DNA of 64,000 nt, from the NCBI RefSeq assembly GCF_009834915.1, contig NZ_WVHS01000005.1:310001-374000 (forward strand), given 5' to 3'. The position numbers and the translations under genes were made by a program. The DNA is from Hufsiella ginkgonis (GTDB taxonomy: Bacteria > Bacteroidota > Bacteroidia > Sphingobacteriales > Sphingobacteriaceae). Numbering within the stretch: position 1 is the stretch's first letter; each line of letters begins with the position of its first letter. Under the pieces are notes generated by a model that did not search any database, was not told where the DNA came from, and saw only the letters and a program-made list of their open reading frames with translations. This document shows positions 1 to 64,000 of the stretch, piece by piece.

Positions 1-2277
1 GGTACAGGCGTTCAGGTCGATCGCCATTACCCAGTTATGACCCGGCATTTCGCGTTTGTACCAGAGGTCGTATTTTTTATGACCGCCATGCTTGCCTGAA
101 CCTGCATGCGGATCTTTTGCATATTCCGCGAAGGTGGTTTCACGAATCACGTTGCGTCCTTCGTAAGAATGGTGCGTTTGTGTTTGCGCAAGTTCTTCCC
201 TGCCGCCCGCTTTTTCGATGGTTACGGTACCATTAAACTGGACGGTACCATTCTGTACGGTTGCGAAAGGATAAGCGTTCTTGCCTACGCCGTTCCCAAC
301 CTTACCGGCTGCGGTGCGGCCGTAGCCAACGGCGATAGAGATAGTTCCCTGCGCCTGCCCGGGCTGAAACAATACCGGGAGTGTTACGCTGTACCCGTTG
401 GCGCCTTTTACGGTTACCAGGTCAAATTCTTCGAGGTCCAGTTTCTCGCCGAATTTAGGGGCGATGGCCACGAAATTGTCCCAGGTGACTTTCGAAACAG
501 GGTCGGGAAGCTCCTGCAGGAATGCGTTGTTGGCATGTTTACCATCGCGCAACGGTACGTTCTGGTATACCTGCAGCTCTATATCTTTCGCCAGCGCCCT
601 ACCCTGGTTCATGATGGTAGGGATCACGTTGCCCAGCGATAAACTGAAGGTGTAAGTACCTACCGGCTTTTCGCCGGTGTATACGAAACCGGTCTGCAGC
701 ACGCTCTTCCAGGTTTTTCCTGTAGCGGCGAGTACGGTTTTTTCCCAGTTGTTACGAACGTACTGGTAGTAATCGGTTACGGCGTTGTCAGACCAGGTAA
801 GCAGGCTCACTTCCGCCTGGCGGCTGTTGTGAACCGGGTTAATAGCCGGCTGGATCACGGTGTAATATCCCTCGAACGCGTTCTGGTCGCCCCATGCCTC
901 GAGGTAGTTATGATTAATGGCTACTACATTACAAAGTGCGGCTGTTTCATCGGCCCTTTCGGCGAAGGAAACACGCAGGCCTACTTTTGCGAGTGCGTCC
1001 GTAAATGCTTTTGCGTTAAAATAATCGTAAGCGGGGTTGCTGTCGAGGAAAAAGATAGCGCCTACTTCGCTACGGTTCATTTCGCTGATCAGCTCGGCGA
1101 ACTCCGCATCGTTACCGGTGTACTGGTATGACGGATTGTCGAGGTCGATGGTAGTACCGTAGCTTCCCAGTACCGAGTTGATGGCGTTTACCAGGATCTG
1201 TACCGAAACATCGTTAGAGCCCGAAACTACCAGCGCTTTTCCTTTCGCCTGCAGCAGTTCTTTTGCAGCAAGCTTCACCACGTTAGCGGCAGCCTTGTTC
1301 GCGGTCAGCAAAGGAGTACCCGGGGTACCTGTCAATTCCTGGTACAGGGCGATGATCGCCTGTCCTTCTTCAGACGGTTTTACAGGAACACGCGAATCGG
1401 CATTGGTACCGGTCATGCTCATGCCTGTTTCCAGCTGGATATGGCGCGACATTTTCTTTCTTTCGAGCGAAGCCGCGTTCCTGTTGCTTACATATTGTTT
1501 TGAAAACTCTTCCGGGGTGATCCAGGTCCCGAGGAAATCGGCGCCAAAGCTTACGATCACGTCCGCCTTGTCAAAACGGTACCGCGGAAGCACCGATTTA
1601 CCGAAGCTGTTTTCGTTGGCTTTGATGATACCGGTATAAGAAATGGCATCATTGATCACCACTTTAGTGGAAGGATATTGCGCGGTAAAGTCAGCGATCA
1701 CCGATTTAGTGGAAGGACTGTTGATAGTAGCGGAAACGATCCTGATCTTCTTACCGGAGGCCTGAACTTTATTAAGCTCGCCTTTTACGAAGGCGTCGAT
1801 CTCGCTCCAGGAAGCCTTGCTGCCGTTCTTGGTTGGATCTTTTAATTTAGAAGCATCGTACAGGTCGAGCACCGACGCCTGGGTAGTGGCATCTGTTCCG
1901 CCATTGCCCAGCAAACCTGCAGGGTTGCCTTCGATCTTGATGGGGCGGCCTTCACGCGTTTTTACCAGGATGCTTTGCCCGTTAAAGCTGGAAACATAGT
2001 AGTTAGGGATCCCTGGTACTACCTCTTCCGGTTTAACCAGGTAAGGGATCGACTTTACCACCGGTACCGGCTGGCAGGCAGCCAGTGTTACGGCCCCCAG
2101 CCCGAAACCCATCGCCTTCAAAAAGTCGCGGCGCGGCGTTACGGTATTTAATCCCGCTTCATTTAGCACTTCTTCAATCGGAAGGGATTCAGCGAATTCA
2201 TTCTTGTTGTTCTCAACAAATTCGGGCGTCTTCTGAAGCTCTTCTATCCCTTTCCAGTATTTTTTATTGCTTTCCAT
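1..2277 (-). CDS. actB: Alternative complex III molybdopterin/Fe-S-type subunit ActB (partial, 3' end beyond window)
   Basis: The frame is open from an ATG at 2277 to the left edge (759 codons, no stop), so the C-terminus is missing. The N-terminus has a cytosol-like stretch, then a twin-arginine motif R49-R50-D-F-L-K and a short hydrophobic segment ending in A-A-C, the usual ActB arrangement. The body resembles the molybdopterin-oxidoreductase fold that in ACIII has lost its cofactor. The visible part stops at a D-L-N-A-C motif, which begins the four-cluster ferredoxin-like domain. In ACIII, ActB carries Fe-S clusters on the periplasmic side and accepts electrons from quinol. It lies 43 bp downstream of actA on the same strand, the normal order. 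Other act genes and a cytochrome oxidase are expected beyond the left edge. Confidence 0.93.
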   Translation of the reverse strand, partial: MESNKKYWKGIEELQKTPEFVENNKNEFAESLPIEEVLNEAGLNTVTPRRDFLKAMGFGLGAVTLAACQPVPVVKSIPYLVKPEEVVPGIPNYYVSSFNGQSILVKTREGRPIKIEGNPAGLLGNGGTDATTQASVLDLYDASKLKDPTKNGSKASWSEIDAFVKGELNKVQASGKKIRIVSATINSPSTKSVIADFTAQYPSTKVVINDAISYTGIIKANENSFGKSVLPRYRFDKADVIVSFGADFLGTWITPEEFSKQYVSNRNAASLERKKMSRHIQLETGMSMTGTNADSRVPVKPSEEGQAIIALYQELTGTPGTPLLTANKAAANVVKLAAKELLQAKGKALVVSGSNDVSVQILVNAINSVLGSYGTTIDLDNPSYQYTGNDAEFAELISEMNRSEVGAIFFLDSNPAYDYFNAKAFTDALAKVGLRVSFAERADETAALCNVVAINHNYLEAWGDQNAFEGYYTVIQPAINPVHNSRQAEVSLLTWSDNAVTDYYQYVRNNWEKTVLAATGKTWKSVLQTGFVYTGEKPVGTYTFSLSLGNVIPTIMNQGRALAKDIELQVYQNVPLRDGKHANNAFLQELPDPVSKVTWDNFVAIAPKFGEKLDLEEFDLVTVKGANGYSVTLPVLFQPGQAQGTISIAVGYGRTAAGKVGNGVGKNAYPFATVQNGTVQFNGTVTIEKAGGREELAQTQTHHSYEGRNVIRETTFAEYAKDPHAGSGKHGGHKKYDLWYKREMPGHNWVMAIDLNACT

Positions 2278-2320
2278 TTAAGCTATATAAACTGTATGCT
2301 ATCGTTTCTTGTAATTACTC

Positions 2321-3574
2321 TTAATAGTGACATTTACCGCACTCGGTACCGCCGAATACTGCGGCAGTCATCTTCTCGCCTTTCTTGATCTTCTCGTGGG
2401 CGGCGATCATGCGGTCGTAGTATGCATTGCCTTTGCTGTTCACCTCGGTTTCACGGTGACAGTTGATACACCATTTCATGGTAAGCGGGGAGTACTGGTA
2501 CAGTTCGTCCATGGTTTGAACCGGCCCGTGACATTTCTGGCACCGTACGCCGCCCACAACTACGTGCTGTGAGTGGTTAAAGTATGCCAGGTCCGGCAGG
2601 TTGTGTACACGTACCCACTCGATCGGTTTCTTATTAGGGCCATACTCGCGGGTATCCGGGTTGTAATCCAGTGCGGTGTAGATCTTAGCGATCTCCGGCG
2701 ACACCTGGCCACCGTAGTTATCAGCTGCCGTTACGTAGTTGTGGCAGTTCATACAAACGTTCAGCGAAGGGATGGATGCGTTTTTCGATTTATAAGCGCC
2801 CGAGTGGCAATAACGGCAATCGATCTTGTTAATACCGGCATGCAGCTGGTGCGAGAACTTGATGGGCTGTGTTGGCTGGTAACCGGTATGTACGCCGGTG
2901 TTCCACATACCTACCGTACCGATAGACACCAGGATGATAATAATGATGATCCCGGTAAAGAACACGAATTTCTTGTTCTTAAAGAGCTTTTTGAATTTCG
3001 CGCCGCGGTCAACGGTTACTTCTTCAGGGATCTCTACGCCGTTGTTCTTCATCACCAGGCGCTCGAGGGTACCGGTAACACGGTTAAGCAGCATGATCAC
3101 GATGAAGGCAACGATGATCACCAGCACCAGGCCGCCGATCATCAGGTCGCTGATCTCTTCTTTGGCTTCCGTAACTACAGGTCCTTTCTTACCGGTAGCC
3201 GGTGGCGCAGCGATGTAAGCAAGTATATTATCGATATCTCCGTCCGAAAGATCAGGGAACGGCGTCATAGTGATCGGCTTGAACTGGTCATAGATCGCAA
3301 TGGCTTCAGGGTCCTTCTCATCGAAGATCATCGCCTGCGAATTCTTGATCCACTTGTGCAGCCATTCTTTTTTGTGCCTGTCGTTAACGCCTGCCAGCGC
3401 TGGTCCAACCGACTTGGCATCCAGTTTATGACATGCGGTACACCTCGACTTAAAGATCGCCGCACCCGCCGCAGCATCCTGGGCCTTGGTGGCGGCGCTT
3501 AATGCCAGGGTCAGTAAAACGGTTACCAGGAAAGATTTTGCAACACTTCTTAAAAACAATGAGATATTTCTCAT
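2321..3574 (-). CDS. actA: Alternative complex III multiheme cytochrome c subunit ActA
   Basis: 417 residues with an N-terminal export segment. Six CxxCH heme-binding motifs are visible: C-T-A-C-H at about residue 45, then C-R-Y-C-H, C-M-N-C-H, C-Q-K-C-H, C-I-N-C-H, and a last C-G-K-C-H ending one residue from the C-terminus. Two hydrophobic segments (about 143-165 and 205-227) separate an N-terminal monoheme domain from a C-terminal pentaheme domain. ActA is the electron-exit or relay cytochrome of the quinol:cytochrome c/oxygen electron-transfer complex that replaces bc1 in many Bacteroidota. The first heme domain looks like a fused class I cytochrome c, so one polypeptide may supply both the pentaheme and a monoheme function. 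A 404-bp AT-rich region upstream holds a candidate promoter. Confidence 0.93.
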   Translation of the reverse strand: MRNISLFLRSVAKSFLVTVLLTLALSAATKAQDAAAGAAIFKSRCTACHKLDAKSVGPALAGVNDRHKKEWLHKWIKNSQAMIFDEKDPEAIAIYDQFKPITMTPFPDLSDGDIDNILAYIAAPPATGKKGPVVTEAKEEISDLMIGGLVLVIIVAFIVIMLLNRVTGTLERLVMKNNGVEIPEEVTVDRGAKFKKLFKNKKFVFFTGIIIIIILVSIGTVGMWNTGVHTGYQPTQPIKFSHQLHAGINKIDCRYCHSGAYKSKNASIPSLNVCMNCHNYVTAADNYGGQVSPEIAKIYTALDYNPDTREYGPNKKPIEWVRVHNLPDLAYFNHSQHVVVGGVRCQKCHGPVQTMDELYQYSPLTMKWCINCHRETEVNSKGNAYYDRMIAAHEKIKKGEKMTAAVFGGTECGKCHY

Positions 3575-3658
3575 ATCAAGTATTTATGATAAATTTTTGA
3601 ATGTGAATTCTTTTTCGAAATTGTCGTTTAAATGATTTTATTCCACATTTTCAGTGGA

Positions 3659-3691
3659 CAAAAGTATAATTTATTCAGCTATGGATGACAA
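3659..3691 (-). promoter_or_regulatory. Candidate Bacteroidota-type promoter for actA
   Basis: On the minus strand there is a TACTTTTG box (3659-3666), which fits the Bacteroidota -7 consensus TAnnTTTG. A TTG (3689-3691) lies 22 bp further upstream, close to the usual -33 spacing. It sits about 85 bp before the actA start. The rest of the 3575-3978 gap is AT-rich and non-coding, apart from the inverted repeat at 3891-3947. Confidence 0.4.
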
Positions 3692-3890
3692 TGCAATGAC
3701 CGTTAATAATAATTTATAATCGTTCTAAATTATCAATTTTATAGCGAAAACAGCGTCAAAAAGGCCTTTTTTAGACCCGAACCCGGGCTGTCCTGATGCA
3801 TCCTGTTTGCAATTTTCGAAACCTTTTCTTAACATAATTCGTGAGCTGAAATACATGGAGAAAACCTGTCTTCCCGTCCTTGCAAAAAGA

Positions 3891-3947
3891 CTTTGCGCCC
3901 TTTGTGTGAGCCATACGCGGGCGACGGTTCACACAAAGGGCGCAAAG
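3891..3947 (-). terminator. Long inverted repeat of the CTTTGCGCCC type, probable terminator of the DHS-like gene
   Basis: Two 22-nt arms (3891-3912 and 3926-3947) are inverse complements with one mismatch around a 13-nt loop. Read on the minus strand the stem follows the stop of the DHS-like gene by about 30 nt and is followed by TCTTTTTG, a short U-tract. The arm words (AAAGGGCGCAAAG) recur at 18441-18535 and 22253-22350, so this is also a member of a dispersed repeat family. Confidence 0.6.
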
Positions 3948-3978
3948 AACACACCAGGGGACGCCGGGTGATAATCTG

Positions 3979-4959
3979 CTACTGGCCTAATACCCATGCA
4001 AATATTAGCGGCGCCACGATGGTGGCGTCAGATTCCACGATAAATTTCGGGGTATGGATATCCAATTTCCCCCAGGTGATCTTTTCATTGGGAACCGCGC
4101 CCGAATAAGATCCGTAAGAGGTGGTGGAGTCCGAGATCTGGCAGAAATACGACCAGAAGGGGATGTTTTCCATTTCCATATCCTGGTAAAGCATCGGTAC
4201 TACGCAGATCGGGAAATCTCCGGCGATACCGCCGCCGATCTGGAAGAAACCCACCCCTTTTCCGCCGGAGTTTTTTACGTACCAGTCTGCTAACCAGGCC
4301 ATATACTCGATACCGCTTTTCATCGTGGTGGCTTTGATCCGGCCTTTGATCACGTACGAGGCAAAGATATTGCCCATGGTAGAATCCTCCCATCCAGGAA
4401 CGATGATCGGCAGGTTCCGTTCCGCGGCGGCCAGCATCCAGGAATTTTTCGGATCTATTTCGTAATACTGTTCCAGATCGCCGCTCAGTAATATTTTGTA
4501 CATGTATTCATGCGGGAAATAACGCTCGCCTTTATCATCGGCATCCTGCCAGATTTTGTGGATGTGCTTCTGAAGCCGGCGAAAAGCTTCCTCTTCGGGT
4601 ATGCAGGTATCGGTTACCCGGTTGTAGTGGTTTTCCAGGAGGTCCCACTCATCCTGCGGGCTCAGGTCGCGGTAGTTGGGCACGCGCTTGTAATGCGAAT
4701 GCGCCACCAGGTTCATGATATCCTCCTCCAGGTTGGCCCCGGTGCAGGAAATAATGTCCACCTTTCCCTGCCTGATCATTTCCGCCAGGGAAATGCCCAA
4801 CTCGGCGGTGCTCATGGCGCCTGCGAGCGTGATCATCATTTTCCCGCCTTCCAGCAGGTGAGTTTCGTAGCCCTTGGCAGCATCTACCAGCGCCGCAGCG
4901 TTAAAATGCAGGTAGTTACGTTCGATAAACTGGGAGATCGGTCCTTTGTTAGTCATCAC
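3979..4959 (-). CDS. Deoxyhypusine-synthase-like protein
   Basis: 326 residues, NAD-binding Rossmann-like deoxyhypusine synthase family, cytoplasmic (no signal). Family features include the C-T-G-A-N and E-D-I-M-N-L segment near residue 95, the G-G-G-I-A-G-D-F-P motif, and a C-terminal T-W-G-K-L motif whose lysine (about 298) matches the active-site lysine of eukaryotic DHS (S-W-G-K). Bacteria lack eIF5A, so the substrate is probably a small polyamine: related bacterial enzymes transfer the aminobutyl group of spermidine to free amines (homospermidine-synthase-like activity). That assignment is from family knowledge, not from this sequence. A TACTTTTG box lies just upstream, and a long inverted repeat follows the stop. 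The first two codons are both ATG, so the start may be 4959 or 4956. Confidence 0.85.
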   Translation of the reverse strand: MMTNKGPISQFIERNYLHFNAAALVDAAKGYETHLLEGGKMMITLAGAMSTAELGISLAEMIRQGKVDIISCTGANLEEDIMNLVAHSHYKRVPNYRDLSPQDEWDLLENHYNRVTDTCIPEEEAFRRLQKHIHKIWQDADDKGERYFPHEYMYKILLSGDLEQYYEIDPKNSWMLAAAERNLPIIVPGWEDSTMGNIFASYVIKGRIKATTMKSGIEYMAWLADWYVKNSGGKGVGFFQIGGGIAGDFPICVVPMLYQDMEMENIPFWSYFCQISDSTTSYGSYSGAVPNEKITWGKLDIHTPKFIVESDATIVAPLIFAWVLGQ

Positions 4960-4977
4960 TTTTCAATTTTAGTGGGG

Positions 4978-4985
4978 CAAAAGTA
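4978..4985 (-). promoter_or_regulatory. Candidate -7 promoter box of the DHS-like gene
   Basis: TACTTTTG on the minus strand matches TAnnTTTG and lies about 20 bp before the ATG at 4959. No convincing -33 TTTG is visible at the expected distance, so this is tentative. Confidence 0.35.
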
Positions 4986-5083
4986 AGGTTTTAGGAAATG
5001 AAAACAGTGAATGATTACCGGGAAGCGCCTATGAAGCATTCTTTTACCGATATTCCTCGTTCATTATTTAGCTTTGCCTCTTC

Positions 5084-6229
5084 ATGAGAAGAGCCATCCT
5101 GATAATATTCATTGCGCTGGAATCGTTTACGCCAAACCGATCTTTTTCGCAGAAAAAACTCATTAAAAAGTTTTTCTCCGGCAAGCAGGACAGCACCCGG
5201 GCGGGCAGCTTCCTGGCGCTTCCTTCGCTGAGCTACGCACAGGAAACGGGGCTCGAATTCGGCGCCGCCGCGGTTTACGCATTCCACACAGACCGGCAGG
5301 ACCTGCTTACCCGGAGCTCTTCCATCAATGTGATCGCCACGTTCACCACCAAAAAACAGTCGAACTTTAAGGTCCAGGCCGATATATGGTCGCCGGGAAA
5401 CCGCTGGCACCGGCTTACGGAAATAAGGTACAAGAACTTCCCTTTTAACTTTTACGGCATCGGCCCCAACACCGCAGAGGCCGACAAAGACGTGGTCGTG
5501 CAAAAATTGTTCAGGATTAACCAGGAGGTGGAACGGCGTTTCGGCCGGCGTTACTACGCGGGCATCACGCTTCTCTTCGATCAATACCTCTTTCGTGATA
5601 AGCAGCCCGGCGGGATATTTTCGACCGGTACGCGGGTGCGCGATCCCGACGGCGGCAAAGTGCTGTTCGCCGGCATCTCGCAGGTGTTCGACAACCGGAA
5701 CTCGAATACCTACACCACCACCGGTAACAGCATCAAAATTAACCTAGCCTTTGCACCCGATCTTTTCGGCGGCGAAAACTATACCGGCGGATTGCTCAGG
5801 TTCGACACGAGGAGTTTCCTCCCGATTAACAAAAAGAAAAACATCGTGGCCGGGCTAAACGTAGTTGGCCAGTCGATACGAAGCGGCCGCACCCCGTTCT
5901 ACCTGCTGCCCCAACTGGGAAACGACCAGGTGATGCGCGGCTATTATACCGGCCGCTACCGCGATAAGAACCTGCTGGCGGCACAGGTGGAACTGCGCTA
6001 CCGGTTTATTCCGCGGCTGGGTGTTGCCGCCTTTGCCGGGGCAGGAAAAGTAAAAAGCGGCAGCGAACAACCGCTTGACGGCTTTAAACCGTCTTTCGGC
6101 GCCGGCGGCCGCTACTTTTTCGACATAAATCGGGGGCTTAGTGTCCGGTTCGATTATGGCATCGGGGAAAAACGACCGGGAGAGCATCGGCAACAGGGAT
6201 TTTATATCAGCCTTGGCGAAGCCTTCTGA
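5084..6229 (+). CDS. BamA/TamA (Omp85) family outer-membrane barrel protein
   Basis: 381 residues with a signal peptide ending near S-F-S-Q (about 23). There is no room for several POTRA domains: after a short linker the protein is almost all amphipathic strands, ending in a terminal aromatic (G-E-A-F), as in outer-membrane barrels. An M-R-G-Y-Y motif near residue 285 followed by Y-R-D-K fits the conserved loop-6 (V/I)RG(F/Y) motif of Omp85 proteins. It is therefore a C-terminal-barrel-only member of the bacterial surface antigen family, half the length of true BamA. Its cargo is unknown; such proteins may insert lipids or proteins or act as patatin-like phospholipase barrels, but no enzyme domain is present. 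A TAGCTTTG box (5069-5076) lies immediately upstream. Confidence 0.85.
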   Translation: MRRAILIIFIALESFTPNRSFSQKKLIKKFFSGKQDSTRAGSFLALPSLSYAQETGLEFGAAAVYAFHTDRQDLLTRSSSINVIATFTTKKQSNFKVQADIWSPGNRWHRLTEIRYKNFPFNFYGIGPNTAEADKDVVVQKLFRINQEVERRFGRRYYAGITLLFDQYLFRDKQPGGIFSTGTRVRDPDGGKVLFAGISQVFDNRNSNTYTTTGNSIKINLAFAPDLFGGENYTGGLLRFDTRSFLPINKKKNIVAGLNVVGQSIRSGRTPFYLLPQLGNDQVMRGYYTGRYRDKNLLAAQVELRYRFIPRLGVAAFAGAGKVKSGSEQPLDGFKPSFGAGGRYFFDINRGLSVRFDYGIGEKRPGEHRQQGFYISLGEAF

Positions 6230-6491
6230 CTTCCTATTGATCACCGTATTTATCAGCTGGTTTTTCAGGTCCGGCTAAAGAGTATTGGTTCTTTTTACCG
6301 GGTTTACCCTATCCTGTACATCAACGCGCACATCGCAAAAGCGGTGAGTATATTCAGCTTCCGATCACCCCGGCATTCTCTAACACAATGCTTTCTCTAC
6401 GCCTGAGGCGCGTTTTTATAACTAAAATGACGGGCTTTTACGTATATACTTTTAACTTAGGCACCTCACACCCAAATGGGCAACCTCCTTC
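6230..6491. other. Non-coding spacer between barrel gene and FkbM gene
   Basis: A 262-bp spacer with no ORF of note. The 3' half turns AT-rich and contains TATACTTTTA at about 6444-6453, a weak match to TAnnTTTG that could serve the FkbM gene. No hairpin with a U-tract was found. Confidence 0.3.
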
Positions 6492-7223
6492 ATGAAGAAT
6501 AGAATTAGGAGTTTCTTACAGAAAATCCTTGGCTTTGACAATTATCTGTACTGGTTTGCCCGTTTCAGGATCTTTCTTCTTAAAAGAAATAAGTACGAAA
6601 ATGGGTTCGTGACCTTCATGAACATGATCCGGCCGGGCGGCATCATTCTGGATATCGGCTCGAATATCGGAATCACCTCGTTGCCCCTGGCAGAAAGGTT
6701 CCCGGAATCAGACATCCACTCTTTTGAGCCCATTCCGGCCAATAACCAGGCTTTTAAGAGGGTCATGCGCCACTTTAAGCCTCGGAACGTGCACCTGCAC
6801 GAAATTGCCGTGGGCGAACACGACGGCCAGCTAAAACTGGTACTGCCTATTATGGACGGCGCCAGGATGCAGGGATTGAGCCACGCCTATATCGAGGGTA
6901 AGGATGGCGACTGGAACCAAGGTGAAATGTATGTGGCGCCCATGAAAAAGCTGGATAACATGCCTATCTTCAGGCAGGAGAAACCGGTGAACGGCATCAA
7001 AATAGACGTCGAGAATTTCGAATACTATGTATTTAAAGGCGCCCGGGAACTGCTTACCCGCCATAGACCGGTGATCTATTGCGAACTCTGGGCCAACGAG
7101 CGGCGCACATCTACCATCGAGCTGCTGGAAGAACTGGGTTACCAGGCTAAGATCTACACGAACGGGCGCCTGGAGGATTACAACGGTCAACAGGAAAACA
7201 ACTTTATTTTCGTAGCGCACTAA
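6492..7223 (+). CDS. FkbM family SAM-dependent methyltransferase
   Basis: 243 residues, cytoplasmic. The N-terminal 40 residues are basic and helical, followed by a class I methyltransferase core: motif I reads I-L-D-I-G-S-N-I-G near residue 55, motif II acidic residue in H-S-F-E-P-I-P near 78, and the FkbM-typical I-K-I-D-V-E-N-F-E segment near 174. FkbM enzymes O-methylate sugars or polyketide-derived hydroxyls, so a role in polysaccharide or lipid glycan decoration is possible. It converges with another methyltransferase gene 50 bp away on the opposite strand. No operon partner fixes the substrate. Confidence 0.88.
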   Translation: MKNRIRSFLQKILGFDNYLYWFARFRIFLLKRNKYENGFVTFMNMIRPGGIILDIGSNIGITSLPLAERFPESDIHSFEPIPANNQAFKRVMRHFKPRNVHLHEIAVGEHDGQLKLVLPIMDGARMQGLSHAYIEGKDGDWNQGEMYVAPMKKLDNMPIFRQEKPVNGIKIDVENFEYYVFKGARELLTRHRPVIYCELWANERRTSTIELLEELGYQAKIYTNGRLEDYNGQQENNFIFVAH

Positions 7224-7273
7224 TACCCGCCGGCAAGCTCATACGGGTGCGCGCATCCACCTGTCGCGGTATC

Positions 7274-8053
7274 TCAGAACCTGATCTTAAAATCCTCCTT
7301 GCTGCGTCCTTTTTTAAAGAACACCAGGCCGATCCAGAACAGATCGATGGTAATGGTTACGTTGGGGTGCGATTTGATGTGCTGCCATGCTTCTTTCATG
7401 CCTTCGCTCCAGTAAATGTCGTCGAATATAAGTAGCGAGCCTTCATGTACTTTAGCGAGGCATAAGTCGAAATAATCGATCGTGGCCTGCTTGCGGTGGT
7501 TGCCGTCAATAAAAACGAAATCCAGCTTTGGCTCCGCAGCGGCGATAGCCGGGAAAAGCGCGTCGAAGTTACCGGTCCTCAGGTCGATATTCGTACAGCC
7601 GAGCTTCTCCAGGTTCCCGCGGGCGATGCGCGAGGTTTCGGGGCACCCTTCTACCGAGATCACGCTGCCGTGTTCCAGTGCCCTGGAAAGGTAGGCCGTG
7701 GTGATCCCCAGGCAGGTTCCAAGCTCGATGGCCGTAGCCGCCTGCGATGCGCGCGCCAGCCGGTAGATCAGCTGTGCCAGCCGGGGCGGTTTTAACGCAT
7801 TCCGCGCAAGCGTACTGATCTTCTTCCGCTTGCTACCGTTTAGCTGCGAGCCGGCGCCAAGGTCGGTAATGGTGATCTCGCGGTGGTCCTGGTACAAGGC
7901 TTTGCGTAATCGTTCGATGTCCAGGTATTCCATACGCGCGCGCTCATCGTAGATCACTTCATCGAGGAGGCGGTAAACAAAGGGCGAATGCGTGCCGTGA
8001 CGCGTATTCGCCCGCAGGCGATGAGAAAGGTAATCGAAGGCAAATCTTAACAT
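7274..8053 (-). CDS. Class I SAM-dependent O-methyltransferase
   Basis: 259 residues. The N-terminal stretch (R-H-G-T-H-S-P-F-V-Y) is the hallmark of a Bacteroidota methyltransferase group. The core follows with motif I around A-I-E-L-G-T-C-L-G (about 113), an acidic ribose-binding residue in S-V-E-G-C-P, and F-V-F-I-D-G-N-H-R near 180. The D-G-x-H motif is typical of Methyltransf_24/O-methyltransferase-like proteins. It is cytoplasmic, and its substrate cannot be read from the sequence. Its start (8053) is divergent from the transglutaminase-like gene, leaving a 90-bp shared promoter region with a TATTTTTG box on the minus strand at 8092-8099. Confidence 0.85.
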   Translation of the reverse strand: MLRFAFDYLSHRLRANTRHGTHSPFVYRLLDEVIYDERARMEYLDIERLRKALYQDHREITITDLGAGSQLNGSKRKKISTLARNALKPPRLAQLIYRLARASQAATAIELGTCLGITTAYLSRALEHGSVISVEGCPETSRIARGNLEKLGCTNIDLRTGNFDALFPAIAAAEPKLDFVFIDGNHRKQATIDYFDLCLAKVHEGSLLIFDDIYWSEGMKEAWQHIKSHPNVTITIDLFWIGLVFFKKGRSKEDFKIRF

Positions 8054-8143
8054 GGCAGCTCGCAGAACATTCCTGCGAAATGATCTGTTGACAAAAATAG
8101 TATCTTTATCTTAACGTTATATCTAAAAAAGCCGCAGAAAAGC

Positions 8144-9010
8144 ATGGTTAACCACCGCGAAATCGCTTCACTGATCAAATTACTGGATGATCCCGACCAG
8201 GAAATATCGGGGCACGTGGAGGAAAAGCTGCTCAGTTACGGCAATGACGTGATCGAGTACCTGGAAGACGCCTGGGAGCAATCTTTCGATGCCATTTTAC
8301 AGGAGAGAATAGAGGACCTCGTACACCGGATCCAATACCAGAACATGAAAACCGAATTGGAACTCTGGTACCTCAGCGGCGCGTTTGACCTGCTGCAGGG
8401 CGTGATCATCGTTAACAAGTACCAGTATCCCGACCTCGACGACATAAAGATCATCGGCCAGATCGAAGAGATCAAGCGCGAAGTATGGCTGCAGCTGCTG
8501 TATGACATGAGCGCAGTGGAAAAGATCAAGCTTATCAACCACGTGCTGTATACTATTTACGGTTTTTCGGGCAATACCACCAATCACCAGGACCCGCAAA
8601 ACTCTTATATCAGCCAGGTGCTGGAAACCAAAAAGGGTAACCAGATCCTGCTGGCGATTATCTACTCGGTGATCGCGCAAAAGCTCGACATCCCCGTTTA
8701 CGGCGTTAATTTGCCCCAGCACTTTATCCTGGCTTACGTAGACGAAAGCCAGGAAAGCGATTTTGAAAGCGGCATTCTCTTTTACATTAACGCCTTTAAC
8801 AAAGGTTTCATTTTCGGAAGAAGAGATGTCGACTCTTTCCTGAAACAACTGAACGTGAAGCCCGACAAGCAATTTTACGAACCGTGCACCAACGTCGATA
8901 TCGTAAAACGGATCATCCGAAACCTGGTAAGCGCCTACGAGAAAATGGGCTCGGCAACGAAAGTAGAGGAACTGACGGGGTTGTTGGGAATCTTTAGTAG
9001 TGACCAGTGA
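8144..9010 (+). CDS. SirB1/transglutaminase-like domain protein
   Basis: 288 residues, no signal peptide. Residues 1-95 form a helical region resembling HEAT-type regulators. The central part (about 100-250) matches the transglutaminase-like core-2 family: N-H-V-L-Y followed by K-K-G-N-Q-I-L-L-A-I-I-Y, and Y-G-V-N-L-P-Q-H-F-I-L-A-Y containing the conserved histidine. In the segment where catalytic members carry a cysteine this copy reads G-N-Q-I-L-L, with no obvious cysteine. It may therefore be a non-catalytic protein-binding version, as reported for SirB1-type proteins. Function unknown. A bidirectional terminator follows it. Confidence 0.75.
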   Translation: MVNHREIASLIKLLDDPDQEISGHVEEKLLSYGNDVIEYLEDAWEQSFDAILQERIEDLVHRIQYQNMKTELELWYLSGAFDLLQGVIIVNKYQYPDLDDIKIIGQIEEIKREVWLQLLYDMSAVEKIKLINHVLYTIYGFSGNTTNHQDPQNSYISQVLETKKGNQILLAIIYSVIAQKLDIPVYGVNLPQHFILAYVDESQESDFESGILFYINAFNKGFIFGRRDVDSFLKQLNVKPDKQFYEPCTNVDIVKRIIRNLVSAYEKMGSATKVEELTGLLGIFSSDQ

Positions 9011-9011
9011 T

Positions 9012-9042
9012 CAGTTGCCGGTAGTCAGTTACCGGTAGTCAG
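9012..9042. repeat. Tandem 14-nt repeat 3' of the transglutaminase-like gene
   Basis: Two directly adjacent copies of CAGTTRCCGGTAGT (9012-9025, 9026-9039) are followed by CAG, the start of a third copy. They begin two bases after the stop codon at 9010. One of several 3'-located word-repeat elements in this window. Confidence 0.6.
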
Positions 9043-9059
9043 CATGTAAAGTATTATTA

Positions 9060-9097
9060 AAACGGCGGCAGCCCCTAAATAAGAGCTGCCGCCGTTT
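9060..9097. terminator. Bidirectional rho-independent terminator
   Basis: A perfect 13-bp stem (9060-9072 with 9085-9097, core CGGCGGCAGC) around a 12-nt loop, flanked by A-rich and T-rich ends. It sits between two convergent genes (stops at 9010 on plus and 9129 on minus), so it can end both transcripts. Confidence 0.85.
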
Positions 9098-9128
9098 CAT
9101 TATTTCGCACAAACTATCAGCTTACAGC

Positions 9129-10802
9129 TTACCAAAACTTCACATACAACGCCGTAATGATCAGCAGCGTGACCACGATGAGGGCAACGTGAGCCGGGGC
9201 GATCTTGAACATCTTGGTATCGAGGGCAAATGCTTTCGCGTTCACCTTTGGCCCGGCGAGGCTCACCGCCACCATAACGATCATGGTGAACATAAATGAA
9301 AGTCCCATGGCGATGAGGAAAGGGATCTGGTAAGCCTTATCCGTGGAGTTATAGTAAGCGGTATAGAAGAAGGTATCGTTACCAAACACAGCCGGCGCAT
9401 ACTCGTTCAGGAACCAGCAGGCCAGTAAACCCGTGATCAGTCCGCATACCGCCGCAGCGCCGGTTGTCCGTTTCCAGAACATACCGAGAAGGAACATCGC
9501 GAACACGCCCGGGCTGATAAAGCCGGTATATTTCTGGATAAAAGTAAACCCGCCCGCGCTTCCGATACCGAGAAGATCTTCCCAGGTAAACGCGATGGCC
9601 GCCGCCATAGCTACCAGTACCACGATCCTTCCGATCCATACCATCTGCACTTCGGTAGAATCTTTTTTGATATACTTTTTATAAATATCGAGGGTAAAAA
9701 TCGTCGAAATACTGTTTGCTTTTCCTGCCAGCGACGCTACGATGGCCGCGGTTAACGCCGCGATCGAAAGTCCCTTTAAACCGGTTGGCAGGAACCCGAG
9801 CACTGCCGAATAGGCGCCATCCATGTTCTTCAGGCCAGGCAGATCGCCACGCTGGAAAAGCACATAAGCCGCAATACCCGGTACCATCACGATGATAGGC
9901 ATCATCAGCTTCAATAAGCCCGCAAACAGGATCCCGGTGCGGGCGGTCTGCAGGTCGGCACCAAGCGCACGCTGCGTAATATACTGGTTACAACCCCAGT
10001 AGTTCAGGTTTACGATCCACTGGCCCGCCACGTACATGAGGATGCCGGGAAGGATCAGGTATTTATTAATGTCGTTTTGCGAGGTAGACGCATTCGGCTT
10101 TTCCAGGATCATGTGGAAATGGTCCGGCGCCGATTTCATCATTTCTTTAAAGCCGGCGACGGCGCCGTTATCATATCCCACCACGTTTAAAGCCACATAG
10201 GTAGTTACCAACCCGCCGAAGATCAGTACCGCCACCTGTATCACATCGGTAAACCCGATCACTTCCATCCCGCCAAGGGTAATGATCACGGCAAAAACCG
10301 CCAACGCGATCATCACTACGTGCAGGTATTCCTGGCCGGGTAACAAGCCGTTAATGGCTACGGCGCCCAGGTACAGGATAGACGTAAGATTCACAAATAC
10401 ATAAAGAAACAGCCAGAAAATAGCCATGATCAACGCCACCGTTTCATTGTACCGCGTTTTAAGGAACTGCGGCATGGTGTAAATCTTATTCTTGAGGTAA
10501 ATCGGGATAAACCAGACCGCAATGATGATAAGCGCAATTGCCGCCAGCCACTCATATGCCGCCACGGCTACCCCTACAAAAAAACCGTTCCCGCTCATGC
10601 CGATGAATTGCTCGGCGGAGATATTGGAAGCGATCAATGAAGCACCGATCGCCCACCAGGTCAGTGTGCCTTTTGCTAAGAAAAAATCCTGCGTATCCTT
10701 GTTAACTTTCCGGTCTTTCCGGTAAATGTAGATCCCGTAGCTCGCTACAATGACAAAGTAAATGATGAAGACGACGTAGTCGATTCCTGCTAATTGGCCC
10801 AT
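9129..10802 (-). CDS. Sodium:solute symporter (SSS family, SGLT-type), probable xylose importer
   Basis: 557 residues with about 14 hydrophobic segments. The N-terminus places an SSS-type segment (Y-V-V-F-I-I-Y-F) directly after the start, as in vSGLT. The core has S-N-I-S-A-E-Q-F-I-G-M-S-G, which resembles the Na+/sugar-binding TM1 region of sugar SSS proteins, and W-I-V-N-L-N-Y-W-G-C-N-Q-Y-I-T-Q-R-A, a signature of the SGLT group. The gene lies downstream of xylB and xylA on the same strand, so xylose is the likely substrate, but a 205-bp gap with a terminator-like repeat (10901-11000) separates it from xylA. It may have its own promoter: TATATTTG on the minus strand at 10835-10842 fits TAnnTTTG, 33 bp before the ATG. 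Confidence 0.88.
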   Translation of the reverse strand: MGQLAGIDYVVFIIYFVIVASYGIYIYRKDRKVNKDTQDFFLAKGTLTWWAIGASLIASNISAEQFIGMSGNGFFVGVAVAAYEWLAAIALIIIAVWFIPIYLKNKIYTMPQFLKTRYNETVALIMAIFWLFLYVFVNLTSILYLGAVAINGLLPGQEYLHVVMIALAVFAVIITLGGMEVIGFTDVIQVAVLIFGGLVTTYVALNVVGYDNGAVAGFKEMMKSAPDHFHMILEKPNASTSQNDINKYLILPGILMYVAGQWIVNLNYWGCNQYITQRALGADLQTARTGILFAGLLKLMMPIIVMVPGIAAYVLFQRGDLPGLKNMDGAYSAVLGFLPTGLKGLSIAALTAAIVASLAGKANSISTIFTLDIYKKYIKKDSTEVQMVWIGRIVVLVAMAAAIAFTWEDLLGIGSAGGFTFIQKYTGFISPGVFAMFLLGMFWKRTTGAAAVCGLITGLLACWFLNEYAPAVFGNDTFFYTAYYNSTDKAYQIPFLIAMGLSFMFTMIVMVAVSLAGPKVNAKAFALDTKMFKIAPAHVALIVVTLLIITALYVKFW

Positions 10803-10900
10803 GAATATCAGTTTAGGTTTATATTGCTAACCAACAAATATATATTTTCTTTTCAAAATGTTATTTTGATTTAATTGTCCTGCTGACACTTTTTAGAAAA

Positions 10901-11000
10901 AAGCGAAAGCTTAAAGCGGAGCGCTCATGCGTTGCGCATAACCTCTTTGCCACTTCAGCTATACATGCCGCAAGTCGCTTTCCGCTTAAGCTTTCCGCTT
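10901..11000 (-). repeat. Imperfect inverted repeat after xylA with U-tract, likely terminator or attenuator
   Basis: Arms 10901-10920 and 10981-11000 are inverse complements apart from two single-base indels, around a 60-nt spacer. In the minus-strand transcript the second arm runs straight into TTTTTTC. The right arm begins 8 nt after the xylA stop. It would end or weaken transcription between xylA and the symporter. The words (GCTTTCCGCTTAAGC) make it another reiterated-word element. Confidence 0.55.
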
Positions 11001-11007
11001 AATACTA

Positions 11008-12336
11008 TTATATATAACGGTTTACGATATTCTCCAGCAGCTCCTGTTTACCGCTTTTCACGGCCGGCTCGCCATTGGCTACCGCGAAGTCGCGAAGGTC
11101 TTCGAGCGAAAGCGCGCCTTCCTCGAAAGATTTCCCTTTACCGCTGTCGAAAGAAGCGTAGCGCTCTTGGCGGATCTTCTTATAATCAGAGCGTTGGAGA
11201 ATGGCGTCGGCTGTGATAAAAGCACGGGCGAACGCGTCCATCCCGCCGATATGCGCCAGGAACAGATCTTCGGGATCTGTAGAGTTCCTGCGGATCTTGG
11301 CGTCGAAGTTCACACCGCCGCCCTTCAGGCCGCCGGCTTCGATAAACACCAGCATCGATTCGGTAAGCTCGTTCAGGTCGTAAGGGAACTGGTCGGTGTC
11401 CCAGCCATTCTGCACGTCGCCGCGGTTGGCGTCAATCGACCCAAGTAACCCCGCGTCGCCGGCTACCTGAAGCTCGTGCTGGAAGGTGTGCCCGGCCAAT
11501 GTAGCGTGGTTCACTTCTATGTTGATCTTAAAATCGTCCATCAGGCCGTATTGCCTCAGGAAGCTGATCACGGTAGCGCAGTCATAGTCGTATTGGTGCT
11601 TGGTAGGCTCGCAGGGTTTCGGCTCGATAAAGAAGGTCCCTTTGAAGCCGTTTTTGCGCGCATAATCTTTCGCAACGTGGAGAAAACGGGCCAGATGTTC
11701 CTGCTCACGTTTCATGTCGGTATTTAGCAGCGACATATACCCTTCCCGGCCTCCCCAGAACACATAATTCTCTCCGCCAAGGGCGATGGTGGCGTCCAGC
11801 GCTGCCTTAACCTGGGCCGCACCATGGCTAAGTACGTGGAAATCAGGATTGGTTGCGGCACCGTTCATGTAGCGGCGGTGCGAAAACAGGTTTGCCGTTC
11901 CCCAAAGCAGCTTTACGCCGCTATCGGCCTGTTTTTGTTTGGCGTACGCTACAAGCTCCTGCAGGCGGCGTTCGTTCTCCACGATGTCGTTACCATAATC
12001 CACGAGATCCACATCGTGAAAACAATAGTACGGCAGGTTCAATTTGGTAAGAAACTCGAAAGCTGCGTCCATTTTATCCTTCGCACGGGCAACCGGGTCG
12101 CTTTGTTCATCCCAGGGAAACAGGTGGGTAGGCTCGCCGAAAGGATCAGCGCCGCTTCCGCAGAACGAGTGCCAGTAAGCTCCCGCGAAGCGAAAGTGTT
12201 CCTTTAACGTTTTTCCGGCCACTACTTTATTTTCGTCGTACCACCTAAATGCCAGCGGATTATCGGATTCCGTTCCTTCGAATTTTACCTGGCCGATGCC
12301 TTTAAAATACTCCTTACTGCCTAAGAGAACTGCCAT
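11008..12336 (-). CDS. xylA: Xylose isomerase
   Basis: 442 residues, the usual length of the long (class II) xylose isomerases. It interconverts D-xylose and D-xylulose in the cytoplasm. Visible signatures include F-H-D-V-D-L-V-D near residue 100 (catalytic His region), W-G-G-R-E-G-Y near 195, F-I-E-P-K-P and [14 protein letters not shown] metal-binding regions, and D-A-N-R-G-D near 308. It lies 41 bp downstream of xylB, so the two form an operon read xylB-xylA. Control is probably by the divergent LacI-type protein acting at the xylB promoter. Confidence 0.97.
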
Positions 12337-12377
12337 ATTGCTTACTTAATTTATAAATGATGAATAAAAGTTAATTA

Positions 12378-13862
12378 TTACGAGATAGCTAGCTGACGTT
12401 CCAGCAGCGTTTTCCACTCCTGGTAAGCGGCTTCATAAAGTTCTGTAGCATGCGGTTGCACCAGGCTAAGCGGTTTGCTGTTGCTAAACGCTTCTTCCGG
12501 CGATGCATAGATCCCTGCCCCGATCCCGGCGCCCAATGCAGCGCCGATACTGCCATCGCAGGGATAAAGCTCTACGGGCACGTTGGTGGCGTTCACAAAT
12601 GCCTCGGTAAACAGGTCGCTCAGGAACAGGTTGGCACGCCCCGCGCGGATCACATTGGGAACCATGCCGTTTTCGCGCATAATATCGAGGCCGTAACGGA
12701 AAGCGAACGCAATCCCCTCCTGTACCGCCCGGAACATGTGCGCACGGGTATGCAAATTGAGGTCTATGTGCTGGAAATGTACGCCTACGATCTTGTTGTT
12801 CAGCATGCGCTCGGCGCCATTGCCAAAGGGAAGCACCCGCAAGCCGTCGCTGCCAGGGGCAACCTGTTTGCCGATGCCGTTCATTTCCTCATAACCGGTA
12901 TCAGAAGCGAAGAGGTTCTTTGTCCACCTGTTTAATATCCCGGTTCCGTTTATACATAACAGCACGCCCAGGCGATCGGCGCCAACGGCATGATTTACGT
13001 GTGCGAAAGTATTGATGCGCGACTGCTGGTCGTACGTGAGGTGGTCGCTTACCCCATAAATTACGCCTGATGTGCCCGCCGTTGCCGCTACTTCGCCGGG
13101 CTTAAGCACATTTAAAGAGAGTGCATTGTTGGGTTGATCGCCGGCTTTATAGGTAACGGGAATCGCTGCAGTTAGCCCGAGAAGACCGGCTACTGCGTTG
13201 GTGAGTTTTCCGTGCTCCGCAAAAACCGGACGTATGGCGGGGATCACCTCCCGGTTAAAACCGTACTGGCTGATCACGTCAGCGGAAATCCCGTTTTCTT
13301 TAAAATCCCAGAAAACCCCCTCAGAGAGCGCGGAGATACTGGTAGTCACTTCGCCGGTAAGCTTCATGGCGATAAAGTCCCCGGGAAGCATAATGGTGCT
13401 TGTTTTCGTATAATGCTCCGGTTCATTGGCTTTTACCCATGCAAACTTGGAGGCGGTGAAATTGCCGGGCGAATTGAGCAGGTGCGACAAGCATTTTTCG
13501 TGGCCAATGGCATCAAAAGCTTCGTTCCCCGTTTCTACCGCGCGGCTGTCGCACCAGATGATGGAGTTCCGGATCACGTTGCCTTCGCCGTCTGCCATTA
13601 CCAAACCGTGCATCTGGTAGGCGATGCCAATGGCCCTGATCTCCTTCGGATCATAGGTCCTGGCGGCATTTGCGCGTGCGATGGCCTGTTTTACGTGGTC
13701 CCACCACATGTCGGGCGATTGTTCCGCCCAACCGGGTTTTACAGAAATGATCTCCGATTCGATGTCGGGATACCGTGCGCTCCCTACGCATTGCTGGGTA
13801 GCCGCCTCGATCACTGACACTTTTACCGCGGACGTACCGATATCAATTCCTAACAAATACAT
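12378..13862 (-). CDS. xylB: Xylulokinase (FGGY family)
   Basis: 494 residues. It phosphorylates D-xylulose to D-xylulose 5-phosphate with ATP. The FGGY/actin-like fold is shown by the N-terminal phosphate-1 motif L-L-G-I-D-I-G-T-S-A-V-K, the I-W-C-D-S-R-A segment, a Y-Q-M-H-G-L substrate-loop motif near 98 typical of xylulokinase, Y-K-A-G-D-Q-P-N-N-A-L with the catalytic Asp near 242, and the C-terminal adenosine region around V-I-R-A-G-R-A-N. It is the first gene of the xyl operon, 179 bp from the divergent regulator gene, with a perfect palindromic operator 26 bp upstream of its start. Confidence 0.96.
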   Translation of the reverse strand: MYLLGIDIGTSAVKVSVIEAATQQCVGSARYPDIESEIISVKPGWAEQSPDMWWDHVKQAIARANAARTYDPKEIRAIGIAYQMHGLVMADGEGNVIRNSIIWCDSRAVETGNEAFDAIGHEKCLSHLLNSPGNFTASKFAWVKANEPEHYTKTSTIMLPGDFIAMKLTGEVTTSISALSEGVFWDFKENGISADVISQYGFNREVIPAIRPVFAEHGKLTNAVAGLLGLTAAIPVTYKAGDQPNNALSLNVLKPGEVAATAGTSGVIYGVSDHLTYDQQSRINTFAHVNHAVGADRLGVLLCINGTGILNRWTKNLFASDTGYEEMNGIGKQVAPGSDGLRVLPFGNGAERMLNNKIVGVHFQHIDLNLHTRAHMFRAVQEGIAFAFRYGLDIMRENGMVPNVIRAGRANLFLSDLFTEAFVNATNVPVELYPCDGSIGAALGAGIGAGIYASPEEAFSNSKPLSLVQPHATELYEAAYQEWKTLLERQLAIS

Positions 13863-13887
13863 GGGACCAGCAGAATGGTTAGTTAAA

Positions 13888-13903
13888 ATGCAAACGTTTG
13901 CAT
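13888..13903. promoter_or_regulatory. LacI-type operator upstream of xylB
   Basis: ATGCAAACGTTTGCAT is a perfect 16-bp palindrome with the central CG typical of LacI-family operators. It lies 26 bp before the xylB ATG and overlaps the predicted transcription start, so bound repressor would block initiation. Confidence 0.85.
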
Positions 13904-13933
13904 AAAAGTATATTTAAATTTATATCTATCAAA
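13903..13933 (-). promoter_or_regulatory. xylB promoter (Bacteroidota -33/-7 type)
   Basis: On the minus strand a TTTG (13930-13933) is followed after 19 bp by TACTTTTA (13903-13910), a one-mismatch match to TAnnTTTG. The start site would fall near 13897, in the middle of the operator palindrome. Confidence 0.65.
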
Positions 13934-14021
13934 TTTTTCATTTAAATAATTTGCATTTAACGTCGATGAAGCTCCGTATGATGCAAGCTGCGTTATTCCT
14001 ATAGGGTTTTTGGATTGGCAC

Positions 14022-14063
14022 ATGGAGGTTTCTAAAAAAAGTGATAGCTTCAACGAAATTTAA
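14022..14063 (+). other. Possible 13-codon upstream ORF before the lacI-type gene
   Basis: An ATG at 14022 opens a 13-codon reading frame (M-E-V-S-K-K-S-D-S-F-N-E-I, stop) in a different frame from the regulator and overlapping its GTG start. If translated it could couple to or compete with the regulator's start. It may equally be chance. Confidence 0.2.
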
Positions 14064-15096
14064 CCAAATCTTGAAAAAAAAAACCACCATACATGACATT
14101 GCTAAGGAATTAAAAACCAATATTTCCACTGTATCGAGGGCGTTAAACGACCATCCGGCCATCAGTACCATTACCAAGGAGGCGGTAAAGGAGATGGCCC
14201 AGAAATTAAATTACCGGCAAAACAAGATCGCTTCGTCGCTGAGATCGGGGCGCACGCACACCATCGGGGTGATCATTCCGAGCGCGGAGCTCCATTTCTT
14301 CGGATCGGTGGTACATGCCATCGAACAGGCCATGAACCGCAATGGCTACACGGTACTGCTGTACCAATCGAACGAATCTTTTGAACAGGAGGTGAAGGGA
14401 ATAGAAACCTTCCTGCAGCTGCATGTCGACGGGATCATCGCTTCCATCGCACTCGGCACCAAGGACTTCGATCACTTCAAAGAGATTAAGAAACGCAACA
14501 TCCCGCTCATCCTGTTCGACCGTACCAATGACACGCTTGAGGTGCCTTCCGTATTTATCGACGACTACAAGGGCGGCTACATCGCCACCGAACACCTTAT
14601 CCGGCAGGGTTACCATCGCATCGCGCATATTAATTCGCGGCAGCAGATCAAGATCTTCAATGACCGGCTGCGCGGTTACCGCGACGCGCTGAGCGACTAC
14701 GGACTACCCTACGAGGAGCGACTGGTAGAATTCGGCGATGTTTCTATCGAATCCGGTAAAATATGTACTGAAAAGCTGCTGTCGCAATCCGGGCGCCCCG
14801 ATGCCATTTTCGCGGTAGAAGACTTTACGGCCATGGGTGCCATCCAGCAGTTAAAAACCAGGGGGATCGCGGTTCCTGCCGAATTCGGGGTGATCGGCTT
14901 TGCAAACGAGGGCTTTAGTCCTTATATCACGCCCTCGCTGTCAACCATCGATCAGCAAACCCGCATCATGGGAAAAACTGCCGCCGGCTTATTCCTCGAT
15001 TCGATCGGCAAAGGAGAAGAACCGGTCGGCACGAGCCAGATCGTGCTCGACCCGGTATTGGTGGTGAGGGAATCGACGGGGCGTCAGGGGGTTTGA
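14041..15096 (+). CDS. LacI family transcriptional regulator of the xylose operon
   Basis: 351 residues from the GTG at 14041. The helix-turn-helix starts at T-T-I-H-D-I-A-K-E-L and continues through S-T-V-S-R-A-L-N-D-H-P-A-I-S, followed by a hinge helix (Y-R-Q-N-K-I-A-S-S-L-R-S-G-R) and a periplasmic-binding-protein-like effector domain (I-G-V-I-I-P, D-G-I-I-A-S-I, I-L-F-D-R, F-A-V-E-D-F-T-A-M-G). Most LacI proteins begin within a few residues of the HTH, so a TTG at 14071 (giving M-K-K-K-T-T-I-H-D) is a serious alternative. GGAGG at 14024-14028 would suit the GTG start better. The gene is divergent from xylB and next to a perfect operator. Effector is probably xylose or xylulose (inferred from context). 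Confidence 0.9.
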   Translation: MIASTKFNQILKKKTTIHDIAKELKTNISTVSRALNDHPAISTITKEAVKEMAQKLNYRQNKIASSLRSGRTHTIGVIIPSAELHFFGSVVHAIEQAMNRNGYTVLLYQSNESFEQEVKGIETFLQLHVDGIIASIALGTKDFDHFKEIKKRNIPLILFDRTNDTLEVPSVFIDDYKGGYIATEHLIRQGYHRIAHINSRQQIKIFNDRLRGYRDALSDYGLPYEERLVEFGDVSIESGKICTEKLLSQSGRPDAIFAVEDFTAMGAIQQLKTRGIAVPAEFGVIGFANEGFSPYITPSLSTIDQQTRIMGKTAAGLFLDSIGKGEEPVGTSQIVLDPVLVVRESTGRQGV

Positions 15097-15099
15097 CGC
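15081..15099. terminator. Small hairpin over the lacI-type gene stop codon
   Basis: GCGTCA (15081-15086) pairs with TGACGC (15094-15099) around seven bases. The right arm includes the stop codon. The opposing gene ends 13 bp away, so this is the only structure separating two convergent genes. No U-tract is present, so its strength is doubtful. Confidence 0.3.
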
Positions 15100-15108
15100 T
15101 GAAGGTTA

Positions 15109-16002
15109 CTACTCCACTCCCGTCACTGCCATCTGGATCGTGTATACCGATTCGGAGGCGGTAATAAACAATACGTCCCTGTTTTTGCCGCTGAAACATA
15201 CGTTAGCTGTCCATTTTGCCGGCACCGGGACGTTCTGGAGCATTTTACCCTCTTTATCGTAGATCGTCACCCCTTTTCCGCAGAGATAAATATTGCCGCG
15301 GCTATCGAGCGTCATTCCATCAGAGCCTTTGGCAATCAGCAGGGTCTTGCCCGTTAAGGTGCCGTCTTTGTTTATTTCAAAGCGGTAGGTTTTGTCGCCG
15401 CCGATATCGGCCACGTACAGGTATTTACCATCCGGGGTACCTACGATTCCGTTGGGGCGGTTAAAGCCGTCGGCGGCTACTTCGGCCTTTTTTTTCCCTT
15501 TCCGAAGCACATATACCTTCATCTCTTTAATCTCCTGCCCTTTGCGTGTCCAATAGTTGCGTGCATAGAACGGGTCGGTGAAGTAAATGTCGCCGTTCTT
15601 ATTTAACCAAAGGTCATTCGGGCCGTTCAGCAGCTTGCCTTCGAAGTCGCGGAGCAATACCGTTACTTCCTTTTGGGGAGAGATCCGCCAGAGCTCATTT
15701 TTTTCATCCGCACAGGAAAGGATATTTCCCTTCTTGTCGATATAGAGACCGTTGGAGCGGCCCGCATTATCCATAAAAAGCGTCAGCCGGCCATCCGTAC
15801 CGTATTTCCAGATCTTGTTGTTCGGCTGATCGGTGAAATATACGTTCCCGCGCTTATCGGGTGCGGGCCCCTCTGTAAAGCTGAACTGCGACGATATTAA
15901 CTGTAACGCGGCCCCTTTTGCAGTAAGGCTGTCTGTTTGTGCCATTACGTTTTCGTTATACATAGCTGTTGCAGCAAGGCAAATCAAGAGGATCTTTTTC
16001 AT
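15109..16002 (-). CDS. SMP-30/gluconolactonase/LRE family protein, exported
   Basis: 297 residues with a signal peptide ending near N-V-M-A-Q (about 22). It is a six-bladed beta-propeller of the SMP-30/gluconolactonase family: F-T-E-G-P-A-P near 41 (the metal-binding Glu is in E-G-P), D-N-A-G-R-S-N-G-L, N-G-P-N-D-L-W near 126, F-N-R-P-N-G-I near 180 and G-S-D-G-M-T-L-D near 230, which carries the conserved metal-binding Asp. Members hydrolyse sugar lactones using one divalent metal. Last of a three-gene run (GH43, oxidoreductase, this gene). A lactonase next to a sugar oxidoreductase suggests removal of an aldonolactone in the periplasm (inference). Confidence 0.87.
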   Translation of the reverse strand: MKKILLICLAATAMYNENVMAQTDSLTAKGAALQLISSQFSFTEGPAPDKRGNVYFTDQPNNKIWKYGTDGRLTLFMDNAGRSNGLYIDKKGNILSCADEKNELWRISPQKEVTVLLRDFEGKLLNGPNDLWLNKNGDIYFTDPFYARNYWTRKGQEIKEMKVYVLRKGKKKAEVAADGFNRPNGIVGTPDGKYLYVADIGGDKTYRFEINKDGTLTGKTLLIAKGSDGMTLDSRGNIYLCGKGVTIYDKEGKMLQNVPVPAKWTANVCFSGKNRDVLFITASESVYTIQMAVTGVE

Positions 16003-16052
16003 TTGACGGGTGTTTAGGACAGGAGGTTAAGGTTTGAGCCTTGAGCAACTTC

Positions 16053-17426
16053 CTATTTCGTTTTTTTAGCCACTTCCAACCCCTGTGTAGTGGTATAGTA
16101 CTTAGTGAGCATATTGGGTACTTCCCAGGCAGGAATGCTGCCATTCTTCAGGTAGTCGAGGAACTTCCCGGTCACCCGGGCAAAATGAGATTCATGGCCT
16201 TCCTTATACTTTTCCGGGATCACTACTTCCCAGCCGTTAGCCTGCTTTTTGAGCGTGATACCGGGGTACCTGGCTTCTACGGTTTTAAATTGCTCCTGTA
16301 CCAGTTTCTCATCCGGCAGCGTACCTGCATTTTCGAGATACAGCGCTGGTTTATAGCCTTGCTCTTTTCCCTGCCTGATGGCCAGGTTCAGCTTGCTGCC
16401 ACGCATCACCGAAAAATGGGTATCGCCACCCCCTTCAGGCGCCTTATACGCCCAGGTTACCGATACTTTTGCATGTACGCCCTTTAGGGTGTAGTTGATC
16501 TCGCCGTTGCTGTAGATAGCGAGCGTACTATCGTTCGACTTTTCTTTATTAAGATATTCCGGGAACGCGCTCAACTTGGTTATGGCGCTGAACTGGCTCA
16601 GCGTCATCGGGGTGGTCCAGCGTTTTGCGGAATTGATGGTTACATCTTTAGTGTAATCGAGCGCTTGGTCGGGGAAGCATTCCCATTGCACGAGGTCGAC
16701 CAGGTGCGTGGTCACATCCACAATCCCTTCGCCCTGCTGCGAAACGTCCATAAACCAGCCTGGCCGCGTGAGCACGCTTCCTGAAACGTATTTATAAAAA
16801 TGATGCACGCTTTCCTTTGTGATGGCAGGATTCTCCGGGGTACCTTTTTCGAGGGTTCCGAATAACCCGGGCAGCATGGAAAGCTCGCGCTGCAGGATGG
16901 TAGTGATCTCATAACGTTCGGTCATGATGTCGTACAGCAATACGTTTTTCGCTTTGGCCGTACTAAAAGCGCTTTTCAGCACTTCGAAATCACCCGAAGT
17001 GATCACCATCGGCTTATCTGCCAGCACGTTAAAGCCTGCTTCGAGCGATTTATTGATGTATTCCGTCTTCTTCTGGTTATTTCCCGAAAGCACCACTACG
17101 TTCCCTTTTTTCTCTGCGATCATCTTCCCGAAGAAATCGGGACCGGTATACACCTCCTCTTTCCAGTGTGTGGGCGATTCGGCGCGGGTGTTATACCCTT
17201 TTACGCGGTCGAGGTGAAAGTTCAGGTCATCGCCACCCGGCGAGTATACGTGCACCACCGAATCTACGCCGGGATACATCGACTTCTGGACCAGTGCCGC
17301 ATGAAAATGCCCGGGATCGAGCGTAATGAGCTGTACGTTGCTCTTTTCTTCCGCCGTGCGGGAATTGTTGGTGCAGGAGGCCATAAATAATAGCGCCAGG
17401 TAGCCGGCATGTTTTATTTTTTGCAT
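16053..17426 (-). CDS. Exported lipoprotein with Gfo/Idh/MocA-like oxidoreductase fold
   Basis: 457 residues. The N-terminus (L-A-L-L-F-M-A-S-C-T) is a lipoprotein signal with the cysteine near 18, so the protein should be anchored in the periplasm or at the surface. The Rossmann part starts L-I-T-L-D-P-G-H-F-H-A, where the canonical GxGxxG is replaced by D-P-G-H-F-H. A Gfo/Idh-type A-D-K-P-M motif follows near 121 (E-K-P in typical members), and the C-terminal half fits the putative oxidoreductase C-terminal domain of Bacteroidota. The altered glycine loop and export imply tightly bound NAD(P) or loss of redox function. It sits between GH43 and SMP-30 genes with short gaps, so is probably co-transcribed. 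Confidence 0.8.
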   Translation of the reverse strand: MQKIKHAGYLALLFMASCTNNSRTAEEKSNVQLITLDPGHFHAALVQKSMYPGVDSVVHVYSPGGDDLNFHLDRVKGYNTRAESPTHWKEEVYTGPDFFGKMIAEKKGNVVVLSGNNQKKTEYINKSLEAGFNVLADKPMVITSGDFEVLKSAFSTAKAKNVLLYDIMTERYEITTILQRELSMLPGLFGTLEKGTPENPAITKESVHHFYKYVSGSVLTRPGWFMDVSQQGEGIVDVTTHLVDLVQWECFPDQALDYTKDVTINSAKRWTTPMTLSQFSAITKLSAFPEYLNKEKSNDSTLAIYSNGEINYTLKGVHAKVSVTWAYKAPEGGGDTHFSVMRGSKLNLAIRQGKEQGYKPALYLENAGTLPDEKLVQEQFKTVEARYPGITLKKQANGWEVVIPEKYKEGHESHFARVTGKFLDYLKNGSIPAWEVPNMLTKYYTTTQGLEVAKKTK

Positions 17427-17446
17427 GACAAGGAGGATAATTATTG

Positions 17447-18379
17447 CTATTTAAGTTTAGCGAATTCTTTGGCAGTTACTTTAAAAACCGACCCGTGCCG
17501 AATACCGGCGGGCAGGGTGATCTTATCCGAAATATCCGTCCAGTTTTTCAGGTCGGTGGACGTTATCGCGCCGTATTTATGCTGTGTATATTTATCGAAG
17601 TAAACGATCCACTGGTTACCGATCTTCAGGGTGGTTGGTCCTTCAGCCCAGTAATTGCCGGTGATCGGTGCGCTGGCTGCCGAATACGGGCCTGCCAGTT
17701 TACCGGCAAATGCGATCTTCAGGTTCTTTTGCGGCGGCTCACGTGTTTCGTCTTTCAGGAACATCACAAACTGTTTCCCATCCTTTACGATGGTGGCATC
17801 GATCGAGTTAAAGCCGGGATCGTAAAGTACCCGGGTATCGCTAAACTGTTTAAAATCTTTGGTAGTTACATAATAGATCCGGTGATTGTAACCGTTATCC
17901 GCTTTAGAGGCCGTTTCGTTAAAGCGGCCCGGGATGGTGGTAGCCCAGTAAATAAGATATTCTTTCGTTTTAGGATCGACCGTGATCTCGGGCGCCCAGG
18001 AATTACGCGCACCCTCTTCTTTGCCCATTACAGGGATAAATTGCTGCTCCGACCAATGGATAAGGTCTTTCGAACTGACATGGCCGATGCCCTTTTCGGT
18101 CCAGCTTACGGTCCACACCAGGTGAAACAAACCATCAACACCTCGGATAATGCAGGGATCGCGCATCAGCTTGTCCTTACTAAGTACCGGGCGGAGAAAC
18201 GAGCTATCGCCCTTTAACGATTTCCAGGCATAGCCGTCCGTGCTGTAGGCCAGGTGAAGGCCGTCTTCGCCGTTACCTTTAAAATAGCTGAACAAATAAA
18301 TCTCTTTGGGAAGCTTTTCCTGCGCCAGTGCCGAAAATGTAATGAATAACGATAGCAATAAACAGGTAAAGCGATTCAT
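17447..18379 (-). CDS. Glycoside hydrolase family 43-like protein, exported
   Basis: 310 residues with a cleavable signal peptide (ends F-S-A-L-A-Q, about 19). It has the five-bladed propeller pattern of GH43, with all three catalytic acids visible: the base Asp in M-R-D-P-C-I-I, the pKa-modulating Asp in S-I-D-A-T-I-V, and the acid Glu in W-A-E-G-P-T-T. Typical activities are alpha-L-arabinofuranosidase, beta-xylosidase or exo-galactanase; the specificity cannot be read from the sequence. First gene of the trio with the oxidoreductase and SMP-30 lactonase genes. The closeness of the xyl locus is suggestive of pentose-containing substrates but not proof. Confidence 0.82.
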   Translation of the reverse strand: MNRFTCLLLSLFITFSALAQEKLPKEIYLFSYFKGNGEDGLHLAYSTDGYAWKSLKGDSSFLRPVLSKDKLMRDPCIIRGVDGLFHLVWTVSWTEKGIGHVSSKDLIHWSEQQFIPVMGKEEGARNSWAPEITVDPKTKEYLIYWATTIPGRFNETASKADNGYNHRIYYVTTKDFKQFSDTRVLYDPGFNSIDATIVKDGKQFVMFLKDETREPPQKNLKIAFAGKLAGPYSAASAPITGNYWAEGPTTLKIGNQWIVYFDKYTQHKYGAITSTDLKNWTDISDKITLPAGIRHGSVFKVTAKEFAKLK

Positions 18380-18705
18380 AATGGTGTTTGAAAACGATGC
18401 AATATAGGAAATTAAGAGAAACCGATGGAGTAATCATTTCGCTCAAAGGGCGCAAATACACGCAAAGATTGGCACAGAAGGTCGCCTGGCGTAGCCCGCT
18501 TTACGCCCTGGTGTGAGCCTGCTTCATCAAATAAGCACACTGGAAGGTGAAAGGTAATTGGGGGGGGCCTGGTCGCTCCAATAATATTTTGGCTAAAGCA
18601 GAAAGCACGGGCGGATTAATTGACAAAAACCAGCAAGCTCCGCCACTACCATCAAAAAAAAACGGGGCCTTCCGGTCCCGTTTCCCTTATCAAACAACAG
18701 CCCTG
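18380..18705. other. Intergenic region with word repeats and terminator
   Basis: A 326-bp non-coding gap between the GH43 start and the CHRD stop. It holds a degenerate member of the CTTTGCGCCC repeat family at about 18441-18535 (AAAGGGCGCAAA, ACGCAAAG, TTTACGCCC) and a GGGGGGG tract near 18560. The CHRD gene's terminator lies at 18652-18683. No ORF was judged real. Confidence 0.5.
18652..18683 (-). terminator. Rho-independent terminator of the CHRD gene / fucosidase operon
   Basis: A 10-bp stem, AAACGGGRCC paired with GGYCCCGTTT (one G-U pair), with a four-base loop. On the minus strand it is followed directly by a run of nine T (the A-run at 18653-18661). It starts about 23 nt after the CHRD stop codon. 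Confidence 0.9.
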
Positions 18706-19194
18706 TTACTGAAACTTAATATTCCCCCTGATCTCCCCTGCCGGGATGGTGGTACTGTGTACGTTCAAATACCATTTACCGCCCAGGAACTGTGCTTCTT
18801 CTGCGACAGTGAGGGCACGGGTGGTGCCGGTAATACCGCCGGAGCTGGTGGTGGCGAAACCGGTGATCCCGATAATTACCGGTGAGCTTTTGGTGTCTGA
18901 GCCGTCTTCCGCTCCATGGAAGTGCATGTTGGCGGTGCTTGCAGTGGCCGAGCCCAGCTGCCAGCTTAGCGTATAATTAATGGTTTTCGCTTTGGTATCG
19001 TACATGATGTGGGCTGAACCGGTGCCCGTGCTGGCATTGGCAGGCACTTCCTGTGCGCCCGACAAGGTAACGTCTACCATTTTATATTGCCCGGCAGTAT
19101 CCTCGTCGTCTTTACTGCAGCTTTGCAAAGTGATCGCAAAAATTCCTGTCAAAAGGATCACAGCAAGGATCCTGCTCTTAAATATAGCTTTCAT
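18706..19194 (-). CDS. CHRD domain lipoprotein
   Basis: 162 residues from the ATG at 19194; an upstream in-frame extension exists but the lipoprotein signal begins M-K-A-I-F-K. Lipobox I-T-L-Q-S-C has its cysteine near 27. The mature part is one CHRD domain: V-T-L-S-G-A-Q-E-V-P, A-N-M-H-F-H-G-A, and a C-terminal W-Y-L-N-V-H-S-T-T-I-P-A-G-E-I-R-G, the standard HSxxxPxGEIRG ending. CHRD domains occur in chordin and many bacterial secreted proteins; their biochemical role is not established. Last gene of the fucosidase-type operon, followed by a strong terminator. Confidence 0.92.
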   Translation of the reverse strand: MKAIFKSRILAVILLTGIFAITLQSCSKDDEDTAGQYKMVDVTLSGAQEVPANASTGTGSAHIMYDTKAKTINYTLSWQLGSATASTANMHFHGAEDGSDTKSSPVIIGITGFATTSSGGITGTTRALTVAEEAQFLGGKWYLNVHSTTIPAGEIRGNIKFQ

Positions 19195-19272
19195 AATTAA
19201 TAGTTTTCCAGGAGATACGGGAGCGAGCACGGGGAAGGTTGCCCGGGCAGCGTTTTTTGCCAGCCCTTTACA

Positions 19273-22236
19273 CTATTTCACCGGTACAACCTGGTACACC
19301 CTGCCTGCAATCGTCGGGAATGAAACGACACCGTTTAGCGCACTCGTTTTAACCAACCGGCCATTGCTGGTGATTTTAACCGGGACCCCGGGTTTAAGCT
19401 TGCAGGAATTTCCATACCTGGACTGGATGACAGCGCTTTGCAATTGTTTATCCCGCCAGGTAACCCCTACTTCGAAGCCTCCCCTCGCCACAATGCCGCT
19501 GACGCTGCCTGCGGGCCAGGCCGAAGGCAGTGCCGGCAGCAGGTCGATCGATCCGTTCTGGCTCTGCATCAGCATTTCGTTCACGCCCGAGGTAAACCCG
19601 AAGTTGCCATCGATCTGGAATGGCGGGTGCGCGTCGAACAGGTTGGGGAACAACCCGCCGCCATCGCCTCTTGCCGGGTCTTTTGATCCCGGCTCGCCAA
19701 GCAGGTTACTCAGGATCAGGTAAGCGTGATCGCCATCCAGGAAACGTGCCCAGAAATTGATCTTCCAGGCCAGCGACCACCCTGTGGCTCCGTCGCCGCG
19801 CAGCAGCAGCGATTGCCGGGCAGCCTTAAACAGTTCCGGGGTAGCCGGGGTAACCTGGTTAGAAGGGAACACCGTGTATAAGTGAGAAACATGCCGGTTA
19901 TGGTCATTGGGGCTATCCTTATCTTCGAGCCACTCCTGCAACTGCCCCAACCGACCGATCTGCAGCGGTGCCAGCCGTGCCTGCGCAGCTTTGACCTTCG
20001 CCTGGAGAGGGGCATCCACCCCAAGGATTATCGCGGAGGCGAGCACCTGTGCAAAAACGTCGCGGGTGATAGACATGTCCATGGTAGCGCCCACGGTAAT
20101 ACCGCCATTCTCCGGGGAGTACGAGGGGGATATCACGAGCCATTTATGCACCGGTTCCTCCGCCAGGATACCCAGCAGGAACTCTGCGGATCCTTTCATG
20201 GCGGGATAATACTTTCGCAGGAACGCCTTGTCGCCGGTAAACAGGTAATGTTCCCATAAATGCGTAGAAAGCCAGGCGCCTCCCATGGGCCACATGCCCG
20301 AAGAGCCGTCGATAGGCGCCACATCGCGCCATAGGTTTACGTTGTGGTGGGCCGTCCAGCCCGGCGCGCCGTACATCTGGCTGGCTGCTTTCATACCGCT
20401 TTCGCTGAGGTCTTTCATCAGGTTAAAAAGGGGTTCGCCACATTCGGAAAGGTTGGCCGTTTCAGACAGCCAGTAGTTCATCTCGGTATTAATGTTAATG
20501 GTATAGCGGCTTCCCCACGGTGGGGTTTGTTTATCGTTCCAAAGCCCCTGCAGCGTGGCAGCTTGTCCGCCCGGGCGACTGCAGGCAATGAGCAGGTATC
20601 GCCCATATTGATACAGGAGCGATGACAAACCCGGATCGCCTCCCTCCTGGAAACGCCTTACGCGCTCATCGGTCGGCCTGAGCCTGCCAGGCCCTGATCC
20701 CAGGTCAATGGAAACACGGTTATATAAGCGCTGGTGATCAGCCACATGTGCTGCTTTCAACTGTGAATAAGTTTTCCTGCCTGCCGCATCTATCTGCCTG
20801 TCGGCGATGGCATCTTCGTCCGCCGAAAGATCTTTCCAGTTCACATAGTTCGTTGCCGCGGTTAAGGTAAGCACAACGGTATCCGCCCCGGCGACCACCA
20901 GGCCCGCATCGCTTACGTTTACTGATCCGCCCCTTGCGGCAGCCCGCAGATGAGAGGAAAATTCGATCCTGCCTTTCATCCCGCCTTCGCCATCGCCGCC
21001 AGTACCGCGCATCACCAGGGTGCCGTCGCCGGCAGTTACCTGCGTTTTTTGCAGCGAGTTAAGCGAAGCGGTGAAAGAGACACCGCCCGGCCTGGTGCTC
21101 CAGATGCGCATCACCAGCACATTATCAGGCGCGCTTACAAAGGTTTCCCGCACATACGAGGTCCCGTTAATTGTAAAAGCGGTAGTGGTGAGGCCTGTGC
21201 TAAGATCGAGTTTTCGCAGGTACCCGATCACCTCTCCCGGCGGCAGTACAGACCTGATCCATAAGTTTCCCAGTGTCTGGTACTGCGGCTGGTGCAGCGG
21301 GATGGCCATGGCCGAGTCTTTCCAGAGCTTTTCCGCCTCCGCGGATTTATGGTCCATCAGCAAGGCACGGATCTTTTTCATCGCGCTGCCGGCGGAAGGA
21401 TTGACCGGGTCGTTCGGTCCGCCAGCCCAGATGGTCCCTTCATTCAGCTGCACCTGCTCTTCGTCTGCGCCCCCGTACACCATCGCGCCCAGGCGACCGT
21501 TCCCGATGGGCAATGCCTGCACCCACTCCCAGGCAGGATGGTTATACCAAAGGTTCATGGGGTCGCCCGGCGATGCGCCATACCGGTATATTCGCGCAGG
21601 TTTCAGCCCGGTACCGCCATTGCTTTTATTCGGAAGAACGGCACTGGCCGGCAATATGGCCGGAAAATCCCATTGCGAGACCCTGCCGGGTAAGTCCTTC
21701 GGTTCTTTTAACCCGGCCGTTACATCAGCTTCCCCGAAAGCACGGTTGTAGATCACGATCCTGGTGACGACGCCTTTAAAGCGATGTTCGCCGGCAAGAT
21801 CGCCGCCCACCCGCAACGGACCTCCTTCTTTACTAAAAGAAACCATAGCCGCCACCGGTGTGGCAGCGGCCAGCGTACCGTTAATATAGAGAGACTGGAC
21901 CTTTTTTCCGCGATCGATCACGCACGTTACCATCAGTGGTTCATTCCCGGTAGGCAGCTTGCCTTCGCTTACATCGCCGCCCGTATTTAAGAAACGGAGG
22001 GTACCCTTACCCGTTTCGAGGCGGTAGGCTGAGCGGCTGTCGCCAATCAGCTTGTTAAACACCTGCGCGCCCTCGGGGCAGGCGGGATCAACTGTTATCC
22101 ATGCCTGGATGGTAAGGTTGTTATTTTGCGGGTTATAATCTGCTTCGTATACCGGCGTTTGGGCGTTAAATACGGTCTGGGATCTTGTTGCCACGGAAAT
22201 GGCGGCTGCAAACAGCAACAGGAGGTATTTCTTCAT
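19273..22236 (-). CDS. LamG-GH95 fusion, alpha-L-fucosidase/galactosidase-type glycoside hydrolase
   Basis: 987 residues, exported (signal ends near A-T-R-S-Q, about 20). Residues about 25-200 form a LamG/concanavalin-like domain ([25 protein letters not shown]). The GH95 body follows from about 225: [19 protein letters not shown], then the catalytic-site asparagines in [12 protein letters not shown], the acid region in [10 protein letters not shown], and [11 protein letters not shown] near the C-terminus carrying the second catalytic Asp. GH95 inverts alpha-1,2-L-fucosides or alpha-L-galactosides. The family is usually about 750-800 residues, so the LamG module is an addition. Confidence 0.93.
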
Positions 22237-22252
22237 AATTGGCTACAAATTA

Positions 22253-22350
22253 CCTTTGCGTTCTTTGCGAAGCTCTTTGCGGTATTTGCGCAAAATAAAG
22301 CGCACTATTTACGCAAAGGGCGCAGTGGTTTATGCAAAGGGCACAAAGGG
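22253..22350. repeat. CTTTGCG-type word repeat between esterase and GH95 genes
   Basis: Several CTTTGCG/CGCAAAG words in both orientations fill most of the 131-bp gap (CTTTGCGTTCTTTGCG on the left, CGCAAAGGGCGCA on the right), able to fold into more than one hairpin. Same family as the inverted repeat at 3891-3947. Confidence 0.5.
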
Positions 22351-22367
22351 ATGAAATGATTGATCAC

Positions 22368-24686
22368 TTATTTTTTCTGCGCGAACAGCCAATCCCACAC
22401 TTCCGGCTTTCCATAGGCAGGATCCCAGGCCCCGTGCCCCACTCCCGGCAGCTCCGTATAGATCGGGTCGCCCCCCGCAGCCTTCAGCGCCGCTGTCATA
22501 TCGCGCGACCGTTTAGGTAATACCGTTACGTCCTTATCGCCATGAAATATCCAAAGCGGCGTTTTTGCCAACTTAGGCGCAAAGGCCAGGTCGCCGCCGC
22601 CGCAAACGGGTATGGCAGCCGCAAAAAAACCGTCCTTACGCTGCAGGAGTTCCCACGTGGCAAAACCGCCCATCGAAAGGCCGGTGATGTAGATGCGGCG
22701 TTTATCTATCTTATTCTCTTTGATCACCTGGTCGATCACTTTCATGGCCAATGCTAACGGCCAGGCGGGGGTTGCGCTCATGGTATGCCCCGGGGCGCCG
22801 AAAGGGGTGTTTACCCATACATCGTCGCGCACATTCATCGCCGATGGCTGGTCCGGGCATTGAGGCGCCAGCACATAACAGGGGTACTTTTCCCAGAAGG
22901 GCGTTGGACGGAAGCGAAAAAACTGGTAGCGGTTATCGGTACCGCGCTCCCCGTAGCCGTGCATAAAGATCACGATCGGGTAATTCTTGCCCTTATCGAT
23001 CACCGCCGGTTTATGAAGCCGGTATGGCAGCGTATGGCCGTCTTGCTGGTACGAGTGAAAGGCAAAATCCTTAAATGGCAGTTCCCACTGCTCAAATGGG
23101 ATGGCCTGGAAATCGTCGGTGCGGAACGGCCCCGCAAGGAGGCCTTCTTTATTTGCCAGGGTACCCGGGGGATTGTCGGCCCAATTATATCTTACGGCTA
23201 CAGGCCTGGTTACCCCGGGGCTCGACACGATGACCTTGCTACCCCGGATCACCGCATTTGCCCATACGAATTTCTCGTCCGCAGCGGCAATTCCAAAGCC
23301 TTTCAGCTCCTGCCCGTTGGCCGTCAGTCCCGAGCCGGTATTGGAAAATGTCAGCTCGATGGTATTACCGGCAATCCTCATCGACCGGTACACCGGCCCT
23401 GAATACACCAGCTGCTGGCCGTATGCTACCTTGCGCGCGGCCAGTGCGAGACGTATACCCACATCTTTCTTATTCGTTGGGTGGATATCTGCGGCATCGC
23501 CGATATCGGTGATCACCGCCATGCCGGTAGCAGGCAGCGACAGGGTTTTTAACTGCGCCTCGCGCACCCATGCCCAGTTTCCTTCGGCAGGCGCGGTAGC
23601 CGGTTTCCGGAAATTAGCCAGCTGGACAAACAGGAAGGGGAAATCGCCCTGTTTCCATTGTGCCCGCCAGTCGCTGATCATCCGCGGGAAAAGCGTTCTA
23701 TATTCTACCGCCTGCGCGAGCTTGTCGCCGTTGCTCTCGCCCTGGTACCAGATCACTCCCTTAATGCCATAAGGCACCAGGGGCGCCACCATAGCGTTGT
23801 ATAAATTAGCGGGGGCGCCGAAACCACCATCCGGCGCATTTATCCCCGCTGGTTTTGGTCCCTGAGGGTCCAAATTCCATTTCTTTATCGCTTGCTGGTA
23901 AGCTGCCAACTTTGCAGGGTACTCAGCTGTTGCCGTTTCGTAATTCTTTACCAGCGCCTGGTGTGCGTTTACGTAGGTGGTAAATGCCGGCAGTTGCTTT
24001 AAACCGGGCAGGCTGGTCCATGCCTGTGCAGGGGTGCCGCCTTTGTAAGTGGCGATCATACCTACCGGGACCCGCAGGTTATTGCGCAGTTCCTTGGCGA
24101 AGTAATACCCTACGGCCGAAAAGCCGTGCCACGCCCATTGCGGATCGGCCATGGCTTCGGGCGTGCACACGATCCATTTCCCGTTGCGGGAACCGGCCGC
24201 CACCGGCGCAATGTCTTTTTGGGGCTCCAGCGACGAAGCGAACGGAACGAAGAACAGGTGAAGCAAGTCATCTTTGGCGTTCGGGATCCCGGCGGCGCCG
24301 CTTTTCTCCGTCTGGATACCAAATTCCATGTTCGACTGCCCGGAGGCGAGCCATACATCGCCCACCAGTACATCACTAAACGTGATAGCGCCCGCGGCCG
24401 ACCTGATGGTCATACCATACGGACCGCCTGCCGGGTATACATCCAGTTTCAGCGACCAGTTGCCGGCGGCATCAGCGGTGGCGTTAAATACCTTCGACAT
24501 AAACTCCACGGTGACCGTTTCGCCCGGATCCGCCCAACCCCATACCGGCACTTTCACGCCGCGCTGGATTACCATGTGCTCGCCGATAATTGCCGGGAGC
24601 CTGATCTTAGCCAATGCCGGATTAATCACACCGAAGCAGATCAATGCCAAACTGGCAACCTGGATATACAATGATCTTTTAAACAT
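22368..24686 (-). CDS. Two-domain carbohydrate esterase: SGNH acetylesterase plus alpha/beta-hydrolase
   Basis: 772 residues, exported (signal ends near P-A-L-A-K). Residues about 27-510 match sialate-O-acetylesterase-type SGNH enzymes: beta-sandwich start I-G-E-H-M-V-I-Q-R-G, nucleophile in A-S-G-Q-S-N-M-E, G-V-I-W-Y-Q-G-E-S-N block, catalytic His in D-I-H-P-T-N-K. Residues about 545-772 are an alpha/beta-hydrolase of the PHB-depolymerase/CE1-like type: F-M-H-G-Y-G-E-R-G oxyanion region, nucleophile elbow G-L-S-M-G-G-F, Asp in F-H-G-D-K-D-V, His in V-G-H-G-A-W. Both triads look complete. It probably removes two kinds of O-acyl group from the same glycan. It sits 9 bp after the second GH71/99 gene, hence co-transcribed. 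Confidence 0.9.
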   Translation of the reverse strand: MFKRSLYIQVASLALICFGVINPALAKIRLPAIIGEHMVIQRGVKVPVWGWADPGETVTVEFMSKVFNATADAAGNWSLKLDVYPAGGPYGMTIRSAAGAITFSDVLVGDVWLASGQSNMEFGIQTEKSGAAGIPNAKDDLLHLFFVPFASSLEPQKDIAPVAAGSRNGKWIVCTPEAMADPQWAWHGFSAVGYYFAKELRNNLRVPVGMIATYKGGTPAQAWTSLPGLKQLPAFTTYVNAHQALVKNYETATAEYPAKLAAYQQAIKKWNLDPQGPKPAGINAPDGGFGAPANLYNAMVAPLVPYGIKGVIWYQGESNGDKLAQAVEYRTLFPRMISDWRAQWKQGDFPFLFVQLANFRKPATAPAEGNWAWVREAQLKTLSLPATGMAVITDIGDAADIHPTNKKDVGIRLALAARKVAYGQQLVYSGPVYRSMRIAGNTIELTFSNTGSGLTANGQELKGFGIAAADEKFVWANAVIRGSKVIVSSPGVTRPVAVRYNWADNPPGTLANKEGLLAGPFRTDDFQAIPFEQWELPFKDFAFHSYQQDGHTLPYRLHKPAVIDKGKNYPIVIFMHGYGERGTDNRYQFFRFRPTPFWEKYPCYVLAPQCPDQPSAMNVRDDVWVNTPFGAPGHTMSATPAWPLALAMKVIDQVIKENKIDKRRIYITGLSMGGFATWELLQRKDGFFAAAIPVCGGGDLAFAPKLAKTPLWIFHGDKDVTVLPKRSRDMTAALKAAGGDPIYTELPGVGHGAWDPAYGKPEVWDWLFAQKK

Positions 24687-24695
24687 ATCGTCAAC

Positions 24696-25982
24696 CTATT
24701 TCCTCTGGGGCATTTTGCTGCTGAAAGGAACTTCCTTCCGCAGCATTTTCCCGGCTTCTCCTGTTAACCACAGGTAATGATCAGACGGCTTACCATCCAT
24801 GCCGATGAACTGAACATCGCCTACGTTTACCGGGGGCCGGTCTGTGGTTTTAAAGATAGCCGTTGCCTCATTTACCTCATCAAACATCGCTACGTACACC
24901 ATCTGCGCACCTGCCTGGATGGTGGTGCTTACCTGTTGCCAGTAAAAGCGTCCTCCCTGCCGGGGAATGGATCCGGAAGGTTTCACATCGTCCGGGAACT
25001 CATACGTGCTCAGGTTATGCCAGCTAAAGCCGGGGGTGATACAAGGTACATAATCGAGGTTATTTTTCCTGCACCAGTCCATATCGCCTGCCAGGAGGTC
25101 GCGGTAGCGGTCCATATCATTGTGCAGCAGCGGCGTGAATCGCTGAACGGTCCATGGAAGCACGATATCGGCTTTCCGGAGAATGGTATGCAGGTACGGG
25201 TCTTTAATGCAGTCGGCATTCAGGTCGCGCCAGAAAGCCGGTACACCAAGCATCACAGCACAACCGCCGTATTGAGGATCGTTTTTAAGAAAGTTGATCA
25301 GCTTCTCGAGACCGATGTTGCGGATATTGTACGGCCTGTCGGGAAAACCGATACCCCAGATGGCCACCACCGGTTTATTGCCCTGGCAGAGATACGTTTT
25401 ATTACCGGGGCGGTTGGTTACTTTCAACTCGTCGACGAGGTATTTCCAGTCTTCGATGATGGCCGAGCAATCCTCTCCCGCAGCGCGCAGTCCCGAAAGG
25501 TCGTACATGACCGCGATGGCGCGGCTATTGTTCGCCGAAGCCTCCAACGCATGCTGCAGCACCACACTGGAGCGTTTACGCGACTCGGGCGTACGTACCC
25601 CGCTAAAGAAACGCTGCATAAATACGCCGTCGACGCCGTAATCTTTCATCCACTTAAAGTGCAGATCGACCGTGCTTTTATCGTAAGAGCTGAATAACCT
25701 GGCGGCGCTGCCATCGGCGAGCTTAAACGGTGTAGGGTATGTTTTTTCGTATTCCGATACATCTGGCCATAGGTCAATGCCTACCTTTTTCTCGCTGGCA
25801 AAGTAATGGCTGAAACCGGAATTGGACCCATCGCCTTCCGCGCGGAACCAGCCCTGGTAGCCGGCCATCACGAGGCCTTTATAGGAAGGGAACAGGGAGG
25901 TTTTTGCATGCCGCGTTTGTGCATGCCCGGTAAATAGGGCAAAGAACAACAAGTACAGGGCAAGTGAACGTTTGGTTAACAT
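24696..25982 (-). CDS. GH71/99-like glycoside hydrolase, paralogue B
   Basis: 428 residues from the ATG at 25982; the frame extends eight codons further to a TTG, but the signal peptide begins M-L-T-K-R-S and ends near G-H-A-Q. The fold is a TIM barrel of the GH71/99-like group: V-M-A-G-Y-Q-G-W-F near 38, D-L-H-F-K-W-M-K-D-Y-G-V-D-G-V-F-M-Q-R near 115, P-G-F-S-W-H-N-L, and Y-V-A-M-F-D-E-V-N-E-A-T-A-I-F-K near 370 with the probable acidic active-site residues. Known GH71/GH99 enzymes are endo-alpha-1,3-glucanases and endo-alpha-mannosidases; the Bacteroidota branch is largely uncharacterised. About half identical by eye to the next gene and nearly touching it, so a tandem duplication. Confidence 0.8.
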   Translation of the reverse strand: MLTKRSLALYLLFFALFTGHAQTRHAKTSLFPSYKGLVMAGYQGWFRAEGDGSNSGFSHYFASEKKVGIDLWPDVSEYEKTYPTPFKLADGSAARLFSSYDKSTVDLHFKWMKDYGVDGVFMQRFFSGVRTPESRKRSSVVLQHALEASANNSRAIAVMYDLSGLRAAGEDCSAIIEDWKYLVDELKVTNRPGNKTYLCQGNKPVVAIWGIGFPDRPYNIRNIGLEKLINFLKNDPQYGGCAVMLGVPAFWRDLNADCIKDPYLHTILRKADIVLPWTVQRFTPLLHNDMDRYRDLLAGDMDWCRKNNLDYVPCITPGFSWHNLSTYEFPDDVKPSGSIPRQGGRFYWQQVSTTIQAGAQMVYVAMFDEVNEATAIFKTTDRPPVNVGDVQFIGMDGKPSDHYLWLTGEAGKMLRKEVPFSSKMPQRK

Positions 25983-26008
25983 AGTTTGGTCTCCTGGTTT
26001 AGGCAAGG

Positions 26009-27265
26009 TTATTTCTTTGGCATCGTAGCCGTAAATGGTACTTCTTTACGCAGCATCCTTGCGGCGTAGCCGGCCAGGAACAGGTAGTGGTCTGGTGGCA
26101 CATCGTCTTCAAACGTCACAAAACTGCTGGCGCCTGCGGGTGGGTTCTTCGAGATCTTGAAGATGGCGGTACCTTCGTCAATTTCGTCGAACATGGCTAC
26201 GTAGATCATTTCGGCGCCCAGGCTAATGCAGCCCGCCACTTGCTGCCAGAAGAAATTTCCGCGGTTACGCGGTGTTTGGTTAAAGGGGCTCGCCGGCTTC
26301 ATGTTATGCCAGCTAAAGCCCGGGAATACCACCGGCACATAATCCACTTTATTAAGCTTACACCATTCCAGGTCTGCTTTTATGCCCGCCTGGAAACGGG
26401 GGTAGCTGCGCTCATTGTACCTGCCTACCAACCAGGGGTGTATAATGTCGGCATGCTTGCAAACTTCCAGTAACTCAGGGTCTGATATTGCGTCGGCATT
26501 CAGCTCGCGCCAATGCGTGGGTACGCCCAGCAGGATGGCACAGTTGCCGTATACCGGATCGTGCTGCAAAAAGTCGATGATCTTTTTGATAGTTACAAGC
26601 GTGTATCGCCTCCCATCGTTAAACCCTACGCCCCACAAAGCTACAAGCGGTTTCCCGTTGTGGTACAGGTAGGTTTGGTTGGGCCTGCCGGTAAGTTTCA
26701 GGCTGTCGACAAGATTTTTCCAGTCGTTTATCACCACTTCTTCATCGCCTTCGCGCATCCCCGAGAAATCATACATTACCGAGATGGCGCGTTTGTTGGT
26801 TTGTGCGGCATCGAGCGCATTGCCGAGTACCCGGGTGATGTGAAAACGTGATTTTCTTTCCTTCAGGTTAGAAACGAATCGCTGCATAAATACCCCGTCG
26901 ATGCCGTAATCCTTCATCCACTTAAAGTGTAGATCGGTAGTTGAGCGGTCGTGGGAGCTGAAAACGGAGGCCTGCCTGCCTTCTTTATCAAGAAAGGGCG
27001 TTTGGTACGTTTTAGCGTATTCAGACACGTCGGGCCACATGTCTACTTTCGTGAAACCGGGCTCGAACTTTCCGCCGAGGGCGAAGTGGGTCCATCCCCG
27101 GTTAGCGCCATCGGTGGGGGTGTTAAACCAGCCCTGGTAGCCGGCCATTACCAGGCCCTTGTAGCTTTTGTAAAGGGAAGTACGGGCGTGCTTACTTTGT
27201 GAAAACGAGGGTGCGGCGAAAAAGAGGAACGAAAGAAAAAAAAGCTTCGTGATAGGTCTCGACAT
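26009..27265 (-). CDS. GH71/99-like glycoside hydrolase, paralogue A
   Basis: 418 residues from the ATG at 27265 (an in-frame GTG lies four codons upstream). Signal peptide ends near P-S-F-S-Q. The same motifs as paralogue B are present: V-M-A-G-Y-Q-G-W-F, D-L-H-F-K-W-M-K-D-Y-G-I-D-G, P-G-F-S-W-H-N-M and Y-V-A-M-F-D-E-I-D-E-G-T-A-I-F-K. Here the last motif is the family consensus (DEGTAIFK), whereas paralogue B reads N-E-A-T, so the two may have diverged in specificity. It is 149 bp downstream of GH29. Likely acts in the periplasm or at the surface in the same glycan pathway. Confidence 0.8.
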   Translation of the reverse strand: MSRPITKLFFLSFLFFAAPSFSQSKHARTSLYKSYKGLVMAGYQGWFNTPTDGANRGWTHFALGGKFEPGFTKVDMWPDVSEYAKTYQTPFLDKEGRQASVFSSHDRSTTDLHFKWMKDYGIDGVFMQRFVSNLKERKSRFHITRVLGNALDAAQTNKRAISVMYDFSGMREGDEEVVINDWKNLVDSLKLTGRPNQTYLYHNGKPLVALWGVGFNDGRRYTLVTIKKIIDFLQHDPVYGNCAILLGVPTHWRELNADAISDPELLEVCKHADIIHPWLVGRYNERSYPRFQAGIKADLEWCKLNKVDYVPVVFPGFSWHNMKPASPFNQTPRNRGNFFWQQVAGCISLGAEMIYVAMFDEIDEGTAIFKISKNPPAGASSFVTFEDDVPPDHYLFLAGYAARMLRKEVPFTATMPKK

Positions 27266-27414
27266 TGGTTTGGGCACGGTTAAGTACGGTCAAAACTACC
27301 AGGCGCAATTAATAATTGATTAATAAAAGGCTAATTTTTGGGGTATAGTTACGTGTGGGTATATTTTTTGGAAATATGTGGTTTTTCTTTTCGCGCAAAA
27401 ATGATGCACCCCGT

Positions 27415-28770
27415 CTATTCCTTCCCCGAAGCTTTATAAAACCCGATAGCGGCTAACTGCACCGGTTGCTTCGCTTTTAGCACGGTGAACCGCACCCGGG
27501 TGGTCTTTACCAACGGAAACCGCAGCAGCCGCTTATACCCGATGGTGGTAAACTGCTCGATCTTTTGCCAGGCGGCACCGTCCCAATATTCGAGCAGCGC
27601 CTCTTCATTGCGCTGCCCATCGGCGATATTTTCTTGGAACATGGCCCTGTCAAAAGAAACCGGCTGCTTAAAATCGATGGTAATGGGTTCTTTATCGTTT
27701 AGCGTTACATAGGTGCCGAGCTGTTCGTCCACCAGTTTCTTATCGGCTTTGCCGGAAGCGAGGTTCAGCTTAAACGTTTCGTCCAGGATGTTCCTGAAAT
27801 CGACCAGGCTCTTTACATCCTGCGCGCCGAGCAGCCCTTTGGGATTGGGCGGAATGTTTAGCAAAAGCAGGCTGTTGCGCCCCACCGACCTATAATAAAG
27901 GTCTGCCAGCGCCTGTCCTGTTCTTACGGTCGAATCTTCCTTTGCGTGGTAGAACCAGCCTTTGCGGATAGATACATCCGCCTCTGCGGCCACCCAGTCA
28001 GTACCATTGGGGTCGCCTTCATTCAGGTATTTTTCCTGGCCGGCTTTGCCGATGCCCACGGAGGAGGCGTTGATGGTCGACCAGCAGGTAAGCCCGGCAA
28101 ATCCCTTTTCATTACCTACCCAACGCACGTCGGGGCCGGCGTCAGAAAACAGTACCGCCTTTGGCTGCAGCTCCCGCACCATTTGCCAGTAGCCTTTAAA
28201 GTCGTATTCCATGTCTTTGGCGTCCTTGCCTTTTGCACCGTCGAACCACACTTCGTACACCTCGCCATAGTTGGTAAGTAGCTCGCGCAGCTGGTTCTTG
28301 TAATAGGCGTTGTAAGCAGCGGTGCCATAACTGGGCTCGTGGCGGTCCCAGGGCGACAGGTAGAAGCCGAACTTTACGCCATATTCACGGCAGGCGTCGG
28401 CTATTTCGCGTACCACATCGCCTTTGCCGTTCTTCCACGGACTACTTTTTACGGAGTGCGACGTGTATTTAGAAGGCCATAAACAAAAACCGTCGTGGTG
28501 TTTGGCTGTGATGATCACCTGCCTGAAGCCTGTTTCTTTCAGGATCCTGACGATCTTTTTGGCATCGAAATCCACCGGGTTAAAAATCGACGGGCTTTCG
28601 GTACCATCGCCCCATTCTTTATCGGTAAAGGTGTTCACGGTGAAGTGAAGGAACGCGGTGGTCTCCATCTGCTGCCATTCCAGCTGGCGCGGAGCGGGTT
28701 TTGGCAGGGGTTGGGCCGCGCACGTATAAAAGCTTACCGCTAAAAGTAAAAGGCTGAGCTGTTTCTTCAT
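27415..28770 (-). CDS. GH29 alpha-L-fucosidase
   Basis: 451 residues, exported (signal ends near Y-T-C-A-A-Q; C17 could also make it a lipoprotein). GH29 signatures: F-L-H-F-T-V-N-T-F-T near 41, I-I-T-A-K-H-H-D-G-F-C-L-W-P near 95, F-G-F-Y-L-S-P-W-D, and the nucleophile Asp in E-V-W-F-D-G-A near 187. The C-terminal 120 residues form a beta-sandwich (F5/8-type-like). The retained C-terminal domain and T-N-Y-G-E-V-Y-E-V-W motif fit the alpha-1,3/1,4-fucosidase (B) subfamily, an inference. First gene of an operon running to the CHRD gene (18706). Confidence 0.9.
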   Translation of the reverse strand: MKKQLSLLLLAVSFYTCAAQPLPKPAPRQLEWQQMETTAFLHFTVNTFTDKEWGDGTESPSIFNPVDFDAKKIVRILKETGFRQVIITAKHHDGFCLWPSKYTSHSVKSSPWKNGKGDVVREIADACREYGVKFGFYLSPWDRHEPSYGTAAYNAYYKNQLRELLTNYGEVYEVWFDGAKGKDAKDMEYDFKGYWQMVRELQPKAVLFSDAGPDVRWVGNEKGFAGLTCWSTINASSVGIGKAGQEKYLNEGDPNGTDWVAAEADVSIRKGWFYHAKEDSTVRTGQALADLYYRSVGRNSLLLLNIPPNPKGLLGAQDVKSLVDFRNILDETFKLNLASGKADKKLVDEQLGTYVTLNDKEPITIDFKQPVSFDRAMFQENIADGQRNEEALLEYWDGAAWQKIEQFTTIGYKRLLRFPLVKTTRVRFTVLKAKQPVQLAAIGFYKASGKE

Positions 28771-28796
28771 TGTTTAGTTATTAGTCCGGCATTGTT

Positions 28797-28915
28797 AAAT
28801 TGCCGAAGCGGTCTTTTACCGCCGGGCAGCCAGATTCGCGGGAACTTGCCGCCGGCGTGACCCTCTTCCGGGAGCGTTTCACCGGGCAGGCCGGCGGTCG
28901 GGCAACCGTCCCCAT
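28797..28915 (-). other. GC-rich structured leader upstream of GH29
   Basis: The stretch between the upstream terminator and GH29 is unusually GC-rich for an intergenic region. In the minus-strand sense it can form an 8-bp stem CCGCCGGC/GCCGGCGG enclosing a GTGA/TCAC plus CCC/GGG helix, and then GCGGT-AAAAG-ACCGC. It could be a leader RNA of the GH29 operon. No known riboswitch consensus was recognised. Confidence 0.35.
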
Positions 28916-28924
28916 AAAAAAAGA

Positions 28925-28953
28925 ACACATCAGCCCCGGCTGGACTGATGTGT
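28925..28953 (-). terminator. Rho-independent terminator after the MFS transporter
   Basis: A perfect 9-bp stem (ACACATCAG, 28925-28933, with CTGATGTGT, 28945-28953). On the minus strand it is followed by TCTTTTTTT (the A-run at 28917-28924). It closes the 28-kb SusCD/oxidoreductase run. Confidence 0.85.
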
Positions 28954-28995
28954 ATTTGCCGTTTCAGGCAGTAGCTGATCCACAACCGGTTAATA

Positions 28996-30273
28996 TTATG
29001 CGTGGGTGAGCTTTTCAGGTTTCCTCGACCGCATGAAAAATACCAATCCCGCAAAGGCGATGATCAGGATAATGGGCAGTGTAAGTGTAAAGTTCAGTAC
29101 TTCCGGGCCGGCCAGGGTATTTGCAGAAGCTAATGCATTGGCTTGTTCCGTACCTGGAGCGGCTGCCTGGTATTCTGCCAGTGAAGCACCCGCAGGCAGG
29201 TGTTTTAAGATCAATTCGTCATAACGGCTACCCATAAAAATGGTGTACAGCGACACGGCAAACATGCCGGCCCCACCCATCAGGTTGATGCCTAATGCAC
29301 CCGATTTAGGAATATTGGTTGCCACGAAGCCAAGCATAGTTGGCCAGAAGTAACATACGCCGATACCAAACACCAGGGCGCCGATATAGAGCATACTGCC
29401 TGTTGAATGCCCCAGCAGGTACAACCCGAGAGCGGCGAAAACCGCCGAAAAAAGCAGTACCCCCTGCGGCGCAAGCCGGTGAACTACCGGTCCGGCAAAT
29501 GCCCGCCCCACCACCATGATACCGGTAGTAAGCGTTAACAGTATTACTGCGTTCGAGATCACGTTCGAAAGCAGCAACCCGATCCATTGCCCGGTAAACA
29601 GCTCGGTAATGGCGGTAAGGAACATGCAAACAAACATAAAAATGAACAATGGCGAAACCACCGCTTTATACATATCGCCGGTTGAAACACCGGAAGCCAC
29701 ACGCTCCGTAACCGGGAACTCGAGTTTAGAGAACAGGTAACCGTAAATAAGGGTAGGGATCAGCATCAGGCCCACCTGCACTTGCCACATATCTCCATAG
29801 CCGATTTCGTTAAACAGCATCACCACGAGTGTACCGATCACGATACCCCCGGGGAACCATAGGTGGAAATAGTTAAGACGGGTGGTTTTATCATTTGGAT
29901 ATAGCGACGCGACCAGCGGGTTACAGGCCGCTTCCACCGTACCGTTGGCAATACCAACCAGCAAGGTAGAGAAGAAGAGGGTCCAGTAACCGGTGGCGAA
30001 GATGGTCAATGCAATGCCAAGTAAATGGAAAACGAACGCCATTACCAATAAGCGCTTCATCCCGATGATGTCGACGATGAAACCGCCGATAACCACGGCC
30101 AGGGGGAATCCCCAGAACGCCGTTGCGGTGATGGTGCTTAACTCTGAGGCATTTAGCTGGAACTCTGCCCCCAGCCGGCCCATTATACCGGCACGGATCC
30201 CGAAGGAAAGAGAAGTAACTAATAACGCCAGGCAACTCGCCCAGAAAAGCTTAGAAGTTTGAATGTTAGGCAT
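28996..30273 (-). CDS. MFS sugar transporter, FucP-like
   Basis: 425 residues, about 12 transmembrane segments, inner membrane. N-terminal half: S-F-G-I-R-A-G-I-M-G-R-L-G near 25, G-G-F-I-V-D-I-I-G-M-K-R-L near 63 (the MFS loop 2-3 motif region) and G-I-A-N-G-T-V-E-A-A-C-N-P-L near 106, which resembles the fucose:H+ symporter group. A long periplasmic loop near the C-terminus (about 345-385) is rich in Ala. It is the last gene of the large run, 78 bp after the second PVC dehydrogenase in map position but upstream of it in no sense: it lies before that gene on the minus strand, with its start at 30273. An AT-rich element shared with two other promoters sits at 30299-30320. A fucosidase operon follows, so fucose is one possible substrate. 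Confidence 0.8.
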   Translation of the reverse strand: MPNIQTSKLFWASCLALLVTSLSFGIRAGIMGRLGAEFQLNASELSTITATAFWGFPLAVVIGGFIVDIIGMKRLLVMAFVFHLLGIALTIFATGYWTLFFSTLLVGIANGTVEAACNPLVASLYPNDKTTRLNYFHLWFPGGIVIGTLVVMLFNEIGYGDMWQVQVGLMLIPTLIYGYLFSKLEFPVTERVASGVSTGDMYKAVVSPLFIFMFVCMFLTAITELFTGQWIGLLLSNVISNAVILLTLTTGIMVVGRAFAGPVVHRLAPQGVLLFSAVFAALGLYLLGHSTGSMLYIGALVFGIGVCYFWPTMLGFVATNIPKSGALGINLMGGAGMFAVSLYTIFMGSRYDELILKHLPAGASLAEYQAAAPGTEQANALASANTLAGPEVLNFTLTLPIILIIAFAGLVFFMRSRKPEKLTHA

Positions 30274-30298
30274 AAGATTGGTTGAAATAAGTTGGGAA

Positions 30299-30320
30299 CA
30301 AGATATTAATATTTACGTAA
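30299..30320. promoter_or_regulatory. AT-rich shared upstream element, copy 3
   Basis: Matches the element at 59352-59373 in 19 of 22 positions, with a palindromic ATATTAATAT core, 26 bp upstream of the MFS start codon. See also 56935-56960. Confidence 0.45.
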
Positions 30321-30350
30321 GTAGCAAAGTAACGTTATACGTAAAACCGC

Positions 30351-32570
30351 CTACTTCTTAATCGCGTCCAGCTCCGCCATCGTCCAGGGAGTTGTTCTGC
30401 TTGCGGTGGCGTCGCGCACCTTTTTTACATCGGCCGGTTTTACGGTAGGTGCTTTATTGCCCATGTCGTTGCGTACGTAGCTGAGTACGGAGGCAATATA
30501 TTCATCGTCGTTACCACCCAATGCCGGCATAATGCTGGGGTACGTTTTTCCGTTCACCGGGCCGGTAAGGCCGTGAAGCACAATGCGGAGCAGTTTCTCC
30601 GGGTCGCCGTTAACGTCTTTCGAACCGGCCAGCGGCGGGGCCGGCATGTCTTTTCCGCCAATGGCGATGCCCTTGCCGTCTTCGCCGTGGCAGCTCGCAC
30701 ACAGCGATTTAAAGATCACCGCGCCGTTCGCTACCAGTTTGCGGTCGGTCTCCGCCATCAGGCGTGCATTTCTTTCGGCGAGCTCTTTGGCCGCAATACC
30801 GTCGGTATATTTTTTCTGCGATTCTACCAGCAACTGGTTGGTTGGATTGGCGGCCAGCAGGTCTTTAATGATCTTCCGGGCTTTTTCCGACTTGCTGAAA
30901 CGCATGGTAAGTAATAGCTGGAAACGGACATCGGGACTTGGATCATCCTTCAGGGGCTCCAGCAGGCCGATCAGTCCTTCGTCGCCTTTGCGTACCGGCT
31001 CATCGCAGATCCATACCGCAGTTTTGCGCACCTGTGAATCGGCGTCTTTCAAACCGGCGGTGAGCGTTTCGCGGTCGAGCGCATTAAGACCGTTTAGTGT
31101 CCACAGCGCATGGATGCGGGCAAGATGGTTGGGGGAGGTCATGGCCATCGTTTTCAGTGCGGGAGCCACCGATTTGTCGGCGCGTACCACCATTAGTTTC
31201 TGTGCGGTTTCGCGCCACCAGGCATTGGCGTGGGTTAAATAGGGAACCAGCTGGGCGGTAGGAAGGCTCAGCATCCGCGGAACGGTTTTGTCGCGTTTCA
31301 TACCATCGTATACCACGCGGTAAATACGGCCGCGACCGATATTCTTGTCGAGGTTCCTGGCGGTGATCTGCGGACGCAGGTAACTTCCCACTTTGGTCCA
31401 GGCGCTTTCCTGGATAATGCCGCGGTACATATCCAGCAGGTACAGGCAACCATCAGGGCCGGTAGCGCTGTTCACCGGGCGGAAGTTCATGTCTGACGAG
31501 GCGATGAATTCTTCCTTGTTATACGCATTTACTAACGTGATCTTGCCATTGGTATTGATCACCTTCGCACGGCGGATGAGGCGGCCTACAGGTTCACAGA
31601 TAATGAGATCGCCTTTGAGATCTGCCGGGAGCGTGTTCCCGCGATAAACCGACTGGCCGGTACAGGCGGTAAAATGATTGAGCGTACTATCCGGACGAAG
31701 ACGGCCCTTGCCTCCCTGCACGTCGGGCGTAGAGATGATGGGCCAAACTGCCTGGAACTCCTGGTCGAACTGGTCCTTAAAATCCAGGCGGCCGTAACCG
31801 GGGTTCTGCTGGAAATTAAGCGCGGGCGTTTCCGCACCTGCGGCTGAGAAATACAGGCGGCCGTAATCGTCGTTTGCCAATCCCCATTGCCCTCCGGGAC
31901 CTTCATGCAGAAACTCCGATTTGATCATGCCATTTTCGTACGCGTAACGCATATTTTCCACTGTCACGTACATCTTGTTATCGAGGTTCCAAACCAGGCC
32001 GCTTTTCTGGTGCTCGAGGTTTCCCTTGCTGATCACGTCGTTGCGGTACACCATTTTTTTCTCATCGGCTACGCCATCGCCGTTGGTGTCGCGGTAACTG
32101 AATATGTGGTTCGAGTTGGTTTCGTTCACCAGCAGGCGATCGTCGAGTGCGAGGATCATGCGCGGCAGCACCAGGCTATCGATAAATACGATGGCTTTAT
32201 CCATTTTCCCATCGCCATTGGTGTCTTCCAGGCGCTTCACCGTGCAAATGGGGTTCATTTCGCCCGTCCCGTCTGCGTCCTGCATGTAGGTATTCATTTC
32301 TGCCACGAACATCCGGCCGTTGCCATCCCAAACCATGGCTACCGGTTCGTGGATCATGGGTTCTGCGGCCACCAACTGCAGGTGATAGCCTTTTTGGAGG
32401 TGTATGGTTTTCATACTTTCCTCCGGGGAAAGGTAGGCCGGAGACGGGTTAAGATCGACGATGATCTTGCCTGCCGCATCGCGCTTAAGCGCCGTTTGCG
32501 CTACTTTACAGGCATAAACCGCCAGGGATAGGCATAGGAGACCCATTACCCGTTTCATGTTCCTTTTCAT
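30351..32570 (-). CDS. PVC-type heme-binding dehydrogenase lipoprotein (second copy)
   Basis: 739 residues. Lipoprotein signal L-A-V-Y-A-C with the cysteine near 21. Residues about 50-420 form the beta-propeller of the putative membrane-bound dehydrogenase family (H-E-P-V-A-M-V-W-D near 76, E-H-Q-K-S-G-L-V-W-N, G-P-D-G-C-L-Y-L-L-D-M-Y-R-G near 371). About 440-600 is a HEAT-like helical repeat array, and about 625-739 a cytochrome c domain with heme motif C-A-S-C-H-G and a distal Met in Y-P-S-I-M-P. Such proteins are thought to oxidise sugars or alcohols in the periplasm and pass electrons to the attached heme, but substrates are largely unknown. It follows ThuA by 20 bp. Confidence 0.85.
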   Translation of the reverse strand: MKRNMKRVMGLLCLSLAVYACKVAQTALKRDAAGKIIVDLNPSPAYLSPEESMKTIHLQKGYHLQLVAAEPMIHEPVAMVWDGNGRMFVAEMNTYMQDADGTGEMNPICTVKRLEDTNGDGKMDKAIVFIDSLVLPRMILALDDRLLVNETNSNHIFSYRDTNGDGVADEKKMVYRNDVISKGNLEHQKSGLVWNLDNKMYVTVENMRYAYENGMIKSEFLHEGPGGQWGLANDDYGRLYFSAAGAETPALNFQQNPGYGRLDFKDQFDQEFQAVWPIISTPDVQGGKGRLRPDSTLNHFTACTGQSVYRGNTLPADLKGDLIICEPVGRLIRRAKVINTNGKITLVNAYNKEEFIASSDMNFRPVNSATGPDGCLYLLDMYRGIIQESAWTKVGSYLRPQITARNLDKNIGRGRIYRVVYDGMKRDKTVPRMLSLPTAQLVPYLTHANAWWRETAQKLMVVRADKSVAPALKTMAMTSPNHLARIHALWTLNGLNALDRETLTAGLKDADSQVRKTAVWICDEPVRKGDEGLIGLLEPLKDDPSPDVRFQLLLTMRFSKSEKARKIIKDLLAANPTNQLLVESQKKYTDGIAAKELAERNARLMAETDRKLVANGAVIFKSLCASCHGEDGKGIAIGGKDMPAPPLAGSKDVNGDPEKLLRIVLHGLTGPVNGKTYPSIMPALGGNDDEYIASVLSYVRNDMGNKAPTVKPADVKKVRDATASRTTPWTMAELDAIKK

Positions 32571-32590
32571 TATATGTGATTTAAATTAGT

Positions 32591-33349
32591 CTATTTCTTT
32601 TTTCCGAGGGCGTATTTAATTCCGCCAAGAAGGTGCTGCAGGTATAAGGGCTCGGCAAAGGATTCGTCGGTATGGCCAAGCTCGGTGTAAAAGGCACGAC
32701 CGCCATCGTATTCGTGGTACCAGGCCATGGGGTGGTTACCCATTTTGTCCTTACCGGCATCGTAGGTAGTTTCGTCGATGGCAAGCACCACGTGCAGGTC
32801 TTTGGCCATCCATTTGTAGTTGTACCATTCGTCTTTGCGCTTCCATTCTGCGGGAAGGTGTTTGGTAGAGATGTGCTTGCCGTCCACCACTTTAATGGTA
32901 GCCATCTGCTGCGCAGGATGCGAGGCGAAGTACCCGCCCACCAGGTTGCCGTACCACTGCCATTTGTATTCGCAGTCGGTAGCCGCGTGTACGCCCACAA
33001 AGTTGCCGCCGCTGCGGATGTAGTTTTCGAACGCAGCCTGTTGTTCGTCGTTCAGGATATCGCCGGTAGTGCTCAAAAAGATCACCGCTTTATATTGTTT
33101 CAGGTTGCCGGTATTGATGTTCTTCGCGTCGGTGGTGGTATCTACCTCAAACTTGTTCTCAGCGCCCAGCTTCCGGATCGCTATCACCCCGGGCTTAATG
33201 GAATTGTGGTGGAAGCCGGCTGTCTTACAGAAGACGAGCACTTTCGGGTTCTTCCTGGCAAACCCGGTACCGGCGGTAAAAACAACGATAACCGCAACGG
33301 CCAGCAGCCAATGCAATCGTTTGCACAAATTGGGTGTAAGAAGCTTCAT
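32591..33349 (-). CDS. ThuA-domain protein, exported
   Basis: 252 residues with a signal peptide (A-V-I-V-V-F-T-A-G-T-G-F-A, about 30). The ThuA (trehalose utilisation) fold, related to class I glutamine amidotransferases, shows K-V-L-V-F-C-K-T-A-G-F-H-H-N-S, Y-K-A-V-I-F-L-S-T-T-G-D, G-G-N-F-V-G-V-H-A-A-T-D and the C-terminal G-R-A-F-Y-T-E-L-G-H-T. The amidotransferase Cys position reads V-H-A-A, so no glutaminase activity is expected. ThuA proteins work with sugar 3-dehydrogenases on keto-disaccharides. It lies between a c-type cytochrome gene and a PVC dehydrogenase gene, which fits periplasmic ketosugar handling. Confidence 0.9.
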   Translation of the reverse strand: MKLLTPNLCKRLHWLLAVAVIVVFTAGTGFARKNPKVLVFCKTAGFHHNSIKPGVIAIRKLGAENKFEVDTTTDAKNINTGNLKQYKAVIFLSTTGDILNDEQQAAFENYIRSGGNFVGVHAATDCEYKWQWYGNLVGGYFASHPAQQMATIKVVDGKHISTKHLPAEWKRKDEWYNYKWMAKDLHVVLAIDETTYDAGKDKMGNHPMAWYHEYDGGRAFYTELGHTDESFAEPLYLQHLLGGIKYALGKKK

Positions 33350-33403
33350 GGTTTATTTAGGGGTTATGTTGGTTATGTTAAAGGAACGATTCCGTTACCG
33401 GAC

Positions 33404-33475
33404 GTTTGACGTTATACGTTTCTATCCCGCGGTTAATGCGGGCGCAGCCAGGCTACCATAGGTATAACGTCAAAC
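33404..33475 (-). repeat. Perfect 14-bp inverted repeat between cytochrome c and ThuA genes
   Basis: GTTTGACGTTATAC (33404-33417) and its exact inverse complement (33462-33475) flank a 44-bp spacer that itself contains CCCGC-GGTTAAT-GCGGG. It begins 10 nt after the cytochrome stop codon. No U-tract follows, so it is more likely an mRNA-processing or attenuating structure than a terminator. Confidence 0.7.
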
Positions 33476-33484
33476 AATCCGCGG

Positions 33485-33880
33485 CTACTTCAGCGACAAA
33501 ATATACTTCACCATCTTGGTAGCGTCGGCCTGCGTGATCTGTGGGTGAGCAGCCATAGGGATCTGGCCCCATACGCCGCTTCCGCCGGCAAGGATCTTTT
33601 TAGCAAGTATGGTGTAGTTGGCGGCGGTAGCAGGATATTTCTTTGCTACATCTTTATAAGCCGGTCCTACAAGTTTCACATCCACTTTATGGCACGCGAA
33701 GCAGTCTGATTTCATCATCAGGGCTTCACCTTCTTTAATATCTGCTGCGGTGGCTGCCTGGGTTGCAGGCTTCTTTACAGGTATTACTTTCTTTTTAGGA
33801 GTTTGCGCAAAGCTTCCGGCCACGGGAATAGTAATTAAGGCGATCATTACGGCGCGGAGGATCAGAATTCTCTTCATCAA
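33485..33880 (-). CDS. Small c-type cytochrome, exported
   Basis: 131 residues. Signal peptide ends near A-G-S-F-A-Q (about 26). A lysine/proline/alanine-rich linker follows, then a single class I cytochrome c domain with heme motif C-F-A-C-H-K near 61 and a methionine in I-P-M-A-A-H-P near 108 as probable sixth ligand. It should shuttle electrons in the periplasm. Placed between the two PVC dehydrogenases, it is their likely electron acceptor (inference). The 184-bp gap upstream makes it the possible first gene of a sub-operon with ThuA and the second dehydrogenase. The first two codons are both ATG. Confidence 0.92.
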   Translation of the reverse strand: MMKRILILRAVMIALITIPVAGSFAQTPKKKVIPVKKPATQAATAADIKEGEALMMKSDCFACHKVDVKLVGPAYKDVAKKYPATAANYTILAKKILAGGSGVWGQIPMAAHPQITQADATKMVKYILSLK

Positions 33881-33890
33881 TGTTAGTTTT

Positions 33891-33908
33891 ATACTTTTTG
33901 AAAAGTAT
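33891..33908. promoter_or_regulatory. Palindrome upstream of the cytochrome c gene
   Basis: ATACTTTTTGAAAAGTAT is an 8+8 perfect palindrome with a TG centre, 11 bp before the cytochrome start. It may be an operator or part of a promoter; on the minus strand it contains TACTTTTC, one base from TAnnTTTG. The surrounding 33881-34064 gap is AT-rich and has no other feature. Confidence 0.4.
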
Positions 33909-34064
33909 GTGTGTTTATAATTTCGTTGTGAATCTAGATTTAAAATCTTAAAAATAACTTAATAAATCATTAATTCAATATGAGGCCTGTTGTAACAATT
34001 TAGTTTACCAATTGAAAAAGCACTGACAGTCAATAAGTTAACGATTTCGTAAAAATATTATTCT

Positions 34065-36428
34065 TTATTGATTAGTAAGCTCTTTCATGGTGAACGCCTT
34101 TTCCCGGCCTTTCAGCCTGGTGCGGGCGTCGGCTACATCTTTGGCGGTTATGCGGCTGGCATTGTTCTGCCACGATCGGCGGATATAGCTCAGCAGCTGT
34201 GCGATGTCCTGGTCCGAAAACTCTTTATTGTTGCCAATCCCGGGCATATCCGCCGTGATCTCGGGCGCCTGGTACAGGTGGCTGTTTACCATAACAGGGC
34301 CGGTTAACCCGAACAATACGATGGAGAGCAGCTTATCTTTATCGCCATTCACCCATTCTGATTTGTTCAGCGGCGGAGCCAGCGACTTAATTCCGTTCGC
34401 ATCGGCCCCATGACAGGTCTGGCAGGTCGAGCTAAAGATCGCCGCCCCGCGGGGGAACTCCTTTTGCAGCAATACCGGGTCGTGGTTACGCCTGGCGTTT
34501 TCGATGCTGCGCATCAGGCGGCCCAGGTGTGCATAAAAGATACCCGTGGTATCGGGCACCACCCTGGTCATCTCCCGGCGAAAGGCTGCTTCCCTGTCCT
34601 GTAAATTACTGATCACGGCATCGGCCACGAACCCGTTTGCGGGATAGCTTTTCACGAGGGTCTGCAGCAGTTTATCTGCTGCAACTTGATTAAACGGCCT
34701 GATCGCGTTGCATGCAAAGGCAATATAGGGTGCGGTATTTACCTCCTTTTTAAGTTCCAGCTTTTGCAGCGCGGCGAGATACAGGGGCGCCGATATTTTA
34801 GTAACTACCGAAGGGATCACGCTCAATGCCTGCATTTGTACCGGCCATTCCGGCGAATTTAAGGCCGTCAGCACTTCCGCCGTACGGAGCGCGTGCAGCC
34901 CTTCCAGTGTCCACAACGCGTGCATTACCCTGAACTGGTTGTCGTTGCTTTTAAGCGCCTCGCGAAGTGCAGGTATAGCCAGGGGCGATTTGCCATCTAC
35001 CAGCATTTGCTGCGCGCGGTCGCGGACCCAGCCGTTGGCATCGCCCAGGAGCGCCACCAATTGCTTCGGATCTGCCGGCATCTGCCGCATGACTGCATTT
35101 TTTCCTTCGGGAACCACTTTATAGATACGTCCGCACGACAGCGGAACGGACAAATTTCGCTTTGCGATCTCTTTTTTAATATACGGGCTCAGGTAAGTTT
35201 TATGCTGGATGATACCGCGGTACATATCCACCACGTATAATGCGCCGTCGGGAGCGTCGTACAGGCTAACGGGGCGAAACCGTTCGTCCTTACTGGCTAT
35301 GAATTCCCGGCCATTATACGCTTGTGTTCCCTTAATGGTATAACCGTCGTTGGTTAGTATATTCCGCTTGATGAGGTTGGCAGACGGCTCGGCTACAAAG
35401 GTGTTCCATTCATAGGCGGGGCCGAATAAGCCGCCGCGGTAAACAAGCGGTCCGCAGGCAGCCGTAAAGTTCACCAGGCGAAGGCTGTCGTCGAGCACGC
35501 CGGGCAGGTAGCCACGGTTTACGCCGGTAGTTGGGCGCGCCGGGTACACCCGGTTATCGCGTACGACGTTTTCATCGAAGCCCTGCAGGTCGGTAAAGTT
35601 CTTGTTGCCCGAGCCCAGCCCGGGTGAGAAGTAGTCGCCGCGCAAATTCGTCGAGTTATCGTTCGAATAGAGCCGCCCGTAATTATCCTGCGAAATACCC
35701 CATTGGCCGCGGAAGTGCGTACGCTCCATTACCCAGCGATCGCCGTATTTCCGGTACCGCTTGGTGGATTTAGCGTTATAGATCCAGTTATCGAGCGCGC
35801 GGTACAAGCCGTTCGGCTGATGCTCTACGTTACCTTCCTCGGTATAGAGCGGATCTACCAGCACGCGTTTACCGGCTTTATCGCCGTTAAGCGGGTAATA
35901 CCATAAATAAGGCGGCTCCGCCACCAGCACGCCTTTCCCTATGAGACAGATCGCCCTTGGCAAACGCAGCGAATCGATCACCACTTTACGCTTGTCGGCT
36001 ACCCCGTCCTTATCGGCATCTTCGAGGATCACCACTTTGCCGCTCGGCTGATCTTCGCCGGTGCCGAGGGTATCGGGCATGTAACCCGTCATTTCGATCA
36101 CCCACATGCGGCTGCTGGCATCGAACGTCATGGCTACCGGGGTGCTCACAATGGGTTCCGACGCCACCAGCTTCACTTCGAAGCCTGGTTCTATTTTAAT
36201 TTTAGCCATACTTTCCGCGGGGGTAAGTACGGCGGCGCTGCCGACATCCACCGTATCGGCATATTTAACCGGTTTGGCAGCCGCTGCGGCCTGCGCTACC
36301 GGAACAACAGCCGGCGTTGCGGGCGCCGCGACCGTGGCGGCAGGTTTCACTGTGTGACATTGGTGCAGCGTAAAAATGGTAAGGCCCGTAGCTGCATACA
36401 CCAGGCTCTTTTTGGATAACAATTTCAT
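34065..36428 (-). CDS. PVC-type heme-binding dehydrogenase lipoprotein (first copy)
   Basis: 787 residues. The signal region ends T-L-H-Q-C-H, a possible lipobox with Cys near 24, followed by an Ala/Pro/Val-rich linker (about 28-58). The same architecture as the second copy: propeller (about 75-430; S-T-P-V-A-M-T-F-D, E-H-Q-P-N-G-L-Y-R, A-P-D-G-A-L-Y-V-V-D-M-Y-R-G), HEAT-like helices (about 455-620), and a C-terminal cytochrome c domain with C-Q-T-C-H-G near 670 and a Met in A-D-M-P-G-I. Only moderately similar to the second copy, so an old duplication with possibly different substrates. Its ATG overlaps the stop of the MFS gene by four bases (ATGA, 36425-36428), indicating translational coupling. 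Confidence 0.85.
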   Translation of the reverse strand: MKLLSKKSLVYAATGLTIFTLHQCHTVKPAATVAAPATPAVVPVAQAAAAAKPVKYADTVDVGSAAVLTPAESMAKIKIEPGFEVKLVASEPIVSTPVAMTFDASSRMWVIEMTGYMPDTLGTGEDQPSGKVVILEDADKDGVADKRKVVIDSLRLPRAICLIGKGVLVAEPPYLWYYPLNGDKAGKRVLVDPLYTEEGNVEHQPNGLYRALDNWIYNAKSTKRYRKYGDRWVMERTHFRGQWGISQDNYGRLYSNDNSTNLRGDYFSPGLGSGNKNFTDLQGFDENVVRDNRVYPARPTTGVNRGYLPGVLDDSLRLVNFTAACGPLVYRGGLFGPAYEWNTFVAEPSANLIKRNILTNDGYTIKGTQAYNGREFIASKDERFRPVSLYDAPDGALYVVDMYRGIIQHKTYLSPYIKKEIAKRNLSVPLSCGRIYKVVPEGKNAVMRQMPADPKQLVALLGDANGWVRDRAQQMLVDGKSPLAIPALREALKSNDNQFRVMHALWTLEGLHALRTAEVLTALNSPEWPVQMQALSVIPSVVTKISAPLYLAALQKLELKKEVNTAPYIAFACNAIRPFNQVAADKLLQTLVKSYPANGFVADAVISNLQDREAAFRREMTRVVPDTTGIFYAHLGRLMRSIENARRNHDPVLLQKEFPRGAAIFSSTCQTCHGADANGIKSLAPPLNKSEWVNGDKDKLLSIVLFGLTGPVMVNSHLYQAPEITADMPGIGNNKEFSDQDIAQLLSYIRRSWQNNASRITAKDVADARTRLKGREKAFTMKELTNQ

Positions 36429-37735
36429 ACCGAACGCATATTTTTAGTCAGCAGGTGAATAATTCCCCACGCTACCAAATAAGTAAGACCGCAGATAATA
36501 AACAAAATATTATAACCTGCCCCGATGTTTCCCAGGGCTTTGTAATAATCCAGTAACCATCCCACCAGGAGCGGGAAAAACGTAGAGCCGATCGATCCGG
36601 CCATCCCGCCGACCCCCACCACAGAGCTCACCGCCTTTTTAGGAACGATATCCGAAACGATGGTAAAAATATTCGAGCTCCACGCCTGGTGCGCCGCAGC
36701 GGCAATGCTGATGATCAGTACCGCCGTCCACACATCGCTGGCGTACCGTGCCAATATAATGGGCGTTACCGCGAAGGCCGCCACCAGCAACGCGGTTTTC
36801 CTGGCCCGGAGCGCTACCCATCCTTTTTTTATAAGGAACGACGAAAGGTAACCTCCCGCGATACTGCCAACGGTGGTTGCGCCATATACCACCATGAGCT
36901 GCAGGCTCGGTTTTTTAAGATCGAGGCTAAATGTGGTAGAAAAATACGAAGGCAGCCAGAACAGGAAAAACCACCATACGGGGTCTGTTAACACCTTGCC
37001 GATAATAAATACCCAGGTTTGCTTTAACTTGATGAGTACGCCCCAGCTAAGCGAGGTGTTGTCGTCAGCAACTACCGGCTCCGGGTCGTGGTGGATGTAA
37101 TTAAACTCTTCCTTGCTGATCTTCTTATGCTTTGAAGGGACCTCGTAAAACAGCCACCAGCAAATAAGCCAGATAAAACCCAGCGCACCGGTGATCAGGA
37201 ACGCTTCTTTCCACCCGTATAAACCCATGATCCACGGCACCATAACGGGCGCCACCACCGCTCCGATGCTCGTGCCCGAGTTAAAAATGCCGGTAGCCAG
37301 CGCGCGTTCCTTTTTCGGGAACCATTCCGCTACCGCTTTTACCGCGGCCGGGAAGTTACCCGCCTCGCTAACGCCGAGCAGCGATCTCACCACGCCAAAG
37401 CCGAACGTACTTTTTACCGCAGCGTGTAATATAGCGGCGATGCTCCACACTACCACAGAAACGGTATAGCCTACTTTCGAGCCGATCTTATCAATGATAT
37501 TGCCAAAGATGAAATAGCCTATCGCATAGCTCGCCGCGAAGGCCATTACGATATTGGCATAGTCCAGCTCGGTCCAGTTAAACTCTTTTTCGAGTGTCGG
37601 CTTCAGCAGGCCGATCACCTGCCGGTCGATATAATTGATAGTAGTGGCCAGGAAAAGGAGGCCGCAAACTACCCAACGGTAATTGGTTGAGGGGGGCGAG
37701 GGGTTGGCGACGGGACGTTGGAGGTTTGGATACAT
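36425..37735 (-). CDS. MFS transporter, ACS/hexuronate (ExuT-like) type
   Basis: 436 residues, about 12 transmembrane segments. After a Pro-rich cytosolic N-terminus (about 1-20) come W-V-V-C-G-L-L-F-L, N-Y-I-D-R-Q-V-I-G near 38 (the ACS-family motif region), and R-S-L-L-G-V-S-E-A-G-N-F-P-A near 118, characteristic of the anion:cation symporter family, whose best-known members import hexuronates, galactarate or related sugar acids. This supports a uronic or sugar-acid substrate for the locus. It lies between the Gfo/Idh gene (83 bp upstream) and the PVC dehydrogenase, whose start it overlaps. Confidence 0.88.
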   Translation of the reverse strand: MYPNLQRPVANPSPPSTNYRWVVCGLLFLATTINYIDRQVIGLLKPTLEKEFNWTELDYANIVMAFAASYAIGYFIFGNIIDKIGSKVGYTVSVVVWSIAAILHAAVKSTFGFGVVRSLLGVSEAGNFPAAVKAVAEWFPKKERALATGIFNSGTSIGAVVAPVMVPWIMGLYGWKEAFLITGALGFIWLICWWLFYEVPSKHKKISKEEFNYIHHDPEPVVADDNTSLSWGVLIKLKQTWVFIIGKVLTDPVWWFFLFWLPSYFSTTFSLDLKKPSLQLMVVYGATTVGSIAGGYLSSFLIKKGWVALRARKTALLVAAFAVTPIILARYASDVWTAVLIISIAAAAHQAWSSNIFTIVSDIVPKKAVSSVVGVGGMAGSIGSTFFPLLVGWLLDYYKALGNIGAGYNILFIICGLTYLVAWGIIHLLTKNMRSV

Positions 37736-37818
37736 AATTTACGTGATCGGTCTCGGATTTATCCCGGGTCCCAGGTTAGTTATGAATACGAATGTAGAAA
37801 ATTGTACAGGAGAAGTTT

Positions 37819-39000
37819 TTATAGTATCGGAACCGTTACTTCCGCGCCCTTGCGCGCTGCGGAAACGTAACCGGCATAAATGGTAGAGATCACGTCTGCG
37901 GCCAGCTGGCCGTTACTTTCCACCGGTTCGCCAAAAGCTGCCGAGCGGTAGAACGCATCCATCTCGTGCTGGTAGCCGGCAAACCAGCCTTCATCGGGCG
38001 AAATGGACGACCAGCCTTGCTTGGTTTCGGTTTTTTCGACCACGTACACGTCCCGGAAGTGTTTCCCGTCAGGGGTGTACGACTGCATGGACGTATTGGG
38101 GTTTACCTGGCAGATGGTGCGGTGATTGCTGGTGTTTACTTCCAGCCAGTTATGTACGCCGCCCATCACCAGCTCGCTGGCAAATACATCGGCGATGGTA
38201 CCGTCTTCGAACACCACGTGCAGGAGCGCAAAATCTTCGGTATCCTTATAAGTAGTTTTCAGGTAGCCCTCATCCTGGTAGGCCGGCATGCGCGTAATGG
38301 CATGCGTGCGCGCCGAAATGGTTTTGGGACGGATAGGGTTGCCGGTGCGTGTGCGTCCTTCCACGTGCTTCAGGTAAATGGCTGCCGCCAGGGGATGACA
38401 GCCCTTCCCGATCATAGACCCGCCACCGGAGAGCTTCCATTGCCCGTAAGCCAGCGAGTGCGAACCTGAATGCGACTGCTCGCCATGCATCCAGAGCACC
38501 TGCGCACCGGTTTTTTGCAGGATCTCGCGCTCCTTTTGAATGGCCGGCGCATAGATCCAGTTCTCTGCGTACATGATCAGCCCTTCGCTTGCCTTTTCTG
38601 CTTCGAGCATGTTGCGGATACTGGTGAGCGTAGCCTCCAGGCCCTCTTCGCGGGAGAACGTATCGCCGTTGAACGCTTCGGTGCCATCCCCAAAATAGCC
38701 GGTAAAGGGTTTTTCTACAATTACATGCTTGTTCTTCCTGAGGGCCGCTACCACGATCGGTTCGTGCGTCACCGGCGGCGTACACACATGGATCACATCC
38801 GATGCGTCGATCAGCTCCTCCAGCGATTCAAAGGCCTTGAGGTTCCGTTGGGAGGTAAATTCACGCAGGTTGTCCGCCGAAGGCGAATAAGCACCCGCTA
38901 CTTCGACCTTTACGCTGAAAACCCGCTGCAAGGCATCGTAATGGAACCTGGCCGCAAAACCCGACCCGACAAAACCGGCAAGGAGTAGTTGTTTGTTCAT
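37819..39000 (-). CDS. Gfo/Idh/MocA family oxidoreductase, cytoplasmic
   Basis: 393 residues without a signal peptide. It has a proper NAD(P)-binding loop G-F-V-G-S-G-F-A-A near 9, V-C-T-P-P-V-T-H near 73, and the family E-K-P-F motif near 95, with the catalytic H/D region around G-K-G-C-H-P-L-A-A near 203. Members oxidise or isomerise sugars, inositols and sugar acids through a C-H dehydrogenation. In contrast to the exported homologue at 16053-17426, the coenzyme loop is intact. It sits 32 bp after the epimerase gene, so co-transcription is likely. Substrate unknown. Confidence 0.9.
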   Translation of the reverse strand: MNKQLLLAGFVGSGFAARFHYDALQRVFSVKVEVAGAYSPSADNLREFTSQRNLKAFESLEELIDASDVIHVCTPPVTHEPIVVAALRKNKHVIVEKPFTGYFGDGTEAFNGDTFSREEGLEATLTSIRNMLEAEKASEGLIMYAENWIYAPAIQKEREILQKTGAQVLWMHGEQSHSGSHSLAYGQWKLSGGGSMIGKGCHPLAAAIYLKHVEGRTRTGNPIRPKTISARTHAITRMPAYQDEGYLKTTYKDTEDFALLHVVFEDGTIADVFASELVMGGVHNWLEVNTSNHRTICQVNPNTSMQSYTPDGKHFRDVYVVEKTETKQGWSSISPDEGWFAGYQHEMDAFYRSAAFGEPVESNGQLAADVISTIYAGYVSAARKGAEVTVPIL

Positions 39001-39031
39001 CTTTATAACGGTTATACGCAGGACGTAATTG

Positions 39032-39862
39032 CTACTTCGAAAGCTGCTTCATATACGCCAAACTGACCGGCACCTGCTCTTCCGATTTTTTGCTTTCGTC
39101 TTCAATATAGAGGAATTTTACGGAAGACTTCTGCACGGCGCGGAGCAGTTCGTGGATGTTGATCTGTCCCTGGCCCATAGGAACGTTCTCTGAGCTGCCT
39201 TTTGCACGGTCTTTCAGGTGCATCAGCTTAAAACGTTCCGGGTACTTTTTAAGGTACGCCACCGGGTCGTAGCCAGGCACGAACACCCAGAGGATATCCA
39301 TCTCGAAGGAAACATATTTAGGATTTGTTTTTTCGACCAGGTAATCGAACAGGGTACTTCCCGGGAGCAGGTCGCCGGCAGGCTCGAACTCCGGGCCGTG
39401 GTTATGGTAGCAGAACGTGAGGCCATTTTCGGCCAGGATCTTACCGAACGCGTTAAAATCGGCCACCGCCTGCTGCATGATCGGGCCGTCGATCTTATCC
39501 TTATGCGGGATAGAGGCTATGCGTACGAACTGTGCACCAAGCGTTTTGGCTGTTTTGATCACGTTCTCAGGCTTTTTCATATCGCCGTAGCCGACGCCCA
39601 GCGAGGTGCAGCGGATACCGCGGGCATCCAGCAGGGCACGAAGCGCTTCGGGCGTTTGCCCGAATAAACCGGAAAACTCCATGTTGGTAATGCCCATGGC
39701 TTTGATACGGTCGAGCGTACCGGGCACGTCTTTGGCCAGGGCGTCGCGGAAAGTGTAGGAAACCGCACCGGGGGTTTCTTTAAGAAGCGCGGAAAAACGT
39801 TGGGCGAACGAGGCGCTTGCAACGAGGAGGAAAAGGATGGTCAGGTTACGTGTTTTTCTCAT
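39032..39862 (-). CDS. Exported sugar phosphate isomerase/epimerase-like TIM barrel
   Basis: 276 residues. A signal peptide (L-F-L-L-V-A-S-A-S-F-A-Q) precedes an AP-endonuclease-2-type TIM barrel. Metal-binding residues appear in the usual places: Glu in N-M-E-F-S-G, His in C-Y-H-N-H-G-P-E-F near 155, Glu/Asp in F-E-M-D-I-L-W near 192, His in L-M-H-L-K-D near 222, Glu in Y-I-E-D-E-S near 258. Barrels of this type epimerise sugars, or in ketosugar pathways act on 3-keto-glycosides. Export argues against a phosphorylated substrate. It is the first enzyme gene after the SusCD block, separated from the preceding lipoprotein gene by a GC-rich hairpin (39878-39895). Confidence 0.85.
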   Translation of the reverse strand: MRKTRNLTILFLLVASASFAQRFSALLKETPGAVSYTFRDALAKDVPGTLDRIKAMGITNMEFSGLFGQTPEALRALLDARGIRCTSLGVGYGDMKKPENVIKTAKTLGAQFVRIASIPHKDKIDGPIMQQAVADFNAFGKILAENGLTFCYHNHGPEFEPAGDLLPGSTLFDYLVEKTNPKYVSFEMDILWVFVPGYDPVAYLKKYPERFKLMHLKDRAKGSSENVPMGQGQINIHELLRAVQKSSVKFLYIEDESKKSEEQVPVSLAYMKQLSK

Positions 39863-39877
39863 GTGTATGGTTGAGTA

Positions 39878-39895
39878 CCCGGGCGCGGGCCCGGG
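39878..39895 (-). other. GC-rich intercistronic hairpin
   Basis: CCCGGGC (39878-39884) pairs with GCCCGGG (39889-39895) around GCGG, within a 44-bp gap. No U-tract follows. It divides the SusCD/lipoprotein genes from the catabolic genes and may set different mRNA levels for the two parts. Confidence 0.5.
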
Positions 39896-39906
39896 GTGTA
39901 ATTTAC

Positions 39907-41403
39907 TTATTTCTGCTGGATCTTGATCGTGCAGTATAGCACGAAATCGCCGCTGCTGGGAGCATCAACAGGGGCTGTTGCATTTGTCAGGGTATTAAAA
40001 TAGGTATTTGCCGTTGTTTTTATCAGCCCTTTTCGTCCGTCGCTCATCACAAAGCCATATACCTCGTTAAAGCTGAGCGGCCCTATCGCCGTTTTGCCTT
40101 CGGCCTGGATACCGGCAGTTAATGCCGCGAACTCGTTATCGTGCGTTAAGGTGCCGAAATACTCAGGCGTAACCCTGTTAGGCCCGGAAATATTATCGAG
40201 GCGCTTAAAGTAAACCGTTCTGAGCGGCACACCCGATGCCTGCGCCATTGCGGCCATTTTGTTCACGGTTTCTCTCATTTGCACCACTTTAATGTCGCTC
40301 AACTGGTTGTTACCTGATGCGCTGAACTGGTTGCCTGCAAGGTCGCCGGTTTTATTTACAAAGGTGGCATTGGCATAGTTAACCGCAGGATTGGTGGTAA
40401 CCACCGTCCAGGTCATGTTGGCGCCACTGGTGGTTAAATTTAAGCCGAGAGCGGTGTATGCCGCTTTATTGGCGTTCACGAAATTGGTTGCGGTGGTGTT
40501 AAGGTTGGTGGTAAAAGTTACCGGCCTGGTTAAGCCTGCCGCTGTAATTTCGCCGCTGCCGCTGGTTCCTACCAGCTGCATCACTATGGTGGCAGAGCCC
40601 GGGTAAGTATGCGTGAGCACGGGTATATTGCTGGGCGACACCAGGTAAAACTGGCCGACCGTAAGCGCCGGGCTTGTACTGGCGAACCTCGGTCTGAAAC
40701 CCACGAAGTCGATCTTATCTACATTGGCGTACACATCTTCGGGCACCCAGCCGAGATCCATAAACAGCTCCGTAGAATAGAACGGCGCACGCCGGTTGCT
40801 CAGGCGTACGTTGGCTTCTCCCCTGATACCGCTTACGATGTTAAAGTTGTCCTGTGTACCGATACCGCGCTGCACCTTATAAGCGAACGGCAGGTCGAGC
40901 ACCCGGAGCGGCTTCCCGCTGGTACTGCCTGCTTTTATTACGGTGAAACTATGGGAGATGATGCCCACGTAATTATCTTCATTCTGGAAATTGAACGAAA
41001 GTGTTACGTTCGATGCCGCAGGTACCAGGGGATCTATGCGGTAGGAATAGTACACCGTAACGTTCTTTAAACTGGTAGTGAACTTCCCGGTAGCGTCAAT
41101 GGCATTTTCGGGCTCCGTTTTCAGGACTTTCGACAGTTGGGAAACCGCATCAGACGAAGAGCTGACGAAGAACTTCGTTAGCGGCTTCTCCGTCGTTACG
41201 GTAAACTTGTAAACCACATCGCTGGCTTGTTCGTAGTCTTTCAGCGGCCCGACGATCACGGAGGTTCCGCCCACCGTTACGGTATCCTTTGCCACATCCA
41301 TAACCACCAGGGGTTTGGTTATTTCGGCAGTATCATTTTCCTTGGTGCAGGCGTACAGCAACGCTCCCGACAGGATGAAGATGAGATATGATAGTTTTTT
41401 CAT
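39907..41403 (-). CDS. Surface lipoprotein of unknown function next to SusD
   Basis: 498 residues. Lipobox S-G-A-L-L-Y-A-C-T has its cysteine near 19. The rest is strand-rich with no recognised enzyme motif; a repeated pattern of beta-sandwich-like segments (K-F-T-V-T-T-E-K, V-T-V-Y-Y-S-Y-R) suggests an N-terminal Ig-like module (about 35-165), then a longer domain of unknown type (about 175-498). In many PULs the gene after SusD encodes a surface glycan-binding protein (SusE/F position), and that is the best guess here. I do not recognise the family. It lies 17 bp after the SusD gene. Confidence 0.75.
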   Translation of the reverse strand: MKKLSYLIFILSGALLYACTKENDTAEITKPLVVMDVAKDTVTVGGTSVIVGPLKDYEQASDVVYKFTVTTEKPLTKFFVSSSSDAVSQLSKVLKTEPENAIDATGKFTTSLKNVTVYYSYRIDPLVPAASNVTLSFNFQNEDNYVGIISHSFTVIKAGSTSGKPLRVLDLPFAYKVQRGIGTQDNFNIVSGIRGEANVRLSNRRAPFYSTELFMDLGWVPEDVYANVDKIDFVGFRPRFASTSPALTVGQFYLVSPSNIPVLTHTYPGSATIVMQLVGTSGSGEITAAGLTRPVTFTTNLNTTATNFVNANKAAYTALGLNLTTSGANMTWTVVTTNPAVNYANATFVNKTGDLAGNQFSASGNNQLSDIKVVQMRETVNKMAAMAQASGVPLRTVYFKRLDNISGPNRVTPEYFGTLTHDNEFAALTAGIQAEGKTAIGPLSFNEVYGFVMSDGRKGLIKTTANTYFNTLTNATAPVDAPSSGDFVLYCTIKIQQK

Positions 41404-41420
41404 TTCTTTCGTGCTATTGA

Positions 41421-43094
41421 TTAATTCTTTTTATAAACAGGGAGGTACCAGTTTGCCGGATTCATTAAACGGGCCCTTACCTCGGCTTGCCTGGAGGCCG
41501 GATATTTTTTAGCTACCGCATCGGCAAGCAACGCAGGATCGTTGGCCTGTTTGGCGATCCGTACCAGGTCGAACCACCGGCGGCCTTCGAATGCGCATTC
41601 CATGGCGCTTTCCTGGATCAGGAACCTGGCCACCTGTTTCTTTGCAGGCTCGGGACTGCTGAAATCGATTTTAAACGGCGCCACGCCGACCCTGTAGCGC
41701 GTACTTTTGTATACGTAAGCGTTGTATGAACCTCCGTTCATGGTAAGCAACGCCTGGCTGGGCACGCCCATGTTGTTCATGATCTCGCAGGCCAGGAGGT
41801 ACATCGGCCCGTCACGGTAAACGTTAAAGAAAGCATCATTGTCGGCGTATTTGTCATTGATCAGCGGGTTTTTAGGAACTCCCCTGCTTTTCATCAGGAA
41901 CTTAAACATCAGGGTATCGCGCCCGTCCACGAAATAAGAGCCTTTTTCGCCGCGGATGTAATCGCCATACCCGCCAATTATCGGGTTCCCGTCCGGGTCG
42001 AGCACTTCCAGCGGACCGTTACCGGCGTTATACGATTCGTTGATATAATATCCCAAGGCCGGTGTGATCTGGTATTGCTGAAGCATCATCGGGGCGGAGG
42101 TCCAGTTCTTAATGGCGATCGAACTTGGTTTTAAAGCGTACTGACCGCCGTACTTGTTATTGGTCCACTTCATCAGGCTGTTTGTCTGGTTCTTGGTAGC
42201 GTCAAAATTGATCGCCATCACTACCTGCCGCTGATATTGGTTACCGTCGCGCCGGCTCTGCCCGCTATCCCAGTTCACCCATTGTCCCTGGAACATCCCG
42301 AACACGTTCAGTGCGTCGCCACCACTCGATGGGTAAACCCCAAAAGGCTCTATTACACTGATGATCTCCCAGGCTTTGTTATAATTGCCATCGTACAGGT
42401 ACAGTTCAGCCAGTAAGCACCGCCCGCTCAGGTCGCGGAACTGGCCGATGGTAAGCTGGAAATCGTTCCCGGTACCGAGGAAATCGGAATTGATCGTAAG
42501 GATGGTGCTGAAGTTATCTTCAGCGTCCTTCAGGATCTTTTTAATGATCGTGGCGCTCTTTTCCGGCGCCAGGTTGCTAACCTGTTCCGCTTTGGTAACG
42601 GTACCGGTAACATAAGGTACGTCACCCCAGATCTTTACCAGCTGCAGGTACGTCCATGCCCTTACGTAGTACACTTCGGCACGGTTGGAAAGGTATACCG
42701 CCCTGTTATAATTTACCGGGTCGGCACGAAGGATCTGGTCGAGCCCGTCGAGAGCCCGGTTACAGGCTAGGATCAGCCTGTAAAATTTGGTGTAATCGGC
42801 ATAAGGATTCGACGCGGTTACCCGGTTCTCGGCGAACTCGGTGATATATTTGTCGGCCCCGCGGGCGGCAACCGCCAGGTCGCCCTGGGCCTCGCCTGCA
42901 AGAAAGATCTGGTCAACGAGCGGCAGCATTTGCGCATACAGGCCGTTAACGGTGGTAATGGCGTCGGCTGCGGTCTTAAAGGTATTTTCCTCCTGCACAT
43001 ATCCTTCGGGCTCTACGGTGAGGTACTTTTTACAGGAAACGGAAAGGACCATCACCGTACTCAGAAAAAGCATGTAGTAAAGTCTTCTTTTCAT
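41421..43094 (-). CDS. SusD/RagB family outer-membrane lipoprotein (second pair)
   Basis: 557 residues. Lipobox V-L-S-V-S-C-K with Cys near 21. SusD-family marks are the N-terminal G-Y-V-Q-E-E-N-T-F-K, A-E-V-Y-Y-V-R-A-W-T-Y-L-Q-L-V near 141 (the TPR helix), and the C-terminal M-E-C-A-F-E-G-R-R-W-F-D-L-V-R and N-W-Y-L-P-V. It forms the substrate-capturing lid on the SusC barrel. It lies 34 bp after its SusC partner. The binding-site residues cannot be identified without a structure model. Confidence 0.95.
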   Translation of the reverse strand: MKRRLYYMLFLSTVMVLSVSCKKYLTVEPEGYVQEENTFKTAADAITTVNGLYAQMLPLVDQIFLAGEAQGDLAVAARGADKYITEFAENRVTASNPYADYTKFYRLILACNRALDGLDQILRADPVNYNRAVYLSNRAEVYYVRAWTYLQLVKIWGDVPYVTGTVTKAEQVSNLAPEKSATIIKKILKDAEDNFSTILTINSDFLGTGNDFQLTIGQFRDLSGRCLLAELYLYDGNYNKAWEIISVIEPFGVYPSSGGDALNVFGMFQGQWVNWDSGQSRRDGNQYQRQVVMAINFDATKNQTNSLMKWTNNKYGGQYALKPSSIAIKNWTSAPMMLQQYQITPALGYYINESYNAGNGPLEVLDPDGNPIIGGYGDYIRGEKGSYFVDGRDTLMFKFLMKSRGVPKNPLINDKYADNDAFFNVYRDGPMYLLACEIMNNMGVPSQALLTMNGGSYNAYVYKSTRYRVGVAPFKIDFSSPEPAKKQVARFLIQESAMECAFEGRRWFDLVRIAKQANDPALLADAVAKKYPASRQAEVRARLMNPANWYLPVYKKN

Positions 43095-43128
43095 CTTATT
43101 AAGATTTTAAGTGTTAATCGGTTAGTTG

Positions 43129-46100
43129 TTATAGCCCCAGCTTAAGGCCAAGCATGAAAGTCCTTGATTGCGGCACATTGCCAAAATCATAGCCCCTGGA
43201 AAACGAATTCTGTCCCACGGTTACTTCAGGATCCCAACCCATATAGTTGGTAACCGAAAATAGGTTGTAGCCGGTAAAATAGAGTTGCGCCCCGCGCAGG
43301 TAACGGATCTGCTTTTCTTTAAACGTATAACCCAGCGTGAGGGAGCGCATTTTTAAGTACGACCCGTCTTCTATATAATGGGTAGAGGCACGCCTGTTCC
43401 GCAGCGGGTCGCCATAGGAGGTTGCCGCAACATCCGTTCTGTCGCCCTGCGCCCGCCAGGCGTTCAATACACGCACGGATTGGTTCTCATAAGCCATCCC
43501 GTTCTCCAATTTTGCCCGAAGCACGTTCAGCACGTCGTTTCCATAAGAATAACCGAAACCGGCATTCAGGTCGAACCCATGCCAGGCGAGGTTGGCGTTA
43601 AGGCCGCCAAATAATTCGGGGTTCGAATTCCCGATAACGGTCATATCCGCATCGTTCAGGATCTTATCGTTGTTCAGGTCGGCGAAATACATATCGCCTG
43701 CTTTATAAGGCGCGCCGAGCTCGTTCAGCATACCCGAAGCGTTCGCCTCTGCCGTGGTGGCAAACACGCCCAGGTACCTGTAGCCATAGATCATCCCGGC
43801 AGGTTGTCCTACTTTTGCGATAGAAGTATAACCGTTTGTACCATCAGTTAGCGAGGCGTTGTCAGGCAGGCTTACGATGTTGGTTTTGTACCTGGCCGCG
43901 GTAGCGCCGACATTCCATATAAAACTGCCGGCATGTCCCCTGGCATTCACGCCCAGTTCGAAGCCATGGTTGCTGATAGTTCCCTCATTGGTCCAGTAAA
44001 ACGACTGGCCGTTCGCTCCCGCGATGCCTTTAGGGACCAGCAGGTTCCCGGTACGGGTGTTAAAATAATCCGCCCGGAAGCTTAACCCATTTTTCAACAC
44101 CGACAGATCGGTACCAAGATTAAAGGATCTGGTGGTTTCCCACTGCAGCGTGCTGTTACCAATTGAGTACAATGACAGCCCGGTGTAGGGCCCGTTAAAT
44201 ACTTTCCCAAAAAGAGAATACTGCGCGTTTAATGGGATATCCTGGTTTGCGGTAACCCCGTAAGAGGTGCGAAGGTTAAATTCGCTTAAGAATTTCAAGC
44301 CAGCCATCCATGGTTCCGATTTCACCTTCCAGGTTAAGCCGGTATAAGGTAGTAAGGCAAACGGCACATTGCCGATATGGATCCCGGAGGCGGCGTCTTT
44401 CCCGAATTTCGAGGAGCCGTCCAGTCTTGCGCCGATCTTAAAGAAGAATTTCTCGCGGAAGGTATATTCGCCGTTCACGAAGGCCGACAGGTTGTTATAT
44501 TTTTCCTCGATACCCCTGGCATTTACCCGGGTACCGTCGCCCAATCCCTGGAAGGCATCGTCTGTAGAATGGCGCGAAAACCCGTAAGCGCCGGAATACT
44601 GCGCCATCTCGAGGTTATACCCGCCAAACACCAGCATCCTGTTGGTAGTGTTCAGTTCTTTTTCATAAGTAAGGGTATGTTCGAAAATAAGCGCCTGGCG
44701 GTTCGTGATCTGTTCCTCGGAGGTGCGGTCGAAACGAATATCGAGATTCGATGGCACGATGGCGTTAGACGGCGTAAAACGATCTTCCTGCAGGCTCCGG
44801 CGGTCGAGCGTTACGCTCAATTTCGACCGCAGGTCCGGCGAAAAATTGTATTGCCCGTATACGCTGGAAAAAATCCAGTAGTTGTTCACCTTATTGGTTA
44901 CGTCGTTAACTACGGCGATCGGGTTACTCAGGTTTTCGTAAGATGGCAGGGAGTAAAAACTGCTGTAAACGCCCGGGCTGGTTTGTACGAACGGCGACAG
45001 GATCGCAGGCTTAACAAGGCCCAGGTACAATGGATTTACCCGTTCTTCGTAACCCTGGTCCATGAGGCTCTTGTTGTTCTTGTTGAAGGAGACACGCGTG
45101 CCGGCGGAAAAGTTCTTGAGGATCTTAAAATCCAGGTTGAACCTGGAGGTCAGGTTAGCCGCGGAGGTACCCTTAACCGTTCCCGCGAGACCTGTGTATC
45201 CTACATTAAATGAATATTTCGATGTCGCGTCCCCGCCTCTCAGGCTCAAGTGAAAATCGTGGTTCATGGCATTCCTGGTTACTTCCTTCTGCCAGTTAGT
45301 GTTATTGGTATAAGGCAGGTAAGCCGCGCTGCCGGGGTCCATTCCAAAAAACGGGAACGTAGCGGCGATCTTTTGCTGATCGAGGCCCTGGCTGTATACT
45401 TTGCCCGATAAATAAGGCAGGTATTCGGCGGAATTCATCATGGGCAATTCCTTAAAGCGGTTAGATAAAGAACTTTGATAGGATACATCCAGGAAAGTTT
45501 TACCGTTGGTACCGCCTTTGGTGGTGATAGCGATCACGCCGTTTGCCGCCCGCGAACCATAGATACCTGCGGCGGAGGCATCTTTCATAACCGTTACCGA
45601 CTCGATATCTTTAACATTAATATCTGAAAGATAATTGTACACGTTTCCGCGTGCCAGCGAATTGTCAAGCACTACCCCGTTCACCATCACCCCGTCTACC
45701 AGTAACAGCGGTTCGTTGGTTGTGTACAGCGACCGTACGCCGCGCATGTTGAATTTCATTCCTTCTCCGGGTACGCCGGAATAAGCGTTGGCCTCAAGAC
45801 CCGGAACAGCCGCCTGCAGCATTTGCGGAATATCCCGGTAGCGGTCATTCGTATTCTGTACCACCGTATAAGCGCCGTTCAGGTTCCGGGTATTCGCGGT
45901 GTAATAAGGGAGCCTGACGATCGATTCACCGGTATTGATCCCCTCGGGAACCAGTACAACGGCTACCTGGTCCCGTCCGTTCAACGGCACCTCTATGGCC
46001 TGGTAACCCGGGTAGGAGACCACCAATACGGCATATAGCGACTTCGCTTCGGCCGTAAACTTGCCGTCATCTGCCGTGCTCGCACTGCGCAGGGTGCCTT

Positions 46101-46239
46101 TCACGCTGATAAGCGCGCCTTTTACGGGTTTGGAGGTCATATAATCGACTACCGTACCCTGTACCTTTAACCATTCCTGGGCATATATCGCCTGCGACAA
46201 TAAGGAGAGTAAGATCAGGGAGTAAAAAAATCTTAACAT
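43129..46239 (-). CDS. SusC/RagA TonB-linked outer-membrane importer (second pair)
   Basis: 1036 residues from the ATG at 46239; the frame is open ten codons further but would overlap the preceding gene, and the signal peptide begins M-L-R-F-F-Y-S. Order: signal (about 20), carboxypeptidase-regulatory-like beta domain (about 25-100; V-Q-G-T-V-V-D-Y), plug domain (about 115-235; I-P-Q-M-L-Q-A-A-V-P-G-L-E, M-R-G-V-R-S-L, P-L-L-L-V-D-G-V), then a 22-strand barrel ending L-G-L-K-L-G-L. TonB-dependent import of oligosaccharides or other ligands. Partner SusD follows. The preceding FAS1 lipoprotein gene ends 20 bp upstream. Confidence 0.95.
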   Translation of the reverse strand: MLRFFYSLILLSLLSQAIYAQEWLKVQGTVVDYMTSKPVKGALISVKGTLRSASTADDGKFTAEAKSLYAVLVVSYPGYQAIEVPLNGRDQVAVVLVPEGINTGESIVRLPYYTANTRNLNGAYTVVQNTNDRYRDIPQMLQAAVPGLEANAYSGVPGEGMKFNMRGVRSLYTTNEPLLLVDGVMVNGVVLDNSLARGNVYNYLSDINVKDIESVTVMKDASAAGIYGSRAANGVIAITTKGGTNGKTFLDVSYQSSLSNRFKELPMMNSAEYLPYLSGKVYSQGLDQQKIAATFPFFGMDPGSAAYLPYTNNTNWQKEVTRNAMNHDFHLSLRGGDATSKYSFNVGYTGLAGTVKGTSAANLTSRFNLDFKILKNFSAGTRVSFNKNNKSLMDQGYEERVNPLYLGLVKPAILSPFVQTSPGVYSSFYSLPSYENLSNPIAVVNDVTNKVNNYWIFSSVYGQYNFSPDLRSKLSVTLDRRSLQEDRFTPSNAIVPSNLDIRFDRTSEEQITNRQALIFEHTLTYEKELNTTNRMLVFGGYNLEMAQYSGAYGFSRHSTDDAFQGLGDGTRVNARGIEEKYNNLSAFVNGEYTFREKFFFKIGARLDGSSKFGKDAASGIHIGNVPFALLPYTGLTWKVKSEPWMAGLKFLSEFNLRTSYGVTANQDIPLNAQYSLFGKVFNGPYTGLSLYSIGNSTLQWETTRSFNLGTDLSVLKNGLSFRADYFNTRTGNLLVPKGIAGANGQSFYWTNEGTISNHGFELGVNARGHAGSFIWNVGATAARYKTNIVSLPDNASLTDGTNGYTSIAKVGQPAGMIYGYRYLGVFATTAEANASGMLNELGAPYKAGDMYFADLNNDKILNDADMTVIGNSNPELFGGLNANLAWHGFDLNAGFGYSYGNDVLNVLRAKLENGMAYENQSVRVLNAWRAQGDRTDVAATSYGDPLRNRRASTHYIEDGSYLKMRSLTLGYTFKEKQIRYLRGAQLYFTGYNLFSVTNYMGWDPEVTVGQNSFSRGYDFGNVPQSRTFMLGLKLGL

Positions 46240-46258
46240 ATCATTTAATTTAAATGGG

Positions 46259-47788
46259 TTAAAGCGCATCGACGGGGATAAGCCTGATAGTGTTCATATT
46301 TATTTTGTACTGGTTGGACGACTGCGGGCTGAAGGAAGCGCAAACGATGGCGAGTTTGACGGGTCCGTTAGCCGCAACGCTGATGTTTCCCAGCTCTACA
46401 TCGATGCTGATGTTCGACTGGATGGTATATAGCCCCGAAAGGTTGATCCCCTGCTTTAGCGCCTGCGTGCCGTAAAAGGTATTGATCACGCTTCCGCCGG
46501 CGTTGATGGGCACGGTGCGCAGCACCACCTTGTAAAGTCCGCTGGTAACCAGCGGGATGGTGTATTCGATCTTACCGCCGAAATTGCCGAAATCGAACTG
46601 GCTGAACCGGTCGAAAACATCGTTCACCCCAGCGTTGGTAAAGGCATTGGTTGTTTTTGCGCCCAGTGTAGGCGTAAAGGGATAGATGAGCGGAAACCTC
46701 GGATCATACATAAAAGTTTTGCGGTAAACCGAACCGGGCAGGGTTACATCATTAATTAAATAGTACTTGCCGTTACTCGCAGTACCGGAAGACTGCACCT
46801 GGGCAGATGAAACCGTAAACTGGTTACCGCTTCTGCTGGTGAATGAGGCCGTTCCGGAGACCGGCGAGGTGAGCAATCCTTTGAAGGCGATGTTGCGGAA
46901 GAGGTAATCCAGTACAATGAGCGAGTCGCCGCGGTATTCGGCGTTCTGGCGGAAGTAATAATCGCCAACCGTCACTTCCGGATGTGCGCCGGTGATCCGG
47001 GGAATGACCCACGCCTGGTTGTTAAGCCTGGCGGCGAGCATACGGTCCCATACTTTAAGTATGACTTCGTTGGTAGGGATGAAGAAGGTGGACTCTTCGC
47101 TCTCGTCGAGCATCTTCGTCAAGTTCACGTATTCCGAGTTCTCGAGGTACTTGTAGGGTGTTTTGTAGATGGGCACACCTACCGAATCATACTTGAGAAT
47201 AATGTTATTCACCGGGTCGAACGTCCTGGTGTAGCTGGCTTGTATGTAACTGTAAAACAGCGAGGTATTGGGATTCCCGGCGATCACGTCATACAACGTA
47301 GGAGAAGCCGTGATCGCCGCGGCGGCTTTAAATGCCAACCCGTTAACGGCTTGCGTCCCGGCGCCGGTTATGGCAATGTTATTGGCAGTGATGTTGCCCC
47401 CGGCCTCTGCAAACCGCACGTATTTACCAGAAAGTGCAGGGATACGCATCCCGTTAAGGGTTTCTCTCCGCATGGCGGAAGGGAAAATGTGCATCCCGAT
47501 CAGTTTCCTGAGGGCGGGCGTCCTGGCGCTGGTATCGATACCTGTAAAGCCGCCGTTCCTGACGGCAAACACCGTAAACAAGTCTTTTCGCGAAAGCACG
47601 GAATCATAGCCTGTCTTTTTTAACAAGCCCACGAACTGGGTAAGCTCGGGATCGGTCTTCAGGAGATCAAGCAAGGTCCCTGAAGCCAGGTAGGCGGGCT
47701 TTTCGTCGTAAAGGTCCCATTTCTTATTACATGACCATAGGGCCAGGAAGGAAAACAGGGCCAGAACCGTTAATTTAATAGTCTTCAT
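46259..47788 (-). CDS. Fasciclin (FAS1) domain lipoprotein with extra C-terminal domain (third FAS1 gene)
   Basis: 509 residues. Lipobox L-A-L-W-S-C-N with Cys near 20. A FAS1-like region (about 40-200) contains L-L-K-T-D-P-E-L-T-Q-F, F-T-V-F-A-V-R-N-G-G-F; a second, more divergent one (about 200-350) contains S-T-F-F-I-P-T-N-E-V-I. The C-terminal 130 residues (I-E-Y-T-I-P-L-V-T-S-G-L-Y-K-V) form a beta-sandwich like those of carbohydrate-binding modules. FAS1 domains mediate adhesion. Standing immediately before SusC, this protein could be a surface substrate-binding accessory in place of SusE/F (inference). Confidence 0.82.
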   Translation of the reverse strand: MKTIKLTVLALFSFLALWSCNKKWDLYDEKPAYLASGTLLDLLKTDPELTQFVGLLKKTGYDSVLSRKDLFTVFAVRNGGFTGIDTSARTPALRKLIGMHIFPSAMRRETLNGMRIPALSGKYVRFAEAGGNITANNIAITGAGTQAVNGLAFKAAAAITASPTLYDVIAGNPNTSLFYSYIQASYTRTFDPVNNIILKYDSVGVPIYKTPYKYLENSEYVNLTKMLDESEESTFFIPTNEVILKVWDRMLAARLNNQAWVIPRITGAHPEVTVGDYYFRQNAEYRGDSLIVLDYLFRNIAFKGLLTSPVSGTASFTSRSGNQFTVSSAQVQSSGTASNGKYYLINDVTLPGSVYRKTFMYDPRFPLIYPFTPTLGAKTTNAFTNAGVNDVFDRFSQFDFGNFGGKIEYTIPLVTSGLYKVVLRTVPINAGGSVINTFYGTQALKQGINLSGLYTIQSNISIDVELGNISVAANGPVKLAIVCASFSPQSSNQYKINMNTIRLIPVDAL

Positions 47789-47841
47789 TTAGCTGGTTTT
47801 TTCATTTAAATAATTTGTTCTTTAACGGCAGTGAAGCGATC

Positions 47842-47878
47842 ATAAGCTGTTATTCATCTCTTCTAAGCGGCAGCTTAT
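47842..47878 (-). repeat. Intercistronic hairpin and conserved leader, copy B
   Basis: ATAAGCTG (47842-47849) pairs with CAGCTTAT (47871-47878). With the flanking TTCATTTAAATAATTTG segment (47801-47817) and TTTAACGGCAGTGAAGC this makes an element closely matched at 51168-51246 and partly at 13938-13999. It fills the gap between two FAS1 genes. Confidence 0.55.
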
Positions 47879-47925
47879 AACGGTTTCGTTTCCTTAATTT
47901 TGTTTGAAGGTGGTTATCGTCATGA

Positions 47926-49587
47926 TCAGTTTACGGGCACCAGCTCAACACTATACCACCAGATCTGGGTATTGGTTCCTGCGAGCCCGTCAATACGAAG
48001 TACGTGGCTGCTGGTCTGGTTAAGCGTTACCTTGCCTATATATCTTCTAAACTGGAAATCGCCATACTGAGTCGTCACACCCGGGGGCGTTGGGCCGACC
48101 GTGGATCCGCCAATGGCGTCGTTGCTGTCGGTAAGGTTGAGGGTTACTACGTCGCCCAGTTGCTGGCCATCCCATTTAAACGAGGCATAGGAAGCGTTTG
48201 CGGGGTTGTTGCGCCGGTAACCGCTGTAATTTACGATCACGTTATACGTCCCTTTAAACACCAGCGGTGTGGTTACCTCGTAATAATAGCCTTGTGTAGC
48301 GCCGGTAAGATAAACGGCATAATCACCCGCCCATTCGGCCCTTGCAGGCACGGACGGGGTACCTACCGGGTATCCCCATTTGAGCCACCAAATGATGGAT
48401 TGCCCGGCAGGATCTGCGCCCAGCTTAGGGAACTCGGTAATGAAATTACTGAGCAGGCCGGTTTTAAGCTTAAGGGAACGATCTTCCAGCGATCCGGCGA
48501 ACGGCTGTATTACGGTTACCGGCCGTACTTTATACAGGCTCATCACCGAAGTGATAGAATGCAGCACGCCATTCTGCGTAATGTTATTGCTGTTAGCGAG
48601 GTCGATGCCCACCTGTACGTCGGCGCCGGTTACTTCATCCGCGTGTTTATTGATCGAGATCCCCTTGCTGCTGCCAAAGATCAGGTAATTGCCGGCACTG
48701 AAGCTTTCCTTATAGGTGTCGCTAAACTCAGAGACAAAATACTTCTGGTTCAGCGCGTGGAAACGCACGAAGAGGTTAAGCGAATCAGCAAGACTGGTGT
48801 AATTTTTTGTGGTTTTATAGGTGTTCGAATATTTTTTTGCGAGATCGTCGAACGAATTGATCCCTGCTTTTTTCAGCACGTCATTTGTTTCCAGGAAAAT
48901 GGTGCGCCATTTTACCACCGGTTTGCCGTAACGTACGTCGGCAGGATCGGTATCGATCTTTTTGAGAATATCGTCGGCGTTGCCGGTTTTCTCGAAAGCT
49001 TCTAGCATGATCGAATACCTCGCCTGCGATTTCAGCCAGCCGTACAGGGTTACCGCGGGTGGGTCGAGCACGTCATTTACTTCGTGGATGAAGCCGTTGC
49101 TGTTCAGTACGTCTAACGTGCCCAGCGTTACCGCGTCGTTCAACTTGGTTTGGGCGATGCCCGCAGAAATATCGAACTTAATAAAGTTGCCGTTAATGGT
49201 TGAAGTAGGCAGCGTGCCCATTACAAAATTGGCAGAACCGTACTGCTCGTTATAGATATGGTACTGGAGCAGGTTTTTCAGGGTATCGGGTTTCAGCTCA
49301 GACACATCGGCTACGTTTTTACGCTTCAGGTATTTCTTGAACGCTTCGTCGTTGGGAGCGAATAAGGTCATCGAGCCATAAATGCTGAGCGGTTCCGAGA
49401 GCCTGGTAATCTCCAGCGCTTTCACCAGGATCGAGTATTTCGGGTTTTCTTTCAGGTAATTGAGGATCGTTTTACTGTTCTTTTCGAGCGTTTGACCCGT
49501 ATCCAGCCTGTATTCTTCGCATGAAATAAACAGTATTACTGCCATGCTAAGCAAAAAGGCTTTAATTATGTTAACTGGCTTCATCAT
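47926..49587 (-). CDS. Fasciclin (FAS1) domain lipoprotein with C-terminal beta-sandwich (second FAS1 gene)
   Basis: 553 residues. Lipobox V-I-L-F-I-S-C-E with Cys near 23. Two FAS1 domains: about 40-180 (I-L-N-Y-L-K-E-N-P-K-Y-S, M-T-L-F-A-P-N-D-E-A-F, F-I-H-E-V-N-D-V-L) and about 185-350 (L-Y-G-W-L-K-S-Q-A-R-Y-S, V-L-H-S-I-T-S-V-M). The C-terminal part (about 400-553) is a Tyr/Trp-rich beta-sandwich (Y-N-V-I-V-N-Y-S-G-Y, I-W-W-Y-S-V-E-L) like carbohydrate-binding modules. It follows SusD1 by 16 bp and probably belongs to the same transcript. Surface attachment or glycan binding is the likely role. Confidence 0.85.
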   Translation of the reverse strand: MMKPVNIIKAFLLSMAVILFISCEEYRLDTGQTLEKNSKTILNYLKENPKYSILVKALEITRLSEPLSIYGSMTLFAPNDEAFKKYLKRKNVADVSELKPDTLKNLLQYHIYNEQYGSANFVMGTLPTSTINGNFIKFDISAGIAQTKLNDAVTLGTLDVLNSNGFIHEVNDVLDPPAVTLYGWLKSQARYSIMLEAFEKTGNADDILKKIDTDPADVRYGKPVVKWRTIFLETNDVLKKAGINSFDDLAKKYSNTYKTTKNYTSLADSLNLFVRFHALNQKYFVSEFSDTYKESFSAGNYLIFGSSKGISINKHADEVTGADVQVGIDLANSNNITQNGVLHSITSVMSLYKVRPVTVIQPFAGSLEDRSLKLKTGLLSNFITEFPKLGADPAGQSIIWWLKWGYPVGTPSVPARAEWAGDYAVYLTGATQGYYYEVTTPLVFKGTYNVIVNYSGYRRNNPANASYASFKWDGQQLGDVVTLNLTDSNDAIGGSTVGPTPPGVTTQYGDFQFRRYIGKVTLNQTSSHVLRIDGLAGTNTQIWWYSVELVPVN

Positions 49588-49603
49588 TGTTCAGTGTGTT
49601 TAA

Positions 49604-51172
49604 TTATTTATAATATGGGTTTTGAACAAGCGCCGTATTGTTGGTAAGCTCATCGGTATTAAATGGCAGGTACCAGCTTTCGGGGTTGCTTATTCTCGGG
49701 CTGATCTTTAACTGGTCGGTACCGCTCAGCGAGTTCAGGATGGTTTGCACCAGGAAATCTTTACGGGCGAACTTATCGCGGGAAGCAAAACGCACCAGGT
49801 CGAACCAGCGCTTACCTTCGCCTATGAACTCGCGTCCGCGTTCATCTAACAGCAACTGGTCCATCTCTTCCGTAGAAGTAGTGGAGGCTTCGGGAAAGAG
49901 GCTTTTCAGCGGGTAAACGCGCTGCCGCAGGTCATTGATCAGCTCGCAGCCTTCTTTAAGTTTTGCTGCGTCATTGGGATAGCGGTGAGCCAGGGCTTCC
50001 GCTTCCATCAGGTAAACTTCGGCGAGGCGGTAATAGATCCAGCGCGAATTGTTATTCTGGTATTTCTGCAGCAGCCGGGTAGTGGAATTAAACCCGGTAT
50101 TGGCATTTACCGTGCCGGCGCGGACATCCACCAGCGGTGTGATCTGGAACAACAGGTCGGCTCTCGGGGAAACCACCCATAACTGGTTTGATCCTTTGAA
50201 CCATCCTTCCATGCTGCTCGACTGGTTATTCAGCGTATTGTTGGTGAACTGTTCGAAAATAGACTCCGGCGTGTTCCCGGTATTGAATATGCTGGTGTAC
50301 AGGCTCAGTGGTAAAATAAAATAACGGCCCGATTCTCTTACCGCTTTGCAGTTCTCGATCACTTTATCATACATCGCGTTGGCTGAAGCGGAATTGTCTG
50401 CCAGGGCTGCCTGCCACAGGTACACATCGGCGAGGGTGGTCATGGCGGTATATTTAGTGGCTCTCACCCTTGGGTATAAAGCGCTTTCGTACCACTCGGG
50501 CAACGTCTCTTTGGCCTTTACCAGGTCTTTTACGATCTGGTCGAGGATCTCTTTACCGGCCGCTTTAGGAACATTGAACTCCTGGTCGTCCTTCTCGTAA
50601 GGGTCGAGCACCAGGGGAACATCCCTGAAAGCCCTCGTTAACCAGAAATAGCAGAACGCCCGCGCAAAATATGCCTCTCCAACCAGCTGGTCCGATTCTG
50701 CCTGGGTGAAGTTAGGATCCTTTGCCACCACGTCGGGAACATGTTTAATGGCCAGGTTAGCCTGGTTAATGATCTTATAAAAAGCGCCGTACCGGGTGGT
50801 GGCGTCGCCGGGAGCTACGAGGTAACTATCTACGTTCTCCTTGGTAAGCTGCGCCGCAGGCATCTTGGTGGGGTTGGTAGCCAGGATCTCGCCCCGTACC
50901 TCGCCCCAGTAAATGTAGGCTTCCTGCGGGGTCAGGAAGGTGTTCGACAGGTTATTGGCATTGGTAGCGCCTATTGCCCAGTTAATATTGGTGCAGCTTA
51001 AATTGGCGTAGATTCCCGCAATGGCGCCTACGGCCTGGCTTTCGGTCCGCCAGAAGTCGCCGGAGATGATCACACCCTGGGGCTCGGCATCTACCAGCTT
51101 ATCGCAGGAGGTGGTCCCCAGGCAAAAGACCAGCAACGCGGCTGAAAATATCTGTAAGTTTCTTGTTTTCAT
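49604..51172 (-). CDS. SusD/RagB family outer-membrane lipoprotein (first pair)
   Basis: 522 residues. Lipobox F-C-L-G-T-T-S-C-D with Cys near 23. SusD marks: P-Q-G-V-I-I-S-G-D-F-W near 33, G-E-A-Y-F-A-R-A-F-C-Y-F-W-L near 165, and C-terminal L-L-D-E-R-G-R-E-F-I-G-E-G-K-R-W-F-D-L-V-R, a textbook family signature, plus S-W-Y-L-P-F. Partner of the SusC gene 110 bp upstream; that gap holds a hairpin (51207-51246) that could set the SusC:SusD ratio. Confidence 0.95.
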   Translation of the reverse strand: MKTRNLQIFSAALLVFCLGTTSCDKLVDAEPQGVIISGDFWRTESQAVGAIAGIYANLSCTNINWAIGATNANNLSNTFLTPQEAYIYWGEVRGEILATNPTKMPAAQLTKENVDSYLVAPGDATTRYGAFYKIINQANLAIKHVPDVVAKDPNFTQAESDQLVGEAYFARAFCYFWLTRAFRDVPLVLDPYEKDDQEFNVPKAAGKEILDQIVKDLVKAKETLPEWYESALYPRVRATKYTAMTTLADVYLWQAALADNSASANAMYDKVIENCKAVRESGRYFILPLSLYTSIFNTGNTPESIFEQFTNNTLNNQSSSMEGWFKGSNQLWVVSPRADLLFQITPLVDVRAGTVNANTGFNSTTRLLQKYQNNNSRWIYYRLAEVYLMEAEALAHRYPNDAAKLKEGCELINDLRQRVYPLKSLFPEASTTSTEEMDQLLLDERGREFIGEGKRWFDLVRFASRDKFARKDFLVQTILNSLSGTDQLKISPRISNPESWYLPFNTDELTNNTALVQNPYYK

Positions 51173-51206
51173 TTGAATAATTTGTTTTTAATGGCAATGA
51201 AGCTGC

Positions 51207-51246
51207 GATAAGCTTTTATCATCTTGTTTTGCGGCGGCAGCTTATC
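51207..51246 (-). repeat. Intercistronic hairpin and conserved leader, copy C
   Basis: GATAAGCT (51207-51214) pairs with AGCTTATC (51239-51246). It lies in the SusC-SusD gap and is followed on the minus strand by the conserved AGCTTCATTGCCATTAAAAA and CAAATTATTCAAATG, the last three bases being the SusD start codon. Confidence 0.55.
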
Positions 51247-51282
51247 GGGGTTCATATAATCGGTTGAGTTTCAAAATGCCTC

Positions 51283-54200
51283 TTAAAAAGCTATGCGCAT
51301 CCCCAGGTTGTAAGTGATCGGGTTAGGTGTATAGGCATTGTCGACACCGAATACAAATGGATCGTTACGGTTATTTATGCTCGGATCCATTCCCGAGTAA
51401 TGCGTAAGTGTGAAAACATTGCTGATGGTAAAGGAAAAATCAGCCTGTTTTACCCGCAGCTTCTGTAACTGGTTGGCCGGCATTTTATACGACAGGATCA
51501 GCTGGTTACACTTCAGGAAGGAGGCATCTTCTATATAGCGGTCGCTGCCTACAAAATTATGTCCGCCGCCATACAATGCTCTCGGCATATCGGTTACATC
51601 TCCTTGTTTTCTCCAGCGGCTCAGTACGGCGGTGCTTTGGTTGTAATTGTCGTACATGCTGGTGGTGGTCATGCGGGCATAGTTTTGCAGGTCAAATCCC
51701 TGCTGGAAGTTGAACACGCCAAAAATCTCCCAACGCCTGTTGTAATTAAGACGCAGCATAAACCCGCCAAAAAACTTAGGGGTGGCGTTCCCGATGGCGG
51801 TTACGTCCTGTCGGTTGATCACACCATCGTGGTTAAGGTCCGCGTAGCGCGCATCTCCGCCGGTAAAGGCTTCGCCGGTGGAGGTTAACCAGCGCACGGG
51901 GATCTTCTGCCCGTTAAAATCGGTAATAAAGTTTCCGCTGGCGTCTTTGGCGAAGGCGTCTTCATCCCTGGAGTAAACGCCTTCATATTTTAAGCCGTAA
52001 AAGGTGCCGAGCGGGTTACCTACGCTTACCAGCGACATGAAGCTCCTGTTGTCGAAAACGTTATTCCTGATAACCGGCAGGTTATTAGGCAGCGAGAGTA
52101 TCTTGGTCTGCGTAGTCGAGATGTTGAAGGAAGTGGTCATCCGCCATTTTTTGGTAGATACCGGTATCCCGCTTACTTCGCCCTCCCATATGTTAGCGCC
52201 CAGATCGCCGTAATTGGCGGCGGAGGTTTGGAAACCGGTAGTGGTAGGCAGGTTCCGGGTGAGGATCATGTCCTTGGTTTTGCTTTTGCTGAAGTCCGTT
52301 ACGAAGCTTAAGCGCCCTTTAAACAGGGAGAGGTTCATCCCTACGTTGGTAGAGATCGCCTTTTCCCAACGCAGATCAGACAGCTCCATATTAAGCGGGC
52401 TCACGCCTTGGATATCAGCGAAAGGAGAGGCGGCGGTGAAAGCCAGGTCGGTATACCTTACCACGTTGGTGCTTGGCGCGCGGCCGGTGATACCCCAGCT
52501 GAAACGAAACTTGAGATCGTCGAGCCATTTGTATTTTCCCTTAATAAACGGCTCGGAGGAGGGTCTCCAGAAAGCAGAAACCGCCGGGAAGGTACCGAAG
52601 CGGTGATTACTTCCGAATATAGAATTGCCCTGCCGGGTAAGCACCCCCTGCACGGAATAGCGGTCGTCGAAAATATAGGCCAGCTGCCCGGTAAGCACCA
52701 GGTCGCGGGATAAGATCACCGACGACCTCATCGACGTGTTCACATCGGTAGCATATGGCGACGTTAAGAACTCCGAAGGGGTATTAGATCCATCGAAACT
52801 TAATCCTTTGGTATTTTCATTGGTATACCTGGTGAAGACACCTCCCTGCAGGCTTTGTTTATTTCCCAGGCCCTGTACCGTATAGATAAAGTCGTTTTTA
52901 ACGAAGAGTTTCGAGTAATTCTGGGGAACGAAGTTAGAGGCGTTCTCAGAGCCGTTGGCCAGCAGGCGAAAGTTGTTCACCCGGTAAAATTCTACGCCCG
53001 AAGCGCTGAGCGGTAAAAACCTGTCTACCCTGCTGCCTTCGTAGGCATTGTTGATGTTACTGTTGAACTGGAAACCCTTGAACGGGCTAAACCGGACATT
53101 CACGGTAGCGTCCAAACGGTTCGACCGGGTGGTATTGAGGCTGTTGTTGATAACCGCCACCGGGTTTCGCACGCCGTTCTGGTAAGTACCATTAGCCGGG
53201 TTAAAGTAGGTGGAGAGGTTGTTGCCGAACTCGTCCTGTGTAAAAATCGGGAGCACCGGCGCTTTGTTGAGCGCAATGATGCCTAAGTTATTATCGTAGC
53301 TGGCTTTCCTCTGCTGGTCTGAATAAGCAAAGTCACTCGCGAACTTCAGCTTATCCGATATTTTGTAGTCGAAATTGAAGCGACCATTCATCTTTTTTAA
53401 TTCGGAACCGATAATCGGCCCTTTGTCGTCGAGAAAGCCGACGCTTATCACATACTTAGCGGCTTCACCACCGCCCGAGATCTGTGCGGAATAATCCTGT
53501 TTAAACCCGTTTTCATTGATCTGGTCGAGCCAGGAGGTATTGTTATTGTAATTCTCGTAATCGATCGCGCCCTTCTCGAGGAAGAGGTATCGTACTTCGT
53601 TACTTGTAAGATCAATGCCGGTAGTGCCGTAACGGTTCTGGTAAGCCTCCAGCATCATGGTTTTATACTGGTCGCCATTTAACATCGGCAACGGAGTTTG
53701 AGGAAGCTTGACCATGAGGTTGGTGCTAACGGTGATCGTGGGCTTCAGGTTCGATCCGCGTTTGGTACGAATGGCGATGACCCCGTTGGCACCATCGGAA
53801 CCATACAACGCAGTTGCGGCGGCATCTTTCAGGATATCGATCGTGGCTATATCGGCTACAGAAATGCTTAGCAGTGCGCTGAGGCCTTCGGTTGTATTGA
53901 TGTCGGCGCCCTCAGGGGTAGTAAACGGAATATCGTCTACTACGATGAGGGGCTTAGAACCGAGGCCAAGCGAAGCGGCCCCCCGGATCTGGATGGACGA
54001 GCCCGAGCCGGGATCGCCGGAGTTCATAGAGATCAGCAGCCCCGAAACTTTTCCTTCCAGCACCTGGTCTACCGAGGTCGCCGGGATATCTTCCAGGTCC
54101 TTCATATCGATGGAAGAGATCGCTGCGGTTTGATCACGCTTATCGATATCCAGGAAGCCTCCTGAGTTACCCAGTTTTTTCTGGCGGGTAGTGATAGCGA

Positions 54201-54537
54201 TATCAGAGAGGGTAGTGGCGTCATCCGCCATGGTCACGTTAATAACGGCGGCACCCTTAATGGCCCTGGAGAGTGTACGGAGACCGATCTGGCTAAAACG
54301 AAGAGAATCTGCCTGGTCTGCCACTTTGATCTGGTACTCGCCGGCCTCGTTCGTCACCACCCCGTTCACCAGCCGACCGTCCTTGTTCCTCTCCGTCACG
54401 GTCACCCCCGGTAAGGGTAAACCTGTCGCTTTTTCGGTCACTTTCCCTCTTACCACCGAAGAAACGGACTGGGCGTACGATTGCACTGATGTACACATCA
54501 ATACGATCATTAATAAAAAATAAGCTCTTTTCAGCAT
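51283..54537 (-). CDS. SusC/RagA TonB-linked outer-membrane importer (first pair)
   Basis: 1084 residues. Signal peptide ends near S-Y-A-Q (about 23). A carboxypeptidase-regulatory-like domain (about 28-105; V-R-G-K-V-T-E-K-A-T-G-L-P-L-P-G-V-T-V) precedes the plug (about 140-250; I-P-A-T-S-V-D-Q-V-L-E-G-K-V-S-G-L, I-R-G-A-A-S-L, P-L-I-V-V-D-D-I-P) and a barrel ending Y-N-L-G-M-R-I-A-F. Sequence divergence from the second SusC is large in both plug and barrel, so the two systems likely take up different ligands. It lies 5 bp after the four-domain FAS1 gene. Confidence 0.95.
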   Translation of the reverse strand: MLKRAYFLLMIVLMCTSVQSYAQSVSSVVRGKVTEKATGLPLPGVTVTERNKDGRLVNGVVTNEAGEYQIKVADQADSLRFSQIGLRTLSRAIKGAAVINVTMADDATTLSDIAITTRQKKLGNSGGFLDIDKRDQTAAISSIDMKDLEDIPATSVDQVLEGKVSGLLISMNSGDPGSGSSIQIRGAASLGLGSKPLIVVDDIPFTTPEGADINTTEGLSALLSISVADIATIDILKDAAATALYGSDGANGVIAIRTKRGSNLKPTITVSTNLMVKLPQTPLPMLNGDQYKTMMLEAYQNRYGTTGIDLTSNEVRYLFLEKGAIDYENYNNNTSWLDQINENGFKQDYSAQISGGGEAAKYVISVGFLDDKGPIIGSELKKMNGRFNFDYKISDKLKFASDFAYSDQQRKASYDNNLGIIALNKAPVLPIFTQDEFGNNLSTYFNPANGTYQNGVRNPVAVINNSLNTTRSNRLDATVNVRFSPFKGFQFNSNINNAYEGSRVDRFLPLSASGVEFYRVNNFRLLANGSENASNFVPQNYSKLFVKNDFIYTVQGLGNKQSLQGGVFTRYTNENTKGLSFDGSNTPSEFLTSPYATDVNTSMRSSVILSRDLVLTGQLAYIFDDRYSVQGVLTRQGNSIFGSNHRFGTFPAVSAFWRPSSEPFIKGKYKWLDDLKFRFSWGITGRAPSTNVVRYTDLAFTAASPFADIQGVSPLNMELSDLRWEKAISTNVGMNLSLFKGRLSFVTDFSKSKTKDMILTRNLPTTTGFQTSAANYGDLGANIWEGEVSGIPVSTKKWRMTTSFNISTTQTKILSLPNNLPVIRNNVFDNRSFMSLVSVGNPLGTFYGLKYEGVYSRDEDAFAKDASGNFITDFNGQKIPVRWLTSTGEAFTGGDARYADLNHDGVINRQDVTAIGNATPKFFGGFMLRLNYNRRWEIFGVFNFQQGFDLQNYARMTTTSMYDNYNQSTAVLSRWRKQGDVTDMPRALYGGGHNFVGSDRYIEDASFLKCNQLILSYKMPANQLQKLRVKQADFSFTISNVFTLTHYSGMDPSINNRNDPFVFGVDNAYTPNPITYNLGMRIAF

Positions 54538-54542
54538 TGTTA

Positions 54543-56771
54543 TTAGAATTGTGAGGTAAAGGCATTATTTATAACATGGATCACCCCGTCTTTAGCGAAC
54601 TTATTCTGGGGGTATAATGCCGGCTGTGTTTTGTCTACGGTAGCCACCTCGCCGGCCCTGCTGGTCACCTGTAACGTGGTGCCGTTGTAGCTCACGGTAA
54701 GGGGATAATAGGTAAGCGGCGTAGCGGTAAGCACTTTCCTGGAAGGGAAGGTACCGGTGGTTTTTCCGTCGGTAAAGATCTGTGTATCGGTGGCGAAAAA
54801 AGAGGATACGTAATTATACAACTGAAGCCTGATGGCGTCGGTCAGCGTAGTATTTGGTGTAACAGCTCCTGTTTTTGGCAGCTTACCGGCATTTTGCGCG
54901 GCTGTGATGGCTTCATTCGAGGGTACGAACAGGGTAAATTTCCGGTTCTGGGTCGAAGCGGTGATGGGAGCCAGCGGAAGTGTCGTCGAGGCCGTATTCG
55001 CGAAATCGGCCACGTTGATGCCGGAGGCGACCATGAGCTCTTTAAATTTCCGGTATTGCGGATTGGTCTGCAGGGCTGCGTTCGGGTCGGAGGTTGCGCC
55101 GTTGATCTGCTCGTACAACGTACCAGGGTAGTAGATGATCTTATTGATCCCCTGGAAAAATCCGTTCGACTGGCTAACGTTGGGGTTAACCACCGAAACC
55201 AGGCTATCGCGTTCCGTACCGCTGATCTTGCCGTTCACGATACTGATAAAGGTGCCATTCTGCGTAGGATAAAACTTTTCTACAGGGCTATTCATATCGC
55301 TGATGCTTAACGATGTATTCATAATGATATGGTTACCTAGCAAAGTGGTAAGCTCCGAGATCGCCACCGGCGTTTCAAGCCCGTTGGGTTTCCGGAAAAA
55401 GCCCGGGGCTCCCGCGATCGGCTTCTCTATCCAATAAATTCCCCGTGCCGCAAATGCCGCATTGGTTGGGGCAAGAAGGGTGAACTTCGCATCGCCGCTG
55501 CTCAGCAGGCCCAGCAGGTTGGTCCGGATCAACGCCTCAGCCAAATACCAGTATTGGGGCGAAAAGAATGATGGTCCTGGCACTGTGGTGAACGATTTCG
55601 GCTCAATTACTTTGTTAAGCGTATAAAGAATGCCGTTACTGGTCATCTTAATGCCTTTGATATCGCTCCGCGCGAGTGTGATCTTATCGCCCAGTTCGCT
55701 TACCGACTGCCCCTTATCGATTTTTGAAGGCCAATCCATGGTACTTGCAAGGTGGCCCTTGTAAAGTAACTGCAGCGTATGAGTGGGTATTGAGTCTTCT
55801 ATACCGTAAAAATTCGGCATCAGCCTGGTTTCGTAGTAATTTTTAAATGCCGTTTTTGAAGGAATGAACCCTGTTAACGATAATGATTTGGTACCCGATA
55901 ACGGGTTCTCGTTGTCGAGATTGGCATCTGTGGTGTAGGTACGGTTGAACAGCGAGTCCACGAGCCCGTCGCCATTTACATCGCCATTATTGCCCTGGGC
56001 CCTTGTACCTGCCTGGTTGTAGGTATAGCTCAAAAAGCGGCGTTTCATGATCCGGTTATAGTCCTCGTATTCCGCGTTATTTTCGAGCTCCTGTGCGATG
56101 TTATTCACCAATTCGAGCACGCGGTCTATCACATGTATCACGCCATTTCCCGAGGCTATGTCTTTCTGAACGACCGAACTGCTCATTACGTTCATTTGCG
56201 TCTGGGCGTTCACTGCAGAGCCCGTGCCGTACACGTCTGTATAATCCTGCGATGTAACCCCATAGTAACTGAAAAACCTGGGGGTGTAAACCTGGATCAT
56301 TTTACTGGGATAATAAACTCCTTTTTTTGCCGCCGCATCATAGTAGGACGCTACCGCGCGTGTTTCATACTTATAGATGTCTACATTGATGGTAGGATCT
56401 GAAGAAGGCTTGATGAAATTCCCCTGGAACAGCATCCATTTAAGGATATGGTATTTCACCATCTGCGTAAGCTCCTTTACCGGGATGTCGTCAATCTTCT
56501 TATATTTCGCATGTGCGGTGAAATACTTGGTAAAAGCATCGTTGCTGGGCGCCATCACCGTAAAAAGCCCTGACGAATTTAATTCGTCTTTCAAACCGGG
56601 CACTTTGTCTATCGCAGACACAAACGTCGACAGGGTCGGTTCACTGGCCAATTGATCGTAGATTTCACCAGCCTGCCCCTCAGGGGCGTCATAAAGTTTT
56701 CCGTACTGTTTCTTGCAACTACTGCTTCCGATTACACAAAGCAGGGTCAATAGAAGTATTCGTATCCTCAT
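54543..56771 (-). CDS. Large fasciclin (FAS1) repeat lipoprotein, first gene of the SusCD run
   Basis: 742 residues. Lipobox V-I-G-S-S-S-C-K with Cys near 19. About four FAS1-like units: 37-220 (L-F-T-V-M-A-P-S-N-D-A-F, V-I-H-V-I-D-R-V-L), 225-395 (degenerate; I-L-Y-T-L-N-K-V-I), 400-560 (F-T-L-L-A-P-T-N-A-A-F), 570-742 (F-T-L-F-V-P-S-N-E-A-I, V-I-H-V-I-N-N-A-F). The second unit contains a loop G-D-V-N-G-D-G-L-V-D near 265 that looks like a calcium-binding (dockerin/EF-hand-type) loop. It precedes SusC by 5 bp. A surface adhesin or ligand-presenting protein is likely; biochemical role unproven. Confidence 0.88.
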   Translation of the reverse strand: MRIRILLLTLLCVIGSSSCKKQYGKLYDAPEGQAGEIYDQLASEPTLSTFVSAIDKVPGLKDELNSSGLFTVMAPSNDAFTKYFTAHAKYKKIDDIPVKELTQMVKYHILKWMLFQGNFIKPSSDPTINVDIYKYETRAVASYYDAAAKKGVYYPSKMIQVYTPRFFSYYGVTSQDYTDVYGTGSAVNAQTQMNVMSSSVVQKDIASGNGVIHVIDRVLELVNNIAQELENNAEYEDYNRIMKRRFLSYTYNQAGTRAQGNNGDVNGDGLVDSLFNRTYTTDANLDNENPLSGTKSLSLTGFIPSKTAFKNYYETRLMPNFYGIEDSIPTHTLQLLYKGHLASTMDWPSKIDKGQSVSELGDKITLARSDIKGIKMTSNGILYTLNKVIEPKSFTTVPGPSFFSPQYWYLAEALIRTNLLGLLSSGDAKFTLLAPTNAAFAARGIYWIEKPIAGAPGFFRKPNGLETPVAISELTTLLGNHIIMNTSLSISDMNSPVEKFYPTQNGTFISIVNGKISGTERDSLVSVVNPNVSQSNGFFQGINKIIYYPGTLYEQINGATSDPNAALQTNPQYRKFKELMVASGINVADFANTASTTLPLAPITASTQNRKFTLFVPSNEAITAAQNAGKLPKTGAVTPNTTLTDAIRLQLYNYVSSFFATDTQIFTDGKTTGTFPSRKVLTATPLTYYPLTVSYNGTTLQVTSRAGEVATVDKTQPALYPQNKFAKDGVIHVINNAFTSQF

Positions 56772-56928
56772 AATTTAATGGTTAGTTGAGTGTGTGTTAA
56801 TAAGTGGGGGAAGGCGGTCGGCCCCCTTTGCGCTGCAGGCAGCGACCGGAGTTGGCCTCATTGAAGAGCGTACTTGTGTTACATATTGATGGGTTTATTG
56901 CGGTTAGTATTGCATGCAAATCACGGAT

Positions 56929-56979
56929 CCGTCGTTAATAAAACATTAATATTCGCTTAATTAAGGCTATTAACGACGG
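56929..56979. repeat. Perfect 12-bp inverted repeat in the promoter region of the FAS1/SusCD run
   Basis: CCGTCGTTAATA (56929-56940) and its exact inverse complement (56968-56979) flank a 27-nt AT-rich loop. The left arm and loop hold copy 1 of the shared upstream element (56935-56960). It lies 40 nt after the GH92 stop and 158 bp before the FAS1 start. The rest of the 248-bp gap shows nothing else. Confidence 0.6.
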
Positions 56980-57019
56980 AATTTTCAATTTTCGCAGCAA
57001 TCGTTCATCGGGTAAATAA

Positions 57020-59284
57020 TTACGGACGGGCGCCGTAATATTTATTTTCCGTTCCCCATGATTTATTGGGTTTAGGGCCCATTTGCAGCTCGAGCTTACC
57101 ACCCGACATCAGTTGCTGATGCGTGAACCAGGCGGAGTTCAGCACCTCCCCGTTCAATTTTGCGCTTTGGATATATTTATTCACCGTAGAGGCGTTTTTG
57201 GCGATGAGCGTAAATTTTTTGCCATTATTAAGGTCAACCGATACCTTTTTAAATACCGGGCTGCCGATAGTATAAATCGGCATCCCGGGAGTTACCGGGT
57301 AAAAGCCCATTGACGAGAATACCACGAAAGCCGTCATGCCGCCACCATCCTCGTCACCCGGGATTCCCCAGATGTTATCCTTGAACCAGGCATCCAGTAA
57401 AAAGCGAACATGTTTTTGCGTCTTCCATGGCGATTCGGTAAAATTATAGAGGTAGGGTATATGAAAGCTCGGTTCGTTTCCCATAGAATACTGCCCTACT
57501 AAACCGGTAGCGTCGGGTAATTTAGCCCAGAACTCGTATTTGCTGCGGCCGAGGTCTTCGCGGAAGAGCTGGTCCAGCTTCTTCTCGAAGTTCTGGCTTC
57601 CGCCCATCAGGCCGATGAGCCCCGGCACGTCGTGCTGTACCTGCCATAAATAGGTCCAGCCGTTATTTTCGTCGTAATAATCCCGGGCGCCCATACCTCC
57701 GTCGAACTTAGGATCGATGTTAAGCCAGTTACCCCGCTCATCTTTGGGGATAAATAGTTGTTTTGCGGGGTTCCACAGATTTTTGTAATACCCGGCGCGC
57801 GCGCCGAAGGTGGCCTGGTCGGCGGTTTTCGACAATTCTTTGGCCAGCTCGCCCAATGCCCAGTCGTCGTAACTATGTCCAAGGGTGACTGCCACCGCCT
57901 GTCTTTTCTCAAAGCTATGCACCATCGTATCGGTTTCGGTTTCGCCGGGCTTTAATGCAGGGAAATACCCATACTTATAGTAGAAATCGTCGAGCGGCCC
58001 TTTAGGGCCATTCTTCCAGGGGAGCATAGTAGCGGCTGTGGCATTTTTATACAGGCCCTCGTACGCCTTCGCAACGTCGTAGTCGCGGATACCTTTCCTG
58101 TACGCATCCAGGAACATAATAGTAGAATGAAACCCGTTCATGCAAGGATTATCGCCAAACAATACCGGGAACGTGGGCATCCAGCCGCTTTGAGCATACA
58201 TGTTCACATATGAATTTAACATGTCGTTTTCCTGGGCGGGGTTAAGGATCGTCCTGAGCGGGTGATGTGCCAGGTAGGTGTCCCACGTCCAGTCGTCTAC
58301 GTAGAACGGCCGCTGGCTGTCGTGAATCTTATTATCAAAACCGCTGTAGTACTTGCCATCTTCGGTAATGTCCACCATGCGCTCATAGCACCGGTAAAGG
58401 GCCGTGTAAAACGATCGCTTCTGTGCCGTCGTACCGCCTTTTACGTCGATCTGGTTAATCACTTTATCCCAGCTGCTTTCAGCGTCCTTCTTCAGCTTTG
58501 CGAAGTCGGTTTTGCCCAGCTCATCCGCGTAATTCTTTTTGGCCTGCGCGGCGCTGATGTAGGAAATGGCATACCTGAACTCGATCGTTCCGGGCCCCTC
58601 CTTGGGAAAGGTGATCCATGCCTGGCTATTCGTGCCCGCTACTGAACGGTTACCGGCGGCAAGCTGGTTGTTCGACCCGGTTCCCACGGAGCCGGCGGCG
58701 TTAAATGTACCGTACAGATATACTTTAATATTGCCATGATAGGTTTCAATACCGATTATTTCGGTATCGGAAATGAAATCAAACCCGCTCCGCCCCCTGT
58801 TGTATACCCCGAACAAGATGCTTTTAGCGGTATTTGCCGGAAATTCGAACCGGTAGAATCCGGCCTTTTTGCCGGGGGTGAACGAAACGGTGATATCATC
58901 ATCTACCAGGTAAGTGGAGAAATACCAGGGGCGTGTAACTTCCAGGTCGTGGTCGAAGGTTTGCCGCTCGCTCCATGCCGGCGCTGTTACCGCCTTGGTG
59001 GTGGGTTTGACCGCGAAAACTTCGCCCAACCGGTGCGACACGATATTGAGCGGAAAGCTGGTGATCTGGTCGCTCATGTAATCAGCACGCATGGGGAACA
59101 TCCTGATCACCTGGTTAGGAAGCTGTACGGTAGGACGTGTCGGCTGCAAAAGCTGGGGCGCGTTCCCGATGGTGGGATCAACATACTTAAGATTTCCGCG
59201 GCCCTCATTATCTTGCGCGAAAGTGTCTCCTGCAAAGCAGCAAGAAAATGCAACAGCGAGCAAAGCCGTATTCAAACGATTCAT
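57020..59284 (-). CDS. GH92-family glycosidase, divergent
   Basis: 754 residues from the ATG at 59284 (M-N-R-L-N-T); 19 further in-frame codons upstream lack signal character. Signal ends near A-G-D-T-F-A-Q. GH92 body: Y-V-D-P-T-I-G-N near 30, D-D-W-T-W-D-T-Y-L-A-H-H-P-L, Q-Y-S-M-G-N-E-P-S-F-H-I-P-Y-L-Y near 630, and G-F-Y-P-V-T-P-G. Two motifs differ from the usual alpha-mannosidase ones: E-N-N-G-W-T-Y-L-W instead of EGNxWQY-type, and G-D-E-D-G-G-G-M-T-A instead of GNDDxGQMSA. The acid Glu seems kept, but the calcium/base region is altered. Probably exo-acting on alpha-linked sugars; mannose specificity is doubtful. Confidence 0.85.
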   Translation of the reverse strand: MNRLNTALLAVAFSCCFAGDTFAQDNEGRGNLKYVDPTIGNAPQLLQPTRPTVQLPNQVIRMFPMRADYMSDQITSFPLNIVSHRLGEVFAVKPTTKAVTAPAWSERQTFDHDLEVTRPWYFSTYLVDDDITVSFTPGKKAGFYRFEFPANTAKSILFGVYNRGRSGFDFISDTEIIGIETYHGNIKVYLYGTFNAAGSVGTGSNNQLAAGNRSVAGTNSQAWITFPKEGPGTIEFRYAISYISAAQAKKNYADELGKTDFAKLKKDAESSWDKVINQIDVKGGTTAQKRSFYTALYRCYERMVDITEDGKYYSGFDNKIHDSQRPFYVDDWTWDTYLAHHPLRTILNPAQENDMLNSYVNMYAQSGWMPTFPVLFGDNPCMNGFHSTIMFLDAYRKGIRDYDVAKAYEGLYKNATAATMLPWKNGPKGPLDDFYYKYGYFPALKPGETETDTMVHSFEKRQAVAVTLGHSYDDWALGELAKELSKTADQATFGARAGYYKNLWNPAKQLFIPKDERGNWLNIDPKFDGGMGARDYYDENNGWTYLWQVQHDVPGLIGLMGGSQNFEKKLDQLFREDLGRSKYEFWAKLPDATGLVGQYSMGNEPSFHIPYLYNFTESPWKTQKHVRFLLDAWFKDNIWGIPGDEDGGGMTAFVVFSSMGFYPVTPGMPIYTIGSPVFKKVSVDLNNGKKFTLIAKNASTVNKYIQSAKLNGEVLNSAWFTHQQLMSGGKLELQMGPKPNKSWGTENKYYGARP

Positions 59285-59347
59285 CTTTAAATTATGGTGG
59301 ATTGGGTTAAGTTGTTCTGTTAGTTGCTGCAAATGACGCATAGCCGA

Positions 59348-59373
59348 TTAAAAAGATATTAATATTTGCTTAA
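59348..59373. promoter_or_regulatory. AT-rich shared upstream element, copy 2
   Basis: Agrees with 56935-56960 in 22 of 26 positions and with 30299-30320 in 19 of 22 over the overlap. It lies 64 bp before the GH92 start codon. The central ATATTAATAT is palindromic. Confidence 0.45.
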
Positions 59374-59398
59374 TAAGTTTATCCTGCCTTGATTATCG

Positions 59399-61453
59399 TC
59401 AATTTTTTCCGTTATCGGCCGTCCGGTTATTGTTAACCGTATTTCCCGCTGTCTTTCCCTGGAAGATACCATATTGCCCGTTATGCCAGGAGAGATTACC
59501 GCTGATCTCCGACCGCGTAGTCCCCTCCATCAGGGATTCGAGGGAAATTCCGTTCACATCATTGCCTTCGGCCAGGTTACCGGATATCAGCACCCCCGTG
59601 CTTTCGGTACACCGGATGCCTGAAAGCTTGTTGCGCGCCAGTTCATTACCGGTGATCTTTACGTCGCGCGAAAAGGACAGCTCGATCCCATTCCCCCACG
59701 GAGAAGAATCGAAGCGACTGTCCGAAACGGTGCATCCGGCGCTCCGCGTCAACAGTAAATTATGGTGAAAGCCCGCGCCCGGTACCACGCTCGACCCATT
59801 ATCGCTAAAATCGCACTGGCTGATGATCACCTGCCATGCTCCGCGTATGGCAACTCCATTCTTGGTGAAATTCTGTACGGTTAGGTTTTCCAGGCGGATA
59901 TTGGTCATTTGTTCGGCTTTTTCTCCCGCAAAGGCGATGCCTTCTCTCCCGGGCGCACTCATGTAGGAACGGGTCCGGCGGCTGGCGTTCGGGTCAGTTT
60001 CGTCGGCCGTGCTTACGGCACCCTCCAAAAGTAGATCGCGGATCGTTACATCATGCATACCGGCTTCCGCATTGACGATCGTTTTGCCGTTCACGGCCGG
60101 GGAAAGAAAGAGGACCGTTTCCCTCCCCTGCCCGCACAGGGTAACGCCACTGGGGATCCGCAGCGCCGCCTTTAACAGGAAAATCCCTTTATCTAAGATC
60201 ACCCAACCGCCTTTCCCGGCCATGGCATCCAGCGCGGGCTGGATCGAATCCGCGAAAGCGACCATTACCCGTTTAGCCGGAAATTTTGAGGGATCGGGTT
60301 TTTGCGCACCCGCTATCGAAACAATGGGGAATATCCGGAGCGGTAACGCCGTTCCTGCTGAGGTTTTCGAAACAGGGGGTGCAGGCGCGCGCAGGCCCGT
60401 AAGCAGTTCCACGGTTGAGTTGGGACGCTGCTTTTTGGTGACCATTGCCGTGTAAGGCATCCCGATACCGGCAGTCCTGTAATGGTCGTACACGTTTTCG
60501 TACATATCACGGAGTTTCCCGCGTTCGCGTGCAGATAGCTTTCCATATACGGGGATGTCGTCATTTCCCGACAGGTATTTTGAGCTGTATTCAAATCCCA
60601 GGGCAAGCCTGTTGCCAGCCACGGAATAAAGGTCGAGCCCTTGCGTCCAGGCTACCTGCGCCGTTTTACCCAGGTAGCCGATGCCCATTTGTACATGGTC
60701 CCAATCGCGCGTCGTTTCCTGGATCTGGCCGTTCGGGTAAATATATTTGGTGATCCCCGAATTTCCCGGGCCACGGTAATAACGCTCGATGGCGGAATTA
60801 AATATTTGGTGGTCATCCGTGAACACCCCGATGCACAGGAGGGTGTTCATCATTGTTCCGTCCCAGTTCCCGTTAGCTTCGCTGAAAAAATCCTTAATGG
60901 TTGGATAAAACACCGTAAGTACCATGCGTTTAAACTGCTGCATGTCTTTTTCCTGCCAGCCGGCGTTGGAATACCTCAGCAGTTCGGCTGCATTCAGGAA
61001 CAGCGAACCGCTCATTCCCACGTTAAGCTTGGCATTGTTGTCGTCGAAATCCCATAACACGGGCGACCATGCGTTTAAAATTTCGATGGCTTTCCCTGCA
61101 TAGTCTTTCTTCCCGGTGATATACCATAACAAGGCATTATTGTAGGATTGCTGGGCACTGGAAGAGAACTCTTTGCCGCCGCTGCTGTTAGCGCCGAACG
61201 CGCCTACGGAAATATGCGCGCGGGGCTCGGGAATGAACGAAGCGGGCGTATTTTCTTTAAGTTTCTCAAAAGCGGCCTTCCAGGGCTGTTCGCCGGCCAA
61301 TACTTTTTGCTTCATAAACTCGAGATCGCGCTTAGCCTGGTCCATGCCGGGGTGTACGAACGGTTTAGTATGATACACGGTCGGCTGGGCAAATCCCAGG
61401 GTGAGGATAAATAATAAGGGAACGGTAAAAAGGATTTTTCTCAACATGTTCAT
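59399..61453 (-). CDS. Alginate-lyase-type toroid fused to right-handed beta-helix
   Basis: 684 residues, exported (signal ends near T-L-G-F-A-Q, about 23). Residues about 55-330 match the alginate lyase (PL5-type) alpha/alpha toroid family: A-E-L-L-R-Y near 157, N-G-N-W-D-G-T-M-M-N near 197, G-Q-I-Q-E-T-T-R-D-W-D-H-V-Q-M-G near 248 (the conserved His/Asn/Tyr region). Residues about 385-684 form a right-handed parallel beta-helix with regularly spaced N/G-rich turns (V-T-I-R-D-L-L-L-E-G, I-T-G-N-E-L-A-R-N, I-S-G-N-L-A-E-G-N-D). Each half alone could degrade uronate-containing polymers. Which half is catalytic, and on what, cannot be told from the sequence. Confidence 0.82.
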   Translation of the reverse strand: MNMLRKILFTVPLLFILTLGFAQPTVYHTKPFVHPGMDQAKRDLEFMKQKVLAGEQPWKAAFEKLKENTPASFIPEPRAHISVGAFGANSSGGKEFSSSAQQSYNNALLWYITGKKDYAGKAIEILNAWSPVLWDFDDNNAKLNVGMSGSLFLNAAELLRYSNAGWQEKDMQQFKRMVLTVFYPTIKDFFSEANGNWDGTMMNTLLCIGVFTDDHQIFNSAIERYYRGPGNSGITKYIYPNGQIQETTRDWDHVQMGIGYLGKTAQVAWTQGLDLYSVAGNRLALGFEYSSKYLSGNDDIPVYGKLSARERGKLRDMYENVYDHYRTAGIGMPYTAMVTKKQRPNSTVELLTGLRAPAPPVSKTSAGTALPLRIFPIVSIAGAQKPDPSKFPAKRVMVAFADSIQPALDAMAGKGGWVILDKGIFLLKAALRIPSGVTLCGQGRETVLFLSPAVNGKTIVNAEAGMHDVTIRDLLLEGAVSTADETDPNASRRTRSYMSAPGREGIAFAGEKAEQMTNIRLENLTVQNFTKNGVAIRGAWQVIISQCDFSDNGSSVVPGAGFHHNLLLTRSAGCTVSDSRFDSSPWGNGIELSFSRDVKITGNELARNKLSGIRCTESTGVLISGNLAEGNDVNGISLESLMEGTTRSEISGNLSWHNGQYGIFQGKTAGNTVNNNRTADNGKN

Positions 61454-61504
61454 TGTACTATTTCGATATTCTGTTATTAAATTTAAAGGCTGAAAATTAT
61501 ATCG

Positions 61505-64000
61505 CTATTTTATTTTGATCACCAGTTTTTTATAACCGGAAAGCCCCTTAAGGTTGGTGCCCTGCACGATCACCGTATAAGTTCCCGGTCTGTCTGCGGA
61601 ATAGAATGAAGTATACGCATCGCCCGTTTTTGAGGTCGCCAGTTGTGGTTGCCAGAAAATCGTCGACCGGAGGTCAGGAGCCGCTCCCGCCACATGGCCT
61701 GCCTTGTACTTCGGACTGTAAAACTCCCTGGGCCAGTTGATGGGTACGGGTTTGTAGAAGGCGATATTGGGTGTAGCGTTATAAAAAAGCCCATTCCCGG
61801 ACCTGGTGGAAATTTCGATATACGCCGAGGTACCTAGCGTTTGCTGCAGCGTACTGTCTGACAGCATATTATCATAACCCGTTACATTTTTCTGGCTGGT
61901 CATAACTTCTATGCCGGTTACGTCTTTCAGCTTAATGCCGGCAAACACCTGTAACAGGTAATCGTAAAAGTTAGGTTGCGAAATAGTATCGTAAAACTTT
62001 GAAACTGCCGTGCCGTCCACTACAAAATGAACCTGTTTACCACCTATCCGGAACTCTTCGTTCATACGGTTCTGCGGTAAATTCATTTTACCGACCGCAA
62101 CATACAGGCCTTTTACGCTCTTCAACATAAAATCGACCAGCGACATGCTTTTACCCGTTTCAACCTGCGCCTCGTCAATTACCTGGTCTGCTTCTCCCCG
62201 TCCGTTAAGGTTTTGTGAATTTCTAACCCCTTTTTTTGCGGTGATCGCTACATCTTCGAGCAAGTTGTTCCCGCTGAAGGAAAATTTCTGCCGTTTTAGC
62301 CGGATATCGTTCTTAACAAAATTCAACACGGTGCTATCCGTTGTATTTACATACCAGGGCATGGTTGTAAAGCTGGTTAAGGCAGGCACCGCAGCCGGCG
62401 CAAACTCGTCTACCTTAACCGCCAGGTTACCTTTCCGCCCTTTGGCATTCCGGGCCTGGATAAAAAATGAGATCGTATCGATTTTAGGAAAGTTCTTAAA
62501 TTTGAATCGCCCGCCGGCATCGCTCACCGTATCCATCATCATTTTCACCTTCCCGCTTCCCATCGCAAAAACGGCGTTACCGGGTACCGGCTTTCCCGAA
62601 AGATTGGTCACCGTGCCGTTCAGTACAAATTCCGGCTCTGCCTTAAACAACGGCGTGGAAGCAGGCGCAAGCATCTCCGCCCAACGATAGCTGGTCCATC
62701 CCTGGGTTAACAATAACAGGTCCAGGTTCTTTGCCGCATCGGGCGCGCCGCTGGTGTAATAGCCCGGGCTCTCGATCGTTCCTTTTAAGCCCGAGGCCAG
62801 CAGCATGTTCGATACCAGGTTATTCTCCATACTGTCCAGCTTCACCTGGCTATCGTCTGTTACCGAAACCGACAGGCTTACATTTGAGACCGCGTCGCCC
62901 GACTTGTTTTTAACGCCGATCGCTAAAGCGATACTGTCTCGCGTACCGTAGATCTCTTTCGAAGGGACAACCGTAACGGACAGGTTGTCTTGTTGGTCCA
63001 CAAAGATCATCCGCTCGCTTACCGGTTGGTACTGGCTGTTAAAAACCGTGAAATGCACAATTCCCGAGGGAAAGATACTCCTGGCCAGCATTGCGTTTAC
63101 CCTCGGGCCATGGGCAACGAACGCGGCTTCACAATAAGGCACATTGTTTACCAGTCCCGATAAGTGCCAGGTTTTCCCGTCTACCAGGTTCTCGCTGAAA
63201 GTAAGGGTGACCCGGATCGAATCGCTTTCCGGCGCATTAACTACCCTCAGGTTAATCCCGGAGGCCTCTACTCTTGGCAAAACCACCGTTTGTATGGCGC
63301 CGTCTTTGCCTGTTATCTTCGCCGAATAAGTCTCTCCAGGCGCCGGAACCAGGTTAAAAACGCCCATTCCTTTATAGGCAGATTTAAAAGTTGCGACCTC
63401 GTTGTTTTTGCTATCGAATATTTTGCCTGTAACTTCGGTCCCCGAGCCATTTTCTGCCAACGCCTTAAACGCCACCCTCGAAAGCAAACCGGCTACCAGG
63501 TGCCCCCCTTCGGGCATAAACTGGAGATCGACGGGTTGTGCTTTATCAGCGATTAACGGGATCGTAGCCTTCCTGCCTGCAGCTTTGTCTTCTATGGTAA
63601 GATTAAGCCCTTTTCCCGGCTTTTGAGAAAGGTTGACGGAGGCCTTAAAACTTCCGTCGGCAGCGGTCTCTACGTTTGCCTTCGCGAAAACCGTTTCCCC
63701 GTCCTGTACGCTCCAGGCCAGGTTTTTAAGGCCATAGCCCTGGTTATTCACCTCGCTTAACCGGAGATTTAAGTTTAACACCTGTTTACCTGCCGGATCA
63801 CCTATTGTATGGGCCTGTTTTATCAGCCATCCCGATCTTTTAAGGTTAGTGATGTAGATGTGCCGGGTGAAAAAGCTTTCCGTTCCGAAATTCTGCATCC
63901 AGTTCGTATAGGCACGAAGCGTATAATCGCCTTCCCCGAAAGTGTTTTCATCAAGTGCCAGCTGGCCCCAGGAAAGGCCCGCCTGCGATGCGACTGAAAT
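61505..64000 (-). CDS. Large TonB-plug/MG2-like outer-membrane protein (partial, 5' end beyond window)
   Basis: The frame is open from the stop at 61505 to the right edge (831 codons); an internal Met (63898) is not the start, since Y-T-L-R-A-Y-T-N-W-M-Q-N-F-G-like sequence continues in frame upstream. Order seen: macroglobulin MG2-like beta-sandwich repeats (first 300 or so residues), a carboxypeptidase-regulatory-like beta domain (N-G-T-V-T-N-L-S-G-K-P-V-P-G), then a TonB-plug-like domain near the C-terminus (M-N-E-E-F-R-I-G-G-K-Q-V-H-F-V-V-D-G, V-F-A-G-I-K-L-K-D-V-T-G-I-E-V-M). No barrel follows the plug. Such plug-without-barrel proteins are common in Bacteroidota; their function is not settled. 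Confidence 0.8.
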   Translation of the reverse strand: MSVASQAGLSWGQLALDENTFGEGDYTLRAYTNWMQNFGTESFFTRHIYITNLKRSGWLIKQAHTIGDPAGKQVLNLNLRLSEVNNQGYGLKNLAWSVQDGETVFAKANVETAADGSFKASVNLSQKPGKGLNLTIEDKAAGRKATIPLIADKAQPVDLQFMPEGGHLVAGLLSRVAFKALAENGSGTEVTGKIFDSKNNEVATFKSAYKGMGVFNLVPAPGETYSAKITGKDGAIQTVVLPRVEASGINLRVVNAPESDSIRVTLTFSENLVDGKTWHLSGLVNNVPYCEAAFVAHGPRVNAMLARSIFPSGIVHFTVFNSQYQPVSERMIFVDQQDNLSVTVVPSKEIYGTRDSIALAIGVKNKSGDAVSNVSLSVSVTDDSQVKLDSMENNLVSNMLLASGLKGTIESPGYYTSGAPDAAKNLDLLLLTQGWTSYRWAEMLAPASTPLFKAEPEFVLNGTVTNLSGKPVPGNAVFAMGSGKVKMMMDTVSDAGGRFKFKNFPKIDTISFFIQARNAKGRKGNLAVKVDEFAPAAVPALTSFTTMPWYVNTTDSTVLNFVKNDIRLKRQKFSFSGNNLLEDVAITAKKGVRNSQNLNGRGEADQVIDEAQVETGKSMSLVDFMLKSVKGLYVAVGKMNLPQNRMNEEFRIGGKQVHFVVDGTAVSKFYDTISQPNFYDYLLQVFAGIKLKDVTGIEVMTSQKNVTGYDNMLSDSTLQQTLGTSAYIEISTRSGNGLFYNATPNIAFYKPVPINWPREFYSPKYKAGHVAGAAPDLRSTIFWQPQLATSKTGDAYTSFYSADRPGTYTVIVQGTNLKGLSGYKKLVIKIK

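Follow-up and report, generated by a model that had tools for sequence, protein, structure and literature searches.

A same-strand gene run of Hufsiella ginkgonis as a probable composite of a conserved FAS1-SusCD uptake cassette and a putative periplasmic oxidation module

A run of 16 minus-strand genes (28996-56771) in a 64,000-nucleotide stretch of Hufsiella ginkgonis DNA, here called the window, probably combines two modules, each conserved on its own, and sits within a larger array for glycan degradation. The first, module A (41421-56771), is a diverged version of a seven-gene cassette for uptake across the outer membrane, and module B (28996-39862) is a putative periplasmic oxidation set. 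Strict conservation marks the cassette, an uptake unit with two importers and a domain seldom counted as PUL machinery.

The earlier note on this DNA described 16 genes in one direction with mostly short gaps and a clear terminator at the end, all of which was borne out. Eleven of the 15 intergenic gaps are below 110 bp, the remaining four being 110, 135, 137, and 184 bp, and the terminator consists of a 12-bp stem and a T run. Transcription proceeds through FAS1, SusC1, SusD1, FAS2, FAS3, SusC2, SusD2, and a 498-aa lipoprotein, continues with a TIM-barrel protein, a Gfo/Idh/MocA protein, MFS2, heme protein 2 (PVC2), and a small cytochrome c, and ends with ThuA, heme protein 1 (PVC1), and MFS1 (Table 1). 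The family calls for SusC, Fasciclin, PVC-type heme proteins, ThuA, and MFS are upheld by TIGR04056, Fasciclin, TIGR02604, and ThuA and MFS profiles, and lipobox cysteines are visible. The Gfo/Idh/MocA gene was missing from the earlier inventory.

The upstream edge of the run at 56771 is arbitrary, as same-strand genes resume after 248 bp and extend to ~69560 (window-equivalent), comprising GH92, alginate-lyase/beta-helix, CarboxypepD-reg, GDSL, kelch, and ROK genes. The 16 genes form the middle of a same-strand array of ~54 kb. Glycoside hydrolases flank the run on both sides, so its described lack of them holds solely within the chosen coordinates, and the idea of a special hydrolase-free PUL fails, since Pedobacter, too, has hydrolases between its SusCD genes and PVC1. 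The suggested Chitinophagaceae affiliation does not stand either; PVC1 relatives point to the family of Pedobacter and Parapedobacter. L-rhamnose/fucose catabolism beside the window was considered and rejected, as the flanking genes are a xylose isomerase and an FGGY kinase closest to xylulokinase. No Bacteroidota-type promoter pattern was found in the run, the single match lying at 3691 of the window, and a generic sigma-70 scan gave matches below chance level.

Table 1. Features of the run and its neighbours, in order of transcription (window positions)
Feature	Position	Strand	Evidence
GH92, then alginate-lyase/beta-helix protein (upstream neighbours)	57020..61453	-	PF07971, PF05426, PF13229
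FAS1-1, cassette gene 1, 742-aa lipoprotein, several FAS1 domains	54543..56771	-	PF02469, 3 stretches
SusC1, TonB-linked outer-membrane importer, position 1	51283..54537	-	TIGR04056 644.7 bits
SusD1 lipoprotein	49604..51172	-	PF07980 + PF14322
FAS2, FAS1 domain + C-terminal domain	47926..49587	-	PF02469; alignment A3
FAS3, FAS1 domain + C-terminal domain	46259..47788	-	PF02469; alignment A4
SusC2, importer, cassette position 2	43129..46269	-	TIGR04056 622.4 bits
SusD2 lipoprotein	41421..43094	-	PF14322 + PF07980
498-aa orphan lipoprotein after SusD2	39907..41403	-	without Pfam or NCBIfam match
Exported TIM-barrel protein (AP_endonuc_2)	39032..39862	-	PF01261
Gfo/Idh/MocA oxidoreductase, no signal peptide	37819..39000	-	PF01408 67 bits
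MFS2, sugar or sugar-acid carrier	36425..37735	-	PF07690; TIGR00893 247 bits, below cut-off
PVC2, candidate heme dehydrogenase (lipoprotein; DUF7133 propeller, HEAT, cytochrome c)	34065..36428	-	PF23500, TIGR02604
Small exported cytochrome c	33485..33880	-	PF00034; CxxCH at residue 60
Exported ThuA-like protein	32591..33349	-	PF06283 261.5 bits
PVC1, candidate heme dehydrogenase (lipoprotein; six-bladed propeller, HEAT, cytochrome c)	30351..32570	-	PF23500 334 bits
MFS1 carrier, last gene ahead of terminator	28996..30273	-	PF07690
Intrinsic terminator	28925..28953	-	12-pair stem then TCTTTTTTTA
GH29, two GH99-like, SASA-esterase, GH95, GH43, Oxidoreduct_C, SGL (downstream neighbours)	15109..28770	-	Pfam matches

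The cassette is defined here as FAS1-SusC-SusD-FAS1-FAS1-SusC-SusD on one strand with small gaps. Beyond the window, 31 copies were found, one of them elsewhere in the same genome. The profile of the first FAS1 gene (A2), which scores 740 bits on the window copy and retrieves full-length relatives, was run on 197 genomes belonging to one family and detected this gene in 35. Twenty loci were retrieved from that family; every one carries the seven genes in the same order and on the same strand, and the window order is identical to theirs. Gaps are short across the 31 copies (178/184 below 110 bp, median 18.5); in the window they are, in order, 5, 110, 16, 137, -11, and 34 bp. Both window pairs qualify as SusCD importers, each having a SusC above the TIGR04056 cut-off of 368.25 bits and an adjacent SusD. 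In FAS2, the C-terminal domain is recognisable through a weak DUF5108 (PF17133) match in one relative (L158, 24.4 bits, under the cut-off). The window copy is divergent, with 25-37% identity to its best relatives. No published description of such a cassette was found in the open literature searched.

The two importers share a history. Window SusC1 and 31 others form a position-1 clade (support 0.995), SusC2 and 31 others a position-2 clade (0.997), and the two positions join in one clade (0.93) against 30 other SusC proteins in the tree. The SusC1 and SusC2 trees are congruent and their distances correlate at r 0.98, a value reached in 0 of 2000 permutations; the correlation is r 0.90 when the window and short forms are left out. 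The two SusCD pairs go back to an ancient duplication, after which they were co-inherited. The three FAS1 lipoproteins are probably at the cell surface, where they may bind glycan or hold both importers together, and the cassette offers a direct way to test what FAS1 lipoproteins do at the surface of Bacteroidota. The 498-aa lipoprotein that follows SusD2 has no relative among the genomes covered, 150 from the order and 246 from family f2, and its position makes it a possible surface glycan-binding protein.

The surroundings of the cassette suggest a substrate. GH28, GH88, or L-rhamnose isomerase genes lie near 13 of 20 copies compared with 1 of 103 control loci, drawn from other genomes and picked for PVC genes (Fisher p 8e-12, which overstates independence because the 20 cassettes include related species). 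One copy is adjoined by a whole L-rhamnose gene set. Judged from these neighbours, the cassette elsewhere probably imports rhamnogalacturonan-type pectin products, and PUL annotation thereby gains a new marker, probably for this type of pectin. The window contains no relative of GH28, GH88, or L-rhamnose isomerase, and 7 of the 20 other copies likewise lack such neighbours. Given this and its low identity to relatives, its substrate may differ.

Module B contains two heme proteins that each score 186.4 bits against TIGR02604 (cut-off 122.2), with CxxCH at residues 624 and 669 in the two. A cytochrome c domain is matched in PVC2, while its HEAT match (PF13646) is below the cut-off. A structure model of PVC1 has a pLDDT of 88 (one from the single sequence, at pLDDT 36, was discarded), and its propeller matches the fold of the PQQ sugar dehydrogenase 3a9g with a Z of 23.6 (275 residues, rmsd 3.0 A). 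When the PDB was searched with a sequence profile of the propeller, no PQQ dehydrogenase was retrieved, the only matches being calmodulin-like chance ones, and neither GSDH (PF07995) nor TrAA12 (PF22807) appears among the PVC matches at E 0.001. The heme proteins are candidate dehydrogenases in which a propeller resembling that of PQQ sugar dehydrogenases is fused to cytochrome c. No functional assignment for the TIGR02604/DUF7133 heme family was found in the literature.

The exported TIM-barrel protein had been called an epimerase, but is more likely a relative of 3-keto-glycoside beta-eliminase. It matches AtOGE (PDB 8bvk) with an E of 4.7e-10 over residues 34-257, and 8tct with an E of 8.1e-22. 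We take 8tcd, 8tcs, and 8tct to be from the Nature 2024 work on 3-keto glycan breakdown. By motif and spacing, its H153, H155, D189, H215, and E254 are putative counterparts of H132, H134, D163, H189, and E233, the metal ligands and catalytic His of AtOGE, a proven 3-keto-glycoside eliminase of the oxidation-elimination-hydration-reduction pathway (PMC10628242, PMC7676230). Homology makes the TIM-barrel protein a probable 3-keto-glycoside beta-eliminase or hydratase. The Gfo/Idh/MocA protein, a relative of which (71% identical) adjoins a PVC2 relative in L127, probably reduces the keto sugar in an NAD(P)-dependent manner. No hydratase gene, either a second TIM protein or DUF1080 (3-keto-disaccharide hydrolase/hydratase), is present among the 16 genes, and the window has no DUF1080.

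The same set recurs in other genomes. Within six genes of PVC1 relatives, at 79 loci that include related species so that counts are not independent, ThuA occurs at 27 loci, Gfo at 18, TIM at 14, and DUF1080 at 7; the entire source genome has only 10 ThuA matches. In several genomes, a single long open frame holds both ThuA and DUF7133 matches, as at G007:C1:441418-443253 (ORF of 1158 aa). PVC2 has full-length relatives in 12 other genomes at 52-63% identity, and one PVC2 relative is directly followed by a 3keto-disac_hyd gene, with Gfo and MFS2 divergent. MFS1 relatives adjoin PVC1 in Pedobacter (74-79% identity). The heme-propeller/ThuA/TIM set is common in Pedobacter, marine Flavobacteriia, and Verrucomicrobia.

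The best reading of module B is oxidation-elimination of glycosides, proposed here from homology. The heme lipoproteins would oxidise a hydroxyl group of a sugar, most likely the one at C3 when the sugar is part of a glycoside, and the small cytochrome would relay the electrons to the respiratory chain. Next, the TIM-barrel protein may cleave or hydrate the 3-keto-glycoside by beta-elimination, with ThuA perhaps acting on the keto sugar at some step. Products would be brought in by the MFS carriers and reduced by the cytosolic Gfo/Idh/MocA enzyme; modules A and B may share a substrate here. This places a set for which the literature searched gave no function beside characterised chemistry and offers a concrete first assay.

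The earlier note had joined SusCD and dehydrogenase genes and held that its proposal would fall if related genomes did not conserve the linkage. No PVC1/2, ThuA, TIM, or Gfo relative lies within the ~20 kb downstream flank of any of the 20 cassette copies, and of the other 11 copies only one (G245) has a nearby, remotely similar GSDH/TrAA12-cytochrome c gene. PVC1 and PVC2 relatives in other genomes sit without FAS1. The window's combination is seen nowhere else, so the proposal falls as regards a conserved unit. Its idea of import followed by oxidation keeps partial support, since SusCD genes unrelated to those of the window recur next to such heme genes: five Pedobacter loci have co-directional SusC-SusD-x-GH99-x-GH99-ThuA-PVC1, and Cellulophaga baltica has co-directional SusC-SusD-PVC1. 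In Flavobacterium, a non-SusC TonB receptor lies inside cytC-TBDR-ThuA-PVC1-Gfo-TIM-MFS. A single co-transcribed, hydrolase-free unit, in which two SusCDs import a small sugar, glycoside, or sugar acid for periplasmic oxidation, would fit these recurring runs and the 16 same-strand genes with their terminator. It is nevertheless unlikely given the unshared linkage, the hydrolases on both flanks and in Pedobacter, and the 135-bp gap before ThuA and 184-bp gap before the cytochrome c, which leave space for internal promoters. FAS1 domains are known for adhesion. In one Bacteroidota symbiont, a FAS1 gene has been interpreted in this way (PMC10199937), but a role of the cassette in adhesion or in the envelope instead of in uptake is very improbable, as every copy has two SusCD pairs and pectin and rhamnose catabolic genes are associated with it.

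For module B, the strongest competitor to glycoside oxidation-elimination is that the set works on free aldoses at C1, yielding lactones unrelated to 3-keto-glycosides. This is a real if lesser possibility: aldose and glucose dehydrogenases are the best fold matches of the PVC1 model, and the same array holds an SGL lactonase-type gene at 15109-16002. However, AP_endonuc_2, Gfo, ThuA, and 3keto-disac_hyd genes are repeatedly nearby, and the TIM-barrel protein is related to AtOGE. It is considerably less probable that the PVC proteins are non-catalytic electron-transfer or calcium-binding scaffolds beside another oxidising enzyme. Most rows of the PVC alignment keep EF-hand-like DTNGDG loops resembling those of calmodulin, and a cytochrome c domain could serve electron transfer alone, but the propeller has a sugar dehydrogenase fold and the run holds no other periplasmic oxidase gene. 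A bolder extension of the composite reading is that the cassette is a single two-pore machine, its paralogous SusCDs an obligate couple through the FAS1 lipoproteins, here feeding a respiratory 3-keto-glycoside cleavage that is driven by propeller dehydrogenases of a new, cytochrome c-fused class; this is speculative and rather doubtful.

Compared with known systems, the cassette resembles Sus/PUL utilisomes in its SusC/RagA importers (TIGR04056), SusD lids, surface lipoproteins, and nearby glycoside hydrolases and esterases. It differs in fixing two SusCD pairs in order with three FAS1 lipoproteins, in its pair of SusC clades from one duplication that are co-inherited, and in the FAS1 component, which is absent from described PULs found in the literature searched. 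Module B resembles the oxidation-elimination-hydration-reduction systems, namely the A. tumefaciens GlycDH/AtOGE operon, the B. smithii levoglucosan system LgdA/B1/B2/C, and the PUE puerarin operon, in placing a TIM-barrel eliminase relative and a Gfo-type oxidoreductase by a sugar dehydrogenase (PMC10628242, PMC7676230). Their dehydrogenase is a flavoprotein or NAD enzyme, whereas that of the window is a cytochrome c-fused propeller lipoprotein; the window TIM protein is also exported, ThuA is present, and a second TIM protein or DUF1080 is absent from the run. The PVC1 model shares the six-bladed propeller of PQQ aldose sugar dehydrogenases (3a9g, 2g8s, 3das; Z 20.7-23.6), a likeness of fold only, as PVC1 has no sequence-profile match to them and carries extra HEAT and cytochrome c domains. 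By sequence, its family is that of the PVC-type heme-binding CxxCH proteins (TIGR02604, DUF7133), with both window heme genes exceeding the TIGR02604 and PF23500 cut-offs.

The 16 minus-strand genes described in the earlier note, the small gaps between them and the terminator that follows were all borne out. Family scans identified two SusC/RagA, two SusD and three FAS1 proteins, two PVC-type heme proteins (PVC1 and PVC2), a small cytochrome c, two MFS carriers, ThuA, a TIM-barrel protein (TIM) and a Gfo/Idh/MocA protein; one lipoprotein had no family match. Both heme proteins combine a DUF7133 domain and HEAT repeats with a cytochrome c domain at the C terminus. The boundaries of the run did not hold, as same-strand genes continue on both sides. 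Upstream lie GH92, alginate-lyase/beta-helix protein, GDSL, kelch and ROK genes, and past the terminator GH29, two GH99-like, esterase, GH95, GH43, Oxidoreduct_C and SGL genes. Glycoside hydrolases are absent inside the chosen coordinates but flank them on the same strand, and their reported absence is therefore an artefact of the cut position. Beyond the downstream genes are a divergent LacI regulator, an FGGY kinase closest to xylulokinase, a xylose isomerase and a xylose symporter. No clear signal peptide is visible at the predicted start of a CarboxypepD-reg protein elsewhere in the window; the real start may lie elsewhere or the 5' end may be frameshifted.

The run divides into two modules, a seven-gene cassette made up of the SusCD and FAS1 genes and a proposed oxidation module that includes the heme proteins. 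Neither the first FAS1 protein nor the 498-aa lipoprotein encoded after SusD2 has close relatives among 150 genomes of the order. A looser phylum-wide search brought up FAS1 relatives from nine further genomes, as well as a second copy within Hufsiella ginkgonis itself. All 11 matches adjoin a SusC, and the 20–50 kb fetched around each revealed the order FAS1-SusC-SusD-FAS1-FAS1-SusC-SusD; in two short forms the third FAS1 gene is missing. Searching 197 genomes from one family with a profile for the first FAS1 protein gave 44 copies, in 35 of the genomes; in a phylum-wide sample of 340 genomes the profile matched 9, from three families. Twenty of the 44 copies were fetched, selected by the FAS1 gene alone, and the remaining six genes were identical in order and strand in every one (20/20). 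The median intergenic gap across 31 copies is 18.5 bp. The second H. ginkgonis cassette is canonical, with an extra SusC-SusD pair immediately upstream. The 498-aa lipoprotein has no relatives in the ~400 genomes searched and occupies the slot where a surface glycan-binding protein often sits.

In a tree of 32 position-1 SusCs (window included), 32 position-2 SusCs and 30 other SusC proteins, the two positions form distinct clades (support 0.995 and 0.997, respectively; joint clade 0.93). Distances within the two clades are correlated (r 0.98; 0 of 2000 permutations), with r 0.90 after removal of the window and short forms. Separate clades with congruent distances are the pattern expected if an old SusC duplication was followed by inheritance of both copies together.

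Relatives of GH28, GH88 or L-rhamnose isomerase lie near 13/20 cassette copies versus 1/103 control loci fetched for other reasons. One copy adjoins genes for a kinase, rhamnose isomerase, mutarotase, a bifunctional aldolase/dehydrogenase and RhaT, and GH28, GH88, GH2 and a YXIM-type GDSL esterase accompany another. Uptake of rhamnogalacturonan-type pectin fragments is the most parsimonious interpretation. The window cassette shares 25–37% identity with its best relatives and has no GH28, GH88 or L-rhamnose isomerase relatives nearby within the window; it may therefore now take up a different substrate. In relatives, the C-terminal region of the second FAS1 protein weakly matches DUF5108; it may bind carbohydrate.

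The earlier note linked import to oxidation and proposed looking for the same gene order in related genomes. Within the flanks read, oxidation-module genes were found near none of 20 cassette copies, and the nearest parallel, a remote one, is a GSDH/TrAA12-cytochrome c gene near 1 of 11 other copies. Five Pedobacter loci, and also Cellulophaga, have SusCDs of other kinds in the same run as PVC1. Thus, the combination in the window is private to H. ginkgonis as far as sampled, whereas outer-membrane import adjoining heme-linked oxidation is a recurring general theme.

Pedobacter, Parapedobacter and Mucilaginibacter carry PVC1 relatives with 60–78% identity; those in Flavobacteriia, Cytophagia-type genera and Verrucomicrobia are more distant. 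Full-length PVC2 relatives are present in 12 other genomes, at loci without the SusCD/FAS1 genes of the window; in one neighbourhood a 3keto-disac_hyd gene comes next and Gfo and MFS2 relatives are divergent. Neighbours at 79 PVC1 loci include MFS (35), ThuA (27), Gfo (18), TIM (14), cytochrome c (14) and DUF1080 (7), as well as GH95, GH99 and GH92. In Flavobacterium, relatives of the entire module enclose a TonB receptor gene. In H. ginkgonis and other genomes, ThuA and DUF7133 matches fall within one and the same open frame of 1100–1240 aa, which ties both functions together. In marine Flavobacteriia (Tamlana, Mariniflexile, Wenyingzhuangia), PVC1 relatives lie near MFS-Gfo-TIM sets. ThuA is often present too, and many of these relatives adjoin recurring genes of ~560, 577, 177, 491, 421 and 530 aa, the last an aldehyde dehydrogenase in one locus (L074). 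The arrangement looks like a shared sugar-oxidation pathway.

The two longest gaps of the cassette contain mutually related sequences of ~80–100 bp (local score 84 versus ≤40 in 300 shuffles). These look like a dispersed intergenic repeat because similar stretches occur at five other genome sites. Immediately upstream of ThuA is a perfect 14-bp inverted repeat (GTTTGACGTTATAC/GTATAACGTCAAAC, 44 nt spacing) with no further matches in the window at ≤3 mismatches, a possible operator of a ThuA-PVC1-MFS1 sub-operon.

Positions of the features discussed (window coordinates unless a genome and contig are named; G000, H. ginkgonis; G007, another genome; L, fetched locus)
Feature	Position or locus
Run of 16 genes, minus strand	28996-56771
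Terminator	28953-28925
498-aa lipoprotein	39907-41403
Long cassette gaps	47789-47925; 51173-51282
Inverted repeat	33404-33417; 33462-33475
Xylose genes and LacI, array end	9129-15096
CarboxypepD-reg protein	61505-63898
Second cassette (L154)	G000:C20:577000-596900
ThuA-DUF7133 shared frames	G007:C1:441418-443253; G000:C19:310131-312017; G000:C19:838302-840248
Marine PVC1 loci near MFS-Gfo-TIM sets	L062, L063, L066, L074, L081, L083, L102, L103

An alignment-based model of PVC1 (pLDDT 88) has PQQ-dependent sugar dehydrogenases as its best structural matches (Z 23.6), a family that the sequence-profile search with PVC1 did not match. An established route for gene sets of this type runs through oxidation, elimination, hydration and reduction; it is the most likely chemistry of the oxidation module, with oxidation specifically at C3 about an even bet. 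The module is widespread, and its proposed function is a hypothesis. No description of the seven-gene cassette was found in the largely open-access literature searched. The cassette is a new, strictly conserved arrangement built from known kinds of parts.
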